Shown: piece after piece, positions 1-64,000 of the stretch
How positions within the stretch are numbered: the stretch's first letter is position 1
Layout: every line of letters starts with the position of its first letter
Program-made: the position numbers and the translations under genes
Notes under the pieces: model-generated
Databases searched by the model: none
What the model saw: only the letters and a program-made list of their open reading frames with translations
What the model was told of the DNA's origin: nothing
DNA from: Pollutibacter soli
Lineage (GTDB): Bacteria > Bacteroidota > Bacteroidia > Chitinophagales > Chitinophagaceae
Assembly: GCA_029269725.1 (NCBI GenBank)
Contig: JARJHS010000014.1
Coordinates: 1-64,000, forward strand
Length of the DNA: 64,000 nucleotides
Reading direction: 5' to 3'

Positions 1-98
1 ACATCATTTTCAAATCGTTTCCACACCACATTCTCTTCAAATCCAATACAGGCAACAATTTCAAAGAACTATTATCTTCAATAACGCAACGCTAATGG

Positions 99-215
99 TT
101 CGTTGTTAGTTGTTAGTTGTTAGTTGTTAGTTGTTCGTTGTTCGTTGTTCGTTGTTCGTTGTTCGTTGTTCGTTGTTCGTTGTTCGTTGTTCGTTGTTAG
201 TTGTTAGTTGTTAGT
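99..215. repeat. Heptamer tandem repeat, about 17 units
   Basis: Perfect 7-bp periodicity. On the + strand it reads one TTCGTTG, four TTAGTTG, nine TTCGTTG, then two TTAGTTG and a partial unit (CGAACAA or CTAACAA on the other strand). The two unit types differ at one base and lie in blocks, as expected from slippage after a single substitution. The array is outside any gene and ends about 57 bp beyond the stop of the minus-strand unit. No spacers, so not a CRISPR. Function unknown. Confidence 0.95.
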
Positions 216-271
216 AACAGCCAGTTAGTTGATAGTGATTCACAACAAACAATAATTTTGTGCAGGTGAAG

Positions 272-562
272 TCAGGAGATTTGATGTCGGTCAAACATAT
301 GACCGCGACAAATGGACTCACTGAAAAAACTGGCGTGTACAATATCTCTCGATCCTAATCGCTTCATGCATAAAAACCGTTCGCCCCTTTGTATCATGTA
401 AAATGAGTCTGAAGAAGGAAAAGACTGAGCAATGGCATCCGTAGATTCATCCATGGGGCGCAAGCCTCTTGTTCGAATTTCTACAACTTCCTGACGAACA
501 CTTCCTGCTTCGATAAGTCTTCTAACTACATTTCTTGTTGCAATAACATTTCTTTTTTCCAT
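272..562 (-). CDS. Hypothetical 96-aa protein, coupled to the upstream lipoprotein gene
   Basis: No family recognised. The ATG at 562-560 shares its A with the TGA stop of the preceding lipoprotein gene (TGATG), a typical translational-coupling junction and the main argument that this frame is used. The product has no signal peptide or membrane helix. Its N-terminal half is rich in Arg and Val and its C-terminal half contains Cys and His. It is the last gene of a three-gene overlapping unit. An upstream TTG at 565 would add one residue but is less likely. It could still be a chance open frame. Confidence 0.4.
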   Translation of the reverse strand: MEKRNVIATRNVVRRLIEAGSVRQEVVEIRTRGLRPMDESTDAIAQSFPSSDSFYMIQRGERFLCMKRLGSRDIVHASFFSESICRGHMFDRHQIS

Positions 563-1305
563 CAATGTTTACTTGATTCAGGTTTGATGATTTTTATCAG
601 TTTAAATTCAAGCGCACTTTTGTCGTTCATAATATTTTGCGGATGAAGAAATAAAAAGTCGTTTGTCCCGGAAATCATGTTTCCCATTCCATGGATTATT
701 TCAATAATATTGATTGAATCTCCAATGTCACATGTAAGAAGATTTTTATCAGTATAAAATCTGATGTCTGTTTTTGACTTATTTTTTTTAGGAATGAACC
801 TATAGACAGAGTCCTGCTTTTCGATACAAATAATTTTTTCTGCATGAAACAAATCATTTGCCTGTACCTTTCCCTGGATTTCTCCGATATAAAGCGGATC
901 GATACCTATGCACTGATTAAACTTGTTATAGCTCGTAGAAAAATAAATTCCAATCGGAGCCTTATTATTCTGTGTAAGTGAAAAAACAAGTAAAAAAAGT
1001 CTTTGCGTGTATCCCGTGCCCTCTAAAGATGTTCTAGTCGTCTTTTCCGAAAGATCGTTTACCATCAGGTAATTTGATACACCATTTTGCTCTACCGGGA
1101 TTTCAGAAAATGATGCTTCAAACACATACACCTCACTGATCCCCTGAACAGCCGTACTACCTCCATCCAGTTTGCTAAGCCATTCATCATTTTTCCATAA
1201 GTCAGATGACAGATTTTTTTCGGGGCTGAAGTTCATATGAACACTACTGCAGCCTGAAAGTAAAATCAGGAATATTAATGATGTTAAAGGTTTAAAATCT
1301 GACAT
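562..1305 (-). CDS. Putative lipoprotein of unknown function
   Basis: 247 aa. The N-terminus has a short charged region, a hydrophobic stretch and the lipobox LLSGC with Cys at about residue 19, so it is predicted to be lipid-anchored after signal peptidase II cleavage. The rest is soluble, with mixed beta-type sequence and no recognised domain. Its start lies 14 bp inside the end of the upstream toxin-23-like gene, and its stop overlaps the next ATG, so the three genes probably form one transcript. A role alongside the upstream product, for example as partner or immunity protein, is inferred from position only. Confidence 0.7.
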   Translation of the reverse strand: MSDFKPLTSLIFLILLSGCSSVHMNFSPEKNLSSDLWKNDEWLSKLDGGSTAVQGISEVYVFEASFSEIPVEQNGVSNYLMVNDLSEKTTRTSLEGTGYTQRLFLLVFSLTQNNKAPIGIYFSTSYNKFNQCIGIDPLYIGEIQGKVQANDLFHAEKIICIEKQDSVYRFIPKKNKSKTDIRFYTDKNLLTCDIGDSINIIEIIHGMGNMISGTNDFLFLHPQNIMNDKSALEFKLIKIIKPESSKH

Positions 1306-2266
1306 CTCTGATATTATTATAGGTTCCTCCTAAATACAGTCTGGTCGGGTCATTATTCGGGTGCAAAGAGTTTTTTATTCGGGTATGAATGATGTCCTGT
1401 AATCCCCAGAACTTTCCATTATCATCCACCATTGCGCCGGTAATACCAATGTTTAAACCTATGTTCCTGTCGAAATTCACGCGAAGATGATAACTGGCTG
1501 TATTATAATTCGGCGGACGTTGCCTCGTGCTATCAGGTTTTATCTCACCATCATACAATGGGACCTTTATGCCGACAAGATTGGATAATTCATATAGCAA
1601 AGGTTTATATCCGGTAAACTGATCGAAACCGAATTCAACGGCATTATAGTTTTCCTCAGTATGGAAAAACAAACAAATTCCGCCGGTCCAGTACCTGTCA
1701 AATTTGTCAGCCAGCGGAATCCAATCCCATGGCGGGCCTCCATCATTATAGTAGTTTAAAGAGAATTTGTCGACATTCAAATTGACAGATGCAACCATCT
1801 GATGTCGGTTGTGATTGTTCAGAATCAGGTTTGTACCAAGCAGGAAAGCACCTCGCCTGTTGATGGATAAATTATAAAAGTCTCCGTTTTGCACAGTCCG
1901 CATCAACTTCATATAAGGCAATTCACTTCCCCATAGAAATCCTGCACTGATACTATTTGTAAAATCAATTTGAAAATCTCTTACCAAAGGGTTCAGGCTG
2001 GCACCAACGGTTTTGTGATAAACCGAGACCGATCCGCCGTAGTTCGCTATCACATCACCCTTTATCGCAGAAGCATTAAATCCTACATACACTCTGAAGC
2101 CTGGAAAATTATTTGACTTGAAAAAACTGTATAAAAAAATCTGACAGCCAAAATTAAACTGACCTCTATACTGCCAGTTCTTCTCCTGTGCACCCAGCTT
2201 ACTTACATGAATGGTTACAGTAATGATCAATAAAATCCGTAGTAAAATTTTACTTTGGCAACACAT
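1292..2266 (-). CDS. Secreted protein resembling polymorphic toxin type 23 family proteins
   Basis: 324 aa with an N-terminal signal (hydrophobic residues 8-22, cleavage near LGAQ). The middle carries a block YNDGGPPWDWIPLADKFDRY followed by WTGG, at about residues 172-195. From memory this resembles the conserved YND...DR-W-TGG core of Bacteroidota proteins annotated as polymorphic toxin type 23. The preceding half is rich in Gly and aromatic residues with alternating hydrophobic residues. The family call rests on motif memory, not a search. A plain beta-barrel or surface protein is the alternative. First gene of an overlapping three-gene unit. Confidence 0.55.
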   Translation of the reverse strand: MCCQSKILLRILLIITVTIHVSKLGAQEKNWQYRGQFNFGCQIFLYSFFKSNNFPGFRVYVGFNASAIKGDVIANYGGSVSVYHKTVGASLNPLVRDFQIDFTNSISAGFLWGSELPYMKLMRTVQNGDFYNLSINRRGAFLLGTNLILNNHNRHQMVASVNLNVDKFSLNYYNDGGPPWDWIPLADKFDRYWTGGICLFFHTEENYNAVEFGFDQFTGYKPLLYELSNLVGIKVPLYDGEIKPDSTRQRPPNYNTASYHLRVNFDRNIGLNIGITGAMVDDNGKFWGLQDIIHTRIKNSLHPNNDPTRLYLGGTYNNIRDVRF

Positions 2267-2553
2267 CAGAATGAGTAGAATGATCCGTGAATGACAACTA
2301 AATTAGATGAGTGAGAAATTGAAACCACCCGTGTTTTCACCTCATTTTCCCGGGAGTTTTGATACATTCCTGTTCAACCGGTTTTAAAGGGGGCATGAAT
2401 AGAAAAGTTCTCTAAGCACAACTGGTAAGGTTTCGCCACACTTTAATTATGCTGCCGGCAACCCAAACAATAATCGCCGTCCCTCGCCAGTGGTCCGGAT
2501 TTTGAGGTTATACTATGGCAAATCTATTCTGACGATTTTTTAAAATTAAGGTT

Positions 2554-2733
2554 ATGAAAAATGTACAACCGAAAAGAAAAGAATCAAATCCTCAGTTTAA
2601 TATGAATAAGCATCGTCCGGAAAATAAAGACGATCTCGATAGTCGCGAGGGTGAAGAACAGTTATTCAAAGGAGATGACACTACACACAATAAGAAGGAA
2701 AAGAAAAATTCCAAAACCAGTTATTCCAAATAG
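2554..2733 (+). CDS. Small highly charged 59-aa protein
   Basis: Open frame of 59 codons starting MKNVQPKRKE, with a central block NKHRPENKDDLDSREGEEQ and a Lys/Asn-rich tail. It is strongly hydrophilic with no hydrophobic segment, so probably intrinsically disordered and cytoplasmic. The sequence style (NMNK-RPENKDDLDSR-EEQ-KGDD-THN) resembles small conserved proteins I recall from Chitinophagaceae. An AAGG lies 4 bp before the ATG, and a strong terminator follows the stop by 16 bp. Both support a real gene. Function unknown. Confidence 0.75.
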   Translation: MKNVQPKRKESNPQFNMNKHRPENKDDLDSREGEEQLFKGDDTTHNKKEKKNSKTSYSK

Positions 2734-2749
2734 CTATTTTTGAATTTTT

Positions 2750-2785
2750 ATCCGGAGATATCCATGATGTCTCCGGATTTTTTTG
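2750..2785 (+). terminator. Rho-independent terminator of the 59-aa gene
   Basis: Stem ATCCGGAGA (2750-2758) pairs with TCTCCGGAT (2770-2778) across an 11-nt loop, followed by a run of seven T. It lies 16 bp downstream of the stop codon. Confidence 0.9.
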
Positions 2786-2825
2786 CCCTTTTCTAAAGAA
2801 AACGTAGGCAAACCGACTTTATAAA

Positions 2826-2847
2826 TCGCAATATTGCGATATATTTG
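2826..2847 (+). promoter_or_regulatory. ArsR-type operator and promoter of arsN2
   Basis: A perfect 14-bp palindrome TCGCAATATTGCGA (2826-2839) directly abuts a perfect Bacteroidota -7 box TATATTTG (2840-2847). The start codon follows 39 bp later. A palindrome between the -33 and -7 elements fits repression by an ArsR/SmtB-type regulator. No intact regulator gene is seen nearby. A related repeat lies at 4603-4618. Confidence 0.75.
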
Positions 2848-2886
2848 CAATAACCAAACCAGCTATATTCACGTTGCTGATATTAC

Positions 2887-3339
2887 ATGCAAAAAATGCA
2901 AAAAGGAATCATCATCCAACCTTTTATTTCGAAGCAGCGGGAAGAAATAATCAGCCTGTTGCGATCAGAAAAATTGCCAACAAATGATCTTGCGGACGAG
3001 CTGACCCATTTTTTTGTTGCGATGGAGGATGACCGGGTAGTCGGAACGATCGGCCTGGAACTTTATGACAACAATGGACTGCTCAGGTCCTTAATGGTGA
3101 AACAAGGATACAGAAATTACAACGTTGCTGGTTCATTGATTAATGAGCTGGAAATCCTGAGTAAAAATCTTCGTCTCGAGAAACTCTACCTGCTAACAGA
3201 AACAGCAGAGAATTATTTTTCAAAAAAAGGATATGTCCGAATAGAAAGAAAAGACGCACCTGCATCTTTACAAAAATCATCAGAGTTCAGTCATGCGTGT
3301 CCTTCAAGTGCAGCGCTAATGGTGAAATCGATTATATAG
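2887..3339 (+). CDS. arsN2: ArsN2-like GNAT acetyltransferase
   Basis: 150-aa GNAT-fold N-acetyltransferase. Visible features: a central strand pair with VVGTIGLELYDNNGLLRSLMV, an acetyl-CoA-loop region around GYRNYNVAGSLINELE (helix start), and the C-terminal LYLLTETAENYFSKKGY typical of the fold. The tail SSEFSHACPSSAALMVK is characteristic of ArsN2, a protein found in arsenic operons and thought to acetylate organoarsenicals. Directly downstream lies a wrecked arsenate reductase gene, and an ArsR-type operator precedes it, so the arsenic context is strong. ATG at 2887 is used; an internal ATG at 2896 is possible. Confidence 0.8.
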   Translation: MQKMQKGIIIQPFISKQREEIISLLRSEKLPTNDLADELTHFFVAMEDDRVVGTIGLELYDNNGLLRSLMVKQGYRNYNVAGSLINELEILSKNLRLEKLYLLTETAENYFSKKGYVRIERKDAPASLQKSSEFSHACPSSAALMVKSII

Positions 3340-3374
3340 TTCGCTGATAAGAACATAAATCGTCTTACAAGACT

Positions 3375-3632
3375 ATGAGAGCAAAGAAGATCCTTTTTAT
3401 GGTATAGAGAACTCCAACCGCAGCCACGTGGCAGAAGCTTTTGCGAGGGGTCCGGGTCAGGTGTAAATGTCAATCCAAAAGCGATTGCTTCGATGGCTGA
3501 GCTTAGTTTCGATCTTACAAAACAATTGTCTGAAACTCTCCACGAGGTAAAAACCTTTGCTCCCCCTATTGCTGTGGTAATTATGGGTTGCGGTGATGCC
3601 TGTCCATGGATGCCTGCTAATGATCACGACAT
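3375..3632 (+). pseudogene. arsC: Arsenate reductase (arsC) pseudogene
   Basis: Remnants of a thioredoxin-type, low-molecular-weight-phosphatase arsenate reductase lie in two frames. MRAKKILFMV is followed by a stop. A one-base shift then gives ENSNRSHVAEAFAR, which matches the P-loop region (C-x-ENSNRSQMAEAFAR in intact family members, from memory). The segment between this block and the next is shortened and contains a further shift. The last block is NPKAIASMAELSFDLTKQLS...VIMGCGDACPWMPA, the family's second Cys motif. The P-loop catalytic Cys is lost at the frameshift, so the gene cannot be functional. The C-terminal end is missing as well. Confidence 0.85.
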
Positions 3633-3654
3633 AACAGAAAATTTATTTCCGCTA

Positions 3655-4152
3655 TCAATGTCGTGCATAACCCAACTTATGATTTACCCACAGATAATTG
3701 TTGGTTTTATTCCGAAGTATGAATAGTAATGCGGCTGAAGCTATCAATGAAAAAGGGAAAGCTGATCCAATCCCCAACGGCGCAATTGCTAAAAGAAAAA
3801 CGATTGCAGCAATGCATCCGAGTTTCAGAATTCTTCCTTTTAATAACATGCTGATCGAGATCATCAACTGAGAGATGGCGATTGTACTGATCACAGCGGT
3901 GATATGCCTGCTGAACCAGCCAAGTATAAAATCGCTGTATAATTTTAAGAAACTCATTTCGGCATACTCCAGATAGACGTTGGGATCATTATGTGCAGTT
4001 CGCCAATTCACCCATCCTGCCCAGGCAAAAAGTAAAAAGAATAGAAATCTTGATATCCGCGGTGTCTTCCATGCTGTGAGAAGCAACACGATTGCAGCAA
4101 GATTTGACACAATGTATGCCATCATGTAGGCGAGATTTTCAAACCCTTTCAT
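3655..4152 (-). CDS. Hypothetical multi-pass membrane protein
   Basis: 165 aa, four to five predicted transmembrane segments (about residues 10-27, 35-50, 84-104, 110-125 and 130-147). A conserved-looking polar loop WAGWVNWRTAHNDPNVYLEYAEM lies between the second and third. No family recognised with confidence. It lies inside the decayed arsenic region, antisense to the lost arsC end, with an ATG at 4152 and a full-length frame, so it appears intact. It need not be related to arsenic. Confidence 0.65.
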   Translation of the reverse strand: MKGFENLAYMMAYIVSNLAAIVLLLTAWKTPRISRFLFFLLFAWAGWVNWRTAHNDPNVYLEYAEMSFLKLYSDFILGWFSRHITAVISTIAISQLMISISMLLKGRILKLGCIAAIVFLLAIAPLGIGSAFPFSLIASAALLFILRNKTNNYLWVNHKLGYARH

Positions 4153-4891
4153 GGCGAGGGGAATTTAACAGTTTGCAATATTCACAACAGATAGCGAAGT
4201 ACATCAGTATTATTACGCTATCGTAATCAAACTTAAAACGAAGAAAAAGCAGATGATATGACGACGATTAGCGGTAAAGATGATATTGATCAATCAGGAT
4301 TAGGCATGCAATACTTTAATTCTCTGATCCTTGCATCGAAGTTCTGTTTCAGAACCGGCGTTATTGGCTGCTTTATTTTATCCGGGTAAAGATCGCAGTT
4401 GAGTAAGGTGGTATTGACAAGAATATCCTCATCGATAATATTTTGTATCCTGATAACAAAATTTGTCGAAACCTTCGAAAGTGAATGCCAGCAACAATGC
4501 CAAGAATCCAGACAATGCATTTCCTGAAGCGACGGGAGCTATTTCTTCTTTCGGTTAAGGCAATGAACTCGTTGCGCATCCTGCGTCAGGGCATTATTAA
4601 ACTATTGCAATCGCAATATCAAAAACAAGACGCTATTGTCCCTAAGCAATCACCCAGCATACACAAACTGCAATTACACTTATTTTGAAACCCAAAATCT
4701 TTCTCAAAAAATGTTATTTATGCAGATATTAAACTTTAAACCATAACCGGAACAATTAGGACCAAATCGTTTTGCTCTAGTCGCAAATAAAAAATGGCCT
4801 CCTTATGATTGGAGAATGGATAGTCGGAGATCTCAAATTAATAGCACTCCCGCCACAAACTAAAAGGATCCAGACCAGTCTTGAATATAAG
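4153..4891. other. Gene-poor decayed stretch
   Basis: No intact gene seen. Several short overlapping open frames on both strands (for example minus 4290-4579) break each other off and match nothing I recognise. They look like remnants of a gene that was read leftwards from the operator at 4603-4618. Confidence 0.5.
4603..4618 (-). promoter_or_regulatory. Second ArsR-like operator without an intact gene
   Basis: Inverted repeat TATTGC-AATC-GCAATA, closely related to the operator in front of arsN2 (shared ATTGC/GCAAT half-sites). On the minus strand a weak -7-like TAGTTTAA follows it, and then an ATG at 4579 that opens only a broken frame. Confidence 0.5.
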
Positions 4892-5659
4892 TCAAATTTT
4901 TTCCAAAACATGGGACGTTAATTCTCCTATATATATATGGTTGTTACTTTCAATTTTAGCATGATCTATTTTGTTGACAATGATCAGAGATATAATAGTA
5001 ATTATAAACGGAATAAAAGCAAATAAAATTAGCCTTACCCCGGTCTTTCGATCAATATCATTATTGAAGATCGCACGCCTTATAATTGACACTGGGAGAA
5101 AAAAAATAATTAATAGAGTATAAGTAAAAATCAAAAACATTCCGCCAAACGAAAGACTATCCTGAATGAAATTTGTATGGTCATCAAGCGCTCCAATGAG
5201 AAAGCATATCCATGACCAGCCTAATATCAAAAAAGTTGTAGAAATTTGCGACGTAAAAGTAAAAAAACTAAAATTTGAGAATAATTTTCTTTGACTCTGA
5301 TTTTTTGAAAAAAACTGGCTCAAAAAATGAACAAAAAATAAGGATGTACATGTAATGGTGAAAATTAAAATCTCCAATTCGAAATCTGATATAGCGTAGT
5401 ATTTTCTACTTTCTTTTTGAATTAAAACTTCTTGTTCATTGAAATCGACCTGAGGAAGGGTTTTGACAATAAAATAAAAAATGAACAATGTTATGGCTAA
5501 AAAACGATATGGATGATGAGTCGGTTTAATTGTATGAGTATTTTTCTCTTTGCTGAAAATCAAATCGCACAAAGCATTCTTGTCAAATCGAAAAAATAAT
5601 GTCATCACAAAAAAATAGTTTCTTATTTCCGAAACGACAAGATTGAAAGTTTTACTCAT
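4892..5659 (-). CDS. Hypothetical membrane protein in an A+T-rich insert
   Basis: 255 aa. An N-terminal cytoplasmic part of about 50 residues is followed by five or so hydrophobic helices (about 52-68, 95-114, 135-155, 170-192 and 209-228) and a short tail. No family recognised. Codon and base use are clearly richer in A+T (many Ile, Phe, Asn, Lys and AAA/TTT runs) than the flanking genes, and the same holds for its neighbour at 5777-6700. This suggests the pair was acquired together. The 117-bp gap to the upstream gene allows a shared transcript. Confidence 0.65.
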   Translation of the reverse strand: MSKTFNLVVSEIRNYFFVMTLFFRFDKNALCDLIFSKEKNTHTIKPTHHPYRFLAITLFIFYFIVKTLPQVDFNEQEVLIQKESRKYYAISDFELEILIFTITCTSLFFVHFLSQFFSKNQSQRKLFSNFSFFTFTSQISTTFLILGWSWICFLIGALDDHTNFIQDSLSFGGMFLIFTYTLLIIFFLPVSIIRRAIFNNDIDRKTGVRLILFAFIPFIITIISLIIVNKIDHAKIESNNHIYIGELTSHVLEKI

Positions 5660-5776
5660 AAAAGAAAATTAACTACATTTCCTTTACTGCTTCCAGAATA
5701 AATCCATTCTTAAAACCAAAAATTATTTAAATATTTAAGAGCTTGAATTAAATTTATTTACTTTTATTTTTATTGA

Positions 5777-6700
5777 CTAGCTACTTAAATTTAGATACCT
5801 ACTACTTTCAATTGCTGAGTTATTAAATTTATTTACCTGACTTTTGATATAATCATCCAGTTTTTTAAGAATATTTTTTGTTTGTTCGTCTCTTACTGCG
5901 CGAACATAACGGTCATTCACAATATTCGGGTATTGGGAATTGTCCAAGATTTTATCTTTTGCAGTTCGGCTCCTATTTTTTTGGTAATAGTAATTAAGTG
6001 CTTTGTTGTAAGAATCAATCACATTAAAGCAAGTTGCTGAAAATTGATTAACTAGAATTTCAATTTCACTTAGTGACGAATCATGATTTGATTGCCGCAC
6101 AGATTGTAATAAATCATTTCGATCAAGTTCATTGTTCACTCTATTTTTTCTAGTTTGAATGTTCTTAATAATCTGTGACACATCCTCTGCGGAAAAGGAT
6201 CTAAACCTATAATTGAAGCTACTAAAATCCTCCATCAACATATCTAAAGTTTCATTGATGTGGCCAAGCGTATCACTTAACCGATGAAAAATACCAGCTA
6301 AACCATGAGCTGTTTGAATGGAGTCCAAAAGTGAATTCAAATTTTCTTTTTTTAACAAGTTTACCTTAGGTTTGGTGACATAAAAAAATTGATTTGCAGC
6401 TTGTATATGAGTTGGATCACTATACTGAAGATCTGTCAATTTGTATATTTGGCTGCTGGCTTCAGTTAGTATTTCAAGTTCGAAAAGGGACCGTTGCCTT
6501 ATATTTTCCTCAGCTTGTTGCCGATAAAATAAATAGAAAGGTGCCACTAAAGAAAATAATCCTAAAAACTTCACAACATAGTCAGCAACTTCTTTTGGAG
6601 AAAATAAAGGAGAAACATGTTCACGAGTGATCTTTTTTAAAATCTCTTCATTGTTCACTATTTCGTATTCTCGCCTCGTTTCGCGCCATTTCATATTCAA
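5777..6700 (-). CDS. Hypothetical single-pass membrane protein with a long helical domain
   Basis: 307 aa. One hydrophobic segment (about residues 43-60, FLGLFSLVAPFYLFY) is followed by some 240 residues of mostly helical, charged sequence, so a membrane-anchored helical domain is predicted. No catalytic motif or known family seen. It shares the A+T-rich composition of the downstream membrane gene. Start: ATG at 6700 or the second Met at 6694. A two-gene membrane module of this kind could be a defence or stress system, but the sequence does not show it. Confidence 0.65.
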   Translation of the reverse strand: MNMKWRETRREYEIVNNEEILKKITREHVSPLFSPKEVADYVVKFLGLFSLVAPFYLFYRQQAEENIRQRSLFELEILTEASSQIYKLTDLQYSDPTHIQAANQFFYVTKPKVNLLKKENLNSLLDSIQTAHGLAGIFHRLSDTLGHINETLDMLMEDFSSFNYRFRSFSAEDVSQIIKNIQTRKNRVNNELDRNDLLQSVRQSNHDSSLSEIEILVNQFSATCFNVIDSYNKALNYYYQKNRSRTAKDKILDNSQYPNIVNDRYVRAVRDEQTKNILKKLDDYIKSQVNKFNNSAIESSRYLNLSS

Positions 6701-7165
6701 CTTTTTAATAAGTTAATTTATGGAATTGTATCAATTACTGCAAATAAAATCACATAGTGATGTTTATTATCCTTGAATGTTGATGAAAACTTTTTAAAGA
6801 ATGAGGCTTGCTGATACGACCGGTAAAGACGAAATATTTCTCCCTTGCCAGGGGTCAAAATAAAAAGACGTTTGGGAGCAAGAATGAAAAGGAAAGATGA
6901 TTACAACTAATTGCTAAGAAGCTTATAGTCTTTGGTAAGGGGTAGGCTTTTAAAATACCCTTTCCTGGTACTAGGAAGCATTTCTTAGTAATTCTTACCG
7001 ATAGATTTTTTACAAACGTCAAGAATATCTTCAAACTAGTCTTATTGACTACACTGAAAATACTTTTTAATTTCTGACGACTGATTTTCTGTATGCGTAA
7101 CAGAGTAGAAGAACTCTTACCTCATTCCAATTCTATACCGAGTCGCCTTTCATTGTCTTTCAGAA
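6701..7165. other. Intergenic region
   Basis: No gene, RNA or convincing repeat seen. It separates the A+T-rich insert from the GH65 gene. Confidence 0.6.
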
Positions 7166-9193
7166 TTATTTCGCCGTAAACGTTTTTCCGTCCGGCCCTA
7201 CTCCGGTGATGGTAATACTTTTCCAGTTGGGAGGCAGGGTTGATTTAATTTGTACTATCCCTTTTGGTGTTATTTCCAAACCGCCGAAGCCCATCATCAC
7301 ACTTTGTAAGATGCCGCCTGCGCCTGTAGCGAAATAAGGGTTTGTTCCTCCCTTTGTTTCTGCAATTACCCTGAACGGCGGTTTTATGTTAGGCAGGTAT
7401 GCATCTTTAAACCAATGCAAAGCTTTCTCTTTGTTGCCCAATCTTGCATGCAACAACGTGAAAATCGCCTGGGTCATTGCAGGAGTTCCTTCATCGGGCA
7501 CACGGGTTTCATAATATTCAAGATCTTTTTTGGCCTGTGCGGGATCGTTTACTTCTTTCAATGGATAAGCCAGCAGGTTTACATCTGCCTGCTTGATGCC
7601 CTCGCCTTTGTACGAAGCATGCTCTCTCGTAACACCATTTTCCATTTTCAGTACCGGGATATTATTCGCAACATTCATCCAATCCGGATTCGCTGTAACA
7701 TTCAACAGTTTCGCAGCTTCCGTTGCGAATTGAAGATTAGCCCTGGCAGCGGCATTGGTGAATGCATTATTATCGACGTTCTCGGCCCACTCATCCGCGG
7801 CGACAACATTTTTAATATCATATTTTCCAGGACCATTTCTCTCCACACGACTTGCCCAGAAATCGGCAGTTGCAGAAAGTATGGGCCAGCCTTTTTCACG
7901 CAGCCAGTTTTTATCCTGCGTTACACAATAGTAATTCCATGCGGCGATGGCTACACACGCTGTGATATGATGTTCGAAAGGTCCGCTCAAAGCCCATACC
8001 GGAGTTTCCTCTACACCTGTTTCAGCACTTTCCCAGGGGTACATAGCTCCTTTATATCCTTTGCTGAATGCATTTCGTTTCGCTGCTTCCAATCTTTGAA
8101 ATCGGTACTCAATCATGCTTTTTGCTATTTCAGGATGCAATACCAGCACAGCCGGATACATCCATAATTCCGTATCCCAGAAGACATGCCCGTTGTAACC
8201 GAGTCCGCTTAATCCCATCGGTGATGGTGATAAGGCGGTCCCCTCTCTTGTGAATGAATACAGGTGATACATCATGCTGTGTACGTCCTGCTGACTTTGC
8301 GGATCACCCTCTATCTGAATATCGCTTTTCCATAAATCATTCCATGCCTTAGTATGAAAATTGATCAGGCGGTCCCTACCCTCCAGTTTTGCAAAAATGG
8401 TGGCTCTTTCTGCTTCGTTGAGCGGATCGTCATGGTGTGCGGATGTAATTGATGAACCTGCTATCGTAAAGCGATAAGTTTCGCCGGCTTTGATCTTCCG
8501 GCTGAACTTCATCAGGTGCATATTGTTGTCCCACATTTCGTGGATCACTCTTGGTTCATGACCATGCTCTTCACTGAATAAAAAAGTGTTGCTCGCGCAC
8601 ATCAGTAATTTCCCCGTAGGACTTTTTGCGGAGGAGGTCAATAAACTGATCACGACATGAGGTCTGTCAATTTCATTGTAATAGTTCTGTACATCCTTCA
8701 ACGCATCCGGAGCTTCCATAGCACTTGCACCGGTGATAGTGATATCTTTTTTTGCCGTAATACTGATATCCATCAAGACCGTGTAAGGTAAATGACGCAA
8801 AGAATAATAGGTAGAAGTTACTGTTGATTTATCAGCATAATCAAACTGTGTGGTGAAACTGGCTTTCTGCATGTCCAGTTCCTGTTGCATGTTCGTGGCC
8901 GACTTATTGTCGATTCGTTTACCATCTATTTCAAGGTACATATTGAGCAGGTTGAAGCTTTTCAGAAAATTGCTCACCCTTCCCCTGCCGTACAGATCAT
9001 ATGCGCCCGCGAGTACAACTTCCTTTACTTTGAATGGCTCCGGCGAAGAAACAATGCCAATCATACCATTGGCAACGGTGATGCCGTAGTAGTCGTTCGG
9101 ATCAATGCTGGAAGCTTTTATCTTCCAGGGATCCTGAGCGGAGAGAGAATACTGGATACAGAATAGCAGGAACAGACTGGATAGAAGTTTCAT
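7166..9193 (-). CDS. Secreted glycoside hydrolase family 65 protein
   Basis: 675 aa with a cleavable signal peptide (MKLLSSLFLLFCIQYSLSAQ). Organisation matches GH65: an N-terminal beta-sandwich domain (about 20-270), a linker, an (alpha/alpha)6-barrel (about 300-620) and a short C-terminal beta domain. The barrel shows WDTELWMYPAVLVLHPE and, at about residue 467, ADEWAENVDNNAFTNA, where the Glu after Asp aligns with the general acid of the family. GH65 members are phosphorylases or hydrolases acting on alpha-glucosyl disaccharides. The signal peptide and DEW context favour an exported hydrolase (acid-trehalase or glucosyl-galactosyl type). The substrate cannot be read from sequence. It stands alone. 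Confidence 0.85.
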   Translation of the reverse strand: MKLLSSLFLLFCIQYSLSAQDPWKIKASSIDPNDYYGITVANGMIGIVSSPEPFKVKEVVLAGAYDLYGRGRVSNFLKSFNLLNMYLEIDGKRIDNKSATNMQQELDMQKASFTTQFDYADKSTVTSTYYSLRHLPYTVLMDISITAKKDITITGASAMEAPDALKDVQNYYNEIDRPHVVISLLTSSAKSPTGKLLMCASNTFLFSEEHGHEPRVIHEMWDNNMHLMKFSRKIKAGETYRFTIAGSSITSAHHDDPLNEAERATIFAKLEGRDRLINFHTKAWNDLWKSDIQIEGDPQSQQDVHSMMYHLYSFTREGTALSPSPMGLSGLGYNGHVFWDTELWMYPAVLVLHPEIAKSMIEYRFQRLEAAKRNAFSKGYKGAMYPWESAETGVEETPVWALSGPFEHHITACVAIAAWNYYCVTQDKNWLREKGWPILSATADFWASRVERNGPGKYDIKNVVAADEWAENVDNNAFTNAAARANLQFATEAAKLLNVTANPDWMNVANNIPVLKMENGVTREHASYKGEGIKQADVNLLAYPLKEVNDPAQAKKDLEYYETRVPDEGTPAMTQAIFTLLHARLGNKEKALHWFKDAYLPNIKPPFRVIAETKGGTNPYFATGAGGILQSVMMGFGGLEITPKGIVQIKSTLPPNWKSITITGVGPDGKTFTAK

Positions 9194-9760
9194 AAAATAG
9201 TTTTTGAGATAGGCAAATCGATATCATTGATACACTACGTTTTTGATCAACATCTACAATGGTTGTCAAATGGTGATCATCCTGTACATTAAAATAGGGA
9301 ATGTTTTGATTCCGTGATAAATGTTCAATTGATCGCAGCATTCATTCCCGCATTGTCAGGCACTTCGTGATGCAAAGAGCATTTCTTTTTGTACCTGAAC
9401 CCCAATCTTTCAAGTTGGATTCGCCTGGCAGTATTATGTGAAGGACAACATTATCAGTATGCGTTATTGAAGGCAAATTCTCTTTATTATTCAATAATAG
9501 AATGCTTAATTGAGCCGGTTCCTGCACGAGGCGGCGGTGTTGTTCCCCCGGGTCATATCGCGGGATAATCATCCTGTCGGGGTCTGTCGGAACTGTACAG
9601 GATGCTCAGGATTTCTTACTGCGGCGTTGTAATGTAGTAGTTATGATGATAAACAGTACTTTTAGGACTACCATTCCTGCTTCTACATTCGCAAACACAT
9701 TTTATGTTCAAACCGGATAAAAGGGTTTCGTCAATACCTTGCCATACGCAAAGGATGGGT
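9194..9760. other. Divergent intergenic region between GH65 and MscS genes
   Basis: Short minus-strand open frames (9102-9341, 9342-9572) are present but have no signal, family or codon character that convinces me. No strong hairpin was noticed. Confidence 0.5.
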
Positions 9761-12208
9761 ATGATGGATCTTTTTTTAAGGGTTTTCATTTGCGTGACTG
9801 TGGCTATATGCTTATGCATTCTGCCTGCTGAGGGCCAGGTCGATACAGGAGCAACATTAACGGAAATAGGTGCAGACACCACCTTGATAAAGCCCAAAAA
9901 GATGCGGAAAGTGATGGAGGATCTCGGTGAAAGGGCAAAAGGAAGAAATATCCAAAAATTTGCAGAAACCAGAAATGCCATACGCCAGTCAGATATTATT
10001 GATCAGATAAAACGGATAACCCTTCAGGCAAGTGACTTTGTAAAGACCAGTATCGATACCGCTGCCATATGGAAAGATTATTATAATACAGATTCACTAT
10101 TTCAATTGGCAGGAGAAGGCATTTTCACGAACACTGAGGAAATACAGACACATAGGAATCTCACGATTTCTTATAAGATCATCAGCGTATTGCTGGCTAA
10201 ATCAATACAACGAAAGGAGCAGGTTGATAATTACAGGAAACAACTCGCAGATTACAAATACAGGCTTGATTCACTAAGTGCTGATTCCACTCTGTATCAA
10301 TTCCCTGCAGACTCCGCCACCTTTGCCGAATACCTCAACACACTTTTTCTCGCGGTAGCGGATGTTGCTCCTGCAGACAGTGCCATAATGAAATCTATTG
10401 AAAATGTGCATGGCCTGCAGATACAGTTAACATTGCAGGTGAATAGATTTAGCAAGGCGTTGGAACAAATCGATGCCGCCCGTGCAGCCCTTTCTTCCAA
10501 CATTTCTCAACGCGAATATGTAAATATCTGGACACCTATCCCCTATTTACGACCATTGCCGGAAATCATATATTTCTCGAAACAAAAAAATCAGCTTGCT
10601 TTAAATTATTATGCGGAGCGTAACAAGGGTAAAATTATATTCACCGTACTGATGATTTTTTCGCTGAGTATTTTTCTTAGAAGTCTGAAGCGAAAACTCA
10701 AAGAAGAAAATGAACTAAAGAAAGATTTTACCGGCCAACTGGTTTTCAGACATCCTGTACATTCAGCTATTTTCATCGGGCTTAATCTCCTTCAATTCCT
10801 TTTTAAGGATCCACCGTTTGTATTTGCCATGATTTTCTGGATCATCTCTGCTTTTTGCCTTACTATAGTTTTCCGGGGATATATCACAAGACTGTGGACA
10901 GTGTTCTGGCTTACCATGACTTCTCTGTTTTTGCTCTCATGCGCGACCAATCTTATCCTCCAGGCGTCGCGTCAGGAAAGATGGTGGATGTTGTTGCTGG
11001 CGATCGTTGGAATAATTGTCGGAATTTATTCCCTGTTAAAAGGGAAGAGAAGCCAACTCAGGGAAAAAGGAATTATTTATTTTACGGGTTTTGTGATATT
11101 GCTGGAATTGTTTGCCGTTTTTTTCAATGTTATCGGACGGTATAATTTATCAAAAACGCTACTCACCAGTGGTTTTATAAACGTAATTATCGGTATTGAA
11201 TTCCTCCGGACTGCCAGGTTAGTACATGAAATGATATTCGTGGCCTCAAAGTATTATGGCGAGTCAGAAAAAAAAGTATCTCTCATAGATATTGAAAGAC
11301 GCCGATCCGGTTTACCCCCGGTATATTATGTAGTGGTGCTTACTGGTTGGTTCATTTTATTCGCGCGTAATTTTTACGCTTTCCGGTTACTAACGACCCC
11401 GCTTGAACGAATGTTGGTGGAAGAACATACCATTGCAAATTATAGCTTCACGCTCTCCAATGTTCTGGTATTTATAGTCATTATCGCGATTTCAACTTTA
11501 CTCGCCCAGGTTATTTCATTTTTTACCGCTCCCAAACCTGGAACAATCCCTGACAAAAACAGTACCAAATCAAAAATGGGTAGCTGGATATTACTAGTCA
11601 GGATTGCCATTATCAGTGGTGGATTATTTTTAGCAGCAGCTGCAGCCGGCATTCCAATGGATCGGATCACACTTTTGTTAGGCGCACTGGGTGTGGGCAT
11701 CGGCTTTGGCCTCCAGGAGCTTACGAGCAGCCTCATCAGCGGTATTATCATCGCATTTGAAAAGCCCGTAAACGTAGGGGATTTTGTAGAAGTCGATGCA
11801 CAGTCAGGCATCATGAAATCAATCGGATTCAGAAGCAGCGTGATCACCAGCGAGGATGGCGCTAATGTCATTATACCAAATGCCACATTACTGAGCTCTA
11901 ATCTCATTAACTGGACTATGAGTAATGAGAAAAGAAGGGTCGATGTGGATGTTCAGATGATGTTTGGTACTGACCTGACAAAAATTAAAACCATTTTACT
12001 TGAGCTTCTAGCATCCGATGCGCGTATCTTAAAACAACCTGCACCCGCGGTGGAATTGGTGGAATTTAAAAAAGACACTGTCAGTATCCGCGTTTATTTT
12101 TGGGTGGCAAAGGTATTGGAATGGGAATCCGTGCGTAGTGACCTGATCATGGAAATTGACCGCTTGTTTAGAGAGCATGCGTTCCCGATGCCATTGACAC
12201 AGGGGTAA
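9761..12208 (+). CDS. Large MscS-type mechanosensitive ion channel
   Basis: About 815 aa. Signal peptide (MMDLFLRVFICVTVAICL...), a periplasmic helical region of about 270 residues, a series of hydrophobic helices, then the MscS core. The pore helix and following strand read LGALGVGIGFGLQELTSSLISG...FEKPVNVGDFVEV, the hallmark of the family. The size and periplasmic domain place it with the large MscK/MscM-like members, which release solutes on hypo-osmotic shock. Start: ATG at 9761 puts the signal peptide at the very N-terminus and has AAAGGA 5 bp upstream. An ATG at 9704 in the same frame would add 19 residues. Confidence 0.85.
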   Translation: MMDLFLRVFICVTVAICLCILPAEGQVDTGATLTEIGADTTLIKPKKMRKVMEDLGERAKGRNIQKFAETRNAIRQSDIIDQIKRITLQASDFVKTSIDTAAIWKDYYNTDSLFQLAGEGIFTNTEEIQTHRNLTISYKIISVLLAKSIQRKEQVDNYRKQLADYKYRLDSLSADSTLYQFPADSATFAEYLNTLFLAVADVAPADSAIMKSIENVHGLQIQLTLQVNRFSKALEQIDAARAALSSNISQREYVNIWTPIPYLRPLPEIIYFSKQKNQLALNYYAERNKGKIIFTVLMIFSLSIFLRSLKRKLKEENELKKDFTGQLVFRHPVHSAIFIGLNLLQFLFKDPPFVFAMIFWIISAFCLTIVFRGYITRLWTVFWLTMTSLFLLSCATNLILQASRQERWWMLLLAIVGIIVGIYSLLKGKRSQLREKGIIYFTGFVILLELFAVFFNVIGRYNLSKTLLTSGFINVIIGIEFLRTARLVHEMIFVASKYYGESEKKVSLIDIERRRSGLPPVYYVVVLTGWFILFARNFYAFRLLTTPLERMLVEEHTIANYSFTLSNVLVFIVIIAISTLLAQVISFFTAPKPGTIPDKNSTKSKMGSWILLVRIAIISGGLFLAAAAAGIPMDRITLLLGALGVGIGFGLQELTSSLISGIIIAFEKPVNVGDFVEVDAQSGIMKSIGFRSSVITSEDGANVIIPNATLLSSNLINWTMSNEKRRVDVDVQMMFGTDLTKIKTILLELLASDARILKQPAPAVELVEFKKDTVSIRVYFWVAKVLEWESVRSDLIMEIDRLFREHAFPMPLTQG

Positions 12209-12442
12209 TATCTCCGGATGCAATCATTTTGTACACTGCTCCGTCATCGACTTTGATTTTGTCGTCAAAAACAAAAATGCCTCACCTGCTGAAACGCTTT
12301 CTGCATGCTGGTACACGTTTTCACAGCACTGTGAGACAGGACCCGAACCCAATCCGGTATTTATCCTGAAATCAATTTCTTGCAAATAACTTTTAAATTG
12401 TATTATACCGGGACATTTTAATAAGGGTAGTAAATTTAACAG

Positions 12443-13273
12443 ATGCAAAACGATTCGGTTGCTTATATAAAAATGAAAAAAGTCAGTATTAACGAAGTGC
12501 TTGATGCTGATGATGAACTGGCAATAGAAGAGCCACTGGAGATTAATGTACGATTTGAAAACAAAGGAATTCCGGTACAAAAATGTGTTTCCATTACGAT
12601 GCGAACACCCGGTAATGATGAAGAATTAGGTGTTGGTTTCTTATTCACTGAGGGCATCATTCAAAAAAGAGAAGATGTTGCTGACGTAAGCAGCGCTCCG
12701 GTGGCAGGCAATAAAGTGCTCATCACTTTGAACAAAAATAAACAACCATTGCTTCAGAATGCTGAACGCAATTTCTATACTACTTCCAGTTGCGGGGTTT
12801 GCGGAAAGACGGGCATAGATGCCATCAGAACTACATCTGTCTATAAAAATGATACAGATGAAATTTGCTTACCGGCCGATTTATTTTACCATTTAAACGA
12901 TGTATTAAGAAAAAAACAGGCCGTGTTTGAAAGTACCGGTGGCTTACATGCTTCTGCGTTATTTGATTTGCATGGAAATTTCACAATGCTTCGGGAAGAT
13001 GTTGGCCGACACAATGCATTGGATAAAGTAATCGGCACTGCTTTTTTAAATGACCAGTTGCCGTTGAACAATTCAATTTTATTATTGAGTGGAAGAGCAA
13101 GTTTTGAATTGGTGCAAAAAGCAACAATGGCAGGAATAAAAATAATTGCTGCCATCGGGGCACCATCCAGCTTAGCAGTTCAGCTGGCAGAAGAGACAGG
13201 TATAACGTTGATCGGTTTTTTACGCAATCAGCGATTCAACATTTACTCGGGCGAACAAAGGATCAGGTTATAG
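12443..13273 (+). CDS. fdhD: FdhD, formate dehydrogenase accessory sulfurtransferase
   Basis: 276 aa. The FdhD signature is complete: TMRTPGNDEELGVGFLFTEG near residue 55, the paired cysteines in SSCGVCGKTG (about residues 115-120) and EDVGRHNALDKVIG with the following LSGRASFELVQKA. FdhD passes sulfur from a cysteine desulfurase to the molybdenum bis-MGD cofactor of formate-dehydrogenase-like enzymes. Its target is almost surely the oxidoreductase two genes downstream. A second in-frame ATG at 12473 (MKKVSINEV) is a possible alternative start. Confidence 0.95.
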   Translation: MQNDSVAYIKMKKVSINEVLDADDELAIEEPLEINVRFENKGIPVQKCVSITMRTPGNDEELGVGFLFTEGIIQKREDVADVSSAPVAGNKVLITLNKNKQPLLQNAERNFYTTSSCGVCGKTGIDAIRTTSVYKNDTDEICLPADLFYHLNDVLRKKQAVFESTGGLHASALFDLHGNFTMLREDVGRHNALDKVIGTAFLNDQLPLNNSILLLSGRASFELVQKATMAGIKIIAAIGAPSSLAVQLAEETGITLIGFLRNQRFNIYSGEQRIRL

Positions 13274-13311
13274 CTGGTTCGAAATAAATCGATAGCATAA
13301 ATGACCACTTT

Positions 13312-13677
13312 ATGAAACTACGCATCAAAGGAAATTCAATACGTCTTCGATTGTCAAAACCAGAGGTTGAAAAGCTCGCGGTGGCCAACTATCTCGAAGA
13401 GCGTACCCCATTTGGCAACAATAGTTTTCGTTACGCTTTACAGACTACAGATGCTGCTGAAATTTCTGCTGATTTTGATGGCAGCAAAATCACTGTGTTC
13501 ATCCCTGAAATCTTTATTAAAGACTGGGCGGTAAATGATGTGGTGGGGTTTAATGCAGCAATGCATGTTAGTGATACAGAATCTATATTCATTTTAGTAG
13601 AAAAAGATTTTAAATGCCTTGATGAAGCAACTGAAGACCAGTCGAACAACTATGAAAACCCGAATAAAACCTGCTGA
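13312..13677 (+). CDS. DUF7009-like small protein of the fdh operon
   Basis: 121 aa beginning MKLRIKGNSIRLRLSKPEV, which I recall as the start of DUF7009 proteins. Soluble, no signal peptide. The C-terminus EDQSNNYENPNKTC ends in Cys. It lies 38 bp after fdhD and 2 bp before the molybdopterin oxidoreductase gene, so translation is tightly linked to the latter. A chaperone or assembly role for the enzyme is an inference from position. Confidence 0.8.
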   Translation: MKLRIKGNSIRLRLSKPEVEKLAVANYLEERTPFGNNSFRYALQTTDAAEISADFDGSKITVFIPEIFIKDWAVNDVVGFNAAMHVSDTESIFILVEKDFKCLDEATEDQSNNYENPNKTC

Positions 13678-13679
13678 TC

Positions 13680-16028
13680 ATGAACGATGGATCAAAACAG
13701 CCTGGTGCAGAAAATCCTGAATTATTTACCGGGTTGAAACGAAGTAAAATCAGGAAAGCAGCTGCCGGTGTGGGTGCCGTTATGTACGCCGGTAAAATGA
13801 TTTTCAAAGAAGCGGGCTTTTTTCGTGGACTGAAAGCGTTGTTTCATTTAAATAAAAAGAGCGGGTATATCTGTCCGGGCTGTGCATGGCCCGACCCTGA
13901 CGATGAGCGATCAGCAATAGCGGAGTATTGTGAAAATGGCGCAAAGGCTGTAGCTGAAGAAACGACTACAAAAAAATTAACTGCATCATTTTTTGCGGAA
14001 AATGCAGTAAAAGATTTAGCCCTGCTCAGCGATTATGAGATCGGCAAAAAGGGTCGCATAGCACAACCAATGTATTTGTCAAAAGATAGCACTCACTATA
14101 AAGCTATTTCCTGGAAAGATGCCTTTAAGAAAATCGGCGTTGCGTTAAATAATTTGTCATCACCGGATGAAGCTATTTTTTATACATCGGGACGTACGAG
14201 CAACGAAGCAGCTTTTTTATACCAGCTTTTTGTAAGGGAGTTTGGAACGAATAATTTACCCGACTGCAGCAATATGTGCCACGAGAGCAGTGGCGTTGCA
14301 TTAACAGAATCCTTAGGTGTTGGTAAAGGATCAGTAAAGCTGGACGACTTTAATGAAGCAGAAGTAATTATAATCATAGGACAAAATCCGGGCACCAATC
14401 ATCCCCGAATGCTGATTGCATTGCAAAAAGCAAAAGCGAATGGCGCTACGATCATCTCCATCAATCCCCTTCCTGAAACTGGTTTAATGGGCTTCAGTAA
14501 CCCTAAGCAGGTTAAAGGATTATTAGGTATCAGTTCGCCATTGACAGATGTTTTTTTACAGGCAAAAATAAATGGCGACATGCCTTTGTTGCAGGCGATA
14601 GAAAAACTATTACTGGAAGAAGAGGAAAAAAATCCGGGCTCAGTCTTTGACCGCGATTTTATTGAGCAAAAAACAGATGGCTTTGATGATTTTAAAAAGC
14701 ATTTGCAGCAGTTGAACATGGATGATCTGGTGAGATCTTCGGGTATTGACCTGGCGCAATTAAAAGAAACGGCGGAAATATTAAAAGATAAAAAGAAAAT
14801 TATTGCCTGCTGGGCGATGGGCCTTACCCAGCATAGAAATGCTGTTGACACGATAAAGGAAATAGTGAACCTGTTATTATTGAAAGGGAGCATTGGTAAA
14901 CCAGGTGCCGGCACATGCCCGGTCCGGGGGCATAGTAATGTACAGGGAGATCGTACCATGGGAATCAATGAACGGCCATCAAAAACTTTTTTGAAATCAA
15001 TAGAAGATCAGTTCCATTTTACTCCACCTCAGCACGAAGGTTATGATGTGGTGAAAAGCATCAACGCTATGCATGAAGGGAAAGCGAAAATATTCTTTGC
15101 ACTAGGTGGCAATTTTCTTTCTGCGACACCTGACACCAATTATACAGCCGAAGCATTGCGAAAATGCAAACTGACTGTTCATGTTTCCACCAAACTGAAT
15201 CGAAGCCATTTGATCCATGGCGAAGAAGCATTGATTTTACCCTGTCTTAGCCGCAGTGATAAAGACATTATCAATGGAGTGGAACAATTTGTTTCCTGCG
15301 AAAACTCAATGAGTGTGGTGCAATCGTCCAAAGGAGTTCTGAAGCCAGTATCCAGCCAGTTGCTTAGCGAACCTGTGATCGTGTGCAGACTGGCTAAAGC
15401 AACTTTAGGTAACCGCAGTAAGTTGAACTGGGATAAATATGAACAACACTACGATGCAATAAGAGATGACATCGAACGCACCATTGCAGGTTTTGAAAAC
15501 TACAATAAACGTATCAGAGTTGCCGGAGGTTTTTATCTGCCCAATGGTAACCGCGATGGAAATTTCGACACAGCTTTCACAAAAGCACACTTTAATATAG
15601 CAACATTTGCAGCGTTTCCAATGAAAGAAGACGAGCTGATGATGATGACCATCAGGAGCCACGATCAGTTCAATACAACCATCTATGGACTAAACGATCG
15701 CTACCGTGGTATTTTTAATGAACGACGGGTGGTATTTATGAATCAGCACGACATGAACAGCCGCGGTATAAAAGATGGTGACGTTGTAGACCTGTTTAAT
15801 AATTATGACGGGATAGCAAGGGAGGCACATAAATTTATAGCAGTTGCATATCCGATTCCTCGTGGTTGCGCAGCCACTTATTTTCCCGAAGCAAATGTAC
15901 TGGTACCTGTTTCCAGTGTTGCTTATAAAAGCAATACCCCGACTTCAAAACAGGTAGCTGTAATAGTAAAAAAACATACGGATAAAAATAAAGTTGATAT
16001 CAATAGCAAGGTGCAGACAGAAAGTTGA
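13680..16028 (+). CDS. FdhF/YdeP-type molybdopterin oxidoreductase
   Basis: 782 aa, the size of the FdhF/YdeP family. The N-terminus carries one CxxC (YICPGCAWPDPDDERS, about residue 62) instead of a four-Cys iron-sulfur motif. The core has YTSGRTSNEAAFLYQLF, NMCHESSG (about residue 200), GQNPGTNHPRM and TCPVRGHSNVQGDRTMGI. All are molybdopterin-guanine-dinucleotide binding signatures. The C-terminal domain ends in TYFPEANVLVP and SNTPTSKQVAV. Such enzymes are formate-dehydrogenase homologues whose substrate is mostly unknown; in Escherichia coli YdeP is linked to acid resistance. No Tat signal, so cytoplasmic. In an operon with fdhD, which sulfurates the cofactor. Confidence 0.92.
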   Translation: MNDGSKQPGAENPELFTGLKRSKIRKAAAGVGAVMYAGKMIFKEAGFFRGLKALFHLNKKSGYICPGCAWPDPDDERSAIAEYCENGAKAVAEETTTKKLTASFFAENAVKDLALLSDYEIGKKGRIAQPMYLSKDSTHYKAISWKDAFKKIGVALNNLSSPDEAIFYTSGRTSNEAAFLYQLFVREFGTNNLPDCSNMCHESSGVALTESLGVGKGSVKLDDFNEAEVIIIIGQNPGTNHPRMLIALQKAKANGATIISINPLPETGLMGFSNPKQVKGLLGISSPLTDVFLQAKINGDMPLLQAIEKLLLEEEEKNPGSVFDRDFIEQKTDGFDDFKKHLQQLNMDDLVRSSGIDLAQLKETAEILKDKKKIIACWAMGLTQHRNAVDTIKEIVNLLLLKGSIGKPGAGTCPVRGHSNVQGDRTMGINERPSKTFLKSIEDQFHFTPPQHEGYDVVKSINAMHEGKAKIFFALGGNFLSATPDTNYTAEALRKCKLTVHVSTKLNRSHLIHGEEALILPCLSRSDKDIINGVEQFVSCENSMSVVQSSKGVLKPVSSQLLSEPVIVCRLAKATLGNRSKLNWDKYEQHYDAIRDDIERTIAGFENYNKRIRVAGGFYLPNGNRDGNFDTAFTKAHFNIATFAAFPMKEDELMMMTIRSHDQFNTTIYGLNDRYRGIFNERRVVFMNQHDMNSRGIKDGDVVDLFNNYDGIAREAHKFIAVAYPIPRGCAATYFPEANVLVPVSSVAYKSNTPTSKQVAVIVKKHTDKNKVDINSKVQTES

Positions 16029-16081
16029 ACCAGTATAAGTCTGACTGCAGTTGCAGGAAAGGCTTTGGAAATTTAGTAATT

Positions 16082-16273
16082 CTAAACTTTATGTTGCCTG
16101 TATTTTTCCGGTCTTTGTCCGGTCAGCATTTCAAGTTCCGATAATACTGATTCAATTTTCAGGCAGATATCCTTTGTTTGTAAAAAACGCGTGCCGTCGC
16201 GAATTACATCACTCAGGAGCTGTCGTAAGTCCGCCAATTCTTTGTTTAGTTCAACAACTTTATCATCCGGCAT
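16082..16273 (-). CDS. Small coiled-coil protein
   Basis: 63 aa (MPDDKVVELNKELADLRQLL start). Almost entirely amphipathic helix with heptad-spaced Leu and Ile, so a short coiled coil is likely. No signal peptide. Convergent with the fdh operon. No family recognised. It overlaps a longer + strand frame (16051-16365) that has no coding character, so I prefer this one. Confidence 0.55.
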   Translation of the reverse strand: MPDDKVVELNKELADLRQLLSDVIRDGTRFLQTKDICLKIESVLSELEMLTGQRPEKYRQHKV

Positions 16274-17101
16274 ATTGCCACATTAATACTGTTCGGTTTA
16301 ATATTTTAACACAACAGGAAATTCAAATCCTCACTTCAGCTTTTTTACCAGCTATAAAAAGATGATATGGCTGATTGTGAACATATACTGATTTCCCGGT
16401 AAAGCGATTTGGAAAACACCTGATTCAACGAACACCGAATAACGATGAACCTGCCTTTGCCGGCAGGCGAATAACGATCACCAATGCCCGCCAACGGCTC
16501 ACACTTTATCAGCAATCCCTAAATAAATAATGCGCAGAAATATTGGTCTCCAAAACTGAAATGAAAACTCTTCTTAAAAGACTTTTCTGAACGAGACGAT
16601 CTTTTTCAGGTCGAAATTTTATAAATCAGTAAAAGTTCTATTCGTACCCCGGCAATTTAGAAAGTGACTGTGAATACTAACACAAGGACCACATTTCTTC
16701 GATACAATTGCTCGTTGAAAGGCGATAATTGGTATTCTGAAGTTACCTATTTCCCCGGACCCCCAGTGATTTAGTTTTTGACCAACCGCTTTTCATATCC
16801 AACGGCTATGAATGCTAATCATTGGTTTTGCTCTCTTTTAATAATACCCATCGCATGTTATCCTTTTAAAAATGCAATCCGGGGATATGTTCTTTAACCT
16901 CGCATGGTTAGTCTCAGTTTTCCCGGCTCGTAAAGAATTCCCATGAATTGGGATTTACAAAATGTGGTTAATGCGAAGAATGACCAACGTCATATGAATA
17001 TCTGATAGTTCTTTAGTATGAAAGCTGAATTTCGACGTACTTATGCATGTTGAAGATTTAAGCGACAAAGCTTATAGTATTATAAAGTGCAACTTAAATA
17101 A
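16274..17101. other. Long intergenic region
   Basis: No gene seen. It contains the degenerate heptamer repeat with inverted repeat at 16429-16481 and the upstream region of the type IX cargo gene. Confidence 0.6.
16429..16481. repeat. Degenerate CGAAnAn heptamers around a palindrome
   Basis: Reads as heptamers CGAACAC, CGAATAA, CGATGAA, then CCTGCC-TTTGCC-GGCAGG (6-bp stem, 6-nt loop), then CGAATAA, CGATCAC. The units belong to the same family as the minus-strand reading (CGAACAA) of the array at 99-215. Confidence 0.7.
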
Positions 17102-19963
17102 ATGAAAGCGCTGTTTATAAGTTTGTGTCTCGCGGTTTTACACACCTGTTTACCAGCCCAGGTAAACAGATGGACCGGAGCTGTCGACAATCGTTTCTGG
17201 GATTCACCGGGTAACTGGTCTTTGGGCAAGGTACCTGAAGAAGCTCATGATGTTGTATTTGACAATGCATCAGTAGCGCTTGATATTTCAGAGATACCGG
17301 GAGATACCGTCAGGATCAACAGTCTTTCTTTCACCAACAGCAGCTCGGTTCTATTTGTATTCGGCGCTGATTTCCTGCTGGGAAAGGAAAGCGATTCAAC
17401 AGCATTTTATCTCGATCGGACCTCCTACCTGGATTTTACAGGCAAGAGCATTTCTTTTAAAAACCCTCATGTAAAATCTTCGATTGATGGATTTTGTCGT
17501 TTGACAAGAAGATACAGTAGCTTTTGTCGATACAATGCCCGGAATTCAATTACCACTATCAGGGGATCAATTTCTGATGATGTAGACACTTACGCAGGTG
17601 ACGGTAACTATCAATCGTTTATTTCAACAAAAGAAGAACTGCGTTTTCTTGAAGGAGCGAGTTACAGTGGTTTCGTGGGACTGGCCGTTCCTTTAGCCAC
17701 CTGGGATTCAGGAAGTATTTGCAGCATTACTGCGATTAATGATAATATCCGCAACCTCGATCAGGATTTCTGGGATTTTGGATTGTATTTTCACCAGGAT
17801 ATGCCTGATGACACCGGTCGTATGAACTCGAATATCAATGTAAGACACAACTTCCGCGTAGGAACACCCATTATTTTTTCCGATACCACTTCATTAATCA
17901 CCATCAATACGGGCAATCTTCTTATTTCAGGACCCGAATCCGCGGTGGGTGTGAGAGGGCCGGGCGATCTCCGGATAAATGTGCTACATGACTACAGCGG
18001 TGATCTGGTGCTTAAAGCAGGGCCGGGAAAAGCAAATCTTTTTATTGGAGGAAATTATGTGGCTGGTGCATTAACCGTTGTTACTGTACCGGAAGATTCA
18101 GCTATGGTATCTGTTTCAGGAAATCTGTTTGCAGACAAGCCGATTGTTTTCTCGGCTGCGTCAAATGCCGTGGGTGTTATAAAGGTGAAAGGAAATGTTT
18201 ATCTGGGTTCGGGATTATTGAAAGAGGAAGGACCAGGGAGCAGCAGAGGCATTTTAGAATTTGAAGGAACAAATCCGCAGATGCTGAAATCGTTTAAGCA
18301 GCAATACCTGGACTCTGTAGATGTAATCGTTAGGAAGGGTTCCATCCTGCAGTTTGATTCGTCTGCGCACGAAACGGGAGGATCTGGAAAATTTATAGTG
18401 GAACCCGGAGCGACACTTGGTATCAGGCATCCTGAAGGCATCAGTAATGCTGCACTAACCGGCGCGATTCATACGTCGGGTATCAGAAGTTTTGCGAAGG
18501 ATGCCAATTATATTTTTAATGGAAACACCAATCAGAAAACCGGCGATGGCTTTAAAGGTGCCTCCGTTTTAACAGCCGGCATTGACAATGGTAACTCACT
18601 TACGTTAACAAACGACAGCATTATTGTTCTTGATACTTTGAAACTGGTAAAAGGCGGCCTGGATGGAAAACAAAAAACAATTTTTGTAAAAAGAAACTGG
18701 ACCGGTAACACAAAAACTTCAGCAGTGACTATGCCAGCCGTAATCTTTGATGGCGATAGCCCTGGTAGCATCAGTGGATCAGATTCAGCAGTTTTCAACC
18801 GTCTCACTGTAAACAAAAATGCTGCCCAGGTGCTCTTATTGACAGAGTGCCATGTGTCGGATAGTTTGGTAATCGGTTCGGTTTTAAAACTGGGCAACCA
18901 TCATCTTACACTTGCGGACAGCGCCGATATACTCGCATACCACGGAAAAAATTTCGGATCATCTGCAATGATCATTGCCGATAGTACCGGTGAATTGCGT
19001 AGAGGATTTAGTTACACAAAAATGTGTTCATCCTGTTTGTTTCCTGTTGGAAGTGAGCAACCTCCCGAATATTCTCCGGTAACATTGGGTTTTGTGAAGC
19101 TGACAGCCGGCAATGGATCGATCGGAGTGAGTCTTCGGGGGAGAAAACATCCTCAGAATACCAATCAGACTTCTTATCTGAAAAGATACTGGATACTACA
19201 TCAGGAAGGACTGGCTGATTTTTTAGTAAATGCGTCCTTCTGCTATACCGATGCGGACGTTACGGGAAATGAAAATGATATCAGGCTTGCCAGATGGGAT
19301 AGTATATCGCTTTGGACTGTTTATAATAATTCGGTTAAGCCTAACGATAATCTTCTTAAAAAAGATTCGCTGACTTCTTTATCGGACTTTACCGGGATGG
19401 CAGAAGCCCATTCAACCCCTTTCGGTTTTAAGTCAGTTAAGGTCAGTATTGATGGAGGAAGTATTGTGCTTGTGGATTTTGAAGTGGTGAATGATGAAGC
19501 TGCTTCAAAATATATTATCGAACGATCGCCGGGTAACCAGAATTACATCTCTCTCGCTCAGATCATTCCTTCAGATACAACAGTATATCAATTTACAGAT
19601 TCAGCTCCTTTACCAGGAACCAATAGTTATCGTGTCAAAGCTGTTTTGAAAAACGGTGATGCTGTTTTAAGTTCCGTTTCGACGATTGATGTATTCCAGG
19701 TCAATGGTAAACGTAACATCAACATTTATCCTAATCCGATAAGATCGAATACCGTAAAGTTTACTCTGCAAAATGTTGTTCCCGGGAAATATAAATTAGT
19801 TATTTATGGTACTAAAGGGGACGGCGTATATCATAAAGAACTCGAAGTTTTGCCGGGTATATCCGCGCAGGAAATTATTCTTAAATCGTCATTGCCAGCT
19901 GGTTTGTATCAAATGGTTCTCCAAAGCGAAAAGAATATTTATGTAGCATCCTTCATAAAGTAA
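17102..19963 (+). CDS. Type IX-secreted surface protein with C-terminal sorting domain
   Basis: 953 aa. Signal peptide MKALFISLCLAVLHTCLPAQ, then a long Gly/Ser/Asp-rich region of beta-helix or jellyroll style with no catalytic motif I recognise (WTGAVDNRFWDSPGNWSLG near the start is common in large Bacteroidota surface proteins). The last about 80 residues are a type A sorting domain: NINIYPNPI, then KYKLVIYGTKG and the closing LPAGLYQMVL...YVASFIK. It should pass the inner membrane by Sec and the outer membrane by the type IX system. Single gene, function unknown; an adhesin or matrix role is a guess. Confidence 0.88.
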   Translation: MKALFISLCLAVLHTCLPAQVNRWTGAVDNRFWDSPGNWSLGKVPEEAHDVVFDNASVALDISEIPGDTVRINSLSFTNSSSVLFVFGADFLLGKESDSTAFYLDRTSYLDFTGKSISFKNPHVKSSIDGFCRLTRRYSSFCRYNARNSITTIRGSISDDVDTYAGDGNYQSFISTKEELRFLEGASYSGFVGLAVPLATWDSGSICSITAINDNIRNLDQDFWDFGLYFHQDMPDDTGRMNSNINVRHNFRVGTPIIFSDTTSLITINTGNLLISGPESAVGVRGPGDLRINVLHDYSGDLVLKAGPGKANLFIGGNYVAGALTVVTVPEDSAMVSVSGNLFADKPIVFSAASNAVGVIKVKGNVYLGSGLLKEEGPGSSRGILEFEGTNPQMLKSFKQQYLDSVDVIVRKGSILQFDSSAHETGGSGKFIVEPGATLGIRHPEGISNAALTGAIHTSGIRSFAKDANYIFNGNTNQKTGDGFKGASVLTAGIDNGNSLTLTNDSIIVLDTLKLVKGGLDGKQKTIFVKRNWTGNTKTSAVTMPAVIFDGDSPGSISGSDSAVFNRLTVNKNAAQVLLLTECHVSDSLVIGSVLKLGNHHLTLADSADILAYHGKNFGSSAMIIADSTGELRRGFSYTKMCSSCLFPVGSEQPPEYSPVTLGFVKLTAGNGSIGVSLRGRKHPQNTNQTSYLKRYWILHQEGLADFLVNASFCYTDADVTGNENDIRLARWDSISLWTVYNNSVKPNDNLLKKDSLTSLSDFTGMAEAHSTPFGFKSVKVSIDGGSIVLVDFEVVNDEAASKYIIERSPGNQNYISLAQIIPSDTTVYQFTDSAPLPGTNSYRVKAVLKNGDAVLSSVSTIDVFQVNGKRNINIYPNPIRSNTVKFTLQNVVPGKYKLVIYGTKGDGVYHKELEVLPGISAQEIILKSSLPAGLYQMVLQSEKNIYVASFIK

Positions 19964-20056
19964 CTGCTGTTTGGTGGCTTCAGCAACTGCAGCACCGGCC
20001 ATCGTACGAAAAATATCATATCCGGGATCCGATAGTGCGCGAAATCAGTCTGAAGC

Positions 20057-20095
20057 CTGATTCCCGTCATTCCCAGCTATACACGGATAGATTTA
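20057..20095 (+). promoter_or_regulatory. CRP/FNR-type site and -7 box before the flavin-reductase-like gene
   Basis: CTGAT-TCCC-GTCAT (20057-20070) lies about 25 bp upstream of TAGATTTA (20088-20095), seven of eight positions of a Bacteroidota -7 box if the spacer is free. A start near 20102 would give a 50-nt leader to the ATG at 20152. The spacing is a little shorter than at the other promoters of the set. Confidence 0.55.
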
Positions 20096-20151
20096 ATTGC
20101 AGGAACAACAATGGACAGAACCCTGTCTGGAATAGCACAAAACATACAGCT

Positions 20152-20598
20152 ATGTTAGGTACAATGACACAGGATCGCATGAAAACGATTCTCGCAAGCC
20201 AGGTGCTGGGAAGGCTTGGCTGCGTAGATGGAGGAAAACCCTACATCATTCCGGTGACATATATGTTTGATGGAAAATATATTTACGGTCAGACAAACGA
20301 AGGGAAAAAATTATCAGTGCTGAGAAAAAATCCGCATGTATGTTTCGAAGTTGATCTGATGTTAAACATGCGAAACTGGGAAAGTGTGATTGTGTATGGA
20401 ACATTTGAAGAGCTGAAGGGTGTTTACGCATCCGAAGCCAGAGACTTGCTTTTTGACCGGGTTTATCCCCTCATGGCGAGTACAACAATACATCCTCACG
20501 AACATGAAGTAACAACCGTTGTCGATGTTAGTTCAGGAGCGAAATATGTCATGTACAGGATAAAAATCGAAAAAATGACAGGGCGTTTCGAGCGTTGA
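20152..20598 (+). CDS. Pyridoxamine 5'-phosphate oxidase family, flavin-binding protein
   Basis: 148 aa from the ATG at 20152. It shows the split-barrel flavin-binding pattern: ILASQVLGRLGCVDGGKPYIIPVTYMFDGKYIYG, then LRKNPHVCFEVDL and WESVIVYGTFEEL. Small members of this family bind FMN or F420-like cofactors and often act as flavin reductases or nitroimidazole-type reductases. The start is chosen because the family begins close to this Met and because the putative promoter lies downstream of an earlier in-frame GTG at 20035. First gene of a likely operon with adh and glgP (13-bp and 77-bp gaps). Confidence 0.85.
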   Translation: MLGTMTQDRMKTILASQVLGRLGCVDGGKPYIIPVTYMFDGKYIYGQTNEGKKLSVLRKNPHVCFEVDLMLNMRNWESVIVYGTFEELKGVYASEARDLLFDRVYPLMASTTIHPHEHEVTTVVDVSSGAKYVMYRIKIEKMTGRFER

Positions 20599-20611
20599 GA
20601 AATTCCGGCAC

Positions 20612-21619
20612 ATGAGTATACCTTTAATGATGCGTGCAATGGTTCTCGAAAAAAAAAGCCATTCATTAACGCTGAAACAAATCCCCGTTCCATCTCCTGG
20701 TACCGGACAAATTCTGATAAAGGTGAAAGTTTGCGGCGTTTGCCGTACAGACTTACATATCGTTGATGGTGAGCTACCCGATCCGAAACTGCCATTGGTG
20801 CCAGGGCATGAAGTTATCGGACAAGTAGTTACCCTCGGGCCAGGCTGTGCAATCTTTTCAGAAGGCGACGTCGTGGGTGTTGCATGGCTTGGATATACAT
20901 GCAATTCCTGCGAATTCTGTTTACACGGATCGGAGAATCTTTGCGATAAAGCCCTGTTTACCGGCTACACGCTGGATGGAGGTTTTGCTGAATACATTTT
21001 GGCAAACGAAGGTTATTGTTATCCGATCCCCACAGGTTATGCAAATGCAGCGGGTGCTCCTTTGATGTGTGCAGGCCTGATTGGATATAGAAGTTATCAA
21101 ATGATATCTTCATTTTCAGAGACTATTGGTTTTTATGGCTTCGGGGCTGCCGCTCATATTCTCGTGCAGATTGCCGTTGCACAAAAGAAAAAAGTTTTTG
21201 CGTTTACCAGGGAAGGTGATAGAAATGCGCAGTCATTTGCACTTGAATCGGGAGCCGTATGGTGCCATGGATCTGAAACCCAGGCACCAGAAAAACTGGA
21301 TGCCGCTTTGATTTTTGCACCTGCCGGAAATCTTGTGCCAAAGGCATTAACGGATATCAGGAAAGGAGGAACAGTGGTTTGTGGAGGAATACATATGTCT
21401 GATATTCCTTCGTTTCCTTATCGGCTCCTATGGGGTGAAAAGACGCTCAGGTCTGTCGCGAATCTGACCAGAAAAGATGGTATCGGATTTTTTGAAACAA
21501 TAGATTCGATTCCTGTACAAACGGAAACAAAAATCTTCCCGCTGGAGATGGCAAATAGTGCGCTTGAACAATTGCGGTCGGGGGGAATAAGAGGCGCTGC
21601 AGTTCTGGAAATCGGATAA
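20612..21619 (+). CDS. Zinc-dependent alcohol dehydrogenase
   Basis: 335 aa of the medium-chain dehydrogenase family. Catalytic zinc ligands are in CGVCRTDLHIVDGELP (Cys near residue 44) and PGHEVIGQV. The structural zinc site is complete (CNSCEFCLHGSENLC, C-x2-C-x2-C-x7-C). The Rossmann segment IGFYGFGAAAHILVQIAV differs from the usual GxGxxG by having Phe and Ala. NAD(H) or NADP(H) use is not decidable. It oxidises alcohols or reduces aldehydes; the island context suggests redox balancing under oxygen or energy limitation. Thirteen bp after the previous gene. Starts at 20612 or at one of two in-frame ATGs (20627, 20630). Confidence 0.9.
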   Translation: MSIPLMMRAMVLEKKSHSLTLKQIPVPSPGTGQILIKVKVCGVCRTDLHIVDGELPDPKLPLVPGHEVIGQVVTLGPGCAIFSEGDVVGVAWLGYTCNSCEFCLHGSENLCDKALFTGYTLDGGFAEYILANEGYCYPIPTGYANAAGAPLMCAGLIGYRSYQMISSFSETIGFYGFGAAAHILVQIAVAQKKKVFAFTREGDRNAQSFALESGAVWCHGSETQAPEKLDAALIFAPAGNLVPKALTDIRKGGTVVCGGIHMSDIPSFPYRLLWGEKTLRSVANLTRKDGIGFFETIDSIPVQTETKIFPLEMANSALEQLRSGGIRGAAVLEIG

Positions 21620-21696
21620 CTGCAGCCTCATGATATCCCGGAGTTTTACCGGCTTTTGAAAATCAATTTTACAATCCAGAGTCATATTTTCCGAAA

Positions 21697-23355
21697 ATGC
21701 CTTTTGAATTTAAATTCCCTTACAATATCGATGGTCAGTATAGCCGGCGTGTAGCTTACTTCAGCATGGAATTCGCCGTGCATCAATGCCTGAAGGTGTA
21801 TGCAGGTGGTCTTGGATTTCTTGCCGGTTCTCACATGAGAAGTGCCTATGAGCTTAAGCAAAATATTGTCGGTGTCGGAATTTTATGGAAATATGGTTAT
21901 TATGACCAGATCCGGAATGCGGACGGCAGAATGAATGTTTTGTTTCAGGAAAAGATATATGGCTTTCTCGAAAAAACAGATTTGCGATTTGCTATCCAGG
22001 TTTCCGGAAAAAATGTAGTAGTGACAGCCTATTATCTGCCCCCGGAAATTTTCCACACGGCACCCATCTTTTTTTTAAGTACTGATCTTCCGGAAAATGA
22101 TTACCTCGCACAAACGATTTGTCATAAGCTGTATGATTCAAATCCCGAAACGCGTATCGCAGCGGATATTCTATTGGGCGATGGGGGTGCAACACTTTTG
22201 GAAAAACTCCGGTGGTATCCGGACATCTATCATCTTAATGAATCGCATGGTTTGCCACTTGCGCTTCACCTGCTGAAAAAAACTAAAAATATAAATGACG
22301 TAAAACAAAAGCTACGCTTTACAAATCATACACCGGAAGCTGGTGGAAACCCACAAACAAACATTTTTCTATTGGAAAGAATGGGGTTTTTCTGTGGAAT
22401 CCCGTTGAGTGATATTTTTGCGATCACTTCGATAAGTTCCGATACACTTAATCATACTTTACTCGCATTGCAGATGTCAGGAAAAGCAAATGCAGTTTCT
22501 AATATGCATTTGCAGACACTCCGGGAGATGTGGAAAGATGCAAAACAGATTTGCGAAATTATTTCTATAACGAATGCTCAAAGTTTTTCCTATTGGGCAG
22601 ATAAGGAAATGTATACTGCAATGGAAAATGATGATGACAAAGCATTGTCCGACCTAAAGAAAAAAGCAAAAAAAAATCTTTTTGAAGAAGTTGCTGATCA
22701 GAATGGAGAGATTTACAGTGAAGACATTCTTACAATTGTATTCGCGAAAAGATTCGGCAATTATAAACGACCGGGGTTGCTTTTACAGAATCCGGAAAGG
22801 TTCCGGAAGTTGGTGACGAACCCGAACCAACCAGTACAAATCATCTGGGCCGGCAAACCTTATCCGATGGATTATGATGCAATTGCATTGTTTGATCGGA
22901 TCGTTAATGTTTGTAAAACCTATTCAAACTGTTCGACTCTTGTGGGTTATGAACTGAAATTGTCCAGACTTCTGAAACAAGGTGCTGATATCTGGCTGAA
23001 TGTTCCGAGATTAACCCATGAAGCTTCAGGCACCAGTGGAATGACGGCAGCCATGAATGGCGCCATTAATCTTTCAACGAATGATGGATGGTACCCGGAA
23101 TTTGTATTACACGGCATCAACGGATTTGTTTTGCCGGATACTGATCCGAAACTCCCTGCTCATCAACTGGATGAAACAGATGCTGACTCACTTTATGACG
23201 CCCTGGAAAATACGCTCATCCCCATGTATTACAATGCGCCTGATCAATGGATATCAGTAATGAAAAAAAGCATGAAGGATGTTTCTGTCAGATTTGATTC
23301 ACACCGCATGGCTGATGCGTATTATCAACTGATGTATGTACCCGTTCAGGTTTAG
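21697..23355 (+). CDS. glgP: Alpha-glucan phosphorylase-like protein (GT35), PLP lysine replaced
   Basis: 552 aa, the short bacterial alpha-glucan phosphorylase type. Visible family features: VAYFSMEFAVHQCLKVYAGGLGFLAG at the N-terminus, LNESHGLPLA, the FTNHTPEAGG block, VFAKRFGNYKRPGLL and IWAGKPYPMD. The usual cofactor motif is E-A-S/C-G-x-G/S-x-M-K-x2-L/M-N. Here it reads EASGTSGMTAAMN, with Thr450 in place of the PLP-binding Lys; every other position fits. So either the protein is not a PLP-dependent phosphorylase or it has another activity on glucans. It follows adh by 77 bp and probably shares its transcript. Confidence 0.85.
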   Translation: MPFEFKFPYNIDGQYSRRVAYFSMEFAVHQCLKVYAGGLGFLAGSHMRSAYELKQNIVGVGILWKYGYYDQIRNADGRMNVLFQEKIYGFLEKTDLRFAIQVSGKNVVVTAYYLPPEIFHTAPIFFLSTDLPENDYLAQTICHKLYDSNPETRIAADILLGDGGATLLEKLRWYPDIYHLNESHGLPLALHLLKKTKNINDVKQKLRFTNHTPEAGGNPQTNIFLLERMGFFCGIPLSDIFAITSISSDTLNHTLLALQMSGKANAVSNMHLQTLREMWKDAKQICEIISITNAQSFSYWADKEMYTAMENDDDKALSDLKKKAKKNLFEEVADQNGEIYSEDILTIVFAKRFGNYKRPGLLLQNPERFRKLVTNPNQPVQIIWAGKPYPMDYDAIALFDRIVNVCKTYSNCSTLVGYELKLSRLLKQGADIWLNVPRLTHEASGTSGMTAAMNGAINLSTNDGWYPEFVLHGINGFVLPDTDPKLPAHQLDETDADSLYDALENTLIPMYYNAPDQWISVMKKSMKDVSVRFDSHRMADAYYQLMYVPVQV

Positions 23356-23421
23356 ATATCAAATTCAATCCCTTTCCCATCCGATGCTGGATAACCTTGT
23401 CCTTTAAATATCTCTCCTGCT

Positions 23422-23488
23422 CTGATTTCAATCAGCTGATCGGCTGACGAAAGTGCTTGCTTCCAACAGTAGTCCGGTTTTATTTTAG
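23422..23488 (+). promoter_or_regulatory. CRP/FNR-type site and -7 box of hsp20
   Basis: CTGAT-TTCA-ATCAG (23422-23435) is a perfect inverted repeat with a 4-bp spacer. TATTTTAG (23481-23488) resembles the -7 box. The distance from repeat centre to box start is 52.5 bp, a class I activator position. Confidence 0.65.
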
Positions 23489-23522
23489 TAGTAACATTTA
23501 TTCAACCAAAAAATAATATACT

Positions 23523-23966
23523 ATGTCATCAAGCACACTTGCAAGGTTGTCCGACAGGATGCCATCGTTATTCAACGATTTTTTTAAGCCATGGAATGAA
23601 TTGTATGACAATGATTCCTTTTTCGGACCACTGTCAAAAATTCCCGCTGTAAACATTACAGAACATAAGCACGAATACCTCGTTGCCCTGGCGGCACCAG
23701 GAATGAAAAAAGAAGATTTCAAAATCGATATGGATGGGAATATTCTCACCATCAGCTCAGAAAAAGAAGAGACTAAAGAAGAAAAAGAGAAAAAATTTAC
23801 CCGCAAAGAATACAATTACTCTTCCTTCAGCAGAAGTTTCACAGTTCCGGAAGAAATCATTCGTGAGAAAATTGAAGCCAGATACGAGAACGGGATTCTC
23901 AATATATCACTTCCCCGAAAAGATGAACCAAAAAAAGCAGCCAGTAAGCAAATTTCAGTGAAATAG
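23523..23966 (+). CDS. Small heat shock protein, Hsp20/alpha-crystallin
   Basis: 147 aa. N-terminal region with FNDFFKPWNELYDND, then the alpha-crystallin domain (about residues 42-135) with the A-x-x-x-G-x-L signature as IEARYENGILNISLPRK near the end, and a short Lys-rich tail. ATP-independent holdase that keeps unfolding proteins soluble. Monocistronic: own promoter, terminator 73 bp after the stop. Part of the stress island. Confidence 0.95.
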   Translation: MSSSTLARLSDRMPSLFNDFFKPWNELYDNDSFFGPLSKIPAVNITEHKHEYLVALAAPGMKKEDFKIDMDGNILTISSEKEETKEEKEKKFTRKEYNYSSFSRSFTVPEEIIREKIEARYENGILNISLPRKDEPKKAASKQISVK

Positions 23967-24038
23967 AACTACTGGTCTGTCGACACGGAGTCCAACCCAA
24001 TTCGCAGGGATTACCTGATCTAAAAATCCGGGTGGTTC

Positions 24039-24069
24039 AGCCCCGGTACTATGTTGCCGGGGCTTTTTA
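24039..24069 (+). terminator. Terminator of hsp20
   Basis: AGCCCCGG (24039-24046) pairs with CCGGGGCT (24057-24064), 10-nt loop, followed by TTTTT. Confidence 0.88.
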
Positions 24070-24175
24070 ATGGAAGAATATTTATTGTTTCTAAACAAAC
24101 CTGAAGAGCCATAAGGTGAATACAAGGTAAATGAGTTAAAGAACATCCTAAAGAACATCCCTTGAAAATCGTAAA

Positions 24176-24541
24176 ATGAAAATCAGCTATGAGCAGATAA
24201 TTTCCGGGATCATTGCCTGCGAAAGTGAAGTTCAGGCGATGACCGAGGAAAATATAAATAACAAGCTCCTGCTTTCGGCTCTGCTATCAAAAAATATGAA
24301 TAAAAATAACCTGAACATTGCAGAGGAATTTCAAAATAATTTCATCAGTAATGATGAACTGATCAAAGACTTAAAAACTGATATTACGACATTAACACGG
24401 AATACACAGTCGAATCCAGGAAACATCATTGAAAATATTGAAAGACTTGAGCAAATAAAACAAAGAATCAGGATCCTTCAGTTTGATTGCTGGCAGCTGA
24501 AGTACAAATTTAAAAATTATTTATCGGGCTATGCAAAATGA
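24176..24541 (+). CDS. Hypothetical helical protein upstream of an L,D-transpeptidase
   Basis: 121 aa, soluble, predicted almost wholly helical with a possible coiled coil at about residues 75-105 (IIENIERLEQIKQRIRILQ). No signal peptide, no known family. Its last 11 bp overlap the start of the L,D-transpeptidase gene, so the two are co-translated. A regulatory or structural role linked to that enzyme is an inference. Confidence 0.65.
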   Translation: MKISYEQIISGIIACESEVQAMTEENINNKLLLSALLSKNMNKNNLNIAEEFQNNFISNDELIKDLKTDITTLTRNTQSNPGNIIENIERLEQIKQRIRILQFDCWQLKYKFKNYLSGYAK

Positions 24542-26135
24542 TGCCAGGCATTTGTTGTTATATCTTTTTTTCCTTTTCAAGTCATTGGACCTTCATCCAC
24601 AAATCAAACCAGATGAGATACGCCATTACTTTCAGGAAAGACAATCAAATGCTGAACTTTTAGAGATCTCCGGCATTGAAAAGTTCTACTCTTTACTTGA
24701 TTTCCGGTTCGCATGGATAAATGGTGATAGCAGTCGTTCCTCTCTTGATACTATCTTCCGGCTAATTAAGCGATGTGATGAAGCCGGACTTGATCCCGCT
24801 GACTATCAACCCGGCTTTCTTGAAAATTTAATTCAGAAAAGAAACACCCTGCTCTCGAGATATGATTCTGTTTCGGCAGAAATACGTTTGACACAAATTA
24901 TTTTACAATTCTGCTGTGATCTCGCATTTGGTAATTGTGCTCCGGAATTTCGATTCAATTCCCTGAAATATCAGGCAGACATATTTTTTCCTGCCGCAAC
25001 ATTGTCTCATTGCCTGTCGGCAAAGGTATTGTATAAACTAAAGGCACTGCTAACGCCTCCGGTTGCTGAGATTTTGATAATTGAGGAGCAGATTCAAAAA
25101 CTGAATGCAATCATTTCATCACCTTTTTTTCATGAAGTAAAGATAATTTCCAGCCGACCAGATACAAGCAATACTGCGTTGATTCAAAAACTCTATCAAT
25201 TGGGTGTTGTTAACATAATGCACGATTCTGTTTTGTCAGGAAGTTTAGCACAACCGATAAAAACAGCCCAACATAAGTTCAATATTCCGGCGGACGGCAT
25301 CTTAACATCAATAACGTTAAAGGAATTTAATATTCCAATCCATATCAGGCTGCAACAGCTGAAACTATCTGTAAATTATTATCGCTGGCTTTACCAGATC
25401 ATCAGAAGTCAATCTGTGATTTTAGTCAACATTCCAGCATGCAATATGAAAGTATATAACGAAGATTCGCTTATAATGGAAATGCGAATGGTCGTTGGTA
25501 AAAAATCTACACCTACACCAACTTTAACTTCAAGGATAAAAAATGTTGTTCTTTATCCGTACTGGCATGTTCCACGCAAAATAGTTGTCAATGAACTTTT
25601 ACCATCATTCAAAAGCAATCCTGCTGCTGTAGAAGCGGGCAATTTTCAAATACTTGATTTATCAGGTAATATCATTAACCCGTCAGGTATAAACTGGAGT
25701 AAGGTTAATGCAGATCATTTCCCATATATAGTCCGACAAAGCACAGGTTGCGAAAACGCACTTGGATTGCTGAAGCTTGAATTTTATAATCCTTTCGGTG
25801 TGTATTTACATGATACTCCTTTGAAATCGGCATTCATGCTGCGTAGAAGATTTTTCAGTCATGGTTGTATGAGAATGGAAATGCCGAAAGAACTGGGACG
25901 GCTTATATTGAAAAATCATGTGGAGGCCATTGATTCACTGGATCAGAAAGGATGTGTCAGAAATCAAGCCCCGATAATCATACCAGCTGATGATGAGATG
26001 GCAGTTGTCGTTTGGTATAATCCCGTCGGAATTGATGCAAAAGGAAGATTAATTTTTTTTGAAGATGTCTACCAAAAATTCTCGTGGGGGAAATATCGCG
26101 AAGCAGGAAACGCTTATATAATAACCAGGTCTTAG
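24531..26135 (+). CDS. L,D-transpeptidase, YcbB-like
   Basis: 534 aa. A hydrophobic N-terminus (about residues 8-20) serves as signal or anchor. A helical scaffold with a peptidoglycan-binding-like part (residues about 30-290) is followed by the YkuD catalytic domain. There, RMVVGKKSTPTPTLTSRI leads to YPYWHVPRKI, then YLHDTP and the active-site SHGCMRME with Cys near residue 446. The YcbB/LdtD type makes 3-3 cross-links in peptidoglycan or attaches proteins to it. Such links help cells survive envelope stress. The stop overlaps by 4 bp the stop of the convergent response regulator gene. Confidence 0.9.
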   Translation: MQNDARHLLLYLFFLFKSLDLHPQIKPDEIRHYFQERQSNAELLEISGIEKFYSLLDFRFAWINGDSSRSSLDTIFRLIKRCDEAGLDPADYQPGFLENLIQKRNTLLSRYDSVSAEIRLTQIILQFCCDLAFGNCAPEFRFNSLKYQADIFFPAATLSHCLSAKVLYKLKALLTPPVAEILIIEEQIQKLNAIISSPFFHEVKIISSRPDTSNTALIQKLYQLGVVNIMHDSVLSGSLAQPIKTAQHKFNIPADGILTSITLKEFNIPIHIRLQQLKLSVNYYRWLYQIIRSQSVILVNIPACNMKVYNEDSLIMEMRMVVGKKSTPTPTLTSRIKNVVLYPYWHVPRKIVVNELLPSFKSNPAAVEAGNFQILDLSGNIINPSGINWSKVNADHFPYIVRQSTGCENALGLLKLEFYNPFGVYLHDTPLKSAFMLRRRFFSHGCMRMEMPKELGRLILKNHVEAIDSLDQKGCVRNQAPIIIPADDEMAVVVWYNPVGIDAKGRLIFFEDVYQKFSWGKYREAGNAYIITRS

Positions 26136-27190
26136 TTAGCCAGGTTTTCCAATTTCTTTTTATTGATTATGCGTATGATTCCGTTTTCAGAATCAATCAG
26201 TTTTTCATTCTTGAAATCTGAAAGTGTTCGGATAAGTGATTCGGTAGCGGTTCCTGCAACTGTAGCCAGACTTTCACGACTAATATCTATATCAAAAATT
26301 TCATCTTTTCTGTCCTGGTATTTTGACTGTATCATCAACAGGGCGTCTGCCACCTTTCTTCGCAACGAGTTATAAGCCAGTTTTAAAAGATGTTCCTCTT
26401 TTTCAGAGATATTTCGTGCCAGTAATTGGATAAATTTTCTTGCCACGTCCGGATTCTTGTCTATCAATTCATCAAAATCTTCTTTTGGAATAATGGCAAG
26501 TTCACATTCGTCAAGGGCTTCCGCAGTCTCCTTGTATAAAGAATTTTCGAGAAGTGCCAGATGCCCAACAAAATCGCCCGCATTATATAAGTCAACTACC
26601 AGTTCTTTCCCATCATCGTTTGTCTTGTAAGTCCTGACTTTACCTTTTACAAGATAGTAAAGTCTGTTTGGGTGATTACCTTCAGTATAGATGATCTGTT
26701 TTCTTTTGTACCGATTCAAATTTCTGCCTTCGACCAAATCTTCCAGTTTTTTCTTGCCCGAATTTGTATTCAATAAAGTTTGCATTCCTTCCAGGCCCTG
26801 GGTTAATTCTGTTTTTAATGCGTCTAACTTCTTCAGGCGACGATCAACAGCGTTCAGTAATTCTGTACCATCGAATGGTTTTGCCAGATAGTCATCAGCT
26901 CCCAGGTCCATACCTTTTCTGAAGTCCGATCTTTCCGTTCTTGCTGTCACGAAAATAAAAGGAATATTTTTTGTGGACTCATTACGCTGCAAGGCATGCA
27001 GAACGCCATATCCGTCCAGTTCAGGCATCATGATATCGCAGATGATCAAATCCGGAATAATTTCCAAAGCCTTCACTACGCCGATTTTACCATTCTCGGC
27101 CACCGCAACCTTATAATTTGAAAGCTCAAGAATTTCTGCAGTGTTACTCCTGATGTCTTCATTGTCTTCTATGACAAGGATCTTTTTCAT
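26132..27190 (-). CDS. Hybrid response regulator: receiver plus CRP/FNR-type DNA-binding protein
   Basis: 352 aa. Residues 1-120 are a receiver domain (ILVIEDNED, phospho-acceptor Asp in DLIICDIMMPELDG, Lys in YLAKPF). Residues about 140-250 are a cyclic-nucleotide-type beta-barrel (NRLYYLVKGKVRTYK, AGDFVGHLALL). Residues about 275-350 are a Crp-type winged helix. The recognition helix VAGTATESLIRTLSDF keeps the Glu and Arg that contact the GA of TGA half-sites in FNR and CRP, but the FNR Ser is Ile. No N-terminal Cys cluster, so it is unlikely to sense oxygen by itself; phosphorylation by the adjacent kinase is the probable input. The 4-bp overlap with the kinase gene couples the two. Confidence 0.9.
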   Translation of the reverse strand: MKKILVIEDNEDIRSNTAEILELSNYKVAVAENGKIGVVKALEIIPDLIICDIMMPELDGYGVLHALQRNESTKNIPFIFVTARTERSDFRKGMDLGADDYLAKPFDGTELLNAVDRRLKKLDALKTELTQGLEGMQTLLNTNSGKKKLEDLVEGRNLNRYKRKQIIYTEGNHPNRLYYLVKGKVRTYKTNDDGKELVVDLYNAGDFVGHLALLENSLYKETAEALDECELAIIPKEDFDELIDKNPDVARKFIQLLARNISEKEEHLLKLAYNSLRRKVADALLMIQSKYQDRKDEIFDIDISRESLATVAGTATESLIRTLSDFKNEKLIDSENGIIRIINKKKLENLAN

Positions 27191-28785
27191 ACCAGATGCT
27201 CTTTATTAAATGTAATGGTGAATTCAGTCCCATAATCAAGTTCACTTCTGCATTTAACGGTGCCGTTCATTAATTCAGCATATTTGGCAACGAGGTGCAG
27301 TCCAAGCCCGGTACCCTGGATATTTGCAACATTTGTTCCACGAAAAAACCGCTCAGTTAAATGTTGCTGATCATTTTTTGAAATACCGATGCCGTTATCT
27401 TTAACTGATATGGTTACTGCCGATGTATTTGTCTCTATATTGATATTGATCACACCATCATCCGGCGAAAATTTGCTTGCATTTGAAATTAAATTCAAAA
27501 TGATATGTTTCAGCAATGAAGCATCCATTTCTACCATTGGTGCTCCGGCATGTACCAGGTTGATCGTCTGCTGTTGTTTGAGGTTGTTTCTGATCTCTTC
27601 AATAGTAGTTAGCGCAAACTGATGGATATCGAATGCTGAATTCTTTACAACAATTTTTCCTTCTTCGATTTTCCCGACACAGAGAAAATCATTGAGAATA
27701 TCAGTAAGCATATTTACCGATGATATAATACGCTTCAGGTGTTTTTCTCTTTTGAAGCGCTGTTCACCAGTGTTATATTGTTCGAGCAGATAAGCAGAGG
27801 ACAAAATGGTACTTAATGGAGTGCGGAATTCATGCGACGCCATGGAAACAAATCGTGACTTCAGCTCTCCCAGTTCTTTTTCTTTTTCAAGTAACCTCGA
27901 CAATTCATCTTTTGATTTTTCAAGTTGAGTAATAGCAGTTTTCAACTGTGCGGTTCTTTGGTCAACAGTTTCTTCAAGATCATCGTTTAGCTTTTTGATT
28001 TCCAACTCGGATTTTTTTCTTATAGAAATGTCGCTGACAAAAGCAATAATGTTATGGTTTCCATTCCGTTTATAACTGCTCAGACTAACCTCAACCGGAA
28101 ATTCAGTTCCATTTTTTTTAATAGCATACAGATCTATTCCTACGCCCATCGGACGGCTCTTCGGATTGCGCGCATACTGAGTACGATGGATGACATGATT
28201 CGAATGAAATCTGGATGGAATAAGCAATTCGATATTTGCACCGACAAGCTCATTTTTTTTATACTTAAAAAGAGATTCGGCAAACTTATTTACTGCTACA
28301 ATTTTCCCCTGATCATTTGCTTCAATTATTCCCATACTCGCATGTTCCAAAATAGCCCGATACCTTTTTCTGTCCTGCGAAATTTTTAATTCCGTTTCTT
28401 TTATACTATCGATCGGATCTAAAATAAAAAGTAAAAAAGTCTTCCGCTTACTTACAAAAGCCCGAATTGTCAGGTCAACCCAGAAACTTTTTCCTGTTAA
28501 CGAAATGAATTCGGTCTGTTCTCTGTAAACTCCATGACCTTCTGCTTCGCCTACGCGGAAAAGTAACTCATTATTGCCTAGCGGCGGTTTACGACGAAGC
28601 GCAAAATCAGTAATTGAAAGCTTCGACCGGCTGTCGATGCCGAACATACTGCACAACGACGCATTACAAAAAATAACTTCTCCGCTGCTTTTCTCAATAA
28701 TTGCGGCGCCCTCTTTGATTCCATTGGAAAGCGCAACCAGTAAATCGCTTCCCGGGATGCTTATATCGTGTAGCTTATCGCGCAT
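27187..28785 (-). CDS. PAS-domain sensor histidine kinase
   Basis: 532 aa without transmembrane segments, so cytoplasmic. Two PAS domains (about residues 15-125 and 140-255, the second with GIIEANDQGKIVAVN and ELVGANIELLIPSRF). A coiled-coil linker follows (KKLNDDLEETVDQRTAQLK), then HisKA with SMASHEFRTPLSTILSS (His near 318) and HATPase with NLISNASKFSPDDG, DNGIGI and GTGLGLHLVAKYAE. It should phosphorylate the co-encoded receiver-CRP regulator. The PAS domains resemble FixL-like sequence in the second domain, but I see no residue that proves heme binding. Its own promoter region shows no site of the island motif. Confidence 0.92.
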   Translation of the reverse strand: MRDKLHDISIPGSDLLVALSNGIKEGAAIIEKSSGEVIFCNASLCSMFGIDSRSKLSITDFALRRKPPLGNNELLFRVGEAEGHGVYREQTEFISLTGKSFWVDLTIRAFVSKRKTFLLFILDPIDSIKETELKISQDRKRYRAILEHASMGIIEANDQGKIVAVNKFAESLFKYKKNELVGANIELLIPSRFHSNHVIHRTQYARNPKSRPMGVGIDLYAIKKNGTEFPVEVSLSSYKRNGNHNIIAFVSDISIRKKSELEIKKLNDDLEETVDQRTAQLKTAITQLEKSKDELSRLLEKEKELGELKSRFVSMASHEFRTPLSTILSSAYLLEQYNTGEQRFKREKHLKRIISSVNMLTDILNDFLCVGKIEEGKIVVKNSAFDIHQFALTTIEEIRNNLKQQQTINLVHAGAPMVEMDASLLKHIILNLISNASKFSPDDGVININIETNTSAVTISVKDNGIGISKNDQQHLTERFFRGTNVANIQGTGLGLHLVAKYAELMNGTVKCRSELDYGTEFTITFNKEHLV

Positions 28786-28879
28786 GCCTGTCTTACAGGT
28801 ATAGTGCGCTTAATCTACGATTCAAGCATTAATTTCTTCCTATTTTACTGTAATATTTAAGTCATTAGCTTCGACCAGA

Positions 28880-28913
28880 AGGATGTCTTTTATGATTGAG
28901 GGTAAGACATCCT
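28880..28913. terminator. Perfect 10-bp hairpin after ppsA
   Basis: AGGATGTCTT (28880-28889) and AAGACATCCT (28904-28913), 14-nt loop, lying 15 bp beyond the ppsA stop and before the kinase gene. The minus-strand side lacks a clean T-run, so it may slow or end transcription or stabilise the 3' end of the ppsA mRNA. Confidence 0.55.
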
Positions 28914-28927
28914 ATAAAAAAAATATA

Positions 28928-31366
28928 TTAAGTAGGCGCCAATTCATTTGTGTAAGAAATCTTAGAGATTTGTTCAACATTTGCAAATTCATTTCCAGCC
29001 GCTTTATTTATATTGGCAATTCCTTTCAACAAAGAGTCAGGGGTAAAAGAAATACTGTCAATCCCCTGACTGACAAGAAAGGATGCGAATTCAGGCAGAT
29101 CACTGGGCGCCTGGCCGCATAATCCGATCTTTGAACCGGCTGCTTTCGCCTTGGAAATTACTGAGGAAATCATTTCTTTCACAGCTTCATTTTCTTCGCT
29201 GAACAAGTCATTGATTATGGAAGAATCACGATCAACACCCAGTATTAACTGTGTAAGATCATTCGAGCCGATGGAAAAGCCATCAAAAACTTCGGCAAAT
29301 TTTTCAGCAAGGATGGCATTACTTGGAATTTCCGCCATCACGTACACCTCAAGGTTATTCCGCCCGCGCTCCAATCCGGAATTTTTCATTACTGCAATTA
29401 CTTTTTTTCCTTCTTCTACAGTCCTGCAGAATGGTATCATCACTTTTACATTGCTCAATCCCATTTCGTCCCTCACCCTTTTGATAGCTTCGCATTCCAG
29501 CCTGAACCCTTCGCGATAAAGATCATTATAATACCGGGAGGCGCCGCGAAAACCGAGCATGGGATTTTCTTCTTTGGGTTCAAAATCTCTTCCACCAATC
29601 AGCATCGCGTACTCATTTGTTTTGAAATCACTCATTCTGACAATTACATCCTTTGGATAAAATGCAGCGCCGATGGTCGCTATACCCTCTGATAATTTCT
29701 CTATGAAATACATGGATTTATTTACATGCCCCGATGTAATGTTGTTTATCTCATTAACCACGTTCAGATCTTTTATCTGGTCAAACTTTACAAGCGCCAT
29801 CGGATGAATTTTCACAGCATGTGTAATGATAAATTCCATACGGAGCAGCCCGACTCCATCATTCGGATAAAAGGAAAGGCGGAAAGCCTGGTCAGGATCA
29901 GCGATAATGAACATGGCCTTTGTTTTTTCCGACTTTCTGATAAGGCTGAGATCCACGGTTTCTTCTCTGAACTTTAATTCTCCCTCATACACATAACCCG
30001 TTTTACCTTCTCCGCAGGAAACGGTAATGATTTGGCCATCAACAATACTTTCTGTTGCGTCGCCACATCCAACAATTGCAGGAACACCCAGTTCACGCGC
30101 AACAATAGATGCATGACTGGTTCTCCCACCCTTATCAGTAATGATTGCCCCGGCATTCTTCAGTATCGGATCCCAATCCGGACTCGTGAGTTCGGTTATG
30201 AGGATTTCACCCGGCGCAAGTTTATCGGCGTCGGATGGCGAATGTAAAATCCTGGCTTTACCGGATTTTATCTGCGCACCCACCGCTTCTCCCTTTGCCA
30301 GCATTTTACCACGTTCAAGCAAATGATATTCCCGGACGCGCAAAGGATTCTTCCGGGAATGAACCGTTTCGGGTCTTGCCTGTATGATAAAAAGTTTGCC
30401 GCTGATACCGTCTTTCGCCCATTCGATATCCATTGACTTCCCATAATGTTCCTCAATGATCAGGGCCCATTGAGCCAGTTTTACAATTTCAGAATCTGTC
30501 AAAACAAATCTCTCCCGCATTTCCTTCTCCGTAGTCGTGTTGACGACCGGCATATCTTCAGTCGTTCCGTAAATCATTGTTTTAGCTTTTTCACCCAGCT
30601 TTTTTTGTATGATGGGGAATTTGTTCAGCTTCAACGTCGGCTTGAATACAAAAAACTCATCGGGAATTACGGTTCCCTGAACAATATTTTCGCCCAGACC
30701 CCACACACCACTGATATGGATAATATCCCGAAAGCCCGTTTCAGGCTCCAGGGTAAAAATTACACCGGAACAAGCCTGGTCCGACCTGACCATAAGCTGT
30801 ACACCAACTGACAACGAAACTCCGTCATGAGCAAAGTGATTATCTTCCCGGTATTTTATCGCCCTGTCAGTATATAAAGAGACATAGCATTTTTTGATTG
30901 CCTTCAATAAAGATGGTACTCCTTTTATGTTCAGGAAGGATTCATGCTGACCAGCGAAACTGGCCTCAGGTAAATCTTCTGCAGTAGCACTGCTCCTCAC
31001 TGCTACATCAAGCTGTCTGCTACCGCATAATTCTCTATATGCTTCTGCAATCTGCTTCTCAATATTTCCAGGTATTACTGCTTCTGACAATAGCTTTCGC
31101 GCAGCCGCCCCGATTTCTGTAAGATTGCTGAAACTGGTTCTATCCAGCCGGGATGTCAGCTCATGCAATGGAGAGTGTAATCTGTTATACGTAAGAAACT
31201 CTTCAAATGCAAAAGCAGTGGTGGCAAAACCGTCGGGTACCTTAATACCCTTGGAAGAAAGGTTAGAAAACATTTCCCCGAGGGACGAGTTTTTGCCTCC
31301 CACTGCACTAAGGTCAGCTTTATTGATTTCGGAAAATTTCCTGATGTATTGGTTCATAGACACCAT
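28928..31366 (-). CDS. ppsA: Phosphoenolpyruvate synthase
   Basis: 812 aa, normal PpsA length. N-terminal ATP-grasp domain (AVGGKNSSLGEMF, AVRSSATAEDLPEASFAGQHESFL), then the swivelling phosphohistidine domain with GGRTSHASIVARELGVPAIVG (His near 417) and the TIM-barrel PEP-binding domain (GFRGASRYY, SIGSNDLTQLILGVDRDS, GLCGQAPSD with the catalytic Cys). It turns pyruvate plus ATP into PEP, AMP and phosphate, the first step of gluconeogenesis from pyruvate. Third gene of the baeRF3-usp-ppsA operon (5-bp gap after usp), so it is stress regulated here. Confidence 0.95.
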   Translation of the reverse strand: MVSMNQYIRKFSEINKADLSAVGGKNSSLGEMFSNLSSKGIKVPDGFATTAFAFEEFLTYNRLHSPLHELTSRLDRTSFSNLTEIGAAARKLLSEAVIPGNIEKQIAEAYRELCGSRQLDVAVRSSATAEDLPEASFAGQHESFLNIKGVPSLLKAIKKCYVSLYTDRAIKYREDNHFAHDGVSLSVGVQLMVRSDQACSGVIFTLEPETGFRDIIHISGVWGLGENIVQGTVIPDEFFVFKPTLKLNKFPIIQKKLGEKAKTMIYGTTEDMPVVNTTTEKEMRERFVLTDSEIVKLAQWALIIEEHYGKSMDIEWAKDGISGKLFIIQARPETVHSRKNPLRVREYHLLERGKMLAKGEAVGAQIKSGKARILHSPSDADKLAPGEILITELTSPDWDPILKNAGAIITDKGGRTSHASIVARELGVPAIVGCGDATESIVDGQIITVSCGEGKTGYVYEGELKFREETVDLSLIRKSEKTKAMFIIADPDQAFRLSFYPNDGVGLLRMEFIITHAVKIHPMALVKFDQIKDLNVVNEINNITSGHVNKSMYFIEKLSEGIATIGAAFYPKDVIVRMSDFKTNEYAMLIGGRDFEPKEENPMLGFRGASRYYNDLYREGFRLECEAIKRVRDEMGLSNVKVMIPFCRTVEEGKKVIAVMKNSGLERGRNNLEVYVMAEIPSNAILAEKFAEVFDGFSIGSNDLTQLILGVDRDSSIINDLFSEENEAVKEMISSVISKAKAAGSKIGLCGQAPSDLPEFASFLVSQGIDSISFTPDSLLKGIANINKAAGNEFANVEQISKISYTNELAPT

Positions 31367-31371
31367 ATTAC

Positions 31372-32190
31372 TTATTCGTGAATGGACAATACAGGTATTC
31401 TGGAATGAAGGACCAATTTTTTTGATTTGCGCGTATGAAAGATCTGGTCAAGGATATCGTGCCATTTAGGAACAACAATCAGGAGATCGAGGTCATTATA
31501 TTCAGCGAATGTGGTGATACCTTTTACTAAATCAGGCTCGGTAATGAAATGAAATTTGGGATTCACTTCACCAAGCATGTTCTGAAGAACATCCGCTTCG
31601 CTAACAACGCCCTTGTGCAAATGATCGCGTACGATATATAGTACATGCAGTTCTGCTTCAAACTCCTGAACCAGGGAGATAACGTCACTGACATGCACAG
31701 CATCTTCCACATGCTCAAAATCGCAGGCCAGGCCAATCTTTTTGAATTTTTTGAAATGTGCATCGCGGGGCACAATGATTAATGGCCAGTGAATTCTTTT
31801 TAATGCAGCAACTGTTTTTCCCCCAAATAAGAAACGCTGAACAGCGCCCATGCCTTCCGCTCCCATAACTATGGCGAAAGGTTTTATTTTTTCAGCATAT
31901 TCGGACAGAACACTTACTATATCACCCGGGAGGATTTCGGTTTGTATAATGATGGTTTCGTCTGTGCGACGGAGTAACCTTTCCTTCAGTTTCTCCATTC
32001 GTTGCCCGGCCTCATTGGTTAGCTGTTCAATATCATAAATAGCGACCGGTACCTCATTAACCGGAATTGGAATTGCATATGTATGTATGAGAATGAGCCT
32101 GGCACCTATCGCCCGTGCCATGTCTGCCGCATAGTTCACGGTGTCTATCGAAAGTTGAGAAAACTCTGTCGTGGCAATAATCGTTTTCAT
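31372..32190 (-). CDS. Universal stress protein with two tandem Usp domains
   Basis: 272 aa. First Usp domain starts MKTIIATTEFSQLSIDTVNYAADMA and ends with GAEGMGAVQRFLFGGKT and WPLIIVPRD. This follows the ATP-binding pattern G-x2-G-x9-G except that the last G-S/T is GG. The second domain (about 145-272, IGLACDFEHVEDA) lacks the loop. Cytoplasmic; usual role is survival under starvation or oxygen limitation. Sits 15 bp downstream of the baeRF3-like gene and 5 bp upstream of ppsA. Confidence 0.9.
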   Translation of the reverse strand: MKTIIATTEFSQLSIDTVNYAADMARAIGARLILIHTYAIPIPVNEVPVAIYDIEQLTNEAGQRMEKLKERLLRRTDETIIIQTEILPGDIVSVLSEYAEKIKPFAIVMGAEGMGAVQRFLFGGKTVAALKRIHWPLIIVPRDAHFKKFKKIGLACDFEHVEDAVHVSDVISLVQEFEAELHVLYIVRDHLHKGVVSEADVLQNMLGEVNPKFHFITEPDLVKGITTFAEYNDLDLLIVVPKWHDILDQIFHTRKSKKLVLHSRIPVLSIHE

Positions 32191-32205
32191 ATAAAATAAT
32201 TGCTA

Positions 32206-33312
32206 TTAATAATATTTTATGAGTGCTATATGATCAAAATCCTTCAACAGGCCATCTTCAACAAACTCTACATCGCCACCACTCTCAAAAACAAATTGTA
32301 TGATCTCATCGACCCGGTTTTCAATGGCGGGATATTTTTTTGAATGCCTTTCCTCTATATTATCCATCATCTTCACGTTATTGCTTTCGAAATAATTTGC
32401 CTCGACAACCAATAGCTTTCCTTTATGACCAGCGGCACTCTTCCACACATCAGTCATTCCCGATACCAGTTGTTTTCTGTTTGCCGCTTCGTTCAACTGA
32501 TTCAACAAATTCCTTTGCATTGCCATTTCCCATTCTGCAATCATCGGCTGTATTAATTTGGTGATTTCAGGAAGTGTAGCTTCTTCATAATTTCCATGTA
32601 TATAATCGATGATTTCTTCGGAATGCTTTGATAGCGATTTAAAATGGCCATAGATCCTTCGGGGAGCAACAATAAACAGAGGAAGCCGATATGTGTTAAG
32701 CAACATACCCAGGGTATGATCAATAGCATGAAGAAATTTTTCCAAAACGATATCGTGATGTGCGTGAGGATCTGAAAAATTTGCAACCCGCTCTGGTGTG
32801 TCGGCAATTTGTTCGGCAAATGAGTCAATATTGACGGATGATAGTTTTGTGAGAGAATATTTATCGCCAAGTAGAACTCTGGCCTCATTTCCTCCAAAGA
32901 GCAACAGAAGAAATTGCTGTGTTCTTTTCTTATTGTAAATGATATCACGAACTTTAAAAGTGTCACCAACAAAAACTTTCTTTTCTATCGGAATGTCCAG
33001 ATAAATAACCTTTTCGTATGCAGGCGAAACATGCACCACGATGCTTTTTTTACTTGTGCTAAAGTTCAAACCGGCAAAAACAGAGTTCAGTTTTTCACTC
33101 ATCAGCTGCACAACTACAGGAGAATATTGCTGAGCAAGCTCCTCTTCCACCTGCTTTTTTACATCAGACAATGATTTTAAAATATCTTCTTTTTTTGTTG
33201 TTGCAGGTTCGAAATCAGAAAAAATCGAAATAGCCGGATGGTGAAAAGGATTAGAAAACAATTCGGGCATTCCTGGAAGCTTTGCTGTATGCATCTGATA
33301 AGTTTTAAACAA
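32206..33312 (-). CDS. baeRF3-like protein (bacterial release-factor-1-like family)
   Basis: 368 aa, no signal peptide. The C-terminal half resembles the bacterial archaeo-eukaryotic release factor family 3: FIVAPRRIYGHFKSLSKHSE, a helical middle with RNLLNQLNEAANRKQLVSG, and GKLLVVEANYFE...GGDVEFVEDGLL. The relation to archaeal/eukaryotic release factor 1 and Pelota suggests ribosome-associated action, such as ribosome rescue or hibernation. That is family-level knowledge and no function is shown here. The start is uncertain: the putative -7 box (33310-33317) overlaps ATG 33312, so translation more likely starts at ATG 33294 or 33270, the latter preceded by CCAGGA. Leads the usp-ppsA operon. 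Confidence 0.75.
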   Translation of the reverse strand: MFKTYQMHTAKLPGMPELFSNPFHHPAISIFSDFEPATTKKEDILKSLSDVKKQVEEELAQQYSPVVVQLMSEKLNSVFAGLNFSTSKKSIVVHVSPAYEKVIYLDIPIEKKVFVGDTFKVRDIIYNKKRTQQFLLLLFGGNEARVLLGDKYSLTKLSSVNIDSFAEQIADTPERVANFSDPHAHHDIVLEKFLHAIDHTLGMLLNTYRLPLFIVAPRRIYGHFKSLSKHSEEIIDYIHGNYEEATLPEITKLIQPMIAEWEMAMQRNLLNQLNEAANRKQLVSGMTDVWKSAAGHKGKLLVVEANYFESNNVKMMDNIEERHSKKYPAIENRVDEIIQFVFESGGDVEFVEDGLLKDFDHIALIKYY

Positions 33313-33354
33313 ATCTATCTACCACCGTTACTTTAAAACCCTGATTTTCGTCAC
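33310..33354 (-). promoter_or_regulatory. CRP/FNR-type site and -7 box of the baeRF3-usp-ppsA operon
   Basis: The repeat CTGAT-TTTC-GTCAC (33341-33354, + strand reading) is centred 30.5 bp upstream of a perfect minus-strand -7 box TAGATTTG (33317 down to 33310). This is a class II activator layout. Confidence 0.72.
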
Positions 33355-33494
33355 CGGCTGGTTTGATAGTGCTCAGTTACGAGGGTACAAAAAGTATCCC
33401 GATCTGTTAACAGGGGGCAAAAAATGATCATTTTAAATACTGAAGGCGTGAAACCGGAAGCGATACACAAAAATGACCACAATCATATTTTTCG

Positions 33495-33538
33495 CTGAAG
33501 ACCATCAGTAATTACAGGTGAAGTGTAATCTAGATTCG
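33495..33538 (+). promoter_or_regulatory. CRP/FNR-type site and -7 box of the second usp gene
   Basis: CTGAA-GACC-ATCAG (33495-33508) is centred 29.5 bp upstream of TAGATTCG (33531-33538). The ATG follows at 33556. Confidence 0.7.
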
Positions 33539-33555
33539 GGACTTAATTACTGGTT

Positions 33556-34383
33556 ATGAAAAAAATAATCGTCGCTTTTGATGGGGCAAATTATCCCGAA
33601 ACTGCTCTTCAGTTTTTAGTTGAATTAAATAATAAAAATCCGATACTGGCAGTAGGAGCATTTATGCCTCAGACAACTTTATCCACCTTGTGGATTGAAA
33701 CGGGTGGAAGTGCAAATGGCCCTGACTTTATCCCCTATGTTGCGGAAGATGTTGGTGATATTATACGAACCAACGTCAGGCATTTTGAAAACTTTTGTAC
33801 TGATCACAATATTGAATATCGGGTCCACCGCGATTTTTTTGATTTTACCATCCAGGAATTGAAGAAGGAGTCAAGATTTGCAGACCTGGTGATGATATGC
33901 AGTGGCACATTCTATGCGCATATGGGAGACGATCCAAATGTCTTCCTTACTGAAGCATTGCGGGAAGTGGAGTGCCCTGTGATAGTCCTTCCTGAAGAGT
34001 ACAGTTTCCCCACAGCAAATATACTTGCATACGACGGGACCGCATCATCAGTTTATTCAATCAAGATGTTCGCCTATCTTTTTCCGGAGCTGGCAACAAA
34101 TCCCACAACGATTGTTTATGCAGATCGTGATTTTAATGAGCCGATACCCGATGCACTGAATATTCATGAGCTTGCGGCGAGACATTTCGACAATCTGACG
34201 TTGTTTAAACTTCCAGCTGATCCGAAAAAATATTTCGGCACCTGGCTTCTGGAACACAATGCCTCAATAGTTGTTTGCGGTGCTTATGGCGGAAGGGCAT
34301 TCAGTCGTCTTTTTCATAAAAGCTTCAGCATTGAAATGCTGAAGGAGCAGCGGTTGCCTGTTTTCATTGCGCATAACCGTTAG
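33556..34383 (+). CDS. Universal stress protein family protein
   Basis: 275 aa with two Usp-like halves: MKKIIVAFDGANYPETALQF to about residue 150 (CPVIVLPEEYS), then ILAYDGTASSVYSIKMFAYLF to the end (VCGAYGGRAFSRLFHKSFS, LPVFIAHNR). The second half retains a partial nucleotide-binding loop; the first does not. Divergent from the baeRF3 operon, each with its own CRP-type site in the 243-bp region between. The stop overlaps by 4 bp that of the convergent outer-membrane protein gene. Confidence 0.85.
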   Translation: MKKIIVAFDGANYPETALQFLVELNNKNPILAVGAFMPQTTLSTLWIETGGSANGPDFIPYVAEDVGDIIRTNVRHFENFCTDHNIEYRVHRDFFDFTIQELKKESRFADLVMICSGTFYAHMGDDPNVFLTEALREVECPVIVLPEEYSFPTANILAYDGTASSVYSIKMFAYLFPELATNPTTIVYADRDFNEPIPDALNIHELAARHFDNLTLFKLPADPKKYFGTWLLEHNASIVVCGAYGGRAFSRLFHKSFSIEMLKEQRLPVFIAHNR

Positions 34384-35135
34384 TTTGCTCCCTGGTTTAT
34401 AATAAATTGATAACCGACGGACAGCGTAAAGGATCCTGTCTTGTCATTCCCATTCGTTTCCGAATCCTTCCATATATTGGTCAGCCCAATGGTGGTTCGC
34501 CCGTCTAGAACGACCCGGCCTTTTCCTGCGGTGAACGTAATGCCGGCACCTCCTTCAATACCAAAGTTGAATTGACTGATTTTCTCATGTATGTTCACCG
34601 ATTCATCAAATTTCAAAGTTCCACTATAAGGACCAGTTGAGAAGGCCTGTGTCTTCCCATCTGCATCTCCATAAATCAGACTGCTGCCGTTAAGATCTGT
34701 TTTAGCACGCACCAGTGTTGAAAGAAATGGACCAAAACAAAAAAAATATTTTAGGCGGGTACCCAGTTCGAGTTTTGCCAATGCACTTAGATTTATGTAA
34801 TTCAGTCTGAGAGTACTATGAACATCAGCAAACAACTTCTGGTTGCCCGAAACCGGAATATCCGGCCGGAATGCAGATATTTCGAGTATCCCGTCCCGTT
34901 GCCCACCTTGTGTTAACCAGGAAATTTCCGGTTGAATATACAGTACATTTCCAACCTGCTGCACGTAAAAGGCAGTCCCATAAAATGACGCGATCGAGTT
35001 ATAGCCAGGGCTATCCCTGCTGTCACCTGAAATTCCTGATATTGTAATTCCGGAGCGTAACCCGATCGCTTTTTTTTGTGCGACCGCACTGATCATGGTG
35101 GGAAAAATAAACAGACTGAAAATAATTTTTTTCAC
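34380..35135 (-). CDS. Outer-membrane beta-barrel protein, PorT-like
   Basis: 251 aa from a GTG at 35135: signal peptide (MKKIIFSLFIFPTMISAVAQ if GTG is read as Met), then alternating strands rich in Gly and aromatic residues (GLRSGITISGISGDS, YFCFGPFLSTLVRAK, FNFGIEGGAGITF), ending in the aromatic strand GSFTLSVGYQFI. This is the pattern of the small Bacteroidota outer-membrane barrels (porin/PorT family). A longer frame back to GTG 35171 would run through the terminator of the BON gene, so I reject it. Role unknown. Confidence 0.75.
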   Translation of the reverse strand: MKKIIFSLFIFPTMISAVAQKKAIGLRSGITISGISGDSRDSPGYNSIASFYGTAFYVQQVGNVLYIQPEISWLTQGGQRDGILEISAFRPDIPVSGNQKLFADVHSTLRLNYINLSALAKLELGTRLKYFFCFGPFLSTLVRAKTDLNGSSLIYGDADGKTQAFSTGPYSGTLKFDESVNIHEKISQFNFGIEGGAGITFTAGKGRVVLDGRTTIGLTNIWKDSETNGNDKTGSFTLSVGYQFIINQGAN

Positions 35136-35160
35136 ATTTAATTGAGTCTTTTCTGCCAAT

Positions 35161-35190
35161 AAAAAAGCCACCTTTTACAAGGCAGCTTTG
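35161..35190 (-). terminator. Terminator after the BON-domain gene
   Basis: On the minus strand GCTGCCTT-GTAA-AAGGTGGC (with two G-U pairs) is followed by TTTTTTA. It lies 17-47 bp after the BON gene stop. Confidence 0.7.
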
Positions 35191-35206
35191 CGAATGTAGT
35201 CACGAC

Positions 35207-35881
35207 CTAATCTTCGTAGGAAAATTCCGGCTCCTCAATTTCAAGCCTGTCGTCAACCCCCGTTACGCCAGGTGCGCTCCATGCCGCATGTTCGGCATCT
35301 TCCCGCTCTGAAGAAGATCGCACGCGACCTTTCAATACAACCTTGTCCCCAACGGTTTCCACTTTGATTTTGTCCGCATCAATGGACGCAGTTCTTTTTA
35401 AGGCAGCTACAATTTTTTCATGAACATCCCTGGCAACCACATGAGGTTTAATTTTGATGTAGTTAATTACAGCTTTTACACCTACCAGGTTTTCAATGGC
35501 AATTTTCGCACTTGCTCTTTGGTATTCCCAGTCAACTTCACCGTCGAGATATACATTCCCATTCTCAACTTTGATCGTTACTTTTTCGTCAGGTACACTG
35601 GAATGCCATTTTAATGCAGCTACCGCGGCTTCCGCTACTTCAGCGTCTGTTTTGGCCAGGAAAGGAGATACACCAAAAGTCATGTCGTCGGCTAATGCCT
35701 TTACTCCGGCAATTTTCAACGCATCTTTTTCCGCTGCGATTTTCTTTGCATAGCTATCCACCTGGCCGGAGAGAGTAACAATCCCTCTTTTAACAGCTAC
35801 ACCGATTTCGGCGGAATTCAGCAATGGATCCCATTTTAATTCATCCATAACGTCTTTTTGAATCTGAATATCACTTTTCAT
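35207..35881 (-). CDS. BON-domain protein (three BON repeats)
   Basis: 224 aa. Three BON domains in a row (about residues 4-70, 77-147 and 149-216), each with the pattern I/V-x-V-x-G/N-G-x-V-x-L-x-G-x-V: VKRGIVTLSGQVDSYAKK, VENGNVYLDGEVDWEYQ, VGDKVVLKGRVRSSSE. No signal peptide is visible, unlike OsmY, so it is probably cytoplasmic. BON domains bind membranes or phospholipids and are common in osmotic and general stress proteins. Single gene with a class I-type CRP/FNR site. Confidence 0.9.
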   Translation of the reverse strand: MKSDIQIQKDVMDELKWDPLLNSAEIGVAVKRGIVTLSGQVDSYAKKIAAEKDALKIAGVKALADDMTFGVSPFLAKTDAEVAEAAVAALKWHSSVPDEKVTIKVENGNVYLDGEVDWEYQRASAKIAIENLVGVKAVINYIKIKPHVVARDVHEKIVAALKRTASIDADKIKVETVGDKVVLKGRVRSSSEREDAEHAAWSAPGVTGVDDRLEIEEPEFSYED

Positions 35882-35933
35882 GATTGATGATTTTTAGGTA
35901 AATAATTTTTAATTCCGGTATGCTTTAAACGAT

Positions 35934-36000
35934 CGAATCTATAAACCTGTATTACCTGAATGCAATGACAGCAGTCAACAGTATCGCTGATTGATCTCAT
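35934..36000 (-). promoter_or_regulatory. CRP/FNR-type site and -7 box of the BON gene
   Basis: CTGAT-TGAT-CTCAT (35987-36000, + reading) is centred 52.5 bp upstream of minus-strand TAGATTCG (35941 down to 35934), the same -7 sequence as before the second usp gene. The ATG is at 35881. Confidence 0.6.
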
Positions 36001-36114
36001 TATCTACCTGAACTCCTTAAAAGAACTTCAACCTGTCTATTCTGTTTTTATCAACTGATAATTGGTCATTTAGTCGAATGATTCCAATTATTATCAATTT
36101 CCTGATACACTTTA

Positions 36115-36393
36115 ATGTTAAAAAAAATGACAGCAGAAAAACTTTGCCAGAGTTGTACCTACCCGATTGATAATATCGAGGACCGCGGTACGGAGAAAGA
36201 TGGCTCGAAGAGCAACCTGTATTGTAAATATTGCTATCAGAATGGCGAATTCACTGATCCGGATATGACCCTGCAGCGAATGATCGGTATTGCTACATCT
36301 GAAATGAAGAAACAACATCTGTCTAAAGAGCTGATTTCACAGACTACTGATATGCTCCCGGGTCTTCTGCGCTGGAAAGTAAAAAGCACATAA
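36115..36393 (+). CDS. Small zinc-ribbon protein
   Basis: 92 aa. Two Cys pairs, LCQSCTYPI (about residues 11-14) and LYCKYCYQNGEFTDP (about 39-42), make one zinc ribbon. This matches the putative zinc-ribbon family of short bacterial proteins. The rest is helical (MTLQRMIGIATSEMKKQ). Start at 36115 or the ATG at 36127. It lies 80 bp upstream of the P-type ATPase gene and may share its transcript. Confidence 0.8.
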   Translation: MLKKMTAEKLCQSCTYPIDNIEDRGTEKDGSKSNLYCKYCYQNGEFTDPDMTLQRMIGIATSEMKKQHLSKELISQTTDMLPGLLRWKVKST

Positions 36394-36473
36394 ACGACAG
36401 CACAACTTCCTGAATTTATGCTTATCCATTCAGTCGGAATTATTCAATTATTAATATTAATGGATCATCGGCC

Positions 36474-39035
36474 ATGGAGTACCAGACTCTTTCCGGAATG
36501 CCATTGGAATCCCTTTTTATACAACTGAATACGTCAACCGACGGGCTAACGTCTGAAGAGGCAACCAATAGATTGAAAAAAAATCCTGTTCCCGGGCACT
36601 CTAACAAATTTTATAAAAACCTGCATCTTCTCGTACGCCAGTTCACCAGCCCGTTAACGCTGCTCCTTGTGGTTGCCGTTGTCATTTCCTCGTTGCTGAA
36701 TGAATACTCAGACAGCCTGATTATTTTGTTGATCCTTCTTGCATCAGGCATGTTAGGATTCTGGCAGGAAGTAAAAGCAGGTAATGCCGCAGACAGATTA
36801 AGAAACATGGTGAAGATGAAACACACCGTTTTGCGCGATAAACGGTTTGTTCAAGTCATTTCAGACAAAATTGTACCGGGTGATATGATCATCCTGGATG
36901 CCGGCGACATGATTCCGGGCGATTGCAGGATAATTGAGTCTGATGAACTGCATGTCAATGAAACTGCACTGACAGGAGAACCATTGCCTGTCGCAAAAAT
37001 AGCCGGTCATTACACAGGAACCGATCTGAAACATAAGAACACTAACTGCTTATGGAAAGGAACTAATGTTATAAGCGGAACTGCAAAAGCTTTGGTGGTA
37101 TATACAGGTTCCGATACCATGCTTGGCAGAATAATTAAAACCATAGATCAATCTTCTGCAACTGCGTTTGAAAAAGACATCAGCAGGTATGGTGTTTTTT
37201 TATTGAAAGTCTCTGTTGTATTATCTGCAATAATTTTGATTGTTAACCTGTTATTTCAAAAATCGATTGTAGAATCGCTTTTGTTTTCACTCGCCCTGGC
37301 TGTCGGCATGGCACCGGAATTACTTCCCGCAATTATCAGTCTGTCAATGTCCGTAGGTGCAAAAAACCTGATGAAGAAAAAAGTAATCGTTAAAAAACTG
37401 ACATCTGTCTTCAACCTGGGTGAAGCTACAATTCTTTGTACTGATAAAACAGGAACAATTACTGAAGGAAAAATGAACGTAAAATCATTTGTCGACGCAG
37501 CAGGTAATCCCGATGAATCGATCGGCGTGTATGCGTCATTGAATTCGGTATTTCAACAGGGGTACACCAATCCTATTGATCTTGCAATTACTTCGCTTAG
37601 CCTGGATATTTCAGGTTACCGCAAAACGGATGAAATACCATTTGATTTCAACAGGAAAAGAATCAGTATTGCTGTTCAACATCTGGACGAACATTTTTTT
37701 GTCACGAAAGGGGCTTTCAAAGAGGTGCTGGAAATCTGCAGTGATGTTCAGATATCGCCTGGCGTGTGCAAATCTTTAACTGAGGAATTCAGGGGCACAC
37801 TACAAAAACAATTCACATCGTGGAGCGGGGAAGGATATCGTATTCTTGGGCTGGCAACAAAGAAGATGTCATCTCTGTCCATTAGCCGGGCGGACGAAAA
37901 GGAAATGACTTTCCTGGGATTTATTCTGATGGAAGATCCATTGAAAAAAAATATCCAGGAGTCAATAAAAAACCTGAAATCCCTGAACATAAGTATTAAA
38001 ATTATTTCAGGCGATAATCGTTTTGCAGCTGGTCATACAGCAAAACAGTTAGGCATCGAAAATCCGGTGATCATTTCCGGTGATGATCTCAGAAATCATG
38101 GGCTTTTATCCCTTAACTATATTGATGTATTTGCAGAAGTGGAACCGATGCAGAAAGAGCAGATAGTCAAAGCGCTTCAGAAATCAGGTGCAACCGTGGC
38201 TTATATCGGAGATGGAATCAATGACGTGTCAGCCATCAACGCAGCCGATGTAGGAATTTCCACCGACAACGCCGTTGATGTCGCAAAGGATGCGGCTGAT
38301 TTCATTCTGCTCGAAAAAGACTTATCGGTATTAGCAGATGGAATTTATGAGGGGCGAAAGTGTTTTGCAAATTCTATAAAGTACATTTTAATTACAACGG
38401 GTGCAACCTTTGGAAATATGTTTAGTCTGTCGATTACTTCTTTTTTCCTCCGGTTCCTCCCCATGCTTCCCAAACAAATACTCCTGACAAATTTCATTAC
38501 CGATATGCCTTTCCTGGCGATTGCATCGGATCATGTAGACAGGGAATCAGTTTCAAATCCAGCCATCTGGGATCTTAAAACAGTCAGGAAGTTTATGATT
38601 GTGTTTGGGATCCACAGCTCCCTGTTTGACATGGCTACGTTTTTTATTTTTTATTTCTTATTCAGGTTGAATGAACCATTGTTTCAAACGACTTGGTTTC
38701 TCGAATCGGTCATTTCAGAAATATTGTTGTTGTTCATAATCAGAACCAAAGGACCTTTGCTCAGCAGCAAACCGGGAACACTCCTGATTATTACGAGCCT
38801 GGCTGCTTTATGTTTACTTATCTTATCTGTCCTTATTCCTGCGGCAAATTATCTGATGGGATTTGTGTACCCCGGGAATCTGAATCTTACTATTGTAGCG
38901 CTTATTTTATTGGCGTATGTCATCAGCGGAGAAATGTTAAAAAAATGGTTTCTGAAACACACTGGCCAGACCCCGGTCCATCATACGGAAATTTCTGTAT
39001 CTCCACAAATCGCCGTAAATATTAGTGCTGAATGA
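36474..39035 (+). CDS. P-type ATPase of the magnesium-transporting (MgtA-like) group
   Basis: 853 aa. The actuator domain has VNETALTGEP, and the phosphorylation motif CTDKTGTITEG lies near residue 322. The hinge is AYIGDGINDVSAINAADVGIS. The transmembrane segment VGMAPELLPAIISLSMS and the C-terminal MLPKQILLTNFITDMPFLAIASDHVD plus FQTTWFLESVISEILLLF follow the P3B (MgtA/MgtB) pattern more than the calcium or heavy-metal patterns. No N-terminal metal-binding domain. Expected role: ATP-driven Mg2+ uptake. The ion is inferred from motif memory. Confidence 0.85.
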   Translation: MEYQTLSGMPLESLFIQLNTSTDGLTSEEATNRLKKNPVPGHSNKFYKNLHLLVRQFTSPLTLLLVVAVVISSLLNEYSDSLIILLILLASGMLGFWQEVKAGNAADRLRNMVKMKHTVLRDKRFVQVISDKIVPGDMIILDAGDMIPGDCRIIESDELHVNETALTGEPLPVAKIAGHYTGTDLKHKNTNCLWKGTNVISGTAKALVVYTGSDTMLGRIIKTIDQSSATAFEKDISRYGVFLLKVSVVLSAIILIVNLLFQKSIVESLLFSLALAVGMAPELLPAIISLSMSVGAKNLMKKKVIVKKLTSVFNLGEATILCTDKTGTITEGKMNVKSFVDAAGNPDESIGVYASLNSVFQQGYTNPIDLAITSLSLDISGYRKTDEIPFDFNRKRISIAVQHLDEHFFVTKGAFKEVLEICSDVQISPGVCKSLTEEFRGTLQKQFTSWSGEGYRILGLATKKMSSLSISRADEKEMTFLGFILMEDPLKKNIQESIKNLKSLNISIKIISGDNRFAAGHTAKQLGIENPVIISGDDLRNHGLLSLNYIDVFAEVEPMQKEQIVKALQKSGATVAYIGDGINDVSAINAADVGISTDNAVDVAKDAADFILLEKDLSVLADGIYEGRKCFANSIKYILITTGATFGNMFSLSITSFFLRFLPMLPKQILLTNFITDMPFLAIASDHVDRESVSNPAIWDLKTVRKFMIVFGIHSSLFDMATFFIFYFLFRLNEPLFQTTWFLESVISEILLLFIIRTKGPLLSSKPGTLLIITSLAALCLLILSVLIPAANYLMGFVYPGNLNLTIVALILLAYVISGEMLKKWFLKHTGQTPVHHTEISVSPQIAVNISAE

Positions 39036-39106
39036 TTTTTTAACAGCAATGCGGAAAGTGAGCAATGCTCAGGGATTGTCTTACATAAAATAAAAATTCG
39101 GCCTCA

Positions 39107-39877
39107 CTAAAAAACAAACCCAATATGTACGATATACCTGAAACCGATGCTGGTGGTTTTCATTACACCGTTCGCATTTAATTCTTTGTCACTTAGTACA
39201 TAGTTCATTCCTGGAAATTTCTGTGTGAGCATATCCTGCACAGCATCTCTCAGCTGCGCACGTTGTTCTTCCGTCAGATCACTACCAAACTTCGCTTCAA
39301 TCTTATACGCAGATATTCCAGGACCGATCATCACCAGATCAATAGAAAATCTTTTCCATAATACAAACTGATACCCCAGTTCTCCGCCGATGGTGTGTAT
39401 GGAAAATTTTGTATCGGAAGAGGCTACCTGTGTGGTACCTCCGGACTTCAGGAAGGTGTACTGATTTTCTCTTTCAAAATTGTTGAATGAATAATAAGGG
39501 CCTATGTATAGTCCATGTGGTGCATTGTATTTATTTTCTTTCTGAAGATAAAACCGATAATCCAGTGAAAAATTAAATCCGTTGTTCTTAAGATCCTTTT
39601 GCAATTGAAAACTATCTGTTGATATTGTAACCAGTTTCGGCAAAGAGGCCCTTCCGATGTTCATTGACATGCTTTGTCTCTTACTTAATATCCGTTCATA
39701 ACCAAAAACAACATAACGGTCAACACCGAATAATAACGCACCGGATAAATTATATCTGATTACATTTTTAAATTGCCTTTGCTTAGTGCTGTCCTGTGAT
39801 TGCGAAAAGCCTGTCATGGAATGGCAGGCAATCATCATACAAAACACAAAGGCGGCTGCCTGTTGAATCTTTTTCAT
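39107..39877 (-). CDS. Hypothetical secreted protein, likely outer-membrane barrel
   Basis: 256 aa with signal peptide (MKKIQQAAAFVFCMMIACHSMTGFSQ). Alternating strands (NFSLDYRFYLQKENKY, GLYIGPYYSFNNFE, GGELGYQFVLWKRF) and an aromatic end (GFRYIVHIGFVF) fit an outer-membrane beta-barrel of the DUF3575-like kind. Monocistronic, convergent with the P-type ATPase gene. No site of the island motif seen upstream. Confidence 0.72.
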   Translation of the reverse strand: MKKIQQAAAFVFCMMIACHSMTGFSQSQDSTKQRQFKNVIRYNLSGALLFGVDRYVVFGYERILSKRQSMSMNIGRASLPKLVTISTDSFQLQKDLKNNGFNFSLDYRFYLQKENKYNAPHGLYIGPYYSFNNFERENQYTFLKSGGTTQVASSDTKFSIHTIGGELGYQFVLWKRFSIDLVMIGPGISAYKIEAKFGSDLTEEQRAQLRDAVQDMLTQKFPGMNYVLSDKELNANGVMKTTSIGFRYIVHIGFVF

Positions 39878-39969
39878 TTTTGTAATATTGTGTCATAAAT
39901 TTTTTTATCTGGTACAATGATCAGGAAACAGGTACGTGCCTATCACGATGAATTCACCCAGCCGGAAAA

Positions 39970-40392
39970 TTAACCTTGCGGCTGTGAAAGAATAACGGCT
40001 TGCTTGTGCAATAATATCCTGCCACAGATGATTAAGACGATTGCCATAAGAGAAACAAGTATCTGTAAAACCGAAAAGATTTTAAAGGTCAGTATTTGAA
40101 TCAGGATCCACATTACAAGCAATACTCCCTGTACGACCACCATTCTCGGATAATGTCTTGACTTCAGAATTCCGGACGTGGCAATGTATAATCCCCTCAA
40201 ACCAAACAAGACAAACAGCACCAGGGCAGGAAAAGTATAGTCCGGAAATATCTTTCTGTTAAGCCATCCCGGTTCAAAGTGAATACTTTGACCGCTTGGA
40301 TCTTTCAATAGGGGAATACTTCCATAAAATGCACCTGCAGCAATTATAACGAGTGTGGTGATACTGGTGTATCGGCAAATGACTTTCGTCAT
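39970..40392 (-). CDS. Hypothetical four-helix membrane protein
   Basis: 140 aa, four predicted transmembrane helices (about residues 9-27, 52-70, 84-102 and 107-125). No family recognised. Its start overlaps the end of the DUF2892-like gene by 4 bp, so both come from one transcript. Confidence 0.7.
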   Translation of the reverse strand: MTKVICRYTSITTLVIIAAGAFYGSIPLLKDPSGQSIHFEPGWLNRKIFPDYTFPALVLFVLFGLRGLYIATSGILKSRHYPRMVVVQGVLLVMWILIQILTFKIFSVLQILVSLMAIVLIICGRILLHKQAVILSQPQG

Positions 40393-40610
40393 AGTATCCG
40401 GTTAATATTATTCTTTTTAAGTGAGCTTAAACCGAATAATGAATACAGCGGGCATGTGCCCACCAAAGCCGTAATGCCCAGTATACCGGCCAATACCAGT
40501 ATTACCCACTTCACTATTCCTTCAGGAACTTCTAAAAAATAATAGCTGAACAGCAATGCAGAAACTATTATACGAACCAACCTGTCAGTTGTACCAAGGT
40601 TCTTTTTCAT
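40389..40610 (-). CDS. DUF2892/YgaP-like transmembrane protein
   Basis: 73 aa. The start MKKNLGTTDRLVRIIVSALL, the two membrane helices and the ending ALVGTCPLYSLFGLSS (Cys before Pro-Leu-Tyr) are typical of the small DUF2892 family, which is also found fused to rhodanese domains. Role unknown. Two TGA-N6-TCA repeats lie 124-159 bp upstream. Confidence 0.88.
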   Translation of the reverse strand: MKKNLGTTDRLVRIIVSALLFSYYFLEVPEGIVKWVILVLAGILGITALVGTCPLYSLFGLSSLKKNNINRIL

Positions 40611-40733
40611 ATGCCTTAAAAGTTTTAAGTTCTGAAATAAATGTCAGGAGTGCCGGTAAGCCGTTTGTTCATCTTTATGACGGATGATTGAGCTTGCGTT
40701 AAATAAAAGTGCTGCTTTAATGAATACCTGAAA

Positions 40734-40769
40734 ATGATGAACGTCAACCAGGTTTTTGATTAAAATCAG
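40734..40769 (-). promoter_or_regulatory. Two candidate CRP/FNR-type sites before the DUF2892-like gene
   Basis: ATGAT-GAAC-GTCAA (40734-40747) and TTGAT-TAAA-ATCAG (40756-40769) lie 22 bp apart, two helical turns. No good -7 box is found at the expected distance; minus-strand CACTTTTA at 40711-40704 is the best at 29.5 bp from the first. Confidence 0.4.
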
Positions 40770-40939
40770 TGAGGTTCGGATAGTTAAGAGCTGGTGTTAC
40801 GTGAATCAGGTGCCGGTGACAATTGAATGAGTTTTTTAACTTTCTCTAAAAAACATTTTCTTTTCCTTATTGCGGTGATTACCCTGGCAGATATATGATA
40901 GACATTGCATCATAAAATTATACTTCTCTCCCCTCTGAG

Positions 40940-41134
40940 TCAAGGTCCTTCTGCCGCAGGCGGAGGTTCATATGGAGGCGTAGTCTCCAATTCTTCTTCG
41001 GGTGGTGGAATGCTTTCGGGATCATCGGTCCAGACTACCTGCTCACCTGTTTCATCCACCGGCAATCTGTTTTGCGTAAGACTGTCATTCGCCGATATTT
41101 CAACGTTTTTATCCTTCTTTTTTGCCCTTGCCAT
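40940..41134 (-). CDS. Small acidic, proline-rich protein
   Basis: 64 aa. Basic start MARAKKKDKN, then an acidic and Pro-rich tail (DDPESIPPPEEELETTPP). Hydrophilic and probably disordered. It lies 19 bp after the erythromycin-esterase-like gene, so it may be its downstream operon partner. No family recognised. Confidence 0.55.
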   Translation of the reverse strand: MARAKKKDKNVEISANDSLTQNRLPVDETGEQVVWTDDPESIPPPEEELETTPPYEPPPAAEGP

Positions 41135-41153
41135 ATAGTATCGTTTTATTTTG

Positions 41154-42491
41154 TTATACGCCGAAAGGATAAGTCTCAGGGGTTAGATTTCCATCAGGTT
41201 TCATATGAACGGGGAACAGCGCACTTGTTTCTTCGAGATAGATAAACGCATCATACCGGAGAGGAAGGATGGTGGGAACATAGTTACCGTACTTTTCATA
41301 TTGCGGATGATATACTACCCCGATTGCTCGGTGGCCTATATGATTCTCCATCATGGAATCATTACGTATAAAATCATCCATCAGCAGCAGTTTGTTTTTC
41401 GCTGATGCTTTATGCAGAAAATATTCCCAGCTTCCATCCATTGCTTCAGGCATGGTCATCGTTTGCATGGGTGCACCCCAATTCCGCCCGGCAGTAACTG
41501 TACCTTTGTAAGAGCCAAAGCCAACCAACACAACTCCTTTTTCGTGATGCTGTGTACGGGCCAGTTCACCGATATTGATCATGCCTTCATCTGCCATATC
41601 AGTAGCCCTGGCGTCTCCTATATGCGTGTTATGCGCCCAAACAACAGCTTTTGAGTTATTTCCATGAAACTTCAGGAGACGTTCGAGTGTATCGGCCATA
41701 TGCCTGTCACGAACATTCCAGCTATGTGGTCCACCCATAATCATCGCGCGATAATATTTTTCGGCATTCACTGTAACCAATGCATTTTGTTCCGTGCTGA
41801 AAACATTTTCGTGATCAGTGTTGTATTGGGGCAGTTTAGTTTGTATCTCTTTGAGCAGTTGAACTACTTCCTGTTGACATGCTTCGGGAACAAGAAGTGT
41901 AGCCCGGGCATAGGAATGTCCTTCATCTTTTTTGTAAGGTTCAAAGCAGTGAAAAGCTTCTTCCGCTACTTTCAGAGCCGCAGGATCGGTTTTTTTCAGG
42001 TATTGCATAATACTGCTCATACTTTCCCAAAGGCTGTAAACATCCAAACCGTAAAACCCAACTTTATTATTTGCAGACAACTTTTTATTGTGCTGTTGCA
42101 TCCAGCCGGCAAGTGCCATTATTTCCCGATTTGCCCACATCCATGTGGGCCATCGGTCAAAAGAGTGTAATACATCAAAGATGCCTTTATTATCTGTATC
42201 ATATCCTTTCACATAACGGTTAAGTCTGTAACAATCCGGCCAATCACCTTCCACCGCAATAAAATTGAAACCTTTTTCCTCCACCAGTTTTCGGGTGATA
42301 TTTGTCCGCCACTGATAATATTCATGTGTGCCATGTGAGGATTCTCCTAACATCACAATACGCGCATCTGCGATGCGATCAAAAAGAGGATCCAGATCGG
42401 CCTTTGACTCCAACGGGTAGCTCCCTTGTTTTATGGCCTCAATTACCTCCTTCATATTCACTGACGCCTGTTTTGTAAAATATCTGCGCAT
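41154..42491 (-). CDS. Erythromycin esterase family protein
   Basis: 445 aa. Family motifs: RIVMLGESSHGTHEYYQWR (about residue 50), FNFIAVEGDWPD, VVWAHNTHIGDA (about residue 290) and HHEKGVVLVGFGSYKGTV. The His and Glu residues in GESSHGT and VEGDWPD are the catalytic set of Ere enzymes. Chromosomal members like this one are usually not macrolide-resistance genes. The neighbouring alpha/beta hydrolase and phosphoribosyltransferase are frequent partners of this family in bacteria. Start ATG 42491; leader about 20 nt from the predicted promoter. Confidence 0.9.
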   Translation of the reverse strand: MRRYFTKQASVNMKEVIEAIKQGSYPLESKADLDPLFDRIADARIVMLGESSHGTHEYYQWRTNITRKLVEEKGFNFIAVEGDWPDCYRLNRYVKGYDTDNKGIFDVLHSFDRWPTWMWANREIMALAGWMQQHNKKLSANNKVGFYGLDVYSLWESMSSIMQYLKKTDPAALKVAEEAFHCFEPYKKDEGHSYARATLLVPEACQQEVVQLLKEIQTKLPQYNTDHENVFSTEQNALVTVNAEKYYRAMIMGGPHSWNVRDRHMADTLERLLKFHGNNSKAVVWAHNTHIGDARATDMADEGMINIGELARTQHHEKGVVLVGFGSYKGTVTAGRNWGAPMQTMTMPEAMDGSWEYFLHKASAKNKLLLMDDFIRNDSMMENHIGHRAIGVVYHPQYEKYGNYVPTILPLRYDAFIYLEETSALFPVHMKPDGNLTPETYPFGV

Positions 42492-42519
42492 AGAACTTGT
42501 CGTATTTGAAGATGATTTT

Positions 42520-42563
42520 CAAAGCAACTTCATTCGTTATCGAAATACAATGATCGTTGTCAG
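42520..42563 (-). promoter_or_regulatory. CRP/FNR-type site and -7 box of the erythromycin-esterase-like gene
   Basis: ATGAT-CGTT-GTCAG (42550-42563) is centred 29.5 bp upstream of minus-strand TTGCTTTG (42527 down to 42520), one mismatch from TAnnTTTG. Confidence 0.68.
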
Positions 42564-42571
42564 TAATAATT

Positions 42572-42616
42572 TTGACTAACCTCATTGTTACGGCCCTTCG
42601 ACAGCTCCTACATTTA
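42572..42616 (+). promoter_or_regulatory. CRP/FNR-type site and -7 box of the YciE-hydrolase-PRTase operon
   Basis: TTGAC-TAAC-CTCAT (42572-42585) is centred 30.5 bp upstream of TACATTTA (42609-42616). The ATG follows at 42635 after AGGAG. It is 22 bp, two helical turns, from the site of the divergent gene. Confidence 0.68.
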
Positions 42617-42634
42617 GGAGAATAAAAAAATGTT

Positions 42635-43159
42635 ATGGAAGAGCAATCAGAAACCATATCCACATTATTTCATCTTTTTAAATACAATGCCAGTAAGTGC
42701 ATGGCCGCTGAAATCCAGCTGAAGCATAGCATGGCAGAGTGGATCACCGGGGCGGGCTCAGTGCAATTGAAAATGGTATTGCAGAAATATTCCGGGTTTG
42801 TTGACCAACATGTGCAAAAGCTCGCAGAATTTACGGAAGAAGAAAATCTCAATTCTATTGCTACGACTGACCAGGTGATGAAAGCATTTGTGGATGAAGC
42901 AAACCAGAAAAATAAATTGTGTACCGATGCCGAAGTCAGGGATGCCAGCCTGCTTGCCAGTGTACAGCTGATCAATCATTTTAAAATCAGTATGTACGGT
43001 ACTGCAACAGCTTTTGCTAAGGAGTTGAATCTGGAACAGGCCGCAGCCGTTTTTCATGAAATGGAGATCAATGAAAAACATATAGATGATCGTTTATCTC
43101 AATTGGCGGGATTCGAGATAAATAAAAAAGCGCATACGACAATTGTAATCCCGGAGTAA
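42635..43159 (+). CDS. DUF892 (YciE/YciF-like) protein
   Basis: 174 aa, all-helical four-helix-bundle pattern: LFKYNASKCMAAEIQLKHSMAEW, a helix with HVQKLAEFTEE, then LLASVQLINHFKISMYGTATAFAKEL and the final helix with FHEMEINEKHIDDRLS. Glu and His residues spaced as in the ferritin-like YciE/YciF stress proteins. Its role is inferred from that family. First gene of an operon with an alpha/beta hydrolase and a phosphoribosyltransferase (11-bp gaps each). Confidence 0.82.
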   Translation: MEEQSETISTLFHLFKYNASKCMAAEIQLKHSMAEWITGAGSVQLKMVLQKYSGFVDQHVQKLAEFTEEENLNSIATTDQVMKAFVDEANQKNKLCTDAEVRDASLLASVQLINHFKISMYGTATAFAKELNLEQAAAVFHEMEINEKHIDDRLSQLAGFEINKKAHTTIVIPE

Positions 43160-43170
43160 AAATCAGTTGT

Positions 43171-43836
43171 ATGAATAATGACTATCATGAAGACGTGAGA
43201 ATACCGGTTGAGAATGTCGCCCTGAGTGGCGACCTGTTCATTCCTGCCGCTGCACAGGCCATCATAGTGTTTTCACATGGCAGTGGCAGCAGCCGGTTCA
43301 GCAAACGCAATCAGCAGGTAGCTTTATATCTGCGTAAAAGAAATTTTGGAACCTTATTACTTGACCTTCTAACACCGGGAGAGGACAGTCAATACCATAA
43401 CCGCTTTGACATTACATTACTTACTGCAAGGTTAGCCGGTGCGACTGAATGGCTGAAAAAACAATCCATTTCGAAAAATTGCGCTATAGGTTACTTTGGT
43501 GCAAGTACAGGTGCGGCTTCTGCGATACAGGCAGCGGCGAAAATAAAAAATATTGGCGCAATTGTATCGCGTGGTGGCCGGCCAGATCTTGCTTCATCAC
43601 AAGCCTTAAAAAGCGTGAAAGCACCAGTTCTTCTGATTGTGGGAAGTCTTGACACAGAAGTATTGCAATTAAACAGGAGGGCTTTTGAAGAAATGCTATG
43701 TTCTAAAGAACTGGCGATAGTGCATGGCGCATCGCACCTGTTTGAAGAAGAGGGAAAGCTGGATGAGGTGGCCCTGCTGGCAACAGCATGGTTCGAAAAA
43801 TACCTGAACCCGGTTCATGTTACACGCAGTTTATAA
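43171..43836 (+). CDS. Alpha/beta hydrolase, dienelactone-hydrolase-like
   Basis: 221 aa. Alpha/beta hydrolase fold with oxyanion region IIVFSHGSGSSRFSKRNQQVA, nucleophile elbow GYFGASTGAASA (Ser near residue 111), acid in LLIVGSLDTEVL and His in IVHGASHLFEEEG. Cytoplasmic. This type often sits beside a phosphoribosyltransferase, as here, and in some genomes is fused to it. Substrate unknown. Confidence 0.88.
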   Translation: MNNDYHEDVRIPVENVALSGDLFIPAAAQAIIVFSHGSGSSRFSKRNQQVALYLRKRNFGTLLLDLLTPGEDSQYHNRFDITLLTARLAGATEWLKKQSISKNCAIGYFGASTGAASAIQAAAKIKNIGAIVSRGGRPDLASSQALKSVKAPVLLIVGSLDTEVLQLNRRAFEEMLCSKELAIVHGASHLFEEEGKLDEVALLATAWFEKYLNPVHVTRSL

Positions 43837-43847
43837 ATCAATTTCAG

Positions 43848-44480
43848 ATGTTCAGAGATCGAATAGAAGCGGGATTGCTGCTGGCCGCGAAATTAAAGAA
43901 ATATAAAAACGACCCCGGAGTAGTCCTGGCAGTGCCGAGAGGAGGAGTGCCCGTAGCTTACGCTGTTGCAAGGGAGTTGGGCTTGCCGATTGAAATTGTA
44001 CTTACCAAGAAAATCGGGCATCCGATGAATAAGGAATATGCCATTGGTGCAGCAAGTCTTACCGACTATTTCATAGTACCGCACGAATATGTTTCCGAAG
44101 AATACATACAGCAGCAACTGAAAGAGATACGTACCAGGCTGAGAGTGATGTACAGACGATTTATGGGAGACCGGGAGCCGGAGAATCTGACAGGAAAAAC
44201 GGTGATCGTGATTGATGACGGTATGGCTACAGGTAATACTGTACTGGGCACGGTACACGTCCTGAAAAAAAGCAATCCCGGCAAAATTATTATCGGAGTT
44301 CCGGTGGCATCTGAAAATGCTGTAAAGTTATTGTCGGAAGAAGTAGATGATGTAGTAACTGTTTTGATACCCGAAGAGTTTTATGGCGTTGGTAGTTTCT
44401 ATGAAGATTTCCGACAGGTAAGTGATGACGAAGTGATGTTCTATCTTGATAAATTAAAAGAGCTTAGGAAAGCGGGATGA
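43848..44480 (+). CDS. Phosphoribosyltransferase-family protein
   Basis: 210 aa. PRPP-binding loop VIVIDDGMATGNTV at about residue 120, with AVPRGGVPVAYAVARELGLP and KIGHPMNKEYAIGA before it. This is the stand-alone type found next to stress hydrolases and not a purine or pyrimidine salvage enzyme of known kind. Start: ATG at 43848 (MFRDRIEAG), because the family begins there and it lies 11 bp after the hydrolase stop. An earlier in-frame ATG at 43788 would overlap that gene. Confidence 0.88.
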   Translation: MFRDRIEAGLLLAAKLKKYKNDPGVVLAVPRGGVPVAYAVARELGLPIEIVLTKKIGHPMNKEYAIGAASLTDYFIVPHEYVSEEYIQQQLKEIRTRLRVMYRRFMGDREPENLTGKTVIVIDDGMATGNTVLGTVHVLKKSNPGKIIIGVPVASENAVKLLSEEVDDVVTVLIPEEFYGVGSFYEDFRQVSDDEVMFYLDKLKELRKAG

Positions 44481-44716
44481 CCTTTTTGCCATATGCAGGA
44501 AAATCCTATGCAGTCCAGTCAGGAAAATCTGCATGTATTGAAATCAGCTCCAAACCAGAAAACTGCTTTCCCTATACTTATTGAATCCCAAATGATATTC
44601 CTTTTCTCCATTATGAGATGATGACATCAATACTGCATTCATCGATGAGAAAGAGTGCAAGCAGACGCGTGATTTTCTCAGGTCTCCGACCCCTTAAAAC
44701 TCAGGGAAAATATCGG

Positions 44717-45658
44717 TTAAATATTTACATCCGAAAATCGATCATGCGGCAATTCACGGACAACTGGTGAGTCATGCAACTGATCGTTTTCGTTAAGCAA
44801 ACGGACGGAAAAAGGTTCATTAAAACTGCTGAGTTTTTCTAAAACAGTCTGCCTGACTCTTTTCTTTCTCTGTACTATTACGTGCTTCATTTCAGCGGCC
44901 TGTTTTCTATTTTTCTTACTCCATTTGTGCAGAAAGGGTTTTCCCAGCAACGCCAATGAGGTACATTGATCCTGAATGATCCCCAATTCAACCAGTAACT
45001 TTTCCAACATGGGATTAGTCATTACCGCATCATTCCCATTATTTTGTGTCTGTTCGTTTTTTTCATTAGTGAACAGACCGGAATTATTAAACAGATCTTT
45101 TAATATTTTTCTCAATGCGTGAAGGTCTTCGTCGTTAAAATCGCTGCGAATGAGAATTGATTTTGTACTGTTCTGGCAGCCCGCAATGTAACGGATGTAA
45201 TTTTGAAACGAAAACGTATCCGGAAGAATACGGTCCGTTTTTTTCCTGCTTTTTTTTATGGGTTTTCCGGCCAGCATATCTTTCAATTTACGCTGTTGCC
45301 TTTGGATTTTTCTTCGTATCGCTTTTAAACAGGAATTGGTCCTTGCTTTATGTCCATTGAGTAATTGCAGGACATCTGTACTTAACAATTGAAGGTCCCT
45401 TATAGTACCGGTGATTTTGTATGTGTGCTTCAGGTCCTTCGACATTTGAATTAAATGATAGTGATTATTATCTTCTGATATCATCCGAAGAAAAGCCCTC
45501 AATTTTTTATACTCTACGCGGAACTGGTGTATGCTGTAATGATCAAAGCCATTGAAGGAATCCCTTGCATACTCTTTCATCATTCCGTAATGCTCGCCAG
45601 CGATACTATGCAATTCAGATCTTTCCATTCGGTTGGAGATTTCGGGTTCTGGCACCAT
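44717..45658 (-). CDS. CHAD-domain protein
   Basis: 313 aa. The CHAD domain starts at about residue 35 with IHQFRVEYKKLRAFLRMI and continues through LQLLSTDVLQLLNGHK, LHALRKILKDLF and a Lys/Arg-rich end. CHAD domains are helical, rich in conserved His and basic residues, and bind inorganic polyphosphate. This fits a stress island, since polyphosphate builds up in starvation. A divergent site-plus-promoter lies just upstream. Confidence 0.85.
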   Translation of the reverse strand: MVPEPEISNRMERSELHSIAGEHYGMMKEYARDSFNGFDHYSIHQFRVEYKKLRAFLRMISEDNNHYHLIQMSKDLKHTYKITGTIRDLQLLSTDVLQLLNGHKARTNSCLKAIRRKIQRQQRKLKDMLAGKPIKKSRKKTDRILPDTFSFQNYIRYIAGCQNSTKSILIRSDFNDEDLHALRKILKDLFNNSGLFTNEKNEQTQNNGNDAVMTNPMLEKLLVELGIIQDQCTSLALLGKPFLHKWSKKNRKQAAEMKHVIVQRKKRVRQTVLEKLSSFNEPFSVRLLNENDQLHDSPVVRELPHDRFSDVNI

Positions 45659-45671
45659 GAGCCTTATGTTA

Positions 45672-45715
45672 CTAAATTATCACACAGAACAATCATAACA
45701 AATGAAACATCTCAC
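45672..45715 (-). promoter_or_regulatory. Candidate CRP/FNR-type site and -7 box of the CHAD gene
   Basis: ATGAA-ACAT-CTCAC (45702-45715, imperfect) is centred 29.5 bp upstream of minus-strand TAATTTAG (45679 down to 45672). The distance matches the other class II sites, but the repeat keeps only TGA and TCA. Confidence 0.45.
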
Positions 45716-45985
45716 TACATGTTGTGATTATTGTCAATGATTCAGCGAATTCAATGATGTAATATCAGAACGCGTTGAATACCTTCAGATGCATGGAACG
45801 GCGTTGCCGCAAGTCCCATATCAAACAGGTTAAATAATTTATTGTCGACAGTTTAGTTTTGAGTTCCAGGCTTCCCGGGCTCCGAAATTGAATGTCAAAC
45901 CGGTGATCAAACTTTACTGTTAAAAATCAGCTGTTGTTGGATCATCTTTGCCTTGCACATTACTTGTCAGAGAACTTCAATCAGC

Positions 45986-46022
45986 CGTGCACGAGGCATG
46001 TAAAACCGTAATACGGTGCACG
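45986..46022. other. Nested inverted repeats in the usp3 leader region
   Basis: CGTGCAC (45986-45992) and GTGCACG (46016-46022) flank CCGT-AAT-ACGG (46006-46016). No T-run follows. It lies between the divergent CHAD and usp genes and upstream of the CRP-type site. Possible operator or RNA structure. Confidence 0.35.
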
Positions 46023-46112
46023 CGTTCCCGCAAAATCTTTTACTGGTATCGGGTGAGTTTATCGGATATTCCGCCAATGGAGATCCGGTAGGGTTATCCA
46101 ACACCTGGCAAC

Positions 46113-46178
46113 CTGACCATTGTCAGATTTCCATATGACAGAGAACACTTTTTAAAAATCCGGCACAAGCTAGATTTG
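46113..46178 (+). promoter_or_regulatory. CRP/FNR-type site and -7 box of the third usp gene
   Basis: CTGAC-CATT-GTCAG (46113-46126), a perfect inverted repeat, is centred 51.5 bp upstream of a perfect -7 box TAGATTTG (46171-46178). This is the class I layout of hsp20 and BON. Confidence 0.72.
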
Positions 46179-46289
46179 ATCATACAGGTACTTTTTACCC
46201 GTCATGGATGAATAGTTTCTTGTTGCCATTGTAAGACGACACCGATGGCCGGGAAACGCTGTATTAGAAACAAATTCAAGTTATTGGTC

Positions 46290-47108
46290 ATGAAAACAAT
46301 TATTGTTGGTACTGATTTATCATTGAATGGGGCTGTTGCGATCCGCTATGCCGCTGATATGGCGCTCGCAACAGATGCTCATCTGCATATCCTGCATGTA
46401 CATCAACCAACCTTAAGTTATGTAGAACTTGCACTCCATGTGGACTCCGGGAGCATGGTGTCCGCGGCGGAAAAAGAAATGGAGGAATTGAAAGAATATT
46501 TTGAAAAGCTGACGAAAGGAAGGCTTTATATTTCGACAGAGGTGAGAATGGGAGATGTAATAGAGGAACTTCAGCAGGTCTGTAAAAGAATATCCCCCGA
46601 TTTTGTGGTGATAGGTGCCCAGGGCAAGAGTGCTGCAGCAAGGTTTTTTCTGGGAAGTCATGCGGTGCGTATTATGAGGCAATTGAAGTGGCCGGTGATC
46701 GCTGTTCCGAAAGAAGGGCATTTCAGGGTTATAAAAAAGATAGGGCTTGCCTGTGATCTCAATGATGTTGTTGAATCGATTCCAATAGATGAAATCAAAT
46801 TACTGGTAAAAAGTTTCAATGCCGAACTACACGTCATCAATTCCGGGAAAATGGCCGAATTCTATCCTGAGGAACTGGATCAATCGATCATATTAAGAGA
46901 ACTGCTGGAAGCTGAAAACCCCACCTTTCACTTTATAGTAAATAAATCGGGGGATAATGCGATTCTTGAATTTGCAGAACAAAATGAAATTGACCTGCTG
47001 ATTATCATCCCCGGGCACCACAGCGTAATTAAACAATTGGTTACCCGAAGCCATACCAGGAAAATGGTACTTCAAAGTCATGTGCCCGTCATGTCATTGC
47101 AGGCTTAG
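46290..47108 (+). CDS. Universal stress protein with two tandem Usp domains
   Basis: 272 aa from ATG 46290 (MKTIIVGTDLSLNGAVAIRY). The first domain keeps a full ATP-binding loop, GAQGKSAAARFFLGS (G-x2-G-x9-G-S), near residue 110. The second (about 145-272, IGLACDLNDVVESI) lacks it. Same length and layout as the usp gene at 31372-32190, so the two are probably paralogues. An upstream in-frame ATG (46245) is rejected because the family begins with MKTII. The SDR gene follows after 35 bp. Confidence 0.9.
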   Translation: MKTIIVGTDLSLNGAVAIRYAADMALATDAHLHILHVHQPTLSYVELALHVDSGSMVSAAEKEMEELKEYFEKLTKGRLYISTEVRMGDVIEELQQVCKRISPDFVVIGAQGKSAAARFFLGSHAVRIMRQLKWPVIAVPKEGHFRVIKKIGLACDLNDVVESIPIDEIKLLVKSFNAELHVINSGKMAEFYPEELDQSIILRELLEAENPTFHFIVNKSGDNAILEFAEQNEIDLLIIIPGHHSVIKQLVTRSHTRKMVLQSHVPVMSLQA

Positions 47109-47143
47109 ATTTCAACCGGCGCACTGTTTAAAAATTTATGGTA

Positions 47144-47896
47144 ATGAAAAGACTCACGAACAAAACCGCAATTGTAACAGGAGCAGCGGGTGGAATCGGA
47201 GCAGCGACCGCAAAATTATTTGTTGAAGAAGGAGCGAATGTATTGGCAACTGACCGGCATATTTCAATCCTGGAAGATTGGGTGAATCCCCTTAAAAAAA
47301 CAGGTGCAGCGATCGAAGCTCTGGAACATGACGTGGCAGATGTATCTCAATGGGAAAAAGTAATTAATACGGCATTGAAAAAATTTAATCATATAAACAT
47401 ACTTGTAAATAATGCAGGAATATTTCCTGGATTTGTGAATTGCGAGGAAACTTCGTTAGGTGTATGGAACAATGTAATAGCCACCAATCTGACAGGACCT
47501 TTTCTCGGATGCCAGGCATGTATTCCACATATGCGGATCAACGGCGGAGGCGCAATTATCAATATTGCTTCAATCGCGGGACTGGTTGGAGGAAACGGTG
47601 TTGCTTACTCCGCATCAAAAGGGGGGCTTAGATTATTGTCTAAAGACCTTGCGGTTACACTTGCAAAAGATAAAATCAGGGTGAACACCATTTGCCCGGG
47701 CGCGGTATTAACACCTATGACAGCAGAACTGGTCAGCAAAACGATCACTGAGGATATTATTAAAAACGGATCGCCACAGGGCAGAATGGCGAGTGCCCAG
47801 GAGATAGCATGGGGCGTACTTTACCTCGCAAGTGATGAATCATCTTTTGTCACTGGTACCGATCTGGTAATAGATGGTGGAGCCGTTGCCAGGTAA
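47144..47896 (+). CDS. Short-chain dehydrogenase/reductase
   Basis: 250 aa. Classical SDR: TGAAGGIGAATAKL (cofactor-binding G-x3-G-x-G), ILVNNAGIFPGF, Ser in IINIASIAG and the YSASKGGLRLLSKDLA catalytic Tyr-x3-Lys, ending in FVTGTDLVIDGGAVAR. Cytoplasmic oxidoreductase of unknown substrate. Probably co-transcribed with the upstream usp gene. An alternative ATG two codons earlier (47138) is possible. Confidence 0.92.
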   Translation: MKRLTNKTAIVTGAAGGIGAATAKLFVEEGANVLATDRHISILEDWVNPLKKTGAAIEALEHDVADVSQWEKVINTALKKFNHINILVNNAGIFPGFVNCEETSLGVWNNVIATNLTGPFLGCQACIPHMRINGGGAIINIASIAGLVGGNGVAYSASKGGLRLLSKDLAVTLAKDKIRVNTICPGAVLTPMTAELVSKTITEDIIKNGSPQGRMASAQEIAWGVLYLASDESSFVTGTDLVIDGGAVAR

Positions 47897-48679
47897 ATCT
47901 GAATTCGTATGCAAAGCAACAGTCAGGTGGAAAATTTGGTTACAGCAGTCAGAGGCTAGGAATGATTAGCTGATTTCTGTAAAAGAGTTGAGTTAAACAC
48001 TTTAAAGGAGTATACAAAACAGTCGCTGCAGGCATTAATATTTGCCTGCAATGATTAATAAATAGTCACAGGAAAACCCTTTCGTATTGTGTCAGTGTTT
48101 ATATGGGCGATAAGCTGGTAAAAAACTATTGGTTGATACGTTCTTGCAAAACCTGTGCTATCCCAAATTCCTAATCGCTGGTAATTCTTTTTTAGCGGCA
48201 ATGGCGAAATTGAATTAAAAGTCAAACGCGCAGTGTTTTATCGCATGCGTCGGCGTCATACTTAATAAAAAGCAAAATTTTAGTTATTGACAATCTCATT
48301 AACATGCTTGTAATAAAATCGCAGTGTCATAATTAAGCAATAAGTCTAAAAATCAAAAAGTATTGATGGTAAAGACAAATATGTCACTATTTAATTTTTC
48401 AGTTTTACAATACCGCACGTAAGAAATTTTATTTTGCTAAAATGACTATAAAATGAAAAGAAGGATAATTAATTTGCCAGGCAGATTTATTTTTAAGCAT
48501 GATGGTATGGATTATAAATAACCAAGCTTAACTATTATAAATATTGCCTGAGCAGGTGACGCAAAGGTTTAATACAAAATCGCGGCCAAAATAGTACTCC
48601 TAAACTAATATCACTATCCTTCGCTGGTTGACTGGCATAACTGTCTTTCTATTCTACATGTCGTCAGTTGATTTATTTA
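47897..48679. other. Intergenic region between the stress island and the hydrolase cluster
   Basis: No gene seen. It contains a perfect 8-bp inverted repeat TGCAGGCA-(8 nt)-TGCCTGCA (48027-48050) without a T-run. It is otherwise A+T-rich and marks the boundary of the island. Confidence 0.55.
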
Positions 48680-49738
48680 TTAGTCATTTGATAAGCTATC
48701 AGCCTCAATGATAGCATCGGCAAAATCCTTTGGGGCCTCCTGGGGCAGATTATGTCCAATACCTTTTAGTAAACGATGAGAATACTTGCCGGTGAATTTT
48801 TTTGCATACAACCGGCTGTCGGGATGTGGTGCTCCATTCGCATCACCTTCAAGAGTAATAGAGGGCACACTGATAACAGGGGCTTCTGCAAGTCTTTTTT
48901 CAATAATATTATATTGTGTTTCGCCATCAGCTATGCCAAGACGCCAGCGATAATTATGAATCACGATATTAACATGATCCTCATTGTTAAGAGATTCTGC
49001 AGTTTGATCAAAAGTAAAATCATCGAAGTCCCATTTTGGTGAAGCGATTTTCCAAATGAGTTTTGCAAACTCATACCTGTATTTTTCATAGCCAACCCTG
49101 CCACGTTCAGTTGCAAAATAAAATTGATACCACCACTCAAACTCGGCCCTGGGTAGCAAAGGCATTTTATTATTTTCAGGATTTCCAATCAGGTAACCAC
49201 TTACAGAAACCATCGCCTTGCACCGCTCCGGCCAGAGGGCAGCAATGATGTTGGAAGTACGTGCACCCCAATCAAAACCAGCAACGATTGCCTTTTTTAT
49301 TTCTAAGGTATCCATTAGGGCTATAATATCAACCGCTATCGCCGATTGCTGTCCATTGCGAAATGTTTCCTCCGATAAAAATTTTGTAGTACCAAAACCA
49401 CGCAGGTATGGAATAATTACTCGATAGCCAAAGGCTGTGAGTACATGACTGGCATCGGCAAAGCTGTGTATATCGTAAGGCCAACCATGCAAGAGGATAA
49501 CTACAGCGCCATCAACAGGGCCATCATCAAGATAGCCAACACTCAAAGCCCCTGCATCGATTTGTTTCAATTGGTCAAATGGTCTATGCATAGTTCCCTT
49601 AAGTGTTGCACAGATTTTAGGGGGGTCACTTGGGAATTGATGACTTTCTAATCCCAACATTGCGAGTTCTGCTCCTCCAATATTCAGCAAGGCGTTTTCC
49701 AGAAACCTCCTGCGATTGAAGATTTTTTCTGTTGACAT
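48680..49738 (-). CDS. Alpha/beta hydrolase, epoxide hydrolase or haloalkane dehalogenase-like
   Basis: 352 aa. N-terminus FNRRRFLENAL resembles a Tat signal start (RRRFL). The fold shows HGWPYDIHSF (oxyanion), nucleophile elbow GFDWGARTS with Asp near 166, as in epoxide hydrolases and dehalogenases, and a late His in GIGHNLPQEAP. Last gene of the minus-strand cluster. Export by Tat and the substrate are not established. Confidence 0.85.
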   Translation of the reverse strand: MSTEKIFNRRRFLENALLNIGGAELAMLGLESHQFPSDPPKICATLKGTMHRPFDQLKQIDAGALSVGYLDDGPVDGAVVILLHGWPYDIHSFADASHVLTAFGYRVIIPYLRGFGTTKFLSEETFRNGQQSAIAVDIIALMDTLEIKKAIVAGFDWGARTSNIIAALWPERCKAMVSVSGYLIGNPENNKMPLLPRAEFEWWYQFYFATERGRVGYEKYRYEFAKLIWKIASPKWDFDDFTFDQTAESLNNEDHVNIVIHNYRWRLGIADGETQYNIIEKRLAEAPVISVPSITLEGDANGAPHPDSRLYAKKFTGKYSHRLLKGIGHNLPQEAPKDFADAIIEADSLSND

Positions 49739-49780
49739 CTTTTCTCATTTAGAATTTTATCACATCCTGTAAATTTTAGA

Positions 49781-50929
49781 CTATCCAAAAGTGACTGCAA
49801 AAGCTTCTACACCATTATCAAAAAACTCGATTTCAATCTGGCAATCAGAAACAGAATTTGGCTGCCGTATTAATTGGTACAATCGCTGATCGGTAAGCTC
49901 ACCATTTCCTTGTTCATCAACGTCAATTCCATGTGCAGTTCCCGGCAATTTGCCGTCGATAAGCACACGAAACCGAATTGAAGTTCCTGGTACTGCCGGC
50001 CCCATCACCAAATGAAAGTCACGGGCATGAAAACGATATACTATTTTACCCTTTGTATTATTCAGCTTTATGGATTGTTTCTGCACCGTCCAATTACCGG
50101 AAAGAGCCCAGTGATTAAGAAGCAAAATCGATGGCGCACCATAAACATGAGGCTTGTCATACTTTAATCCATCGGCAGTAAAATTTTCTGTTCGTTCATA
50201 ACCGAGGTAGTTTTCCGCTGATTTCAAACTGTTCCAGTCTGCAGCTAGTTCACAACCATCTGCAGTGACCGTCACACCATTGCTCAGACCCGTAGCTCCT
50301 GCTTCAACCAGTAATTGCTGGATTATATGTTCAGATTCTTCATATCCTCCTTCACCGAATTGATGATGCCGGATACGTCCCTTAGTATCTATCAAATAAC
50401 AGGCAGGCCAATACCGGTTATTGAAAGCGTTCCAGATGTCTTGCTGGTTATCTATGGCTACGGGGAAATCAATCTTCATGTCCTTTATCGCTTTTCGAAC
50501 ATTGTCAACGCTTTTTTCAAACGGGAATTCGGGTGTATGCACAGTAATAACCACCAATCCTTTATCCCTATATTTTTCATACCATCCACGTATATAAGGC
50601 AATGTGCGTATCCAATTGATACAAGTGTATGTTCCAAATTCGATCAGAACAACTTTTCCCTTCAGGTCTGAAGAAGTAATTGGTTTCGAGTTAATCCATG
50701 CATTTGCCCTTTTAAGTGAAGACAATTCGCCATTTGATAATTGCATATTTAATGATTTTGATCGTTTGTGCTGCGTTTTTGAAAAGCCAGCTCCCAATAA
50801 TCCGGTTGCAACAATGATTATCAATATTGTACTCAAAAAGGAATGTTGTACGTATTTAATTCTCTTTATCATTGCCCTACTTTTATGCTGTTTTCCAATG
50901 AAGGATGTAACGTATGATGATCTGGTCAT
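49781..50929 (-). CDS. Thioredoxin-fold protein of the DipZ/redoxin type
   Basis: 382 aa. Membrane helix or signal at about residues 31-49, then a redoxin domain: DLKGKVVLIEFGTYTCINWIRTLPYI, VVITVHTPEFPFEKS, WPACYLIDTKGRIRHHQFG. A C-terminal beta-sandwich domain follows (NHWALSGNWTVQKQSIKL...) as in DipZ. The active site reads TCINW: one Cys, with Trp where a CxxC would have its second. So simple disulfide exchange is unlikely unless through one Cys. Start ATG 50929, or ATG 50872 (MIKRIKYV), which is preceded by TAGGG. Confidence 0.85.
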   Translation of the reverse strand: MTRSSYVTSFIGKQHKSRAMIKRIKYVQHSFLSTILIIIVATGLLGAGFSKTQHKRSKSLNMQLSNGELSSLKRANAWINSKPITSSDLKGKVVLIEFGTYTCINWIRTLPYIRGWYEKYRDKGLVVITVHTPEFPFEKSVDNVRKAIKDMKIDFPVAIDNQQDIWNAFNNRYWPACYLIDTKGRIRHHQFGEGGYEESEHIIQQLLVEAGATGLSNGVTVTADGCELAADWNSLKSAENYLGYERTENFTADGLKYDKPHVYGAPSILLLNHWALSGNWTVQKQSIKLNNTKGKIVYRFHARDFHLVMGPAVPGTSIRFRVLIDGKLPGTAHGIDVDEQGNGELTDQRLYQLIRQPNSVSDCQIEIEFFDNGVEAFAVTFG

Positions 50930-50943
50930 TTGATTATCGTCGG

Positions 50944-52002
50944 TTATTGTTCGTCAATCCGGAGACTTTGTTCCATTGCATAGCATTGATCCCATATGTA
51001 AACATCAAAGCCTGCAAGTTTAGAGGACCACCTCGGAGTTAATGCATTCACACATTGAATGACGACTCGGTCAATATAATTGTCAAAGATTGCCCATGGG
51101 TTTTTTGTGTCAGCCGGATCAAGACCTTGACCAGGTTTTGTATTCGCCAATGCCTGTCGTGCTATGTTTTTCAAATCGTTCATGAATTCAAGTTGAAGGG
51201 CAACGTCAGCATGTGTGCCTGTTCTTTCTACATGGCCAGATACAAGAATGTCCCATTTCAGTTTATTGATTTCTTCTACTTGAATAAAATACGCAGGTAT
51301 GTCTTGTGCCAGGGCAAATCTTCTCCAGGGCATCCAACCCGGGAAAATAATATCGGCTACCATTAGCGTTTTTTGCTTTGGCGCATATATGAAGATATTT
51401 CCGGGTTCATGTGCATTTCCATGATAGGACAGTTCAAGGATGTTACTTCCAACTTTGAGTATATAATTATCCTTAAACGTAAGTGTTGGTATTGGTCTGT
51501 TCATATCATTGGCCCTTTCAAGTAATCGTTTTGTTTCTTCCTGGGCAATAATGATAGTACCCTTATTGGGGTTCAGCGTTTTTGCGCCACCTATATGATC
51601 AATATGGGCATGACTATAAATTATGTGGGTGATAGGCTTTTTTGTAATCTCCGCAATTGCTTTTGTGATTCGTGTAGCATAGATTGGAGGTGCATCTACA
51701 ACAACAACCCCGTTTTCATAAACCATAAACATGGATTGGTAAATGTTATCCGTAATCATATATAACCCTTTACCAAGCTCCTGCAAACGATAACCTTTAC
51801 CGGCATCAATCGATGGGCCCTTAGCAGATTCATTTACTGTGATGTATTTACCGATTCGTTCGCCGATAGGTGCAATTAATGGCTTATCAGGATAAGGGTT
51901 GGAAGCTGAGCGTGATGAATATTGAGCAGATGCAACAACTGCGAAAAGCATAAAGGCGCAAATAAATGTTATGGCTCTTTGTATTTTATTTATCTTTTTC
52001 AT
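50944..52002 (-). CDS. Secreted metallo-beta-lactamase-fold hydrolase
   Basis: 352 aa with signal peptide (ITFICAFMLFAVVASAQ). The MBL zinc motif H-x-H-x-D-H is clear in IIYSHAHIDHIGGAKTLNP (about residue 137), followed by YHGNAHEPGNIFIY (third His), VADIIFPGW (bridging Asp) and SGHVERTGTH (last His). All ligands for two zinc ions are present. It is probably periplasmic. The substrate is not apparent, and lactamase activity is not implied. A perfect palindrome lies 66 bp upstream. Confidence 0.88.
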   Translation of the reverse strand: MKKINKIQRAITFICAFMLFAVVASAQYSSRSASNPYPDKPLIAPIGERIGKYITVNESAKGPSIDAGKGYRLQELGKGLYMITDNIYQSMFMVYENGVVVVDAPPIYATRITKAIAEITKKPITHIIYSHAHIDHIGGAKTLNPNKGTIIIAQEETKRLLERANDMNRPIPTLTFKDNYILKVGSNILELSYHGNAHEPGNIFIYAPKQKTLMVADIIFPGWMPWRRFALAQDIPAYFIQVEEINKLKWDILVSGHVERTGTHADVALQLEFMNDLKNIARQALANTKPGQGLDPADTKNPWAIFDNYIDRVVIQCVNALTPRWSSKLAGFDVYIWDQCYAMEQSLRIDEQ

Positions 52003-52067
52003 GAATTTATTTTTTTATATTTTTTATTTTTCATATCGTGTAAGAAATAATAACTGTATATGAAAAC

Positions 52068-52081
52068 TCAAACCGGTTTGA
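52068..52081 (-). promoter_or_regulatory. Palindromic operator candidate, LacI/GalR-like form
   Basis: Perfect 14-bp palindrome TCAAACCGGTTTGA, 66 bp upstream of the MBL gene start. A central CCGG inside AAAC/GTTT is typical of LacI-family operators. No regulator of that family is seen in the window. Confidence 0.5.
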
Positions 52082-52170
52082 ACTCAACATTTACATTATT
52101 CCGGATGGCTTTGGAAATACTCTAATTATTTATTGATCAATAAACCTGTTTTGATTTAGTTTACCAGGAA

Positions 52171-52584
52171 CTATTTGACTAACACAACCAGTTGTTTTCC
52201 CTTTTCAACGATATAGGTAGCAAGCTCTGCTGCAGTAGTTGAACCGACATTCTTTGCCGCATGTATCGTTCCTGCCGGTATAAACAAGACATCACCTGCC
52301 TCAAGCTTCACAGCGGGTTTGCCTTCCACCTCATACTCAAACAATCCCTCCAGAACGTAAATGACTTCTTCTCCCGGATGTGAATGCTTACCAAATGCTG
52401 CGCCCGGTTCAAATTCGATTCTTGCCTGCACCGTTTCCTGTCCCGGCGTACTGAGATCGTGCCGCTGAAGCTCGATGCGTTTGATTTTCTCCTGTTGCGA
52501 TGCGGCTGGTGAAGATTGACAACCGGAGGTTAAACCTGTTGATGCCAGCAATAAAAGCATACTATAGATTGTTAACTGTTTCAT
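52171..52584 (-). CDS. Cupin-domain lipoprotein
   Basis: 137 aa from ATG 52584. Signal with lipobox STGLTSGCQSS (Cys near residue 22), then a single cupin domain: metal-ligand motif FGKHSHPGEEVIYVLEG and second motif IPAGTIHAAKN. Single-domain cupins bind a metal ion and act as small dioxygenases, isomerases or binding proteins; anchoring to the membrane is unusual. An upstream in-frame start at 52653 would place the signal 23 residues inside and is rejected. Confidence 0.85.
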   Translation of the reverse strand: MKQLTIYSMLLLLASTGLTSGCQSSPAASQQEKIKRIELQRHDLSTPGQETVQARIEFEPGAAFGKHSHPGEEVIYVLEGLFEYEVEGKPAVKLEAGDVLFIPAGTIHAAKNVGSTTAAELATYIVEKGKQLVVLVK

Positions 52585-52609
52585 TGTTTTGGTTTGCGAG
52601 ATTAATTCT

Positions 52610-52858
52610 CTAATTTTTATTTCTTTCTGTCCCATTCCTGAACATTCTATCAACCAGAGCCCTAATGACCGGTCCCATGATCAACACAAAGGGCAGCAGT
52701 AGTAAGTATGTTCGGGGAACGAGGATTAGCCAATTGTAAAAGAAATGATCGGTGAAAAAACCCTGTGTCATAATAGTATTTAAAAAAGCGGCATAAGCTG
52801 ATGTGAAAAAGGCTATGATTATTCCAAATACAATCAGTTTTTTAAATTCTGTTTTCAT
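52610..52858 (-). CDS. DUF2798 membrane protein
   Basis: 82 aa from ATG 52858 (MKTEFKKLIVFGIIIAFFTS). Two membrane helices (about residues 7-29 and 41-63) with the DUF2798 pattern (TIMTQGF...YNWLILVPRTYLLLLPFVLIMGPVI, ending RALVDRMF). Small membrane protein, function unknown. Same-strand neighbour of the cupin lipoprotein gene (25-bp gap). Confidence 0.8.
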   Translation of the reverse strand: MKTEFKKLIVFGIIIAFFTSAYAAFLNTIMTQGFFTDHFFYNWLILVPRTYLLLLPFVLIMGPVIRALVDRMFRNGTERNKN

Positions 52859-53007
52859 AACAAGATGTATACAGTATTTGATAAATATTTCCGGAATAGC
52901 GTCTCTCACTTGAAATTGTTTTGCTTTTCAAATTCAACTAGCCGTTTACACTGAACTGCAGAAACAACAAAAGGGAGCGCAACGGATGCGCTGCCCCTTT
53001 TACCAGA

Positions 53008-54303
53008 CTAGCGCAAAGATTTAAAGGCTGCCCGCATTTCTTCCGTAAATAATTGAGGTTGTTCCCATGCTGCAAAATGTCCGCCTTTATCTACTTCATG
53101 GAAATAAATGAGGTTAGGATAGGCACGCCGGGCCCATGATTCAGGGGAAATAAAAACGTCTTCAGGAAATACCGTAATGGCTACTGGCAATTTTATCATA
53201 TTGGATTTTTGTGCACCGGCACTAACAATTTCAGTGCTTCTGTTCTCCCAGTAAATACGGGCTGCAGATGTGGCCGAATTTGTAAACCAGTACAAAGAAA
53301 TATTATCCAATACATCATTTATTGTTGGAGACTGTTTCGGATCGGCACCATAGGACCAATTCAAAAAACCGGGGTGTAAAAAAAACCAGGCGGCGAGGCC
53401 AACGGGAGAATCCCCAAGGCTATAACCCACACCCTGCGGACGTGATGTCATTGTCGTTTTATAGGTAAATCCTCCTTCCCGGATAGATTTACTGAGATGA
53501 TTAAAGGCAGCCCGTTCCTGTTCTGTGAATCCCTCTGGAGCAATACCGGTTCCCAATGCCATACCGGCTTCGTTTGGCAGTGTTGCCGGTAGATTGCTGT
53601 GGATACCCAATAATCCTGCGGGCGCCTGCAACGCCATCGAATTAACAACACCAGCACCCCAATCACCTCCTTGAGCAACATAGCGTTTGTACCCGATGCG
53701 ATTCATCAGCACTGCCCATGCTTTTGCGATTCGGTCGAGTCCCCATCCCGCTTCGGTTGGCTTTGCAGAAAAACCAAAACCAGGTAATGATGGAATAACA
53801 ACATCAAAAGCATCTTCAGCTTTACCACCATAAGCGGTAGGATTGGTTAAAGGGTCAACAATTTTCAGCAATTCAATTACAGAACCGGGCCAGCCATGAC
53901 TTATGATGATCGGCATTGCATTGGGTTCCTTGGAGCGAACATGAATGAAATGGATGTCAATACCGTCAATGCTAGTAATAAACTGCGGATATGAATTCAG
54001 CTTTGCTTCCACTTTTCTCCAATCATAATTTTTATTCCAGTACTCTGCTAATCCTTTTAATTTAGAGAGGTGGGCGCCTTGCGACTGATCAGAAACAGTT
54101 TCTTTATCAGGCCATCTTGTTTCCATTACCCGTTTCCGGAGATACTCAATATCTGCCTTTGGGATATTAATTTTAAAAGGGCGGATCGATTCAGCTGATC
54201 TTAAATCCGCATGTGATGTACCTTGAGCTTCTGTCATTGTTCCCTGTAGTACCATTGCTCCTCCGATTACCGTACTGGCCAGGATGTGTTTTGTCTTTGT
54301 CAT
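53008..54303 (-). CDS. Secreted epoxide hydrolase (EHN-type N-terminus)
   Basis: 431 aa with signal peptide. The N-terminal epoxide-hydrolase domain (FKINIPKADIEYLRKRVMETRWPD, then WNKNYDWRKVEAKLNSYPQF) is followed by an alpha/beta hydrolase with oxyanion HGWPGSVIE, nucleophile AQGGDWGAGV (Asp) and a final His in VDKGGHFAAWEQP. The overall length and layout match microsomal-type bacterial epoxide hydrolases, although these are usually cytoplasmic. Same cluster as two other alpha/beta hydrolases. Confidence 0.9.
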   Translation of the reverse strand: MTKTKHILASTVIGGAMVLQGTMTEAQGTSHADLRSAESIRPFKINIPKADIEYLRKRVMETRWPDKETVSDQSQGAHLSKLKGLAEYWNKNYDWRKVEAKLNSYPQFITSIDGIDIHFIHVRSKEPNAMPIIISHGWPGSVIELLKIVDPLTNPTAYGGKAEDAFDVVIPSLPGFGFSAKPTEAGWGLDRIAKAWAVLMNRIGYKRYVAQGGDWGAGVVNSMALQAPAGLLGIHSNLPATLPNEAGMALGTGIAPEGFTEQERAAFNHLSKSIREGGFTYKTTMTSRPQGVGYSLGDSPVGLAAWFFLHPGFLNWSYGADPKQSPTINDVLDNISLYWFTNSATSAARIYWENRSTEIVSAGAQKSNMIKLPVAITVFPEDVFISPESWARRAYPNLIYFHEVDKGGHFAAWEQPQLFTEEMRAAFKSLR

Positions 54304-54374
54304 TTTTTGAATTTTAAATTGTTTAAAGTTTTTATTGTTGCATGTTATAGATGTGATGAATAGTGATCAATCCA

Positions 54375-55160
54375 TTAATGAATTTGTAACAGCCAGTAAA
54401 GAATAAAATCTGCTTCTTCTTTCCATTGGGGGTGTTCAAACAATAAATGATTGCGGCCTTTGAATTTTCGATAACCGGTAATCGAATCTTCAGACTCATA
54501 TTTTTTATAGTTGATATAATTCATAGATGCTTTGATCATTTTATCTTCTGAACCTGCAATAAAGAGTAAGGGAGTATGAGGTTTTTTAAAATCTATTTTT
54601 GTCCGGCATCGGAACACATCCCTGATAATTTTTTTTGATTCGGGTATGGCATATTTATAATACAATTGCTTTTGAAGCTCATATTCCATTCCATTGACAA
54701 TAGTGTATTTCCATTTAAGGAATGGCATGGTATACGTCTGCTGGCTGGAAGAAAACAACATCATTGTTTCCCATACCACTTTTAAAAATGAAAAACCAAA
54801 TCTTGGTACACCTTGTGGCGGAAATGAATGGATCGCGATACCTGCAACAGCAAGCTCCCGTTGTAATAATAACTGTACCAAAAGCCCCCCTAAAGAATGA
54901 CCTATGAGTATAGGCTTCTCGGGCAATGAATTTATAATAGCAGTATAATGATCGGATAATGACGAAATAGAATTTAATGCGATTTCATCAATGGAATCCC
55001 TGTTGCGCAATTCTTCCGGTGTCGAATCTTTATATGGCCATGCTGGCGCTATGCACCGGTATCCTTTGCTTTCAAAATATAGCTGCCATTCGTCCCAGCA
55101 ATTATTACCAATAAATGTTCCTGTAATGAAAACAATTGATCTTGGTAATGCCTTTTCCAT
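54375..55160 (-). CDS. Alpha/beta hydrolase
   Basis: 261 aa, no signal peptide. The start IVFITGTFIGNNCWDEWQLYF is followed by the nucleophile elbow LIGHSLGGLLVQLLLQ (Ser near residue 90), an Asp in LFIAGSEDKMI and His in KGRNHLLFEHPQW. Serine-type hydrolase of the lipase or esterase sort. First gene of the leftward cluster and divergent from the TPR histidine kinase. Confidence 0.85.
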   Translation of the reverse strand: MEKALPRSIVFITGTFIGNNCWDEWQLYFESKGYRCIAPAWPYKDSTPEELRNRDSIDEIALNSISSLSDHYTAIINSLPEKPILIGHSLGGLLVQLLLQRELAVAGIAIHSFPPQGVPRFGFSFLKVVWETMMLFSSSQQTYTMPFLKWKYTIVNGMEYELQKQLYYKYAIPESKKIIRDVFRCRTKIDFKKPHTPLLFIAGSEDKMIKASMNYINYKKYESEDSITGYRKFKGRNHLLFEHPQWKEEADFILYWLLQIH

Positions 55161-55473
55161 TTTTGTACTTGTGACTATATGAAGTCAAACCAAAGGCCAC
55201 AAGATTAAATCGCTATCAATCAATAGATTGATTAATTGTAAATACCATCACCACCACGTAATATCGTGGAGAAAATAATTTTTCGACGAAATAAAGTAGT
55301 AGCTTTAGCATCAACCCACCAAACAGGAAAGTATCCCTGGTTCAGCGACAGCAATTATTTCCTGGTTTTTGCAATTGATATTCAGAACTCATCCGCACTG
55401 TTTATTGATATATTTCATTCGAACTAATGCCCTCTAATCAATCTGGCCATTTTATGGTGTATTCATAAAATAA
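55161..55473. other. Divergent promoter region with a perfect inverted repeat
   Basis: Contains AATCAAT-AG-ATTGATT (55218-55233), a perfect 7-bp inverted repeat with a 2-bp spacer, 58 bp upstream of the hydrolase start. No gene seen. Confidence 0.6.
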
Positions 55474-57960
55474 ATGAGTATGTGCAAACTTCAAGTCGGC
55501 ATTATTTTTTGCATAGCAATATGCAATAATGGACTATCGCAATCTTCAACACCACCGGCCATTTCGAATTACGTTTATCATCATCCGTCTGAAGACAAAG
55601 AAACCTGGCAACGATTGAATTTGTGGCTGAGTTCTACCTACTTGCTGGTTGTAAATGAAGGTCAGGCCGATCAGGACTTTTGTCTGCTCAAGGCAAGCCA
55701 TTCATTAGGGTTAAGCCGCCTTCCGATTCTGGCAGAAGGGATCGATGATGCGGAATTAACGCGACAAGCACGATGGATCGATCAGCAAAATCCTGCTGAG
55801 GGTATTCGCCTGTTATCGCTGACAAAGGGAAAGCAACATGTTGAATTGCTAATCCTGCTTGGAGCCTATTATGCTTTTCAACCAAACAATTATCGCCTAT
55901 ATAAAGACAGTGTTGAATATTTTCTCAGTCATGCAATTAAAGAAGCTAAATCCTCAAATGAAGTAGAACTGGGGCGACAAGCCAGATGTTTGCTGACGAA
56001 AATGTATTTCCAGGCAAACGAGGTTGACAAGGGTGACTCCATTTTCATACCGCTGATTAAAGAATGCCAGATAGATGGTGACAAAGAATCGGAAGCAAGG
56101 GCTTTTGCATATCGGGGCATATACGAACCATTTTTACCTGCAATGTTCCAGGGAAAATTGGCGGATATGCAAAGGGCAGCAGAACTGTATCACGAGACGA
56201 ACGACCTAGAAGGGGAGATCAATGCCCTTACTGACGTTGGGTATTTGCTTGTAATTATGAATCAACTACAACCCGCCTATGATGTTTTGATAAAAGCCAT
56301 TAAGCTGCAGGATTCTATTAAGTACCCCTATGTTCAATATAACACCGATATCCTAGCCTTTACCACAATAAATATGCGGAGGTTTGGTGAACCATTAAAA
56401 TACGCTATTCAAACTGTACAAATAGCGGAGGCAACAAGAGATAGCATAGGATGGGGAAGTTTTTATGCACGTCTCGGCTATATGTATAGTTTTACTAACA
56501 GGAATACTGAAACATCGAAATGGAAATCCAAAGCTATTAATCGTTTCTTATTCGATCGAAATCCATTGGTGTATACGCTTCTTCCACCAAATTGGAGTCC
56601 TTGGGAAGCAAAAGATCACTACTTGACAGCATTGAAACTTATCGAGAATGTATCTAAAAAGATTCCAGCAATTAAACTTACCGATCTGGTTCTATACCAT
56701 GAAGCAATTTCAGGTTGCTATATAGGACTCAGGGAATATCATTTAGCCGAACAGCACTTAGGAAAAGCTGATTCTATCGAATCAATATTGCAAACTTTAA
56801 GGGGGCCGTTAAACAGGTCAAGGCTCGATTTACGCTTCGCTTCACTTCATATTATCAAAGGTGAATTTTCTGCAGCCAGAATATTGTTCGAAAAATATTT
56901 CCTGAATCCAAATATTAAGAACGGATTTGGAGAAGATAATCTGGCTTATCAATCTTTGATTTTTTTAGATTCCGTTCAAGGTGATCTGAAAGCAGGAATG
57001 GCACACTACAAAAAGTACATGAAGCATCAGGATTCAGCATTTCAGGCATTCACCGTTCGACAAGCAGACGAACTTAAAGTGCTTTATGAAATCGAAGAAA
57101 AGGAAAAGGAGATAGCACTGTTAAATCAACAGGCGTTGTTCGAGCAAGCCAACCTGAAACAAGCTACTCTTGTAAAAAATCTGACCATCGGAGGTATCGT
57201 TTCGGTGCTGATTATCACTTCCTTACTTTACCGCCAAAACCGCCTGAGAAAAAAGAACAATACCGATATCACGCATAAAAACGAACTACTACAGCATCTC
57301 CTGACGGAAAAAGAATGGTTGTTGAAAGAAATACATCATCGTGTAAAAAATAATCTGCAAATCGTAATGAGTTTGCTAAACTCACAATCTGCCTATATTA
57401 ATAATGCCCCGGCACTCAGTGCCATTCACGACAGCCAGCATCGGGTACATGCTATGTCACTTATTCATCAAAAGCTGTACAATTCAGAAAATCTTTCTTT
57501 CATTGACATGTCACTTTATATCCGTGAACTGGTATCTTATTTAAGTGACAGTTTTAATATGGGTCAACGCATACTTTTTGAATTAAGGGTAGACACACTC
57601 CAGCTGGATGTAAGCCAGGCTGTCCCTCTTGGGCTGATATTGAATGAAGCCATTACCAATTCGATAAAATATGCATTTCCCAATGACAGGGAAGGGGTAA
57701 TAAAAATATCCCTTTCAAATACATACGGTAACCAATATTTATTGGAGATCTCAGATAATGGAATTGGCATTCCTTCGCATCTTGAAAATAAAAAAGATGG
57801 TTCACTGGGTATAAGTTTGATGGCAGGGCTAAGCGAAGACCTGGATGGTAGTTTTTCGATAGAAAATAGTAATGGCACTGCGATAAGGATAATATTCGTG
57901 CATGATATGGGTGTTAAACGAACGAGTCCGCTAATAACTTCATTTGTTAACAGTAACTAA
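55474..57960 (+). CDS. TPR-containing sensor histidine kinase (HisKA_2 type)
   Basis: 828 aa. Signal peptide (IIFCIAICNNGLSQ), a periplasmic region of about 540 residues made of TPR-like helical repeats, one membrane helix (about residues 569-585, IGGIVSVLIITSLLY), a coiled coil, then the HisKA_2/HWE-like phosphoacceptor LKEIHHRVKNNLQIVMSLL (His near 621) and an ATPase domain (LGLILNEAITNSIKYAF, DNGIGIP, GSLGISLMAGL). The layout is common in Bacteroidota. It should phosphorylate the sigma-54-type regulator that starts 10 bp downstream. Confidence 0.9.
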   Translation: MSMCKLQVGIIFCIAICNNGLSQSSTPPAISNYVYHHPSEDKETWQRLNLWLSSTYLLVVNEGQADQDFCLLKASHSLGLSRLPILAEGIDDAELTRQARWIDQQNPAEGIRLLSLTKGKQHVELLILLGAYYAFQPNNYRLYKDSVEYFLSHAIKEAKSSNEVELGRQARCLLTKMYFQANEVDKGDSIFIPLIKECQIDGDKESEARAFAYRGIYEPFLPAMFQGKLADMQRAAELYHETNDLEGEINALTDVGYLLVIMNQLQPAYDVLIKAIKLQDSIKYPYVQYNTDILAFTTINMRRFGEPLKYAIQTVQIAEATRDSIGWGSFYARLGYMYSFTNRNTETSKWKSKAINRFLFDRNPLVYTLLPPNWSPWEAKDHYLTALKLIENVSKKIPAIKLTDLVLYHEAISGCYIGLREYHLAEQHLGKADSIESILQTLRGPLNRSRLDLRFASLHIIKGEFSAARILFEKYFLNPNIKNGFGEDNLAYQSLIFLDSVQGDLKAGMAHYKKYMKHQDSAFQAFTVRQADELKVLYEIEEKEKEIALLNQQALFEQANLKQATLVKNLTIGGIVSVLIITSLLYRQNRLRKKNNTDITHKNELLQHLLTEKEWLLKEIHHRVKNNLQIVMSLLNSQSAYINNAPALSAIHDSQHRVHAMSLIHQKLYNSENLSFIDMSLYIRELVSYLSDSFNMGQRILFELRVDTLQLDVSQAVPLGLILNEAITNSIKYAFPNDREGVIKISLSNTYGNQYLLEISDNGIGIPSHLENKKDGSLGISLMAGLSEDLDGSFSIENSNGTAIRIIFVHDMGVKRTSPLITSFVNSN

Positions 57961-57970
57961 GATAAAGAAG

Positions 57971-59917
57971 ATGAATAAAAAAGTACTCATCGTCGAAGAC
58001 CAGTTTGTAGAAGCCAACGATCTTCAGCTTATGCTGCGTAAAGCCGGTTATAATGTTTGTGGCATCGCACGATCGGTTCCCATTGCGCAGGAAATGATAA
58101 AAAAAAAGAAGCCGGATATTGTGTTGCTTGATATTTTTTTGAAAGGAAAACTAACCGGCATTGATTTAGGCAAACAATTAAGCGAGGAGACTATTCCTTT
58201 CGTATATCTATCTGCCAACTCAAATGAAGAAGTACTGCATGCGGCAAAAACTACACAACCGTATGGGTTCCTGGTGAAACCATTCAGGGAAAAAGACCTC
58301 TTGATAACCATGGGGATTGCAGATTACCGGCATGAACATAGCGAAGAGGCCAATACCAGAAAGGAAACTATTTTAAAAGATAAATTATTGACCATTGCAA
58401 ACAGCGCCGGCAGTTGGGAAAATAAAATGTTGACACTTTGCACAACGCTTAAACTTCATATCTCTTTTGATTATATAACTGCAGGATTCAACACGATCCA
58501 CGATACTTCCAACAGGGCAATAAGCTTTTTAAGGATCGGGTATGAAGAATATCAGAAAATAGGAACACCTGAACTGCTAAAAATATCCGGATTAAAAATA
58601 AATGAGCTTTTCCCGCTGGTGAGAAATACGACCTACGATAATATGCCTGCAATCGTGGCAGATAAACTATTTGAACAAAAATGCAGTGAGCCATCATTAA
58701 CCAAATTATTTTCAGAAATATTTCAAATTAGGTCATTTATCTATTTTCCGTTACATCTGTCAAACGGTGATAATTTTATATTCTGCTTTTATTGCAAGCG
58801 GCCCGATACCTACAAGACCGGGCATATTGGTTTAATGAACCGTTTGCAAAAAACGATGGTTAATGCAATTGAAAGTATGTTGAGTTTAACACATAAAAAT
58901 AGTACAGGCGAAATAAATAGTACTGAAGCGCCTCCTGTTGACAGAAATACTCATGAGATGCCCGGCTTTGAAAGTATTATTGGAAAGAGCCCCCTGCTAT
59001 TGAATGTATTTGATCTTGTTACCCATGTAGCCTATTCGGATACTTCTGTACTTATATTAGGTGAAAGCGGCACCGGCAAGGAACGGATTGCTGATTGCAT
59101 TCATAACCTTTCCACACGAAAAGGAAAAGCTTTTGTGAAAGTAAATTGTGCCGCCCTGCCGACCACTTTGATTGAATCTGAATTATTCGGACACGAGAAA
59201 GGATCATTTACCGGGGCCACCGATAAAAGAATAGGAAAGTTTAGCCAGGCTAATGGGGGAACGATATTTTTAGATGAAATTGGCGAGATGCCTGTTGATC
59301 TGCAGGTAAAACTTCTGCGGGTACTGCAAGAAAAAGAAATAGAACCAATTGGTGGAAAGTCAACTATTAAAATCAATGTTCGTGTTATCGCTGCCACCAA
59401 CAGAAATTTAGAGAAAGAAGTTGCAGAGGGACGATTCCGTCTTGATTTATATTACAGGCTTAATGTATTCCCGATTGAACTACCGTCATTGCGTGAAAGA
59501 ACAGAAGATATACCAGCCCTGGCTAACCATTTTATAAACTACTATAACCGCAAAGCAGGAAAAAAAATTGCCGGGCTTTCGGATAAGGTCCTGAAGAACA
59601 TGACTGCCTATAGCTGGCCAGGAAATATTCGTGAATTGGAAAATTTAATTGAAAGGGGTGTACTGCTTGCTAAAGGAACAATTATTGAAGACATATCAAT
59701 TCCCATAAGTCAAAAAAAGGAAATTTCAATGGTTATGCAGGATCCTCATATTAAAACAATTCTGGAGAATGAACGGGATTATATTATTACTATTTTGAAA
59801 AAATGCGCTGGCAGAATATGGGGTGCTGGCGGTGCTGCCGAAGTATTGAATGTTCCACCGACTACGTTGAAGTCTAAAATGAAGAAACTGGGTATCCATA
59901 AAGAGAGTATGGAATAG
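57971..59917 (+). CDS. Sigma-54-dependent response regulator
   Basis: 648 aa from ATG 57971 (MNKKVLIVEDQFVEANDLQ). Receiver domain (Asp in DIVLLDIFLKG near 53, VKPFREKDLL), a middle GAF-like region, then the sigma-54-interaction AAA+ domain: Walker A GESGTGKERIADCI, a GSFTGA loop in place of GAFTGA, FLDEIGEMPVDLQVKLLRVLQ (Walker B) and WPGNIRELENLIERGVLL. The C-terminus is a Fis-type helix-turn-helix (AAEVLNVPPTTLKSKMKKLGI). It activates RpoN promoters. Its targets may include the divergent hydrolase cluster. An ATG at 57944 lies inside the kinase gene and is less likely. Confidence 0.92.
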   Translation: MNKKVLIVEDQFVEANDLQLMLRKAGYNVCGIARSVPIAQEMIKKKKPDIVLLDIFLKGKLTGIDLGKQLSEETIPFVYLSANSNEEVLHAAKTTQPYGFLVKPFREKDLLITMGIADYRHEHSEEANTRKETILKDKLLTIANSAGSWENKMLTLCTTLKLHISFDYITAGFNTIHDTSNRAISFLRIGYEEYQKIGTPELLKISGLKINELFPLVRNTTYDNMPAIVADKLFEQKCSEPSLTKLFSEIFQIRSFIYFPLHLSNGDNFIFCFYCKRPDTYKTGHIGLMNRLQKTMVNAIESMLSLTHKNSTGEINSTEAPPVDRNTHEMPGFESIIGKSPLLLNVFDLVTHVAYSDTSVLILGESGTGKERIADCIHNLSTRKGKAFVKVNCAALPTTLIESELFGHEKGSFTGATDKRIGKFSQANGGTIFLDEIGEMPVDLQVKLLRVLQEKEIEPIGGKSTIKINVRVIAATNRNLEKEVAEGRFRLDLYYRLNVFPIELPSLRERTEDIPALANHFINYYNRKAGKKIAGLSDKVLKNMTAYSWPGNIRELENLIERGVLLAKGTIIEDISIPISQKKEISMVMQDPHIKTILENERDYIITILKKCAGRIWGAGGAAEVLNVPPTTLKSKMKKLGIHKESME

Positions 59918-60339
59918 GCATTTATCCGGTTAGCTGCGCAATTGACTGAATATATAAAAAATGAGGTTTTTAATCTAACTAAACTCCAGAGTAAATTCAC
60001 AATAGCCCCAAAAACGCTCTTCGTTTTTTTATCCGCCAACTTTACGATTTGAAATTGCCAGGCTCAAATTCAACTTTGTACGCATAAAAGCTTTAGGATT
60101 GATTTGAAAATGATGGCGAGCAGGTTTTCTGCAGCATACGCTGAGCTTTAAGAAAATAGACACTGCCCCCCAGAGTGTCCCCCTACTACCCCCTACCAAT
60201 AAGGTATCAAAGCCTGGAGGAAATTTTTTTAAATTTTAATTATTTAATTCGCTTTATTATCCGTCGACATATCGCTTTTAATCCTTTTACCGAATATTTA
60301 TGTAAAAGATGATGGGAATTACAAAATCGGAATTATAGT
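59918..60339. other. Intergenic region
   Basis: Holds a weak terminator and, at about 60160-60185, a 6-bp inverted repeat GACACT/AGTGTC. No gene recognised. The part from about 60100 has a coding-like look (GCAGGTTTTCTGCAG...) of unknown origin, possibly a transposase scrap. Confidence 0.4.
60009..60030 (+). terminator. Weak terminator after the sigma-54 regulator
   Basis: AAAAACG (60010-60016) and CGTTTTT (60022-60028), 5-nt loop, in a T-run. Low G+C stem. Confidence 0.5.
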
Positions 60340-60571
60340 GAAAATATCAACCTGCTATCCAGATTATTGGACGTACTTGAGCATCCTTGTCGTATTACAA
60401 TTTTTCTTCTGAAAAAGAGAGGGGACACGCTACGGTTGGGCAAATGACAACAGAGATTGGGTTATTTCAATCGACAATTAGTGATCACTTAAACGAGTTA
60501 AAAAAATATCCGCCATAGCGGGTACTACTTCTGGAACTTCAATTCAATATCGCCTAAACAATCTAATTTGA
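60340..60571 (+). pseudogene. ArsR-family transcriptional regulator pseudogene
   Basis: The protein can be followed through three frames: NLLSRLLDVLEHPCRITIFLL, then after a +1 shift TTEIGLFQSTISDHLNELKKYP, then after another shift GTTSGTSIQYRLNNLI and a stop. The first two blocks are the helices and recognition helix (SQSTISDHLNELK-like) of an ArsR/SmtB winged helix. Two frameshifts and a stop after YPP rule out a working gene. It is distant from the arsenic locus of this window and need not belong to it. Confidence 0.8.
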
Positions 60572-60943
60572 ACAGAGATAAAAAAATGTAATAGCAAGTT
60601 TTGCAGAAGAGTTCTAAGTTTTGTTATAAACAATGCTAATAACCCCGTTTTGGACACCCTTTGGGGCCGAGAAATTTCGTAGTTATAAATCTTGGAAGGA
60701 TATGGGAATTCGTCTTGGTCGATTTGTTGATTTGACAAAGCAAACAGGAATCGGTCGGCTGTCTCATAAGTTATGTCTGCCGCTTTTGATTATTTAAACC
60801 CACAGGTTAATTGTTAAAATTATTCGGAAAAAGGTGGCCTCTAGGTGCACCTCATTCTCAAACACCAATTTAGCCTGGCTTTCAATTCAGTACAATCAAT
60901 AAAGACTCTATCTCAAAAAATATTTAGTACGGTCGCGCAATGC

Positions 60944-60972
60944 AAAAAGCCCTCTGGGAGAGGGCTTTTTTT
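60944..60972 (-). terminator. Terminator of tRNA-Asp (bidirectional form)
   Basis: AGCCCTCT-GGG-AGAGGGCT (60948-60966) flanked by A-run and T-run, so it can work in either direction. Directly downstream of the tRNA on the minus strand. Confidence 0.9.
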
Positions 60973-60974
60973 CG

Positions 60975-61048
60975 CGGACCGGACGGGACTCGAACCCGCG
61001 ACCTCCGCCGTGACAGGGCGGCATTCTAACCAACTGAACTACCGATCC
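60975..61048 (-). tRNA. tRNA-Asp (GTC)
   Basis: 74 nt on the minus strand. Acceptor GGATCGG pairs with CCGGTCC. D-loop AGTTGGTTAGA, anticodon loop CTGTCAC with anticodon GTC, T-loop GGTTCGAGTCC. No CCA encoded. Confidence 0.97.
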
Positions 61049-61298
61049 TTACCAAAAACGCTGTTAGCGATTTTTCAGGACGGCAAAGATAGGCGTTTTA
61101 GCTTCTTAACCAATAAAATTTTTAAAAAAACCAGTTTTGCGGGAGAGTGTCTGTGATGCTAAAAATGACCATTCGAACTGACAATCAGCTCATGTCCACG
61201 CGCTTTTCGTGGATATCAAATTAACTTAAATGTGATCCCCCTATAATTTTCATCAGGGCCAGTCCGTTTTTCCAATTATCTCAACAAAAAATCACCCT

Positions 61299-61742
61299 AT
61301 GAAAAATCTGTTCTTTGCCATTGTTATCATCTTCGGATTTCTGTCGCCTATTAGTAGCACCGCCCAGAAAAAAGCCTTAAGAATTGACTCCAGTATGGTG
61401 CCCGCTGATTTTAAAGAATATAAAGATACCTTACTGGTGGTGGACGAAAAATTGCTTATCGGTTACTCCAAATACCTCAGGAAAAATTTCGAAGAACATT
61501 ACTCAGGACCATACAAAATCATTTCCCGGAAAGAATACCTGTCTTTTCAGGGCGGCGATCATCGGTTTGTGTTTACCGGAGTATACAACTATGAGTTTGC
61601 TGGTACAGAATCTAAGAAAGTAATAAAGTATATCCTGATGGACAATAAAACCGGAAAACACTATCAAACAAACGAGACAAAATATTACTCCGAACTAATG
61701 ATCAATTACATTAAAGAACTTAATGCACAATTGAAAAGTTAG
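61299..61742 (+). CDS. Hypothetical secreted protein
   Basis: 147 aa. Signal peptide MKNLFFAIVIIFGFLSPISSTAQ. The mature part has mixed alpha/beta sequence with no family recognised (LLIGYSKYLRKNFEEHY, YILMDNKTGKHYQTNET). Periplasmic. Single gene between the tRNA and the TlpA-like gene. Confidence 0.65.
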   Translation: MKNLFFAIVIIFGFLSPISSTAQKKALRIDSSMVPADFKEYKDTLLVVDEKLLIGYSKYLRKNFEEHYSGPYKIISRKEYLSFQGGDHRFVFTGVYNYEFAGTESKKVIKYILMDNKTGKHYQTNETKYYSELMINYIKELNAQLKS

Positions 61743-62119
61743 ATTCAGTTTAATACAAGATTGGTGTACGCTGGGAACCCAACCAATTAGTTGCGGCTGC
61801 TATTACGTACGGTCAGGATTTAATGGCAATAAAGGTGTCGGATTTGAAATTGATGTGATGATTTTCACTCCGCCATTTGCATGTTTTGAAAACTACAAAG
61901 TCAAACCAAACCCGGCTACGTATTGAATTCTGATTTCATATCTTAAAAAAATCAAAAATTTGGCTGCAGCAGTAATTTGAAAATCAGTTTTTGAATGTAC
62001 TGCAATAGATTGCACACCATCAATCGTCCACCGTTGCTATTCAAATCGAATTTCAATTTTAAAAAATTCGATAGGAAAACTCAGGCAACACGTTCCTTAT
62101 CGAAATGTAACTAACGCTT
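61743..62119. other. Intergenic region with a possible gene remnant
   Basis: A frame of about 60 codons without a start (61741-61926) reads CGCYYVRSGFNGNKGVGFEID and ENYKVKPNPATY before its stop. It may be the tail of a lost gene. No family recognised. Confidence 0.4.
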
Positions 62120-63280
62120 ATGAAAATAACAACGTCTTTTCAGCAGTTGCTGATCTGCCTTTTATTATTGATCACCAACGGAGCCGTATCTGCGCAGAAA
62201 CAATTCAAACTTATAGTTAATCTTCCCGCTGAAATTGATAAGAGTAATATTGAATTCTATCTGGAAGATGGGAAATCTAATTTTAAGATGAAATCGGTTT
62301 CAGCTTCAGGGAATCAATTAACCGCAACGGGTGAATATTTCGGATTATACGCGGCTATCAATATTCAACGACCCCAGGTAGGATCAGCAGAATCTTTCGT
62401 AAATACTTTTTTTGTCCAGGAAAAAACCGGTATTATAACTTTCTCTAAAAAAGATCCATCCGATCTTTCACTAAACAATTACTCGCTTGAGAACGTAGAA
62501 GATTTCAAGGAAGAAAAACAAAGTCGAAAAAAACACTCATCAAAAGAACTAAAAGATGCAATTGATTTTGAGGCAGTTTATTTAGCTTCCATTATCTATG
62601 GTACTGATATGGCAATCACAAATAAACATAACGATTTGCTGAAAGCTTTGGGCAGGAAGGATATTGAATATATCAATGCCCACCTAAATTCCTATTATTC
62701 ATTTTATTTTTTCAAAAATGATATAAGTGTTTCCTCAAGGCTACCTGGAGATTCATTAATGATGGTGTTCAATAAATTTCCGGAAAAATACAGGCTCAGT
62801 GATGAAGGAAATCTTTGCCTTCAGTTCATCGTTGGTAGATCAACTTTTACGGGAAATGAAACACCGATTGAATTTTCGGCCAGGGATATACATGGGAAAA
62901 ATATCAGACTGGCTGATTACAGAAATAAAAAAATGGTGTTACTGCACTTCTGGGGTACCTGGTGTTCGCCTTGTATTGAAGAATTGCCTGCTTTAAAAAA
63001 AATCAGAGAACAGTATCGACCTGATCAACTTGAAATAATTTCCATCACTGTTAGTTCTAAAGACAGTGACTTTTTCCGTATAATAAAAAAGTACGAAATG
63101 GATTGGTCGCATATTCATAACAACGACGATCTATATTATATATACGGAGCAATGGGCACACCGAGAATTTGCCTAATCAATAAAGACTTGAAGGTTATTT
63201 ATGATTCAGTAACACCTGGCAAGGAAGATAATCTTACATTGACAAAATTAAACAAAATGTTGTCGGAGACTTTACATTGA
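62120..63280 (+). CDS. TlpA-like thioredoxin-family protein
   Basis: 386 aa. Signal peptide (LLICLLLLITNGAVSAQ), an N-terminal DUF4369-like beta domain (FKLIVNLPAEIDKSNIEFYLEDG), a helical middle, and a C-terminal thioredoxin domain with GTWCSPCIEELPALKKI (CxxC near residue 282) and cis-Pro region GTPRICLINKD. Periplasmic thiol-disulfide oxidoreductase of the kind common in Bacteroidota; partner proteins unknown. Stands alone. Confidence 0.9.
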   Translation: MKITTSFQQLLICLLLLITNGAVSAQKQFKLIVNLPAEIDKSNIEFYLEDGKSNFKMKSVSASGNQLTATGEYFGLYAAINIQRPQVGSAESFVNTFFVQEKTGIITFSKKDPSDLSLNNYSLENVEDFKEEKQSRKKHSSKELKDAIDFEAVYLASIIYGTDMAITNKHNDLLKALGRKDIEYINAHLNSYYSFYFFKNDISVSSRLPGDSLMMVFNKFPEKYRLSDEGNLCLQFIVGRSTFTGNETPIEFSARDIHGKNIRLADYRNKKMVLLHFWGTWCSPCIEELPALKKIREQYRPDQLEIISITVSSKDSDFFRIIKKYEMDWSHIHNNDDLYYIYGAMGTPRICLINKDLKVIYDSVTPGKEDNLTLTKLNKMLSETLH

Positions 63281-63861
63281 AATTATCACTCCTCTGCAAA
63301 ATTATTTCCTTCAATCTATCAACCCTTCCAGTTTTAGTTTTTCGATCAGTGTCGTACCCACTGAAGATTTTGATTTATAAAATACTGCAGGCTGCCGTAT
63401 TGGTGCCGCATCAGAAACAAATTTTCCTTCAGCCTTCGATGTCAATTCGCCCGTCCAGAGATTGAATTTCGTTCCCGAGGGTGATGTGGTTATCCAACAG
63501 TAAAGATCCGTCCGACTTCGACGCTCTGCAGAAATTCACAGGTCACAATTCAGCGATTGCTTATTGCGTATTTTTTTTATCCCCGGGAAAGACATTTTTT
63601 AACCCTGTTTGTATCAACATCTTCAGAAACTAAAAATGTAAAATCAAGTCTTTTTCCCATTTTGATCTGCTGATCTTCGGCTAGACATCCACGTAGAGAA
63701 TCAATTCTCATCCGATTTTCCGTCCTTGACAACTGTGACCATCAATAAGAATTGTAGATGTAAATCCACATGTGGATTAGCGATGTCTTTAAAACATTAC
63801 ATTTACCTGTCTAACCTGCACTTCTGCCGCTTTTCATTTTAAAAGGATCCGTTATACAATA
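63281..63861. other. Intergenic region with a minus-strand remnant
   Basis: No intact gene. It contains the remnant at 63311-63535 and the upstream region of the KaiB-like gene. Confidence 0.5.
63311..63535 (-). pseudogene. Remnant of an unknown gene, C-terminal part
   Basis: Open on the minus strand for 74 codons with no start codon, reading DLYCWITTSPSGTKFNLWTG, then EGKFVSDAAPIRQPAVFYKS and IEKLKLEGLID before a stop. The sequence looks protein-like (periodic, not repetitive), but no family is recognised, and the frame is closed by a stop on its upstream side. Confidence 0.4.
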
Positions 63862-64000
63862 ATGAACATAATCATTTTTCATGTCTATGTTGCTGGTGCA
63901 TCTGGTAACGGCAAACAATTGCTGAAACTATATGACGAGGCTTGCAAGGTATGTCTGAAAGAAGGCGGATACCGGATCGAAATCATTGATATTTTGAAAA
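63862..64000 (+). CDS. KaiB-like protein, cut by the window end
   Basis: The first 46 codons of a gene. NIIIFHVYVAGASGNGKQLL then YDEACKVCLKEGG and RIEIIDILK match the thioredoxin-like start of KaiB proteins (RLYVAG-x-S-x-A-x2-NL...ICE-x2-L, then YEIEVIDL). KaiB works with KaiC in cyanobacterial clocks; Bacteroidota carry KaiB/KaiC-like sets of unknown role. ATG at 63862 has no clear ribosome-binding site. The call rests on 46 residues. Confidence 0.7.
   Translation, partial: MNIIIFHVYVAGASGNGKQLLKLYDEACKVCLKEGGYRIEIIDILK

Follow-up and report, generated by a model that had tools for sequence, protein, structure and literature searches.

The major finding for the 64,000-nt window (the whole stretch of Pollutibacter soli DNA that was analyzed) is that its stress island probably lies in the regulon of an FNR-like regulator, which carries a phosphorylation receiver in place of a cysteine sensor and would read an operator for two dimers. 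Receiver-CRP regulators, usually encoded beside a sensor kinase, appear to bind pairs of sites spaced by 22 bp before genes for stress and low-oxygen respiration. In the proposed mechanism, the island would belong to a two-component regulator whose receiver is fused to an FNR-like CRP domain and is phosphorylated by the neighboring PAS kinase. Two dimers would then sit, perhaps cooperatively, on two TGA-N6-TCA dyads; the 22 bp between the dyad centers make roughly two turns of the helix, so both dimers would lie on the same DNA face.

The tandem operator in the window

The single motif yTGAyN4rTCAk was found at 13 distinct places (15 rows) in the window, compared with a mean of 3.31 in dinucleotide shuffles. 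Its enrichment was rejected as a weak argument, since 7 places fell within 20-46.2 kb and 6 outside. The sequence-only reading had seen no such repeats before the genes outside the island that it checked by eye. A similar promoter, with a degenerate tandem and a perfectly matching box, is nevertheless present beyond the island at 4228-4292. The strong signal of the window is the pairing at 22 bp, not the single dyad. TGA-N6-TCA dyads in the island form 6 tandem pairs with centers exactly 22 bp apart, against a Poisson expectation of 0.042 per spacing (P ~8e-12), and each other spacing up to 120 bp in the window gave 0 or 1 pair. The operators and their -7 boxes are listed below. Boxes are TAnnTTTG-like with one mismatch allowed, and offsets are counted from the dyad center to the first T.

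33342-33375, minus strand: exact tandem operator (pair at 22 bp) before the baeRF3-Usp-PPDK gene row
33310-33317, minus strand: -7 box TAGATTTG, exact match at offset 30, counted from 33342
33474-33507, plus strand: exact tandem operator (pair at 22 bp) before a universal stress gene (33556-34383)
33531-33538, plus strand: -7 box TAGATTCG, one mismatch, offset 29
35966-35999, minus strand: exact tandem operator (pair at 22 bp) before a BON gene (35207-35881)
35934-35941, minus strand: -7 box, one mismatch, offset 30
40735-40768, minus strand as inferred from the nearest ORF (40389-40610, 73 aa): exact tandem operator without a recognizable box
42551-42584, no strand assigned: exact tandem operator (pair at 22 bp) between a divergent Erythro_esteras-type gene (41154-42491, minus) and a DUF892 gene (42635-43159, plus)
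42520-42527, minus strand: -7 box TTGCTTTG, one mismatch, offset 29
42609-42616, plus strand: -7 box TACATTTA, one mismatch, offset 30
45703-45736, minus strand: exact tandem operator (pair at 22 bp) before a CHAD gene (44717-45658)
45672-45679, minus strand: -7 box, one mismatch, offset 29
46114-46147, plus strand: distal dyad whose proximal partner is degenerate (5/6), upstream of a universal stress gene (46245-47108)
46171-46178, plus strand: -7 box TAGATTTG, exact match at offset 29, counted from the degenerate partner of 46114
23423-23456, plus strand: distal dyad whose proximal site is degenerate (4/6), upstream of Hsp20 (23523-23966); weak
23481-23488, plus strand: -7 box TATTTTAG, one mismatch, at offset 30 counted from the degenerate partner of 23423
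20036-20069, plus strand: dyad 20058 with a 5/6 partner upstream, without a box; weak
4228-4292, minus strand: tandem-like operator beyond the island, made up of dyad 4281, its 5/6 partner at 4259 and an exact box at 4228-4235, followed by ORF 3655-4152

The dyads of the sequence-only reading were all recovered to within 1 bp, and most of its distances to -7 boxes held (29-30 nt from proximal and 51-52 nt from distal dyads, with one mismatch allowed). Its distance of 25 bp for dyad 20058 was not confirmed. No box with at most one mismatch lies at 28-31 or 50-53 nt from that dyad; the same ranges were empty for the exact pair 40735/40757. That reading had sorted the sites into separate class II and class I promoters with one dyad each, an explanation now considered very improbable. 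It had seen half of the operator unit: in most cases its two distance groups correspond to the two members, proximal and distal, of a single operator, both positions being occupied at the same promoter. Dyads 33342, 33496 and 45703 are proximal members of exact pairs, and 35988 is a distal member; of the dyads between the two divergent genes, 42551 is proximal for one gene and 42573 for the other. Dyads 20058, 23423 and 46114, which have no exact partner, would fit separate promoters; however, 46114 and 23423 are distal members with degenerate partners where expected (5/6 and 4/6 bases, respectively). Dyad 20058 has a 5/6 partner 22 bp upstream.

No promoter in the window matches the strict promoter pattern, and the two strict matches of the genome lie on other contigs. 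The relaxed promoter scan applies a prefilter to the boxes and so overlooks some with one mismatch, whatever the spacing; its counts are therefore lower bounds. It missed four window promoters otherwise found, and one of its matches, at 31.5 kb, falls within coding DNA. The whole genome has 14 exact 22-bp pairs, compared with 1 in the backward control. Six are in the window and also within 20 kb of the fusion gene, three lie no more than ~41 kb from a second regulator copy, and five are elsewhere. A regulon built into the stress island is thus too narrow a description. Beside two of the genome's operators are a RIC/ScdA-like ORF and an Rrf2-like ORF, both named by eye.

The regulator and its presumed partner kinase

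The two genes concerned are adjacent.

26132-27190, minus strand: regulator gene, receiver with cNMP-type barrel and Crp HTH, 352 aa
27187-28785, minus strand: PAS histidine kinase (PAS, HisKA, HATPase_c), presumed partner of the regulator

The Pfam domains of the regulator were Response_reg, cNMP_binding (2.6e-24) and HTH_Crp_2 (2.4e-13), and the order of cNMP-type barrel followed by Crp HTH places it in the CRP/FNR superfamily. In an alignment of 12 relatives, Asp9, Asp52 and Lys104 of the receiver were invariant, so that the phospho-acceptor Asp and the Lys are both present. Glu317 and Arg321 of the recognition helix were also invariant and are presumably the residues for TGA/TCA recognition. 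The Glu and Arg of the cAMP pocket of cAMP-dependent CRP were not seen in that alignment, as judged by eye. In NCBIfam naming, the cut-off was reached by none of the best 25 of 95 matched families.

A kinase gene lies within 300 bp of 75 of 81 regulator genes, and directly upstream in 71. As the sequence-only reading had noted, there is no repeat before the kinase gene of the window: TGA-N6-TCA was absent from the 220 bp upstream. The kinase PAS matches the PAS domains of DosP and FixL by sequence. The proximal-type His aligned with the DosP heme region is kept in 66 of 68 kinases, but it is also present in 10jx, the best match in the PDB, which may or may not bind heme. At the position of the oxygen-contacting Arg of DosP and FixL, the window's kinase has Ile, and Arg was found in 19 of 72 kinases.

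Pairing across Bacteroidota and the standalone relatives

The sample of relatives comprised 80 loci around relatives of the regulator (receiver and CRP domains). These contained 87 pairs at 22 bp in 46 loci, compared with a mean of 0.94 at other spacings, and the 22-bp pairing of TGA-N6-TCA ranked first of 320 control motifs. An exact pair was absent from 34 of the 80 loci and from 22 of the 48 loci of at least 19 kb. The occurrence of the motif in coding DNA, which the sequence-only reading had named as a possible refutation, gave a split answer that depended on pairing: 448 of 659 unpaired dyads were coding, compared with 1 of 87 tandem pairs inside an ORF, with ORFs covering 85%. A 24-bp spacing in four same-genus loci was rejected, as the sites lie within the regulator gene in the DNA for its C-terminal part.

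A box at offset 29 after the proximal center was found in 30 of 174 flanks exactly and in 79 of 174 with at most one mismatch; the next highest offset gave 4 and 11 flanks, respectively. Of the 11 pairs whose box is at 51, 7 have the gap filled by a third dyad matching at least 4/6 bases. This, and the fact that 51 is 29 + 22, also argue against separate class II and class I promoters. In F. psychrophilum, another Bacteroidota species, the box is at -12 to -5 (PMC9723704); if the same holds here, the typical offset of 29 would place the dyads at -41.5 and -63.5, and one promoter would therefore carry the class II and class I positions together. The claim of one CRP/FNR-type regulon with fixed promoter geometry is strongly supported, and such regulons were found in many Bacteroidota.

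The strict pattern was present in 23 of 56 genomes with the fusion (missing in 33) versus 7 of 339 without it (Fisher 3e-16, genomes counted as if unrelated). Six of these seven carry a cysteine-bearing, FNR-like standalone sister protein, so the pattern is not exclusive to the fusion, and an operator unique to the fusion was ruled out. It could be supposed that the tandem sites belong to such a standalone FNR/CRP protein and that the receiver fusion is a mere neighbor or binds other sites. The six standalone-only genomes, with 16 strict-pattern sites (10 of them in two genomes of one family), and the more distant CRP-type proteins in the window's own genome (e.g., on C34 and C32, 24% identity) would be consistent with this. 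It was nevertheless judged unlikely because the P. soli genome has no standalone relative at E<=1e-40 and yet has its 14 pairs, with 6 near the fusion gene; furthermore, pairs are dense beside the fusion gene in the 80 loci, and the tandem-to-single ratio is highest in fusion-only genomes (25/172 versus 16/343 in standalone-only genomes).

The fusion is the favored reader of the operator, and the two families are related by sequence, with different inputs and a common promoter code. Among 31 standalone proteins, each of four cysteine columns held Cys in 30-31. The corresponding counts for the fusions were 0/25, 0/26 and 2/26 at the three columns covered, the fourth being outside the trimmed fusion rows; at these three of four columns the fusions lack the ligand cysteines of FNR [4Fe-4S] regulators. 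Genomes with standalone cysteine-bearing FNR-type proteins showed the same proximal dyad position. The evidence is evenly balanced on a wider proposal, in which an FNR-like activator across Bacteroidota would have swapped its cysteine (iron-sulfur) oxygen sensor for a receiver and dedicated kinase and kept the promoter code, although the comparison is unrooted and sets no direction of change. The rigid two-dimer operator (-63.5, -41.5 and sometimes a third dyad) would then switch general stress and low-oxygen respiration genes cooperatively. In the two families, nature offers an example of regulators that have different input domains but a common operator. With its distance to the -7 element fixed, the tandem box had no matches in the backward control across 395 genomes, and such regulons are therefore readable from sequence.

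The likely signal and comparison with known systems

The frequent downstream genes in the relatives are those for cbb3 oxidase (CcoNO, 12/75), PAS kinases (12/75) and universal stress proteins (10/75), along with CcoI-type genes (8/75). With cbb3 oxidase and its assembly ATPase in the regulon, next to the PAS kinases and universal stress proteins, the signal is likely to be low oxygen or the respiratory redox state. A less favored possibility, which concerns the signal only, is that the same regulator and operator respond to NO, nitrosative stress or general envelope/energy stress. This would suit the RIC/ScdA-like and Rrf2-like ORFs mentioned above and the Ile of the kinase PAS, whereas the high-affinity cbb3 oxidase among the most frequent targets and the conserved His favor oxygen without deciding the matter.

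By title and abstract among the matches listed, with subscription journals mostly outside the scope, no receiver-CRP fusion regulon in Bacteroidota was found in the literature, nor, among the matches listed, anything relevant on tandem CRP sites at -41.5/-63.5. In PMC8510549, the CRP/FNR homologues of Flavobacteriales and Saprospiraceae are classed as MalR-like regulators, and the main text does not contain the words "receiver" or "tandem"; passages of PMC8199190 and PMC7366714 have no bearing on the fusion.

The arrangement resembles FixL-FixJ-FixK in its PAS kinase, its predicted phosphorylated receiver and its CRP-family activator over cbb3 oxidase and CcoG/CcoI-type genes. It differs in that receiver and CRP domain are fused into a single 352-aa protein, where the Fix cascade has FixJ and FixK apart. 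Moreover, the tandem pair of its operator has a fixed spacing, stress genes are included, and the kinase heme is putative. With the FNR/ANR [4Fe-4S] oxygen regulators it shares the half-site spacing of TGA-N6-TCA, a predicted class II site and anaerobic and microaerobic targets. The four conserved cysteines, however, are a feature of the standalone Bacteroidota relatives; the fusion, without them at the columns covered, has a receiver instead. Class III CRP promoters have tandem CRP sites with spacing that differs between promoters. The likeness to these would be two CRP-family dimers per promoter at class I and class II positions, but here the 22-bp spacing recurs in 46 of 80 loci. In the DosR hypoxia regulon of mycobacteria, too, universal stress genes are controlled by a two-component regulator through paired palindromes, hypoxia being the likely signal here as well; the output domain of DosR is of LuxR type, in contrast to the CRP domain here.

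Paired repeats in the window

The stress-gene island between about 20 and 46 kb includes genes for universal stress proteins, Hsp20, DUF892, BON, a PPDK-type enzyme and a P-type ATPase, among others. Its regulator (26132-27190) comprises a receiver, a cNMP-type barrel and a Crp HTH, and its gene overlaps that of a PAS histidine kinase. The motif yTGAyN4rTCAk occurred exactly at 13 distinct places in the window, seven within the island and six outside, and the single motif is therefore not itself the argument. The sequence-only reading, which placed nine or more CRP/FNR-like repeats at two fixed distances from -7 boxes, was partly confirmed and proved much stronger once the pair, not the single repeat, was taken as the unit. 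The 52 dyads (TGA-N6-TCA) in the window formed six pairs with centres exactly 22 bp apart, compared to 0 or 1 at any other spacing up to 120 bp (Poisson expectation, 0.042 pairs per spacing; P ~8e-12 for six). All six were located between 33.3 and 45.8 kb. The whole Pollutibacter soli genome contained 14 exact pairs (backward control, 1), six of them packed in about 12.4 kb out of 6.1 Mb; of the remaining eight, six were intergenic and two lay within an ORF (ORFs of 90 aa or more counted).

For each exact window dyad, the -7 boxes (TAnnTTTG) and the scores of the partners 22 bp away were tabulated. The dyads about 30 bp before a box, earlier assigned to class II, were mostly the pair members proximal to the box, and those at about 52 bp, earlier assigned to class I, were distal members. 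The following deviated from the exact pattern.

46114: lone dyad; degenerate partner (5/6) at the expected place; exact box
23423: lone dyad; degenerate partner (4/6) at the expected place; weak
20058: dyad with a 5/6 partner; box not found
40735: exact pair; box not found
4228-4292: degenerate tandem promoter, outside the island

The partner of 23423 was deemed weak because a score of 4/6 or better has a chance of 0.049 per position (5/6 or better, 0.0073). Dyad 20058 lies inside a GTG-start PNPOx ORF (20035-20598) whose Pfam match does not start until residue 46-47, so translation may actually begin downstream of the dyad. The TTG listed as the start of the baeRF3 ORF (33312) overlaps its own -7 box (33310-33317), and the true start is thus probably further inside the ORF. 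The sole tRNA gene found in the window was tRNA-Asp (60974-61048, minus strand).

Recurrence and promoter geometry

A search with an alignment of 12 regulators was carried out, and the best 80 of at least 592 confirmed stretches were kept (80 loci, 1.38 Mb). Their titles were mostly Bacteroidota; a few named other groups (Azovibrio and an alphaproteobacterial assembly, for example), perhaps through wrong binning. The 831 dyads gave 87 pairs at 22 bp, spread over 46 loci, while other spacings from 12 to 120 gave a mean of 0.94 and a maximum of 5. All 87 pair sequences were distinct, and TGA-N6-TCA ranked first among 320 control motifs (64 triplets x 5 gaps, spacings 12-60), with 87 pairs against 20 for the next. 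Only 1 of the 87 pair centres fell inside an ORF, compared to 448 of 659 unpaired dyads (counting ORFs from 100 aa upward with 30-nt edge trimming; such ORFs cover 85% of the DNA). The exact pair was absent from 34 of the 80 loci and present in 26 of the 48 that were at least 19 kb long. Thirteen regions of up to 20 kb were also fetched from other genomes, yielding seven pairs at 22 bp and a combined four at the remaining spacings up to 60; 5 of 12 held an exact pair (a count omitting locus L091), as did one of five same-genus regions. With relaxed sites, those five regions gave 9 pairs at 22 bp, and 12 other spacings gave 0-2 apiece; the corresponding figures for the 80 loci were 159 and 5-21.

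Across the 174 flanks, the box started 29 nt from the proximal centre in 30 cases without mismatch and in 79 with at most one; the runner-up offset, 51, had 4 and 11. A box with at most one mismatch at 28-30 was found on at least one side of 76 pairs and on neither side of 11, and 9 pairs had a box at 29 on both sides. Eleven pairs had a box at 51, and in seven of them the gap is filled by a third dyad that scores at least 4/6 (three exact). Three-dyad arrays in 22-bp steps were exact in L138 and L171, and the third dyad was degenerate in the Chitinophaga loci L110, L112 and L113. With the sigma-A box at -12 to -5, as reported for Flavobacterium psychrophilum (PMC9723704), the dyads would be centred at -41.5 and -63.5.

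The probable regulator of the predicted tandem operator

The pairs are predicted from sequence to form a two-dimer operator serving the receiver-CRP fusion, which would act like a condensed FixLJ-FixK system. The regulator would be phosphorylated, and two dimers would bind the tandem dyads, presumably cooperatively; these steps, like the signal and the evolutionary direction, we infer. What the sequences show directly is the 22-bp spacing, the distance to the box, the recurrence of both, the intergenic position of the pairs, the co-occurrence of pattern and fusion, the families of the targets and the lack of the cysteines in the fusions. A demanding strict pattern (pair, 23 nt, exact TAnnTTTG) matched in 30 of the 395 genomes scanned from the phylum, and its control in none. 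The window's genome had two strict matches, both on other contigs, and no window promoter met the pattern. The fusion (E<=1e-60) was found in 56 genomes, and the pattern in 23 of these against 7 of the 339 without it (Fisher 3e-16, ignoring relatedness of genomes).

Of those seven, six had a standalone CRP/FNR relative lacking the receiver (E<=1e-40); in the seventh, G109, neither protein was found at these thresholds. Nor was the standalone relative found at E<=1e-40 in the window's genome. Promoter counts were grouped accordingly.

Promoters by regulator content: genomes; single-dyad (control); strict tandem
Fusion only: 35; 172 (28); 25
Fusion and standalone: 21; 251 (17); 14
Standalone only: 53; 343 (34); 16, ten of them from a pair of genomes in the same family
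Neither (51 of 286 genomes looked at, without G109): 51; 62 (15); 0

From these counts, a dyad at -41.5 looks like a general feature wherever either protein is encoded, with the tandem form most frequent in fusion-only genomes. Two fusion-less genomes, G329 and G364, carry a standalone four-cysteine FNR-like protein and a large regulon: strict single-dyad promoters number 29 and 32, and tandem promoters 4 and 6, respectively. Of the 23 genomes in which fusion and pattern co-occur, 11 (G061, G084, G157, G180, G232, G272, G280, G374, G382, G393 and G437) have a strict tandem promoter no more than ~170 bp 3' of the fusion gene and in the same orientation.

The four cysteine columns were filled in 30, 31, 30 and 31 of the 31 standalone proteins that carry an N-terminal CxxC. 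In fusion rows trimmed to the CRP half, columns 2-4 were filled in 0/25, 0/26 and 2/26, the first column lying outside the trimmed rows. Judged by the ligands of E. coli FNR, the standalone cysteines are putative iron-sulphur ligands. A quick 75-row tree, with a sample of 41 fusions, placed the fusions together on one side of a single branch (SH-aLRT 93); it was not rooted by an outgroup, support was weak for 33 of its 72 inner branches, and three branches were flagged as long.

Targets and the adjacent kinase

The target was taken as the longest ORF (60 aa or more) with its start no further than 350 nt away, a rule by which some picks may be wrong, and was obtained for 75 of the 76 boxed pairs; one had none. 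Pfam matches, as counts and not enrichments, were CcoNO (COX1 + FixO) 12, PAS 12 (11 with HisKA), Usp 10, metal P-type ATPase with a CcoI-type binding domain 8, and two each of BON, DUF892, PNPOx, FixG, EB_dh and DoxX. A second regulator copy in the window's genome (50% identity) has ccoI, ccoNO and ccoG homologues nearby; one exact pair sits between the ccoI homologue and a RIC/ScdA-like ORF (named by eye). That region (G000:C33:215001-275000, L072-L074) has three exact pairs within ~41 kb, one before a PNPOx-like ORF.

A kinase gene lay within 300 bp of the regulator in 75 of 81 cases, and in 71 it was immediately upstream in the same orientation. The PAS domain of the window kinase matched DosP and FixL in sequence, and the aligned histidine, in itself no proof of heme, was kept in 66 of 68 kinases.
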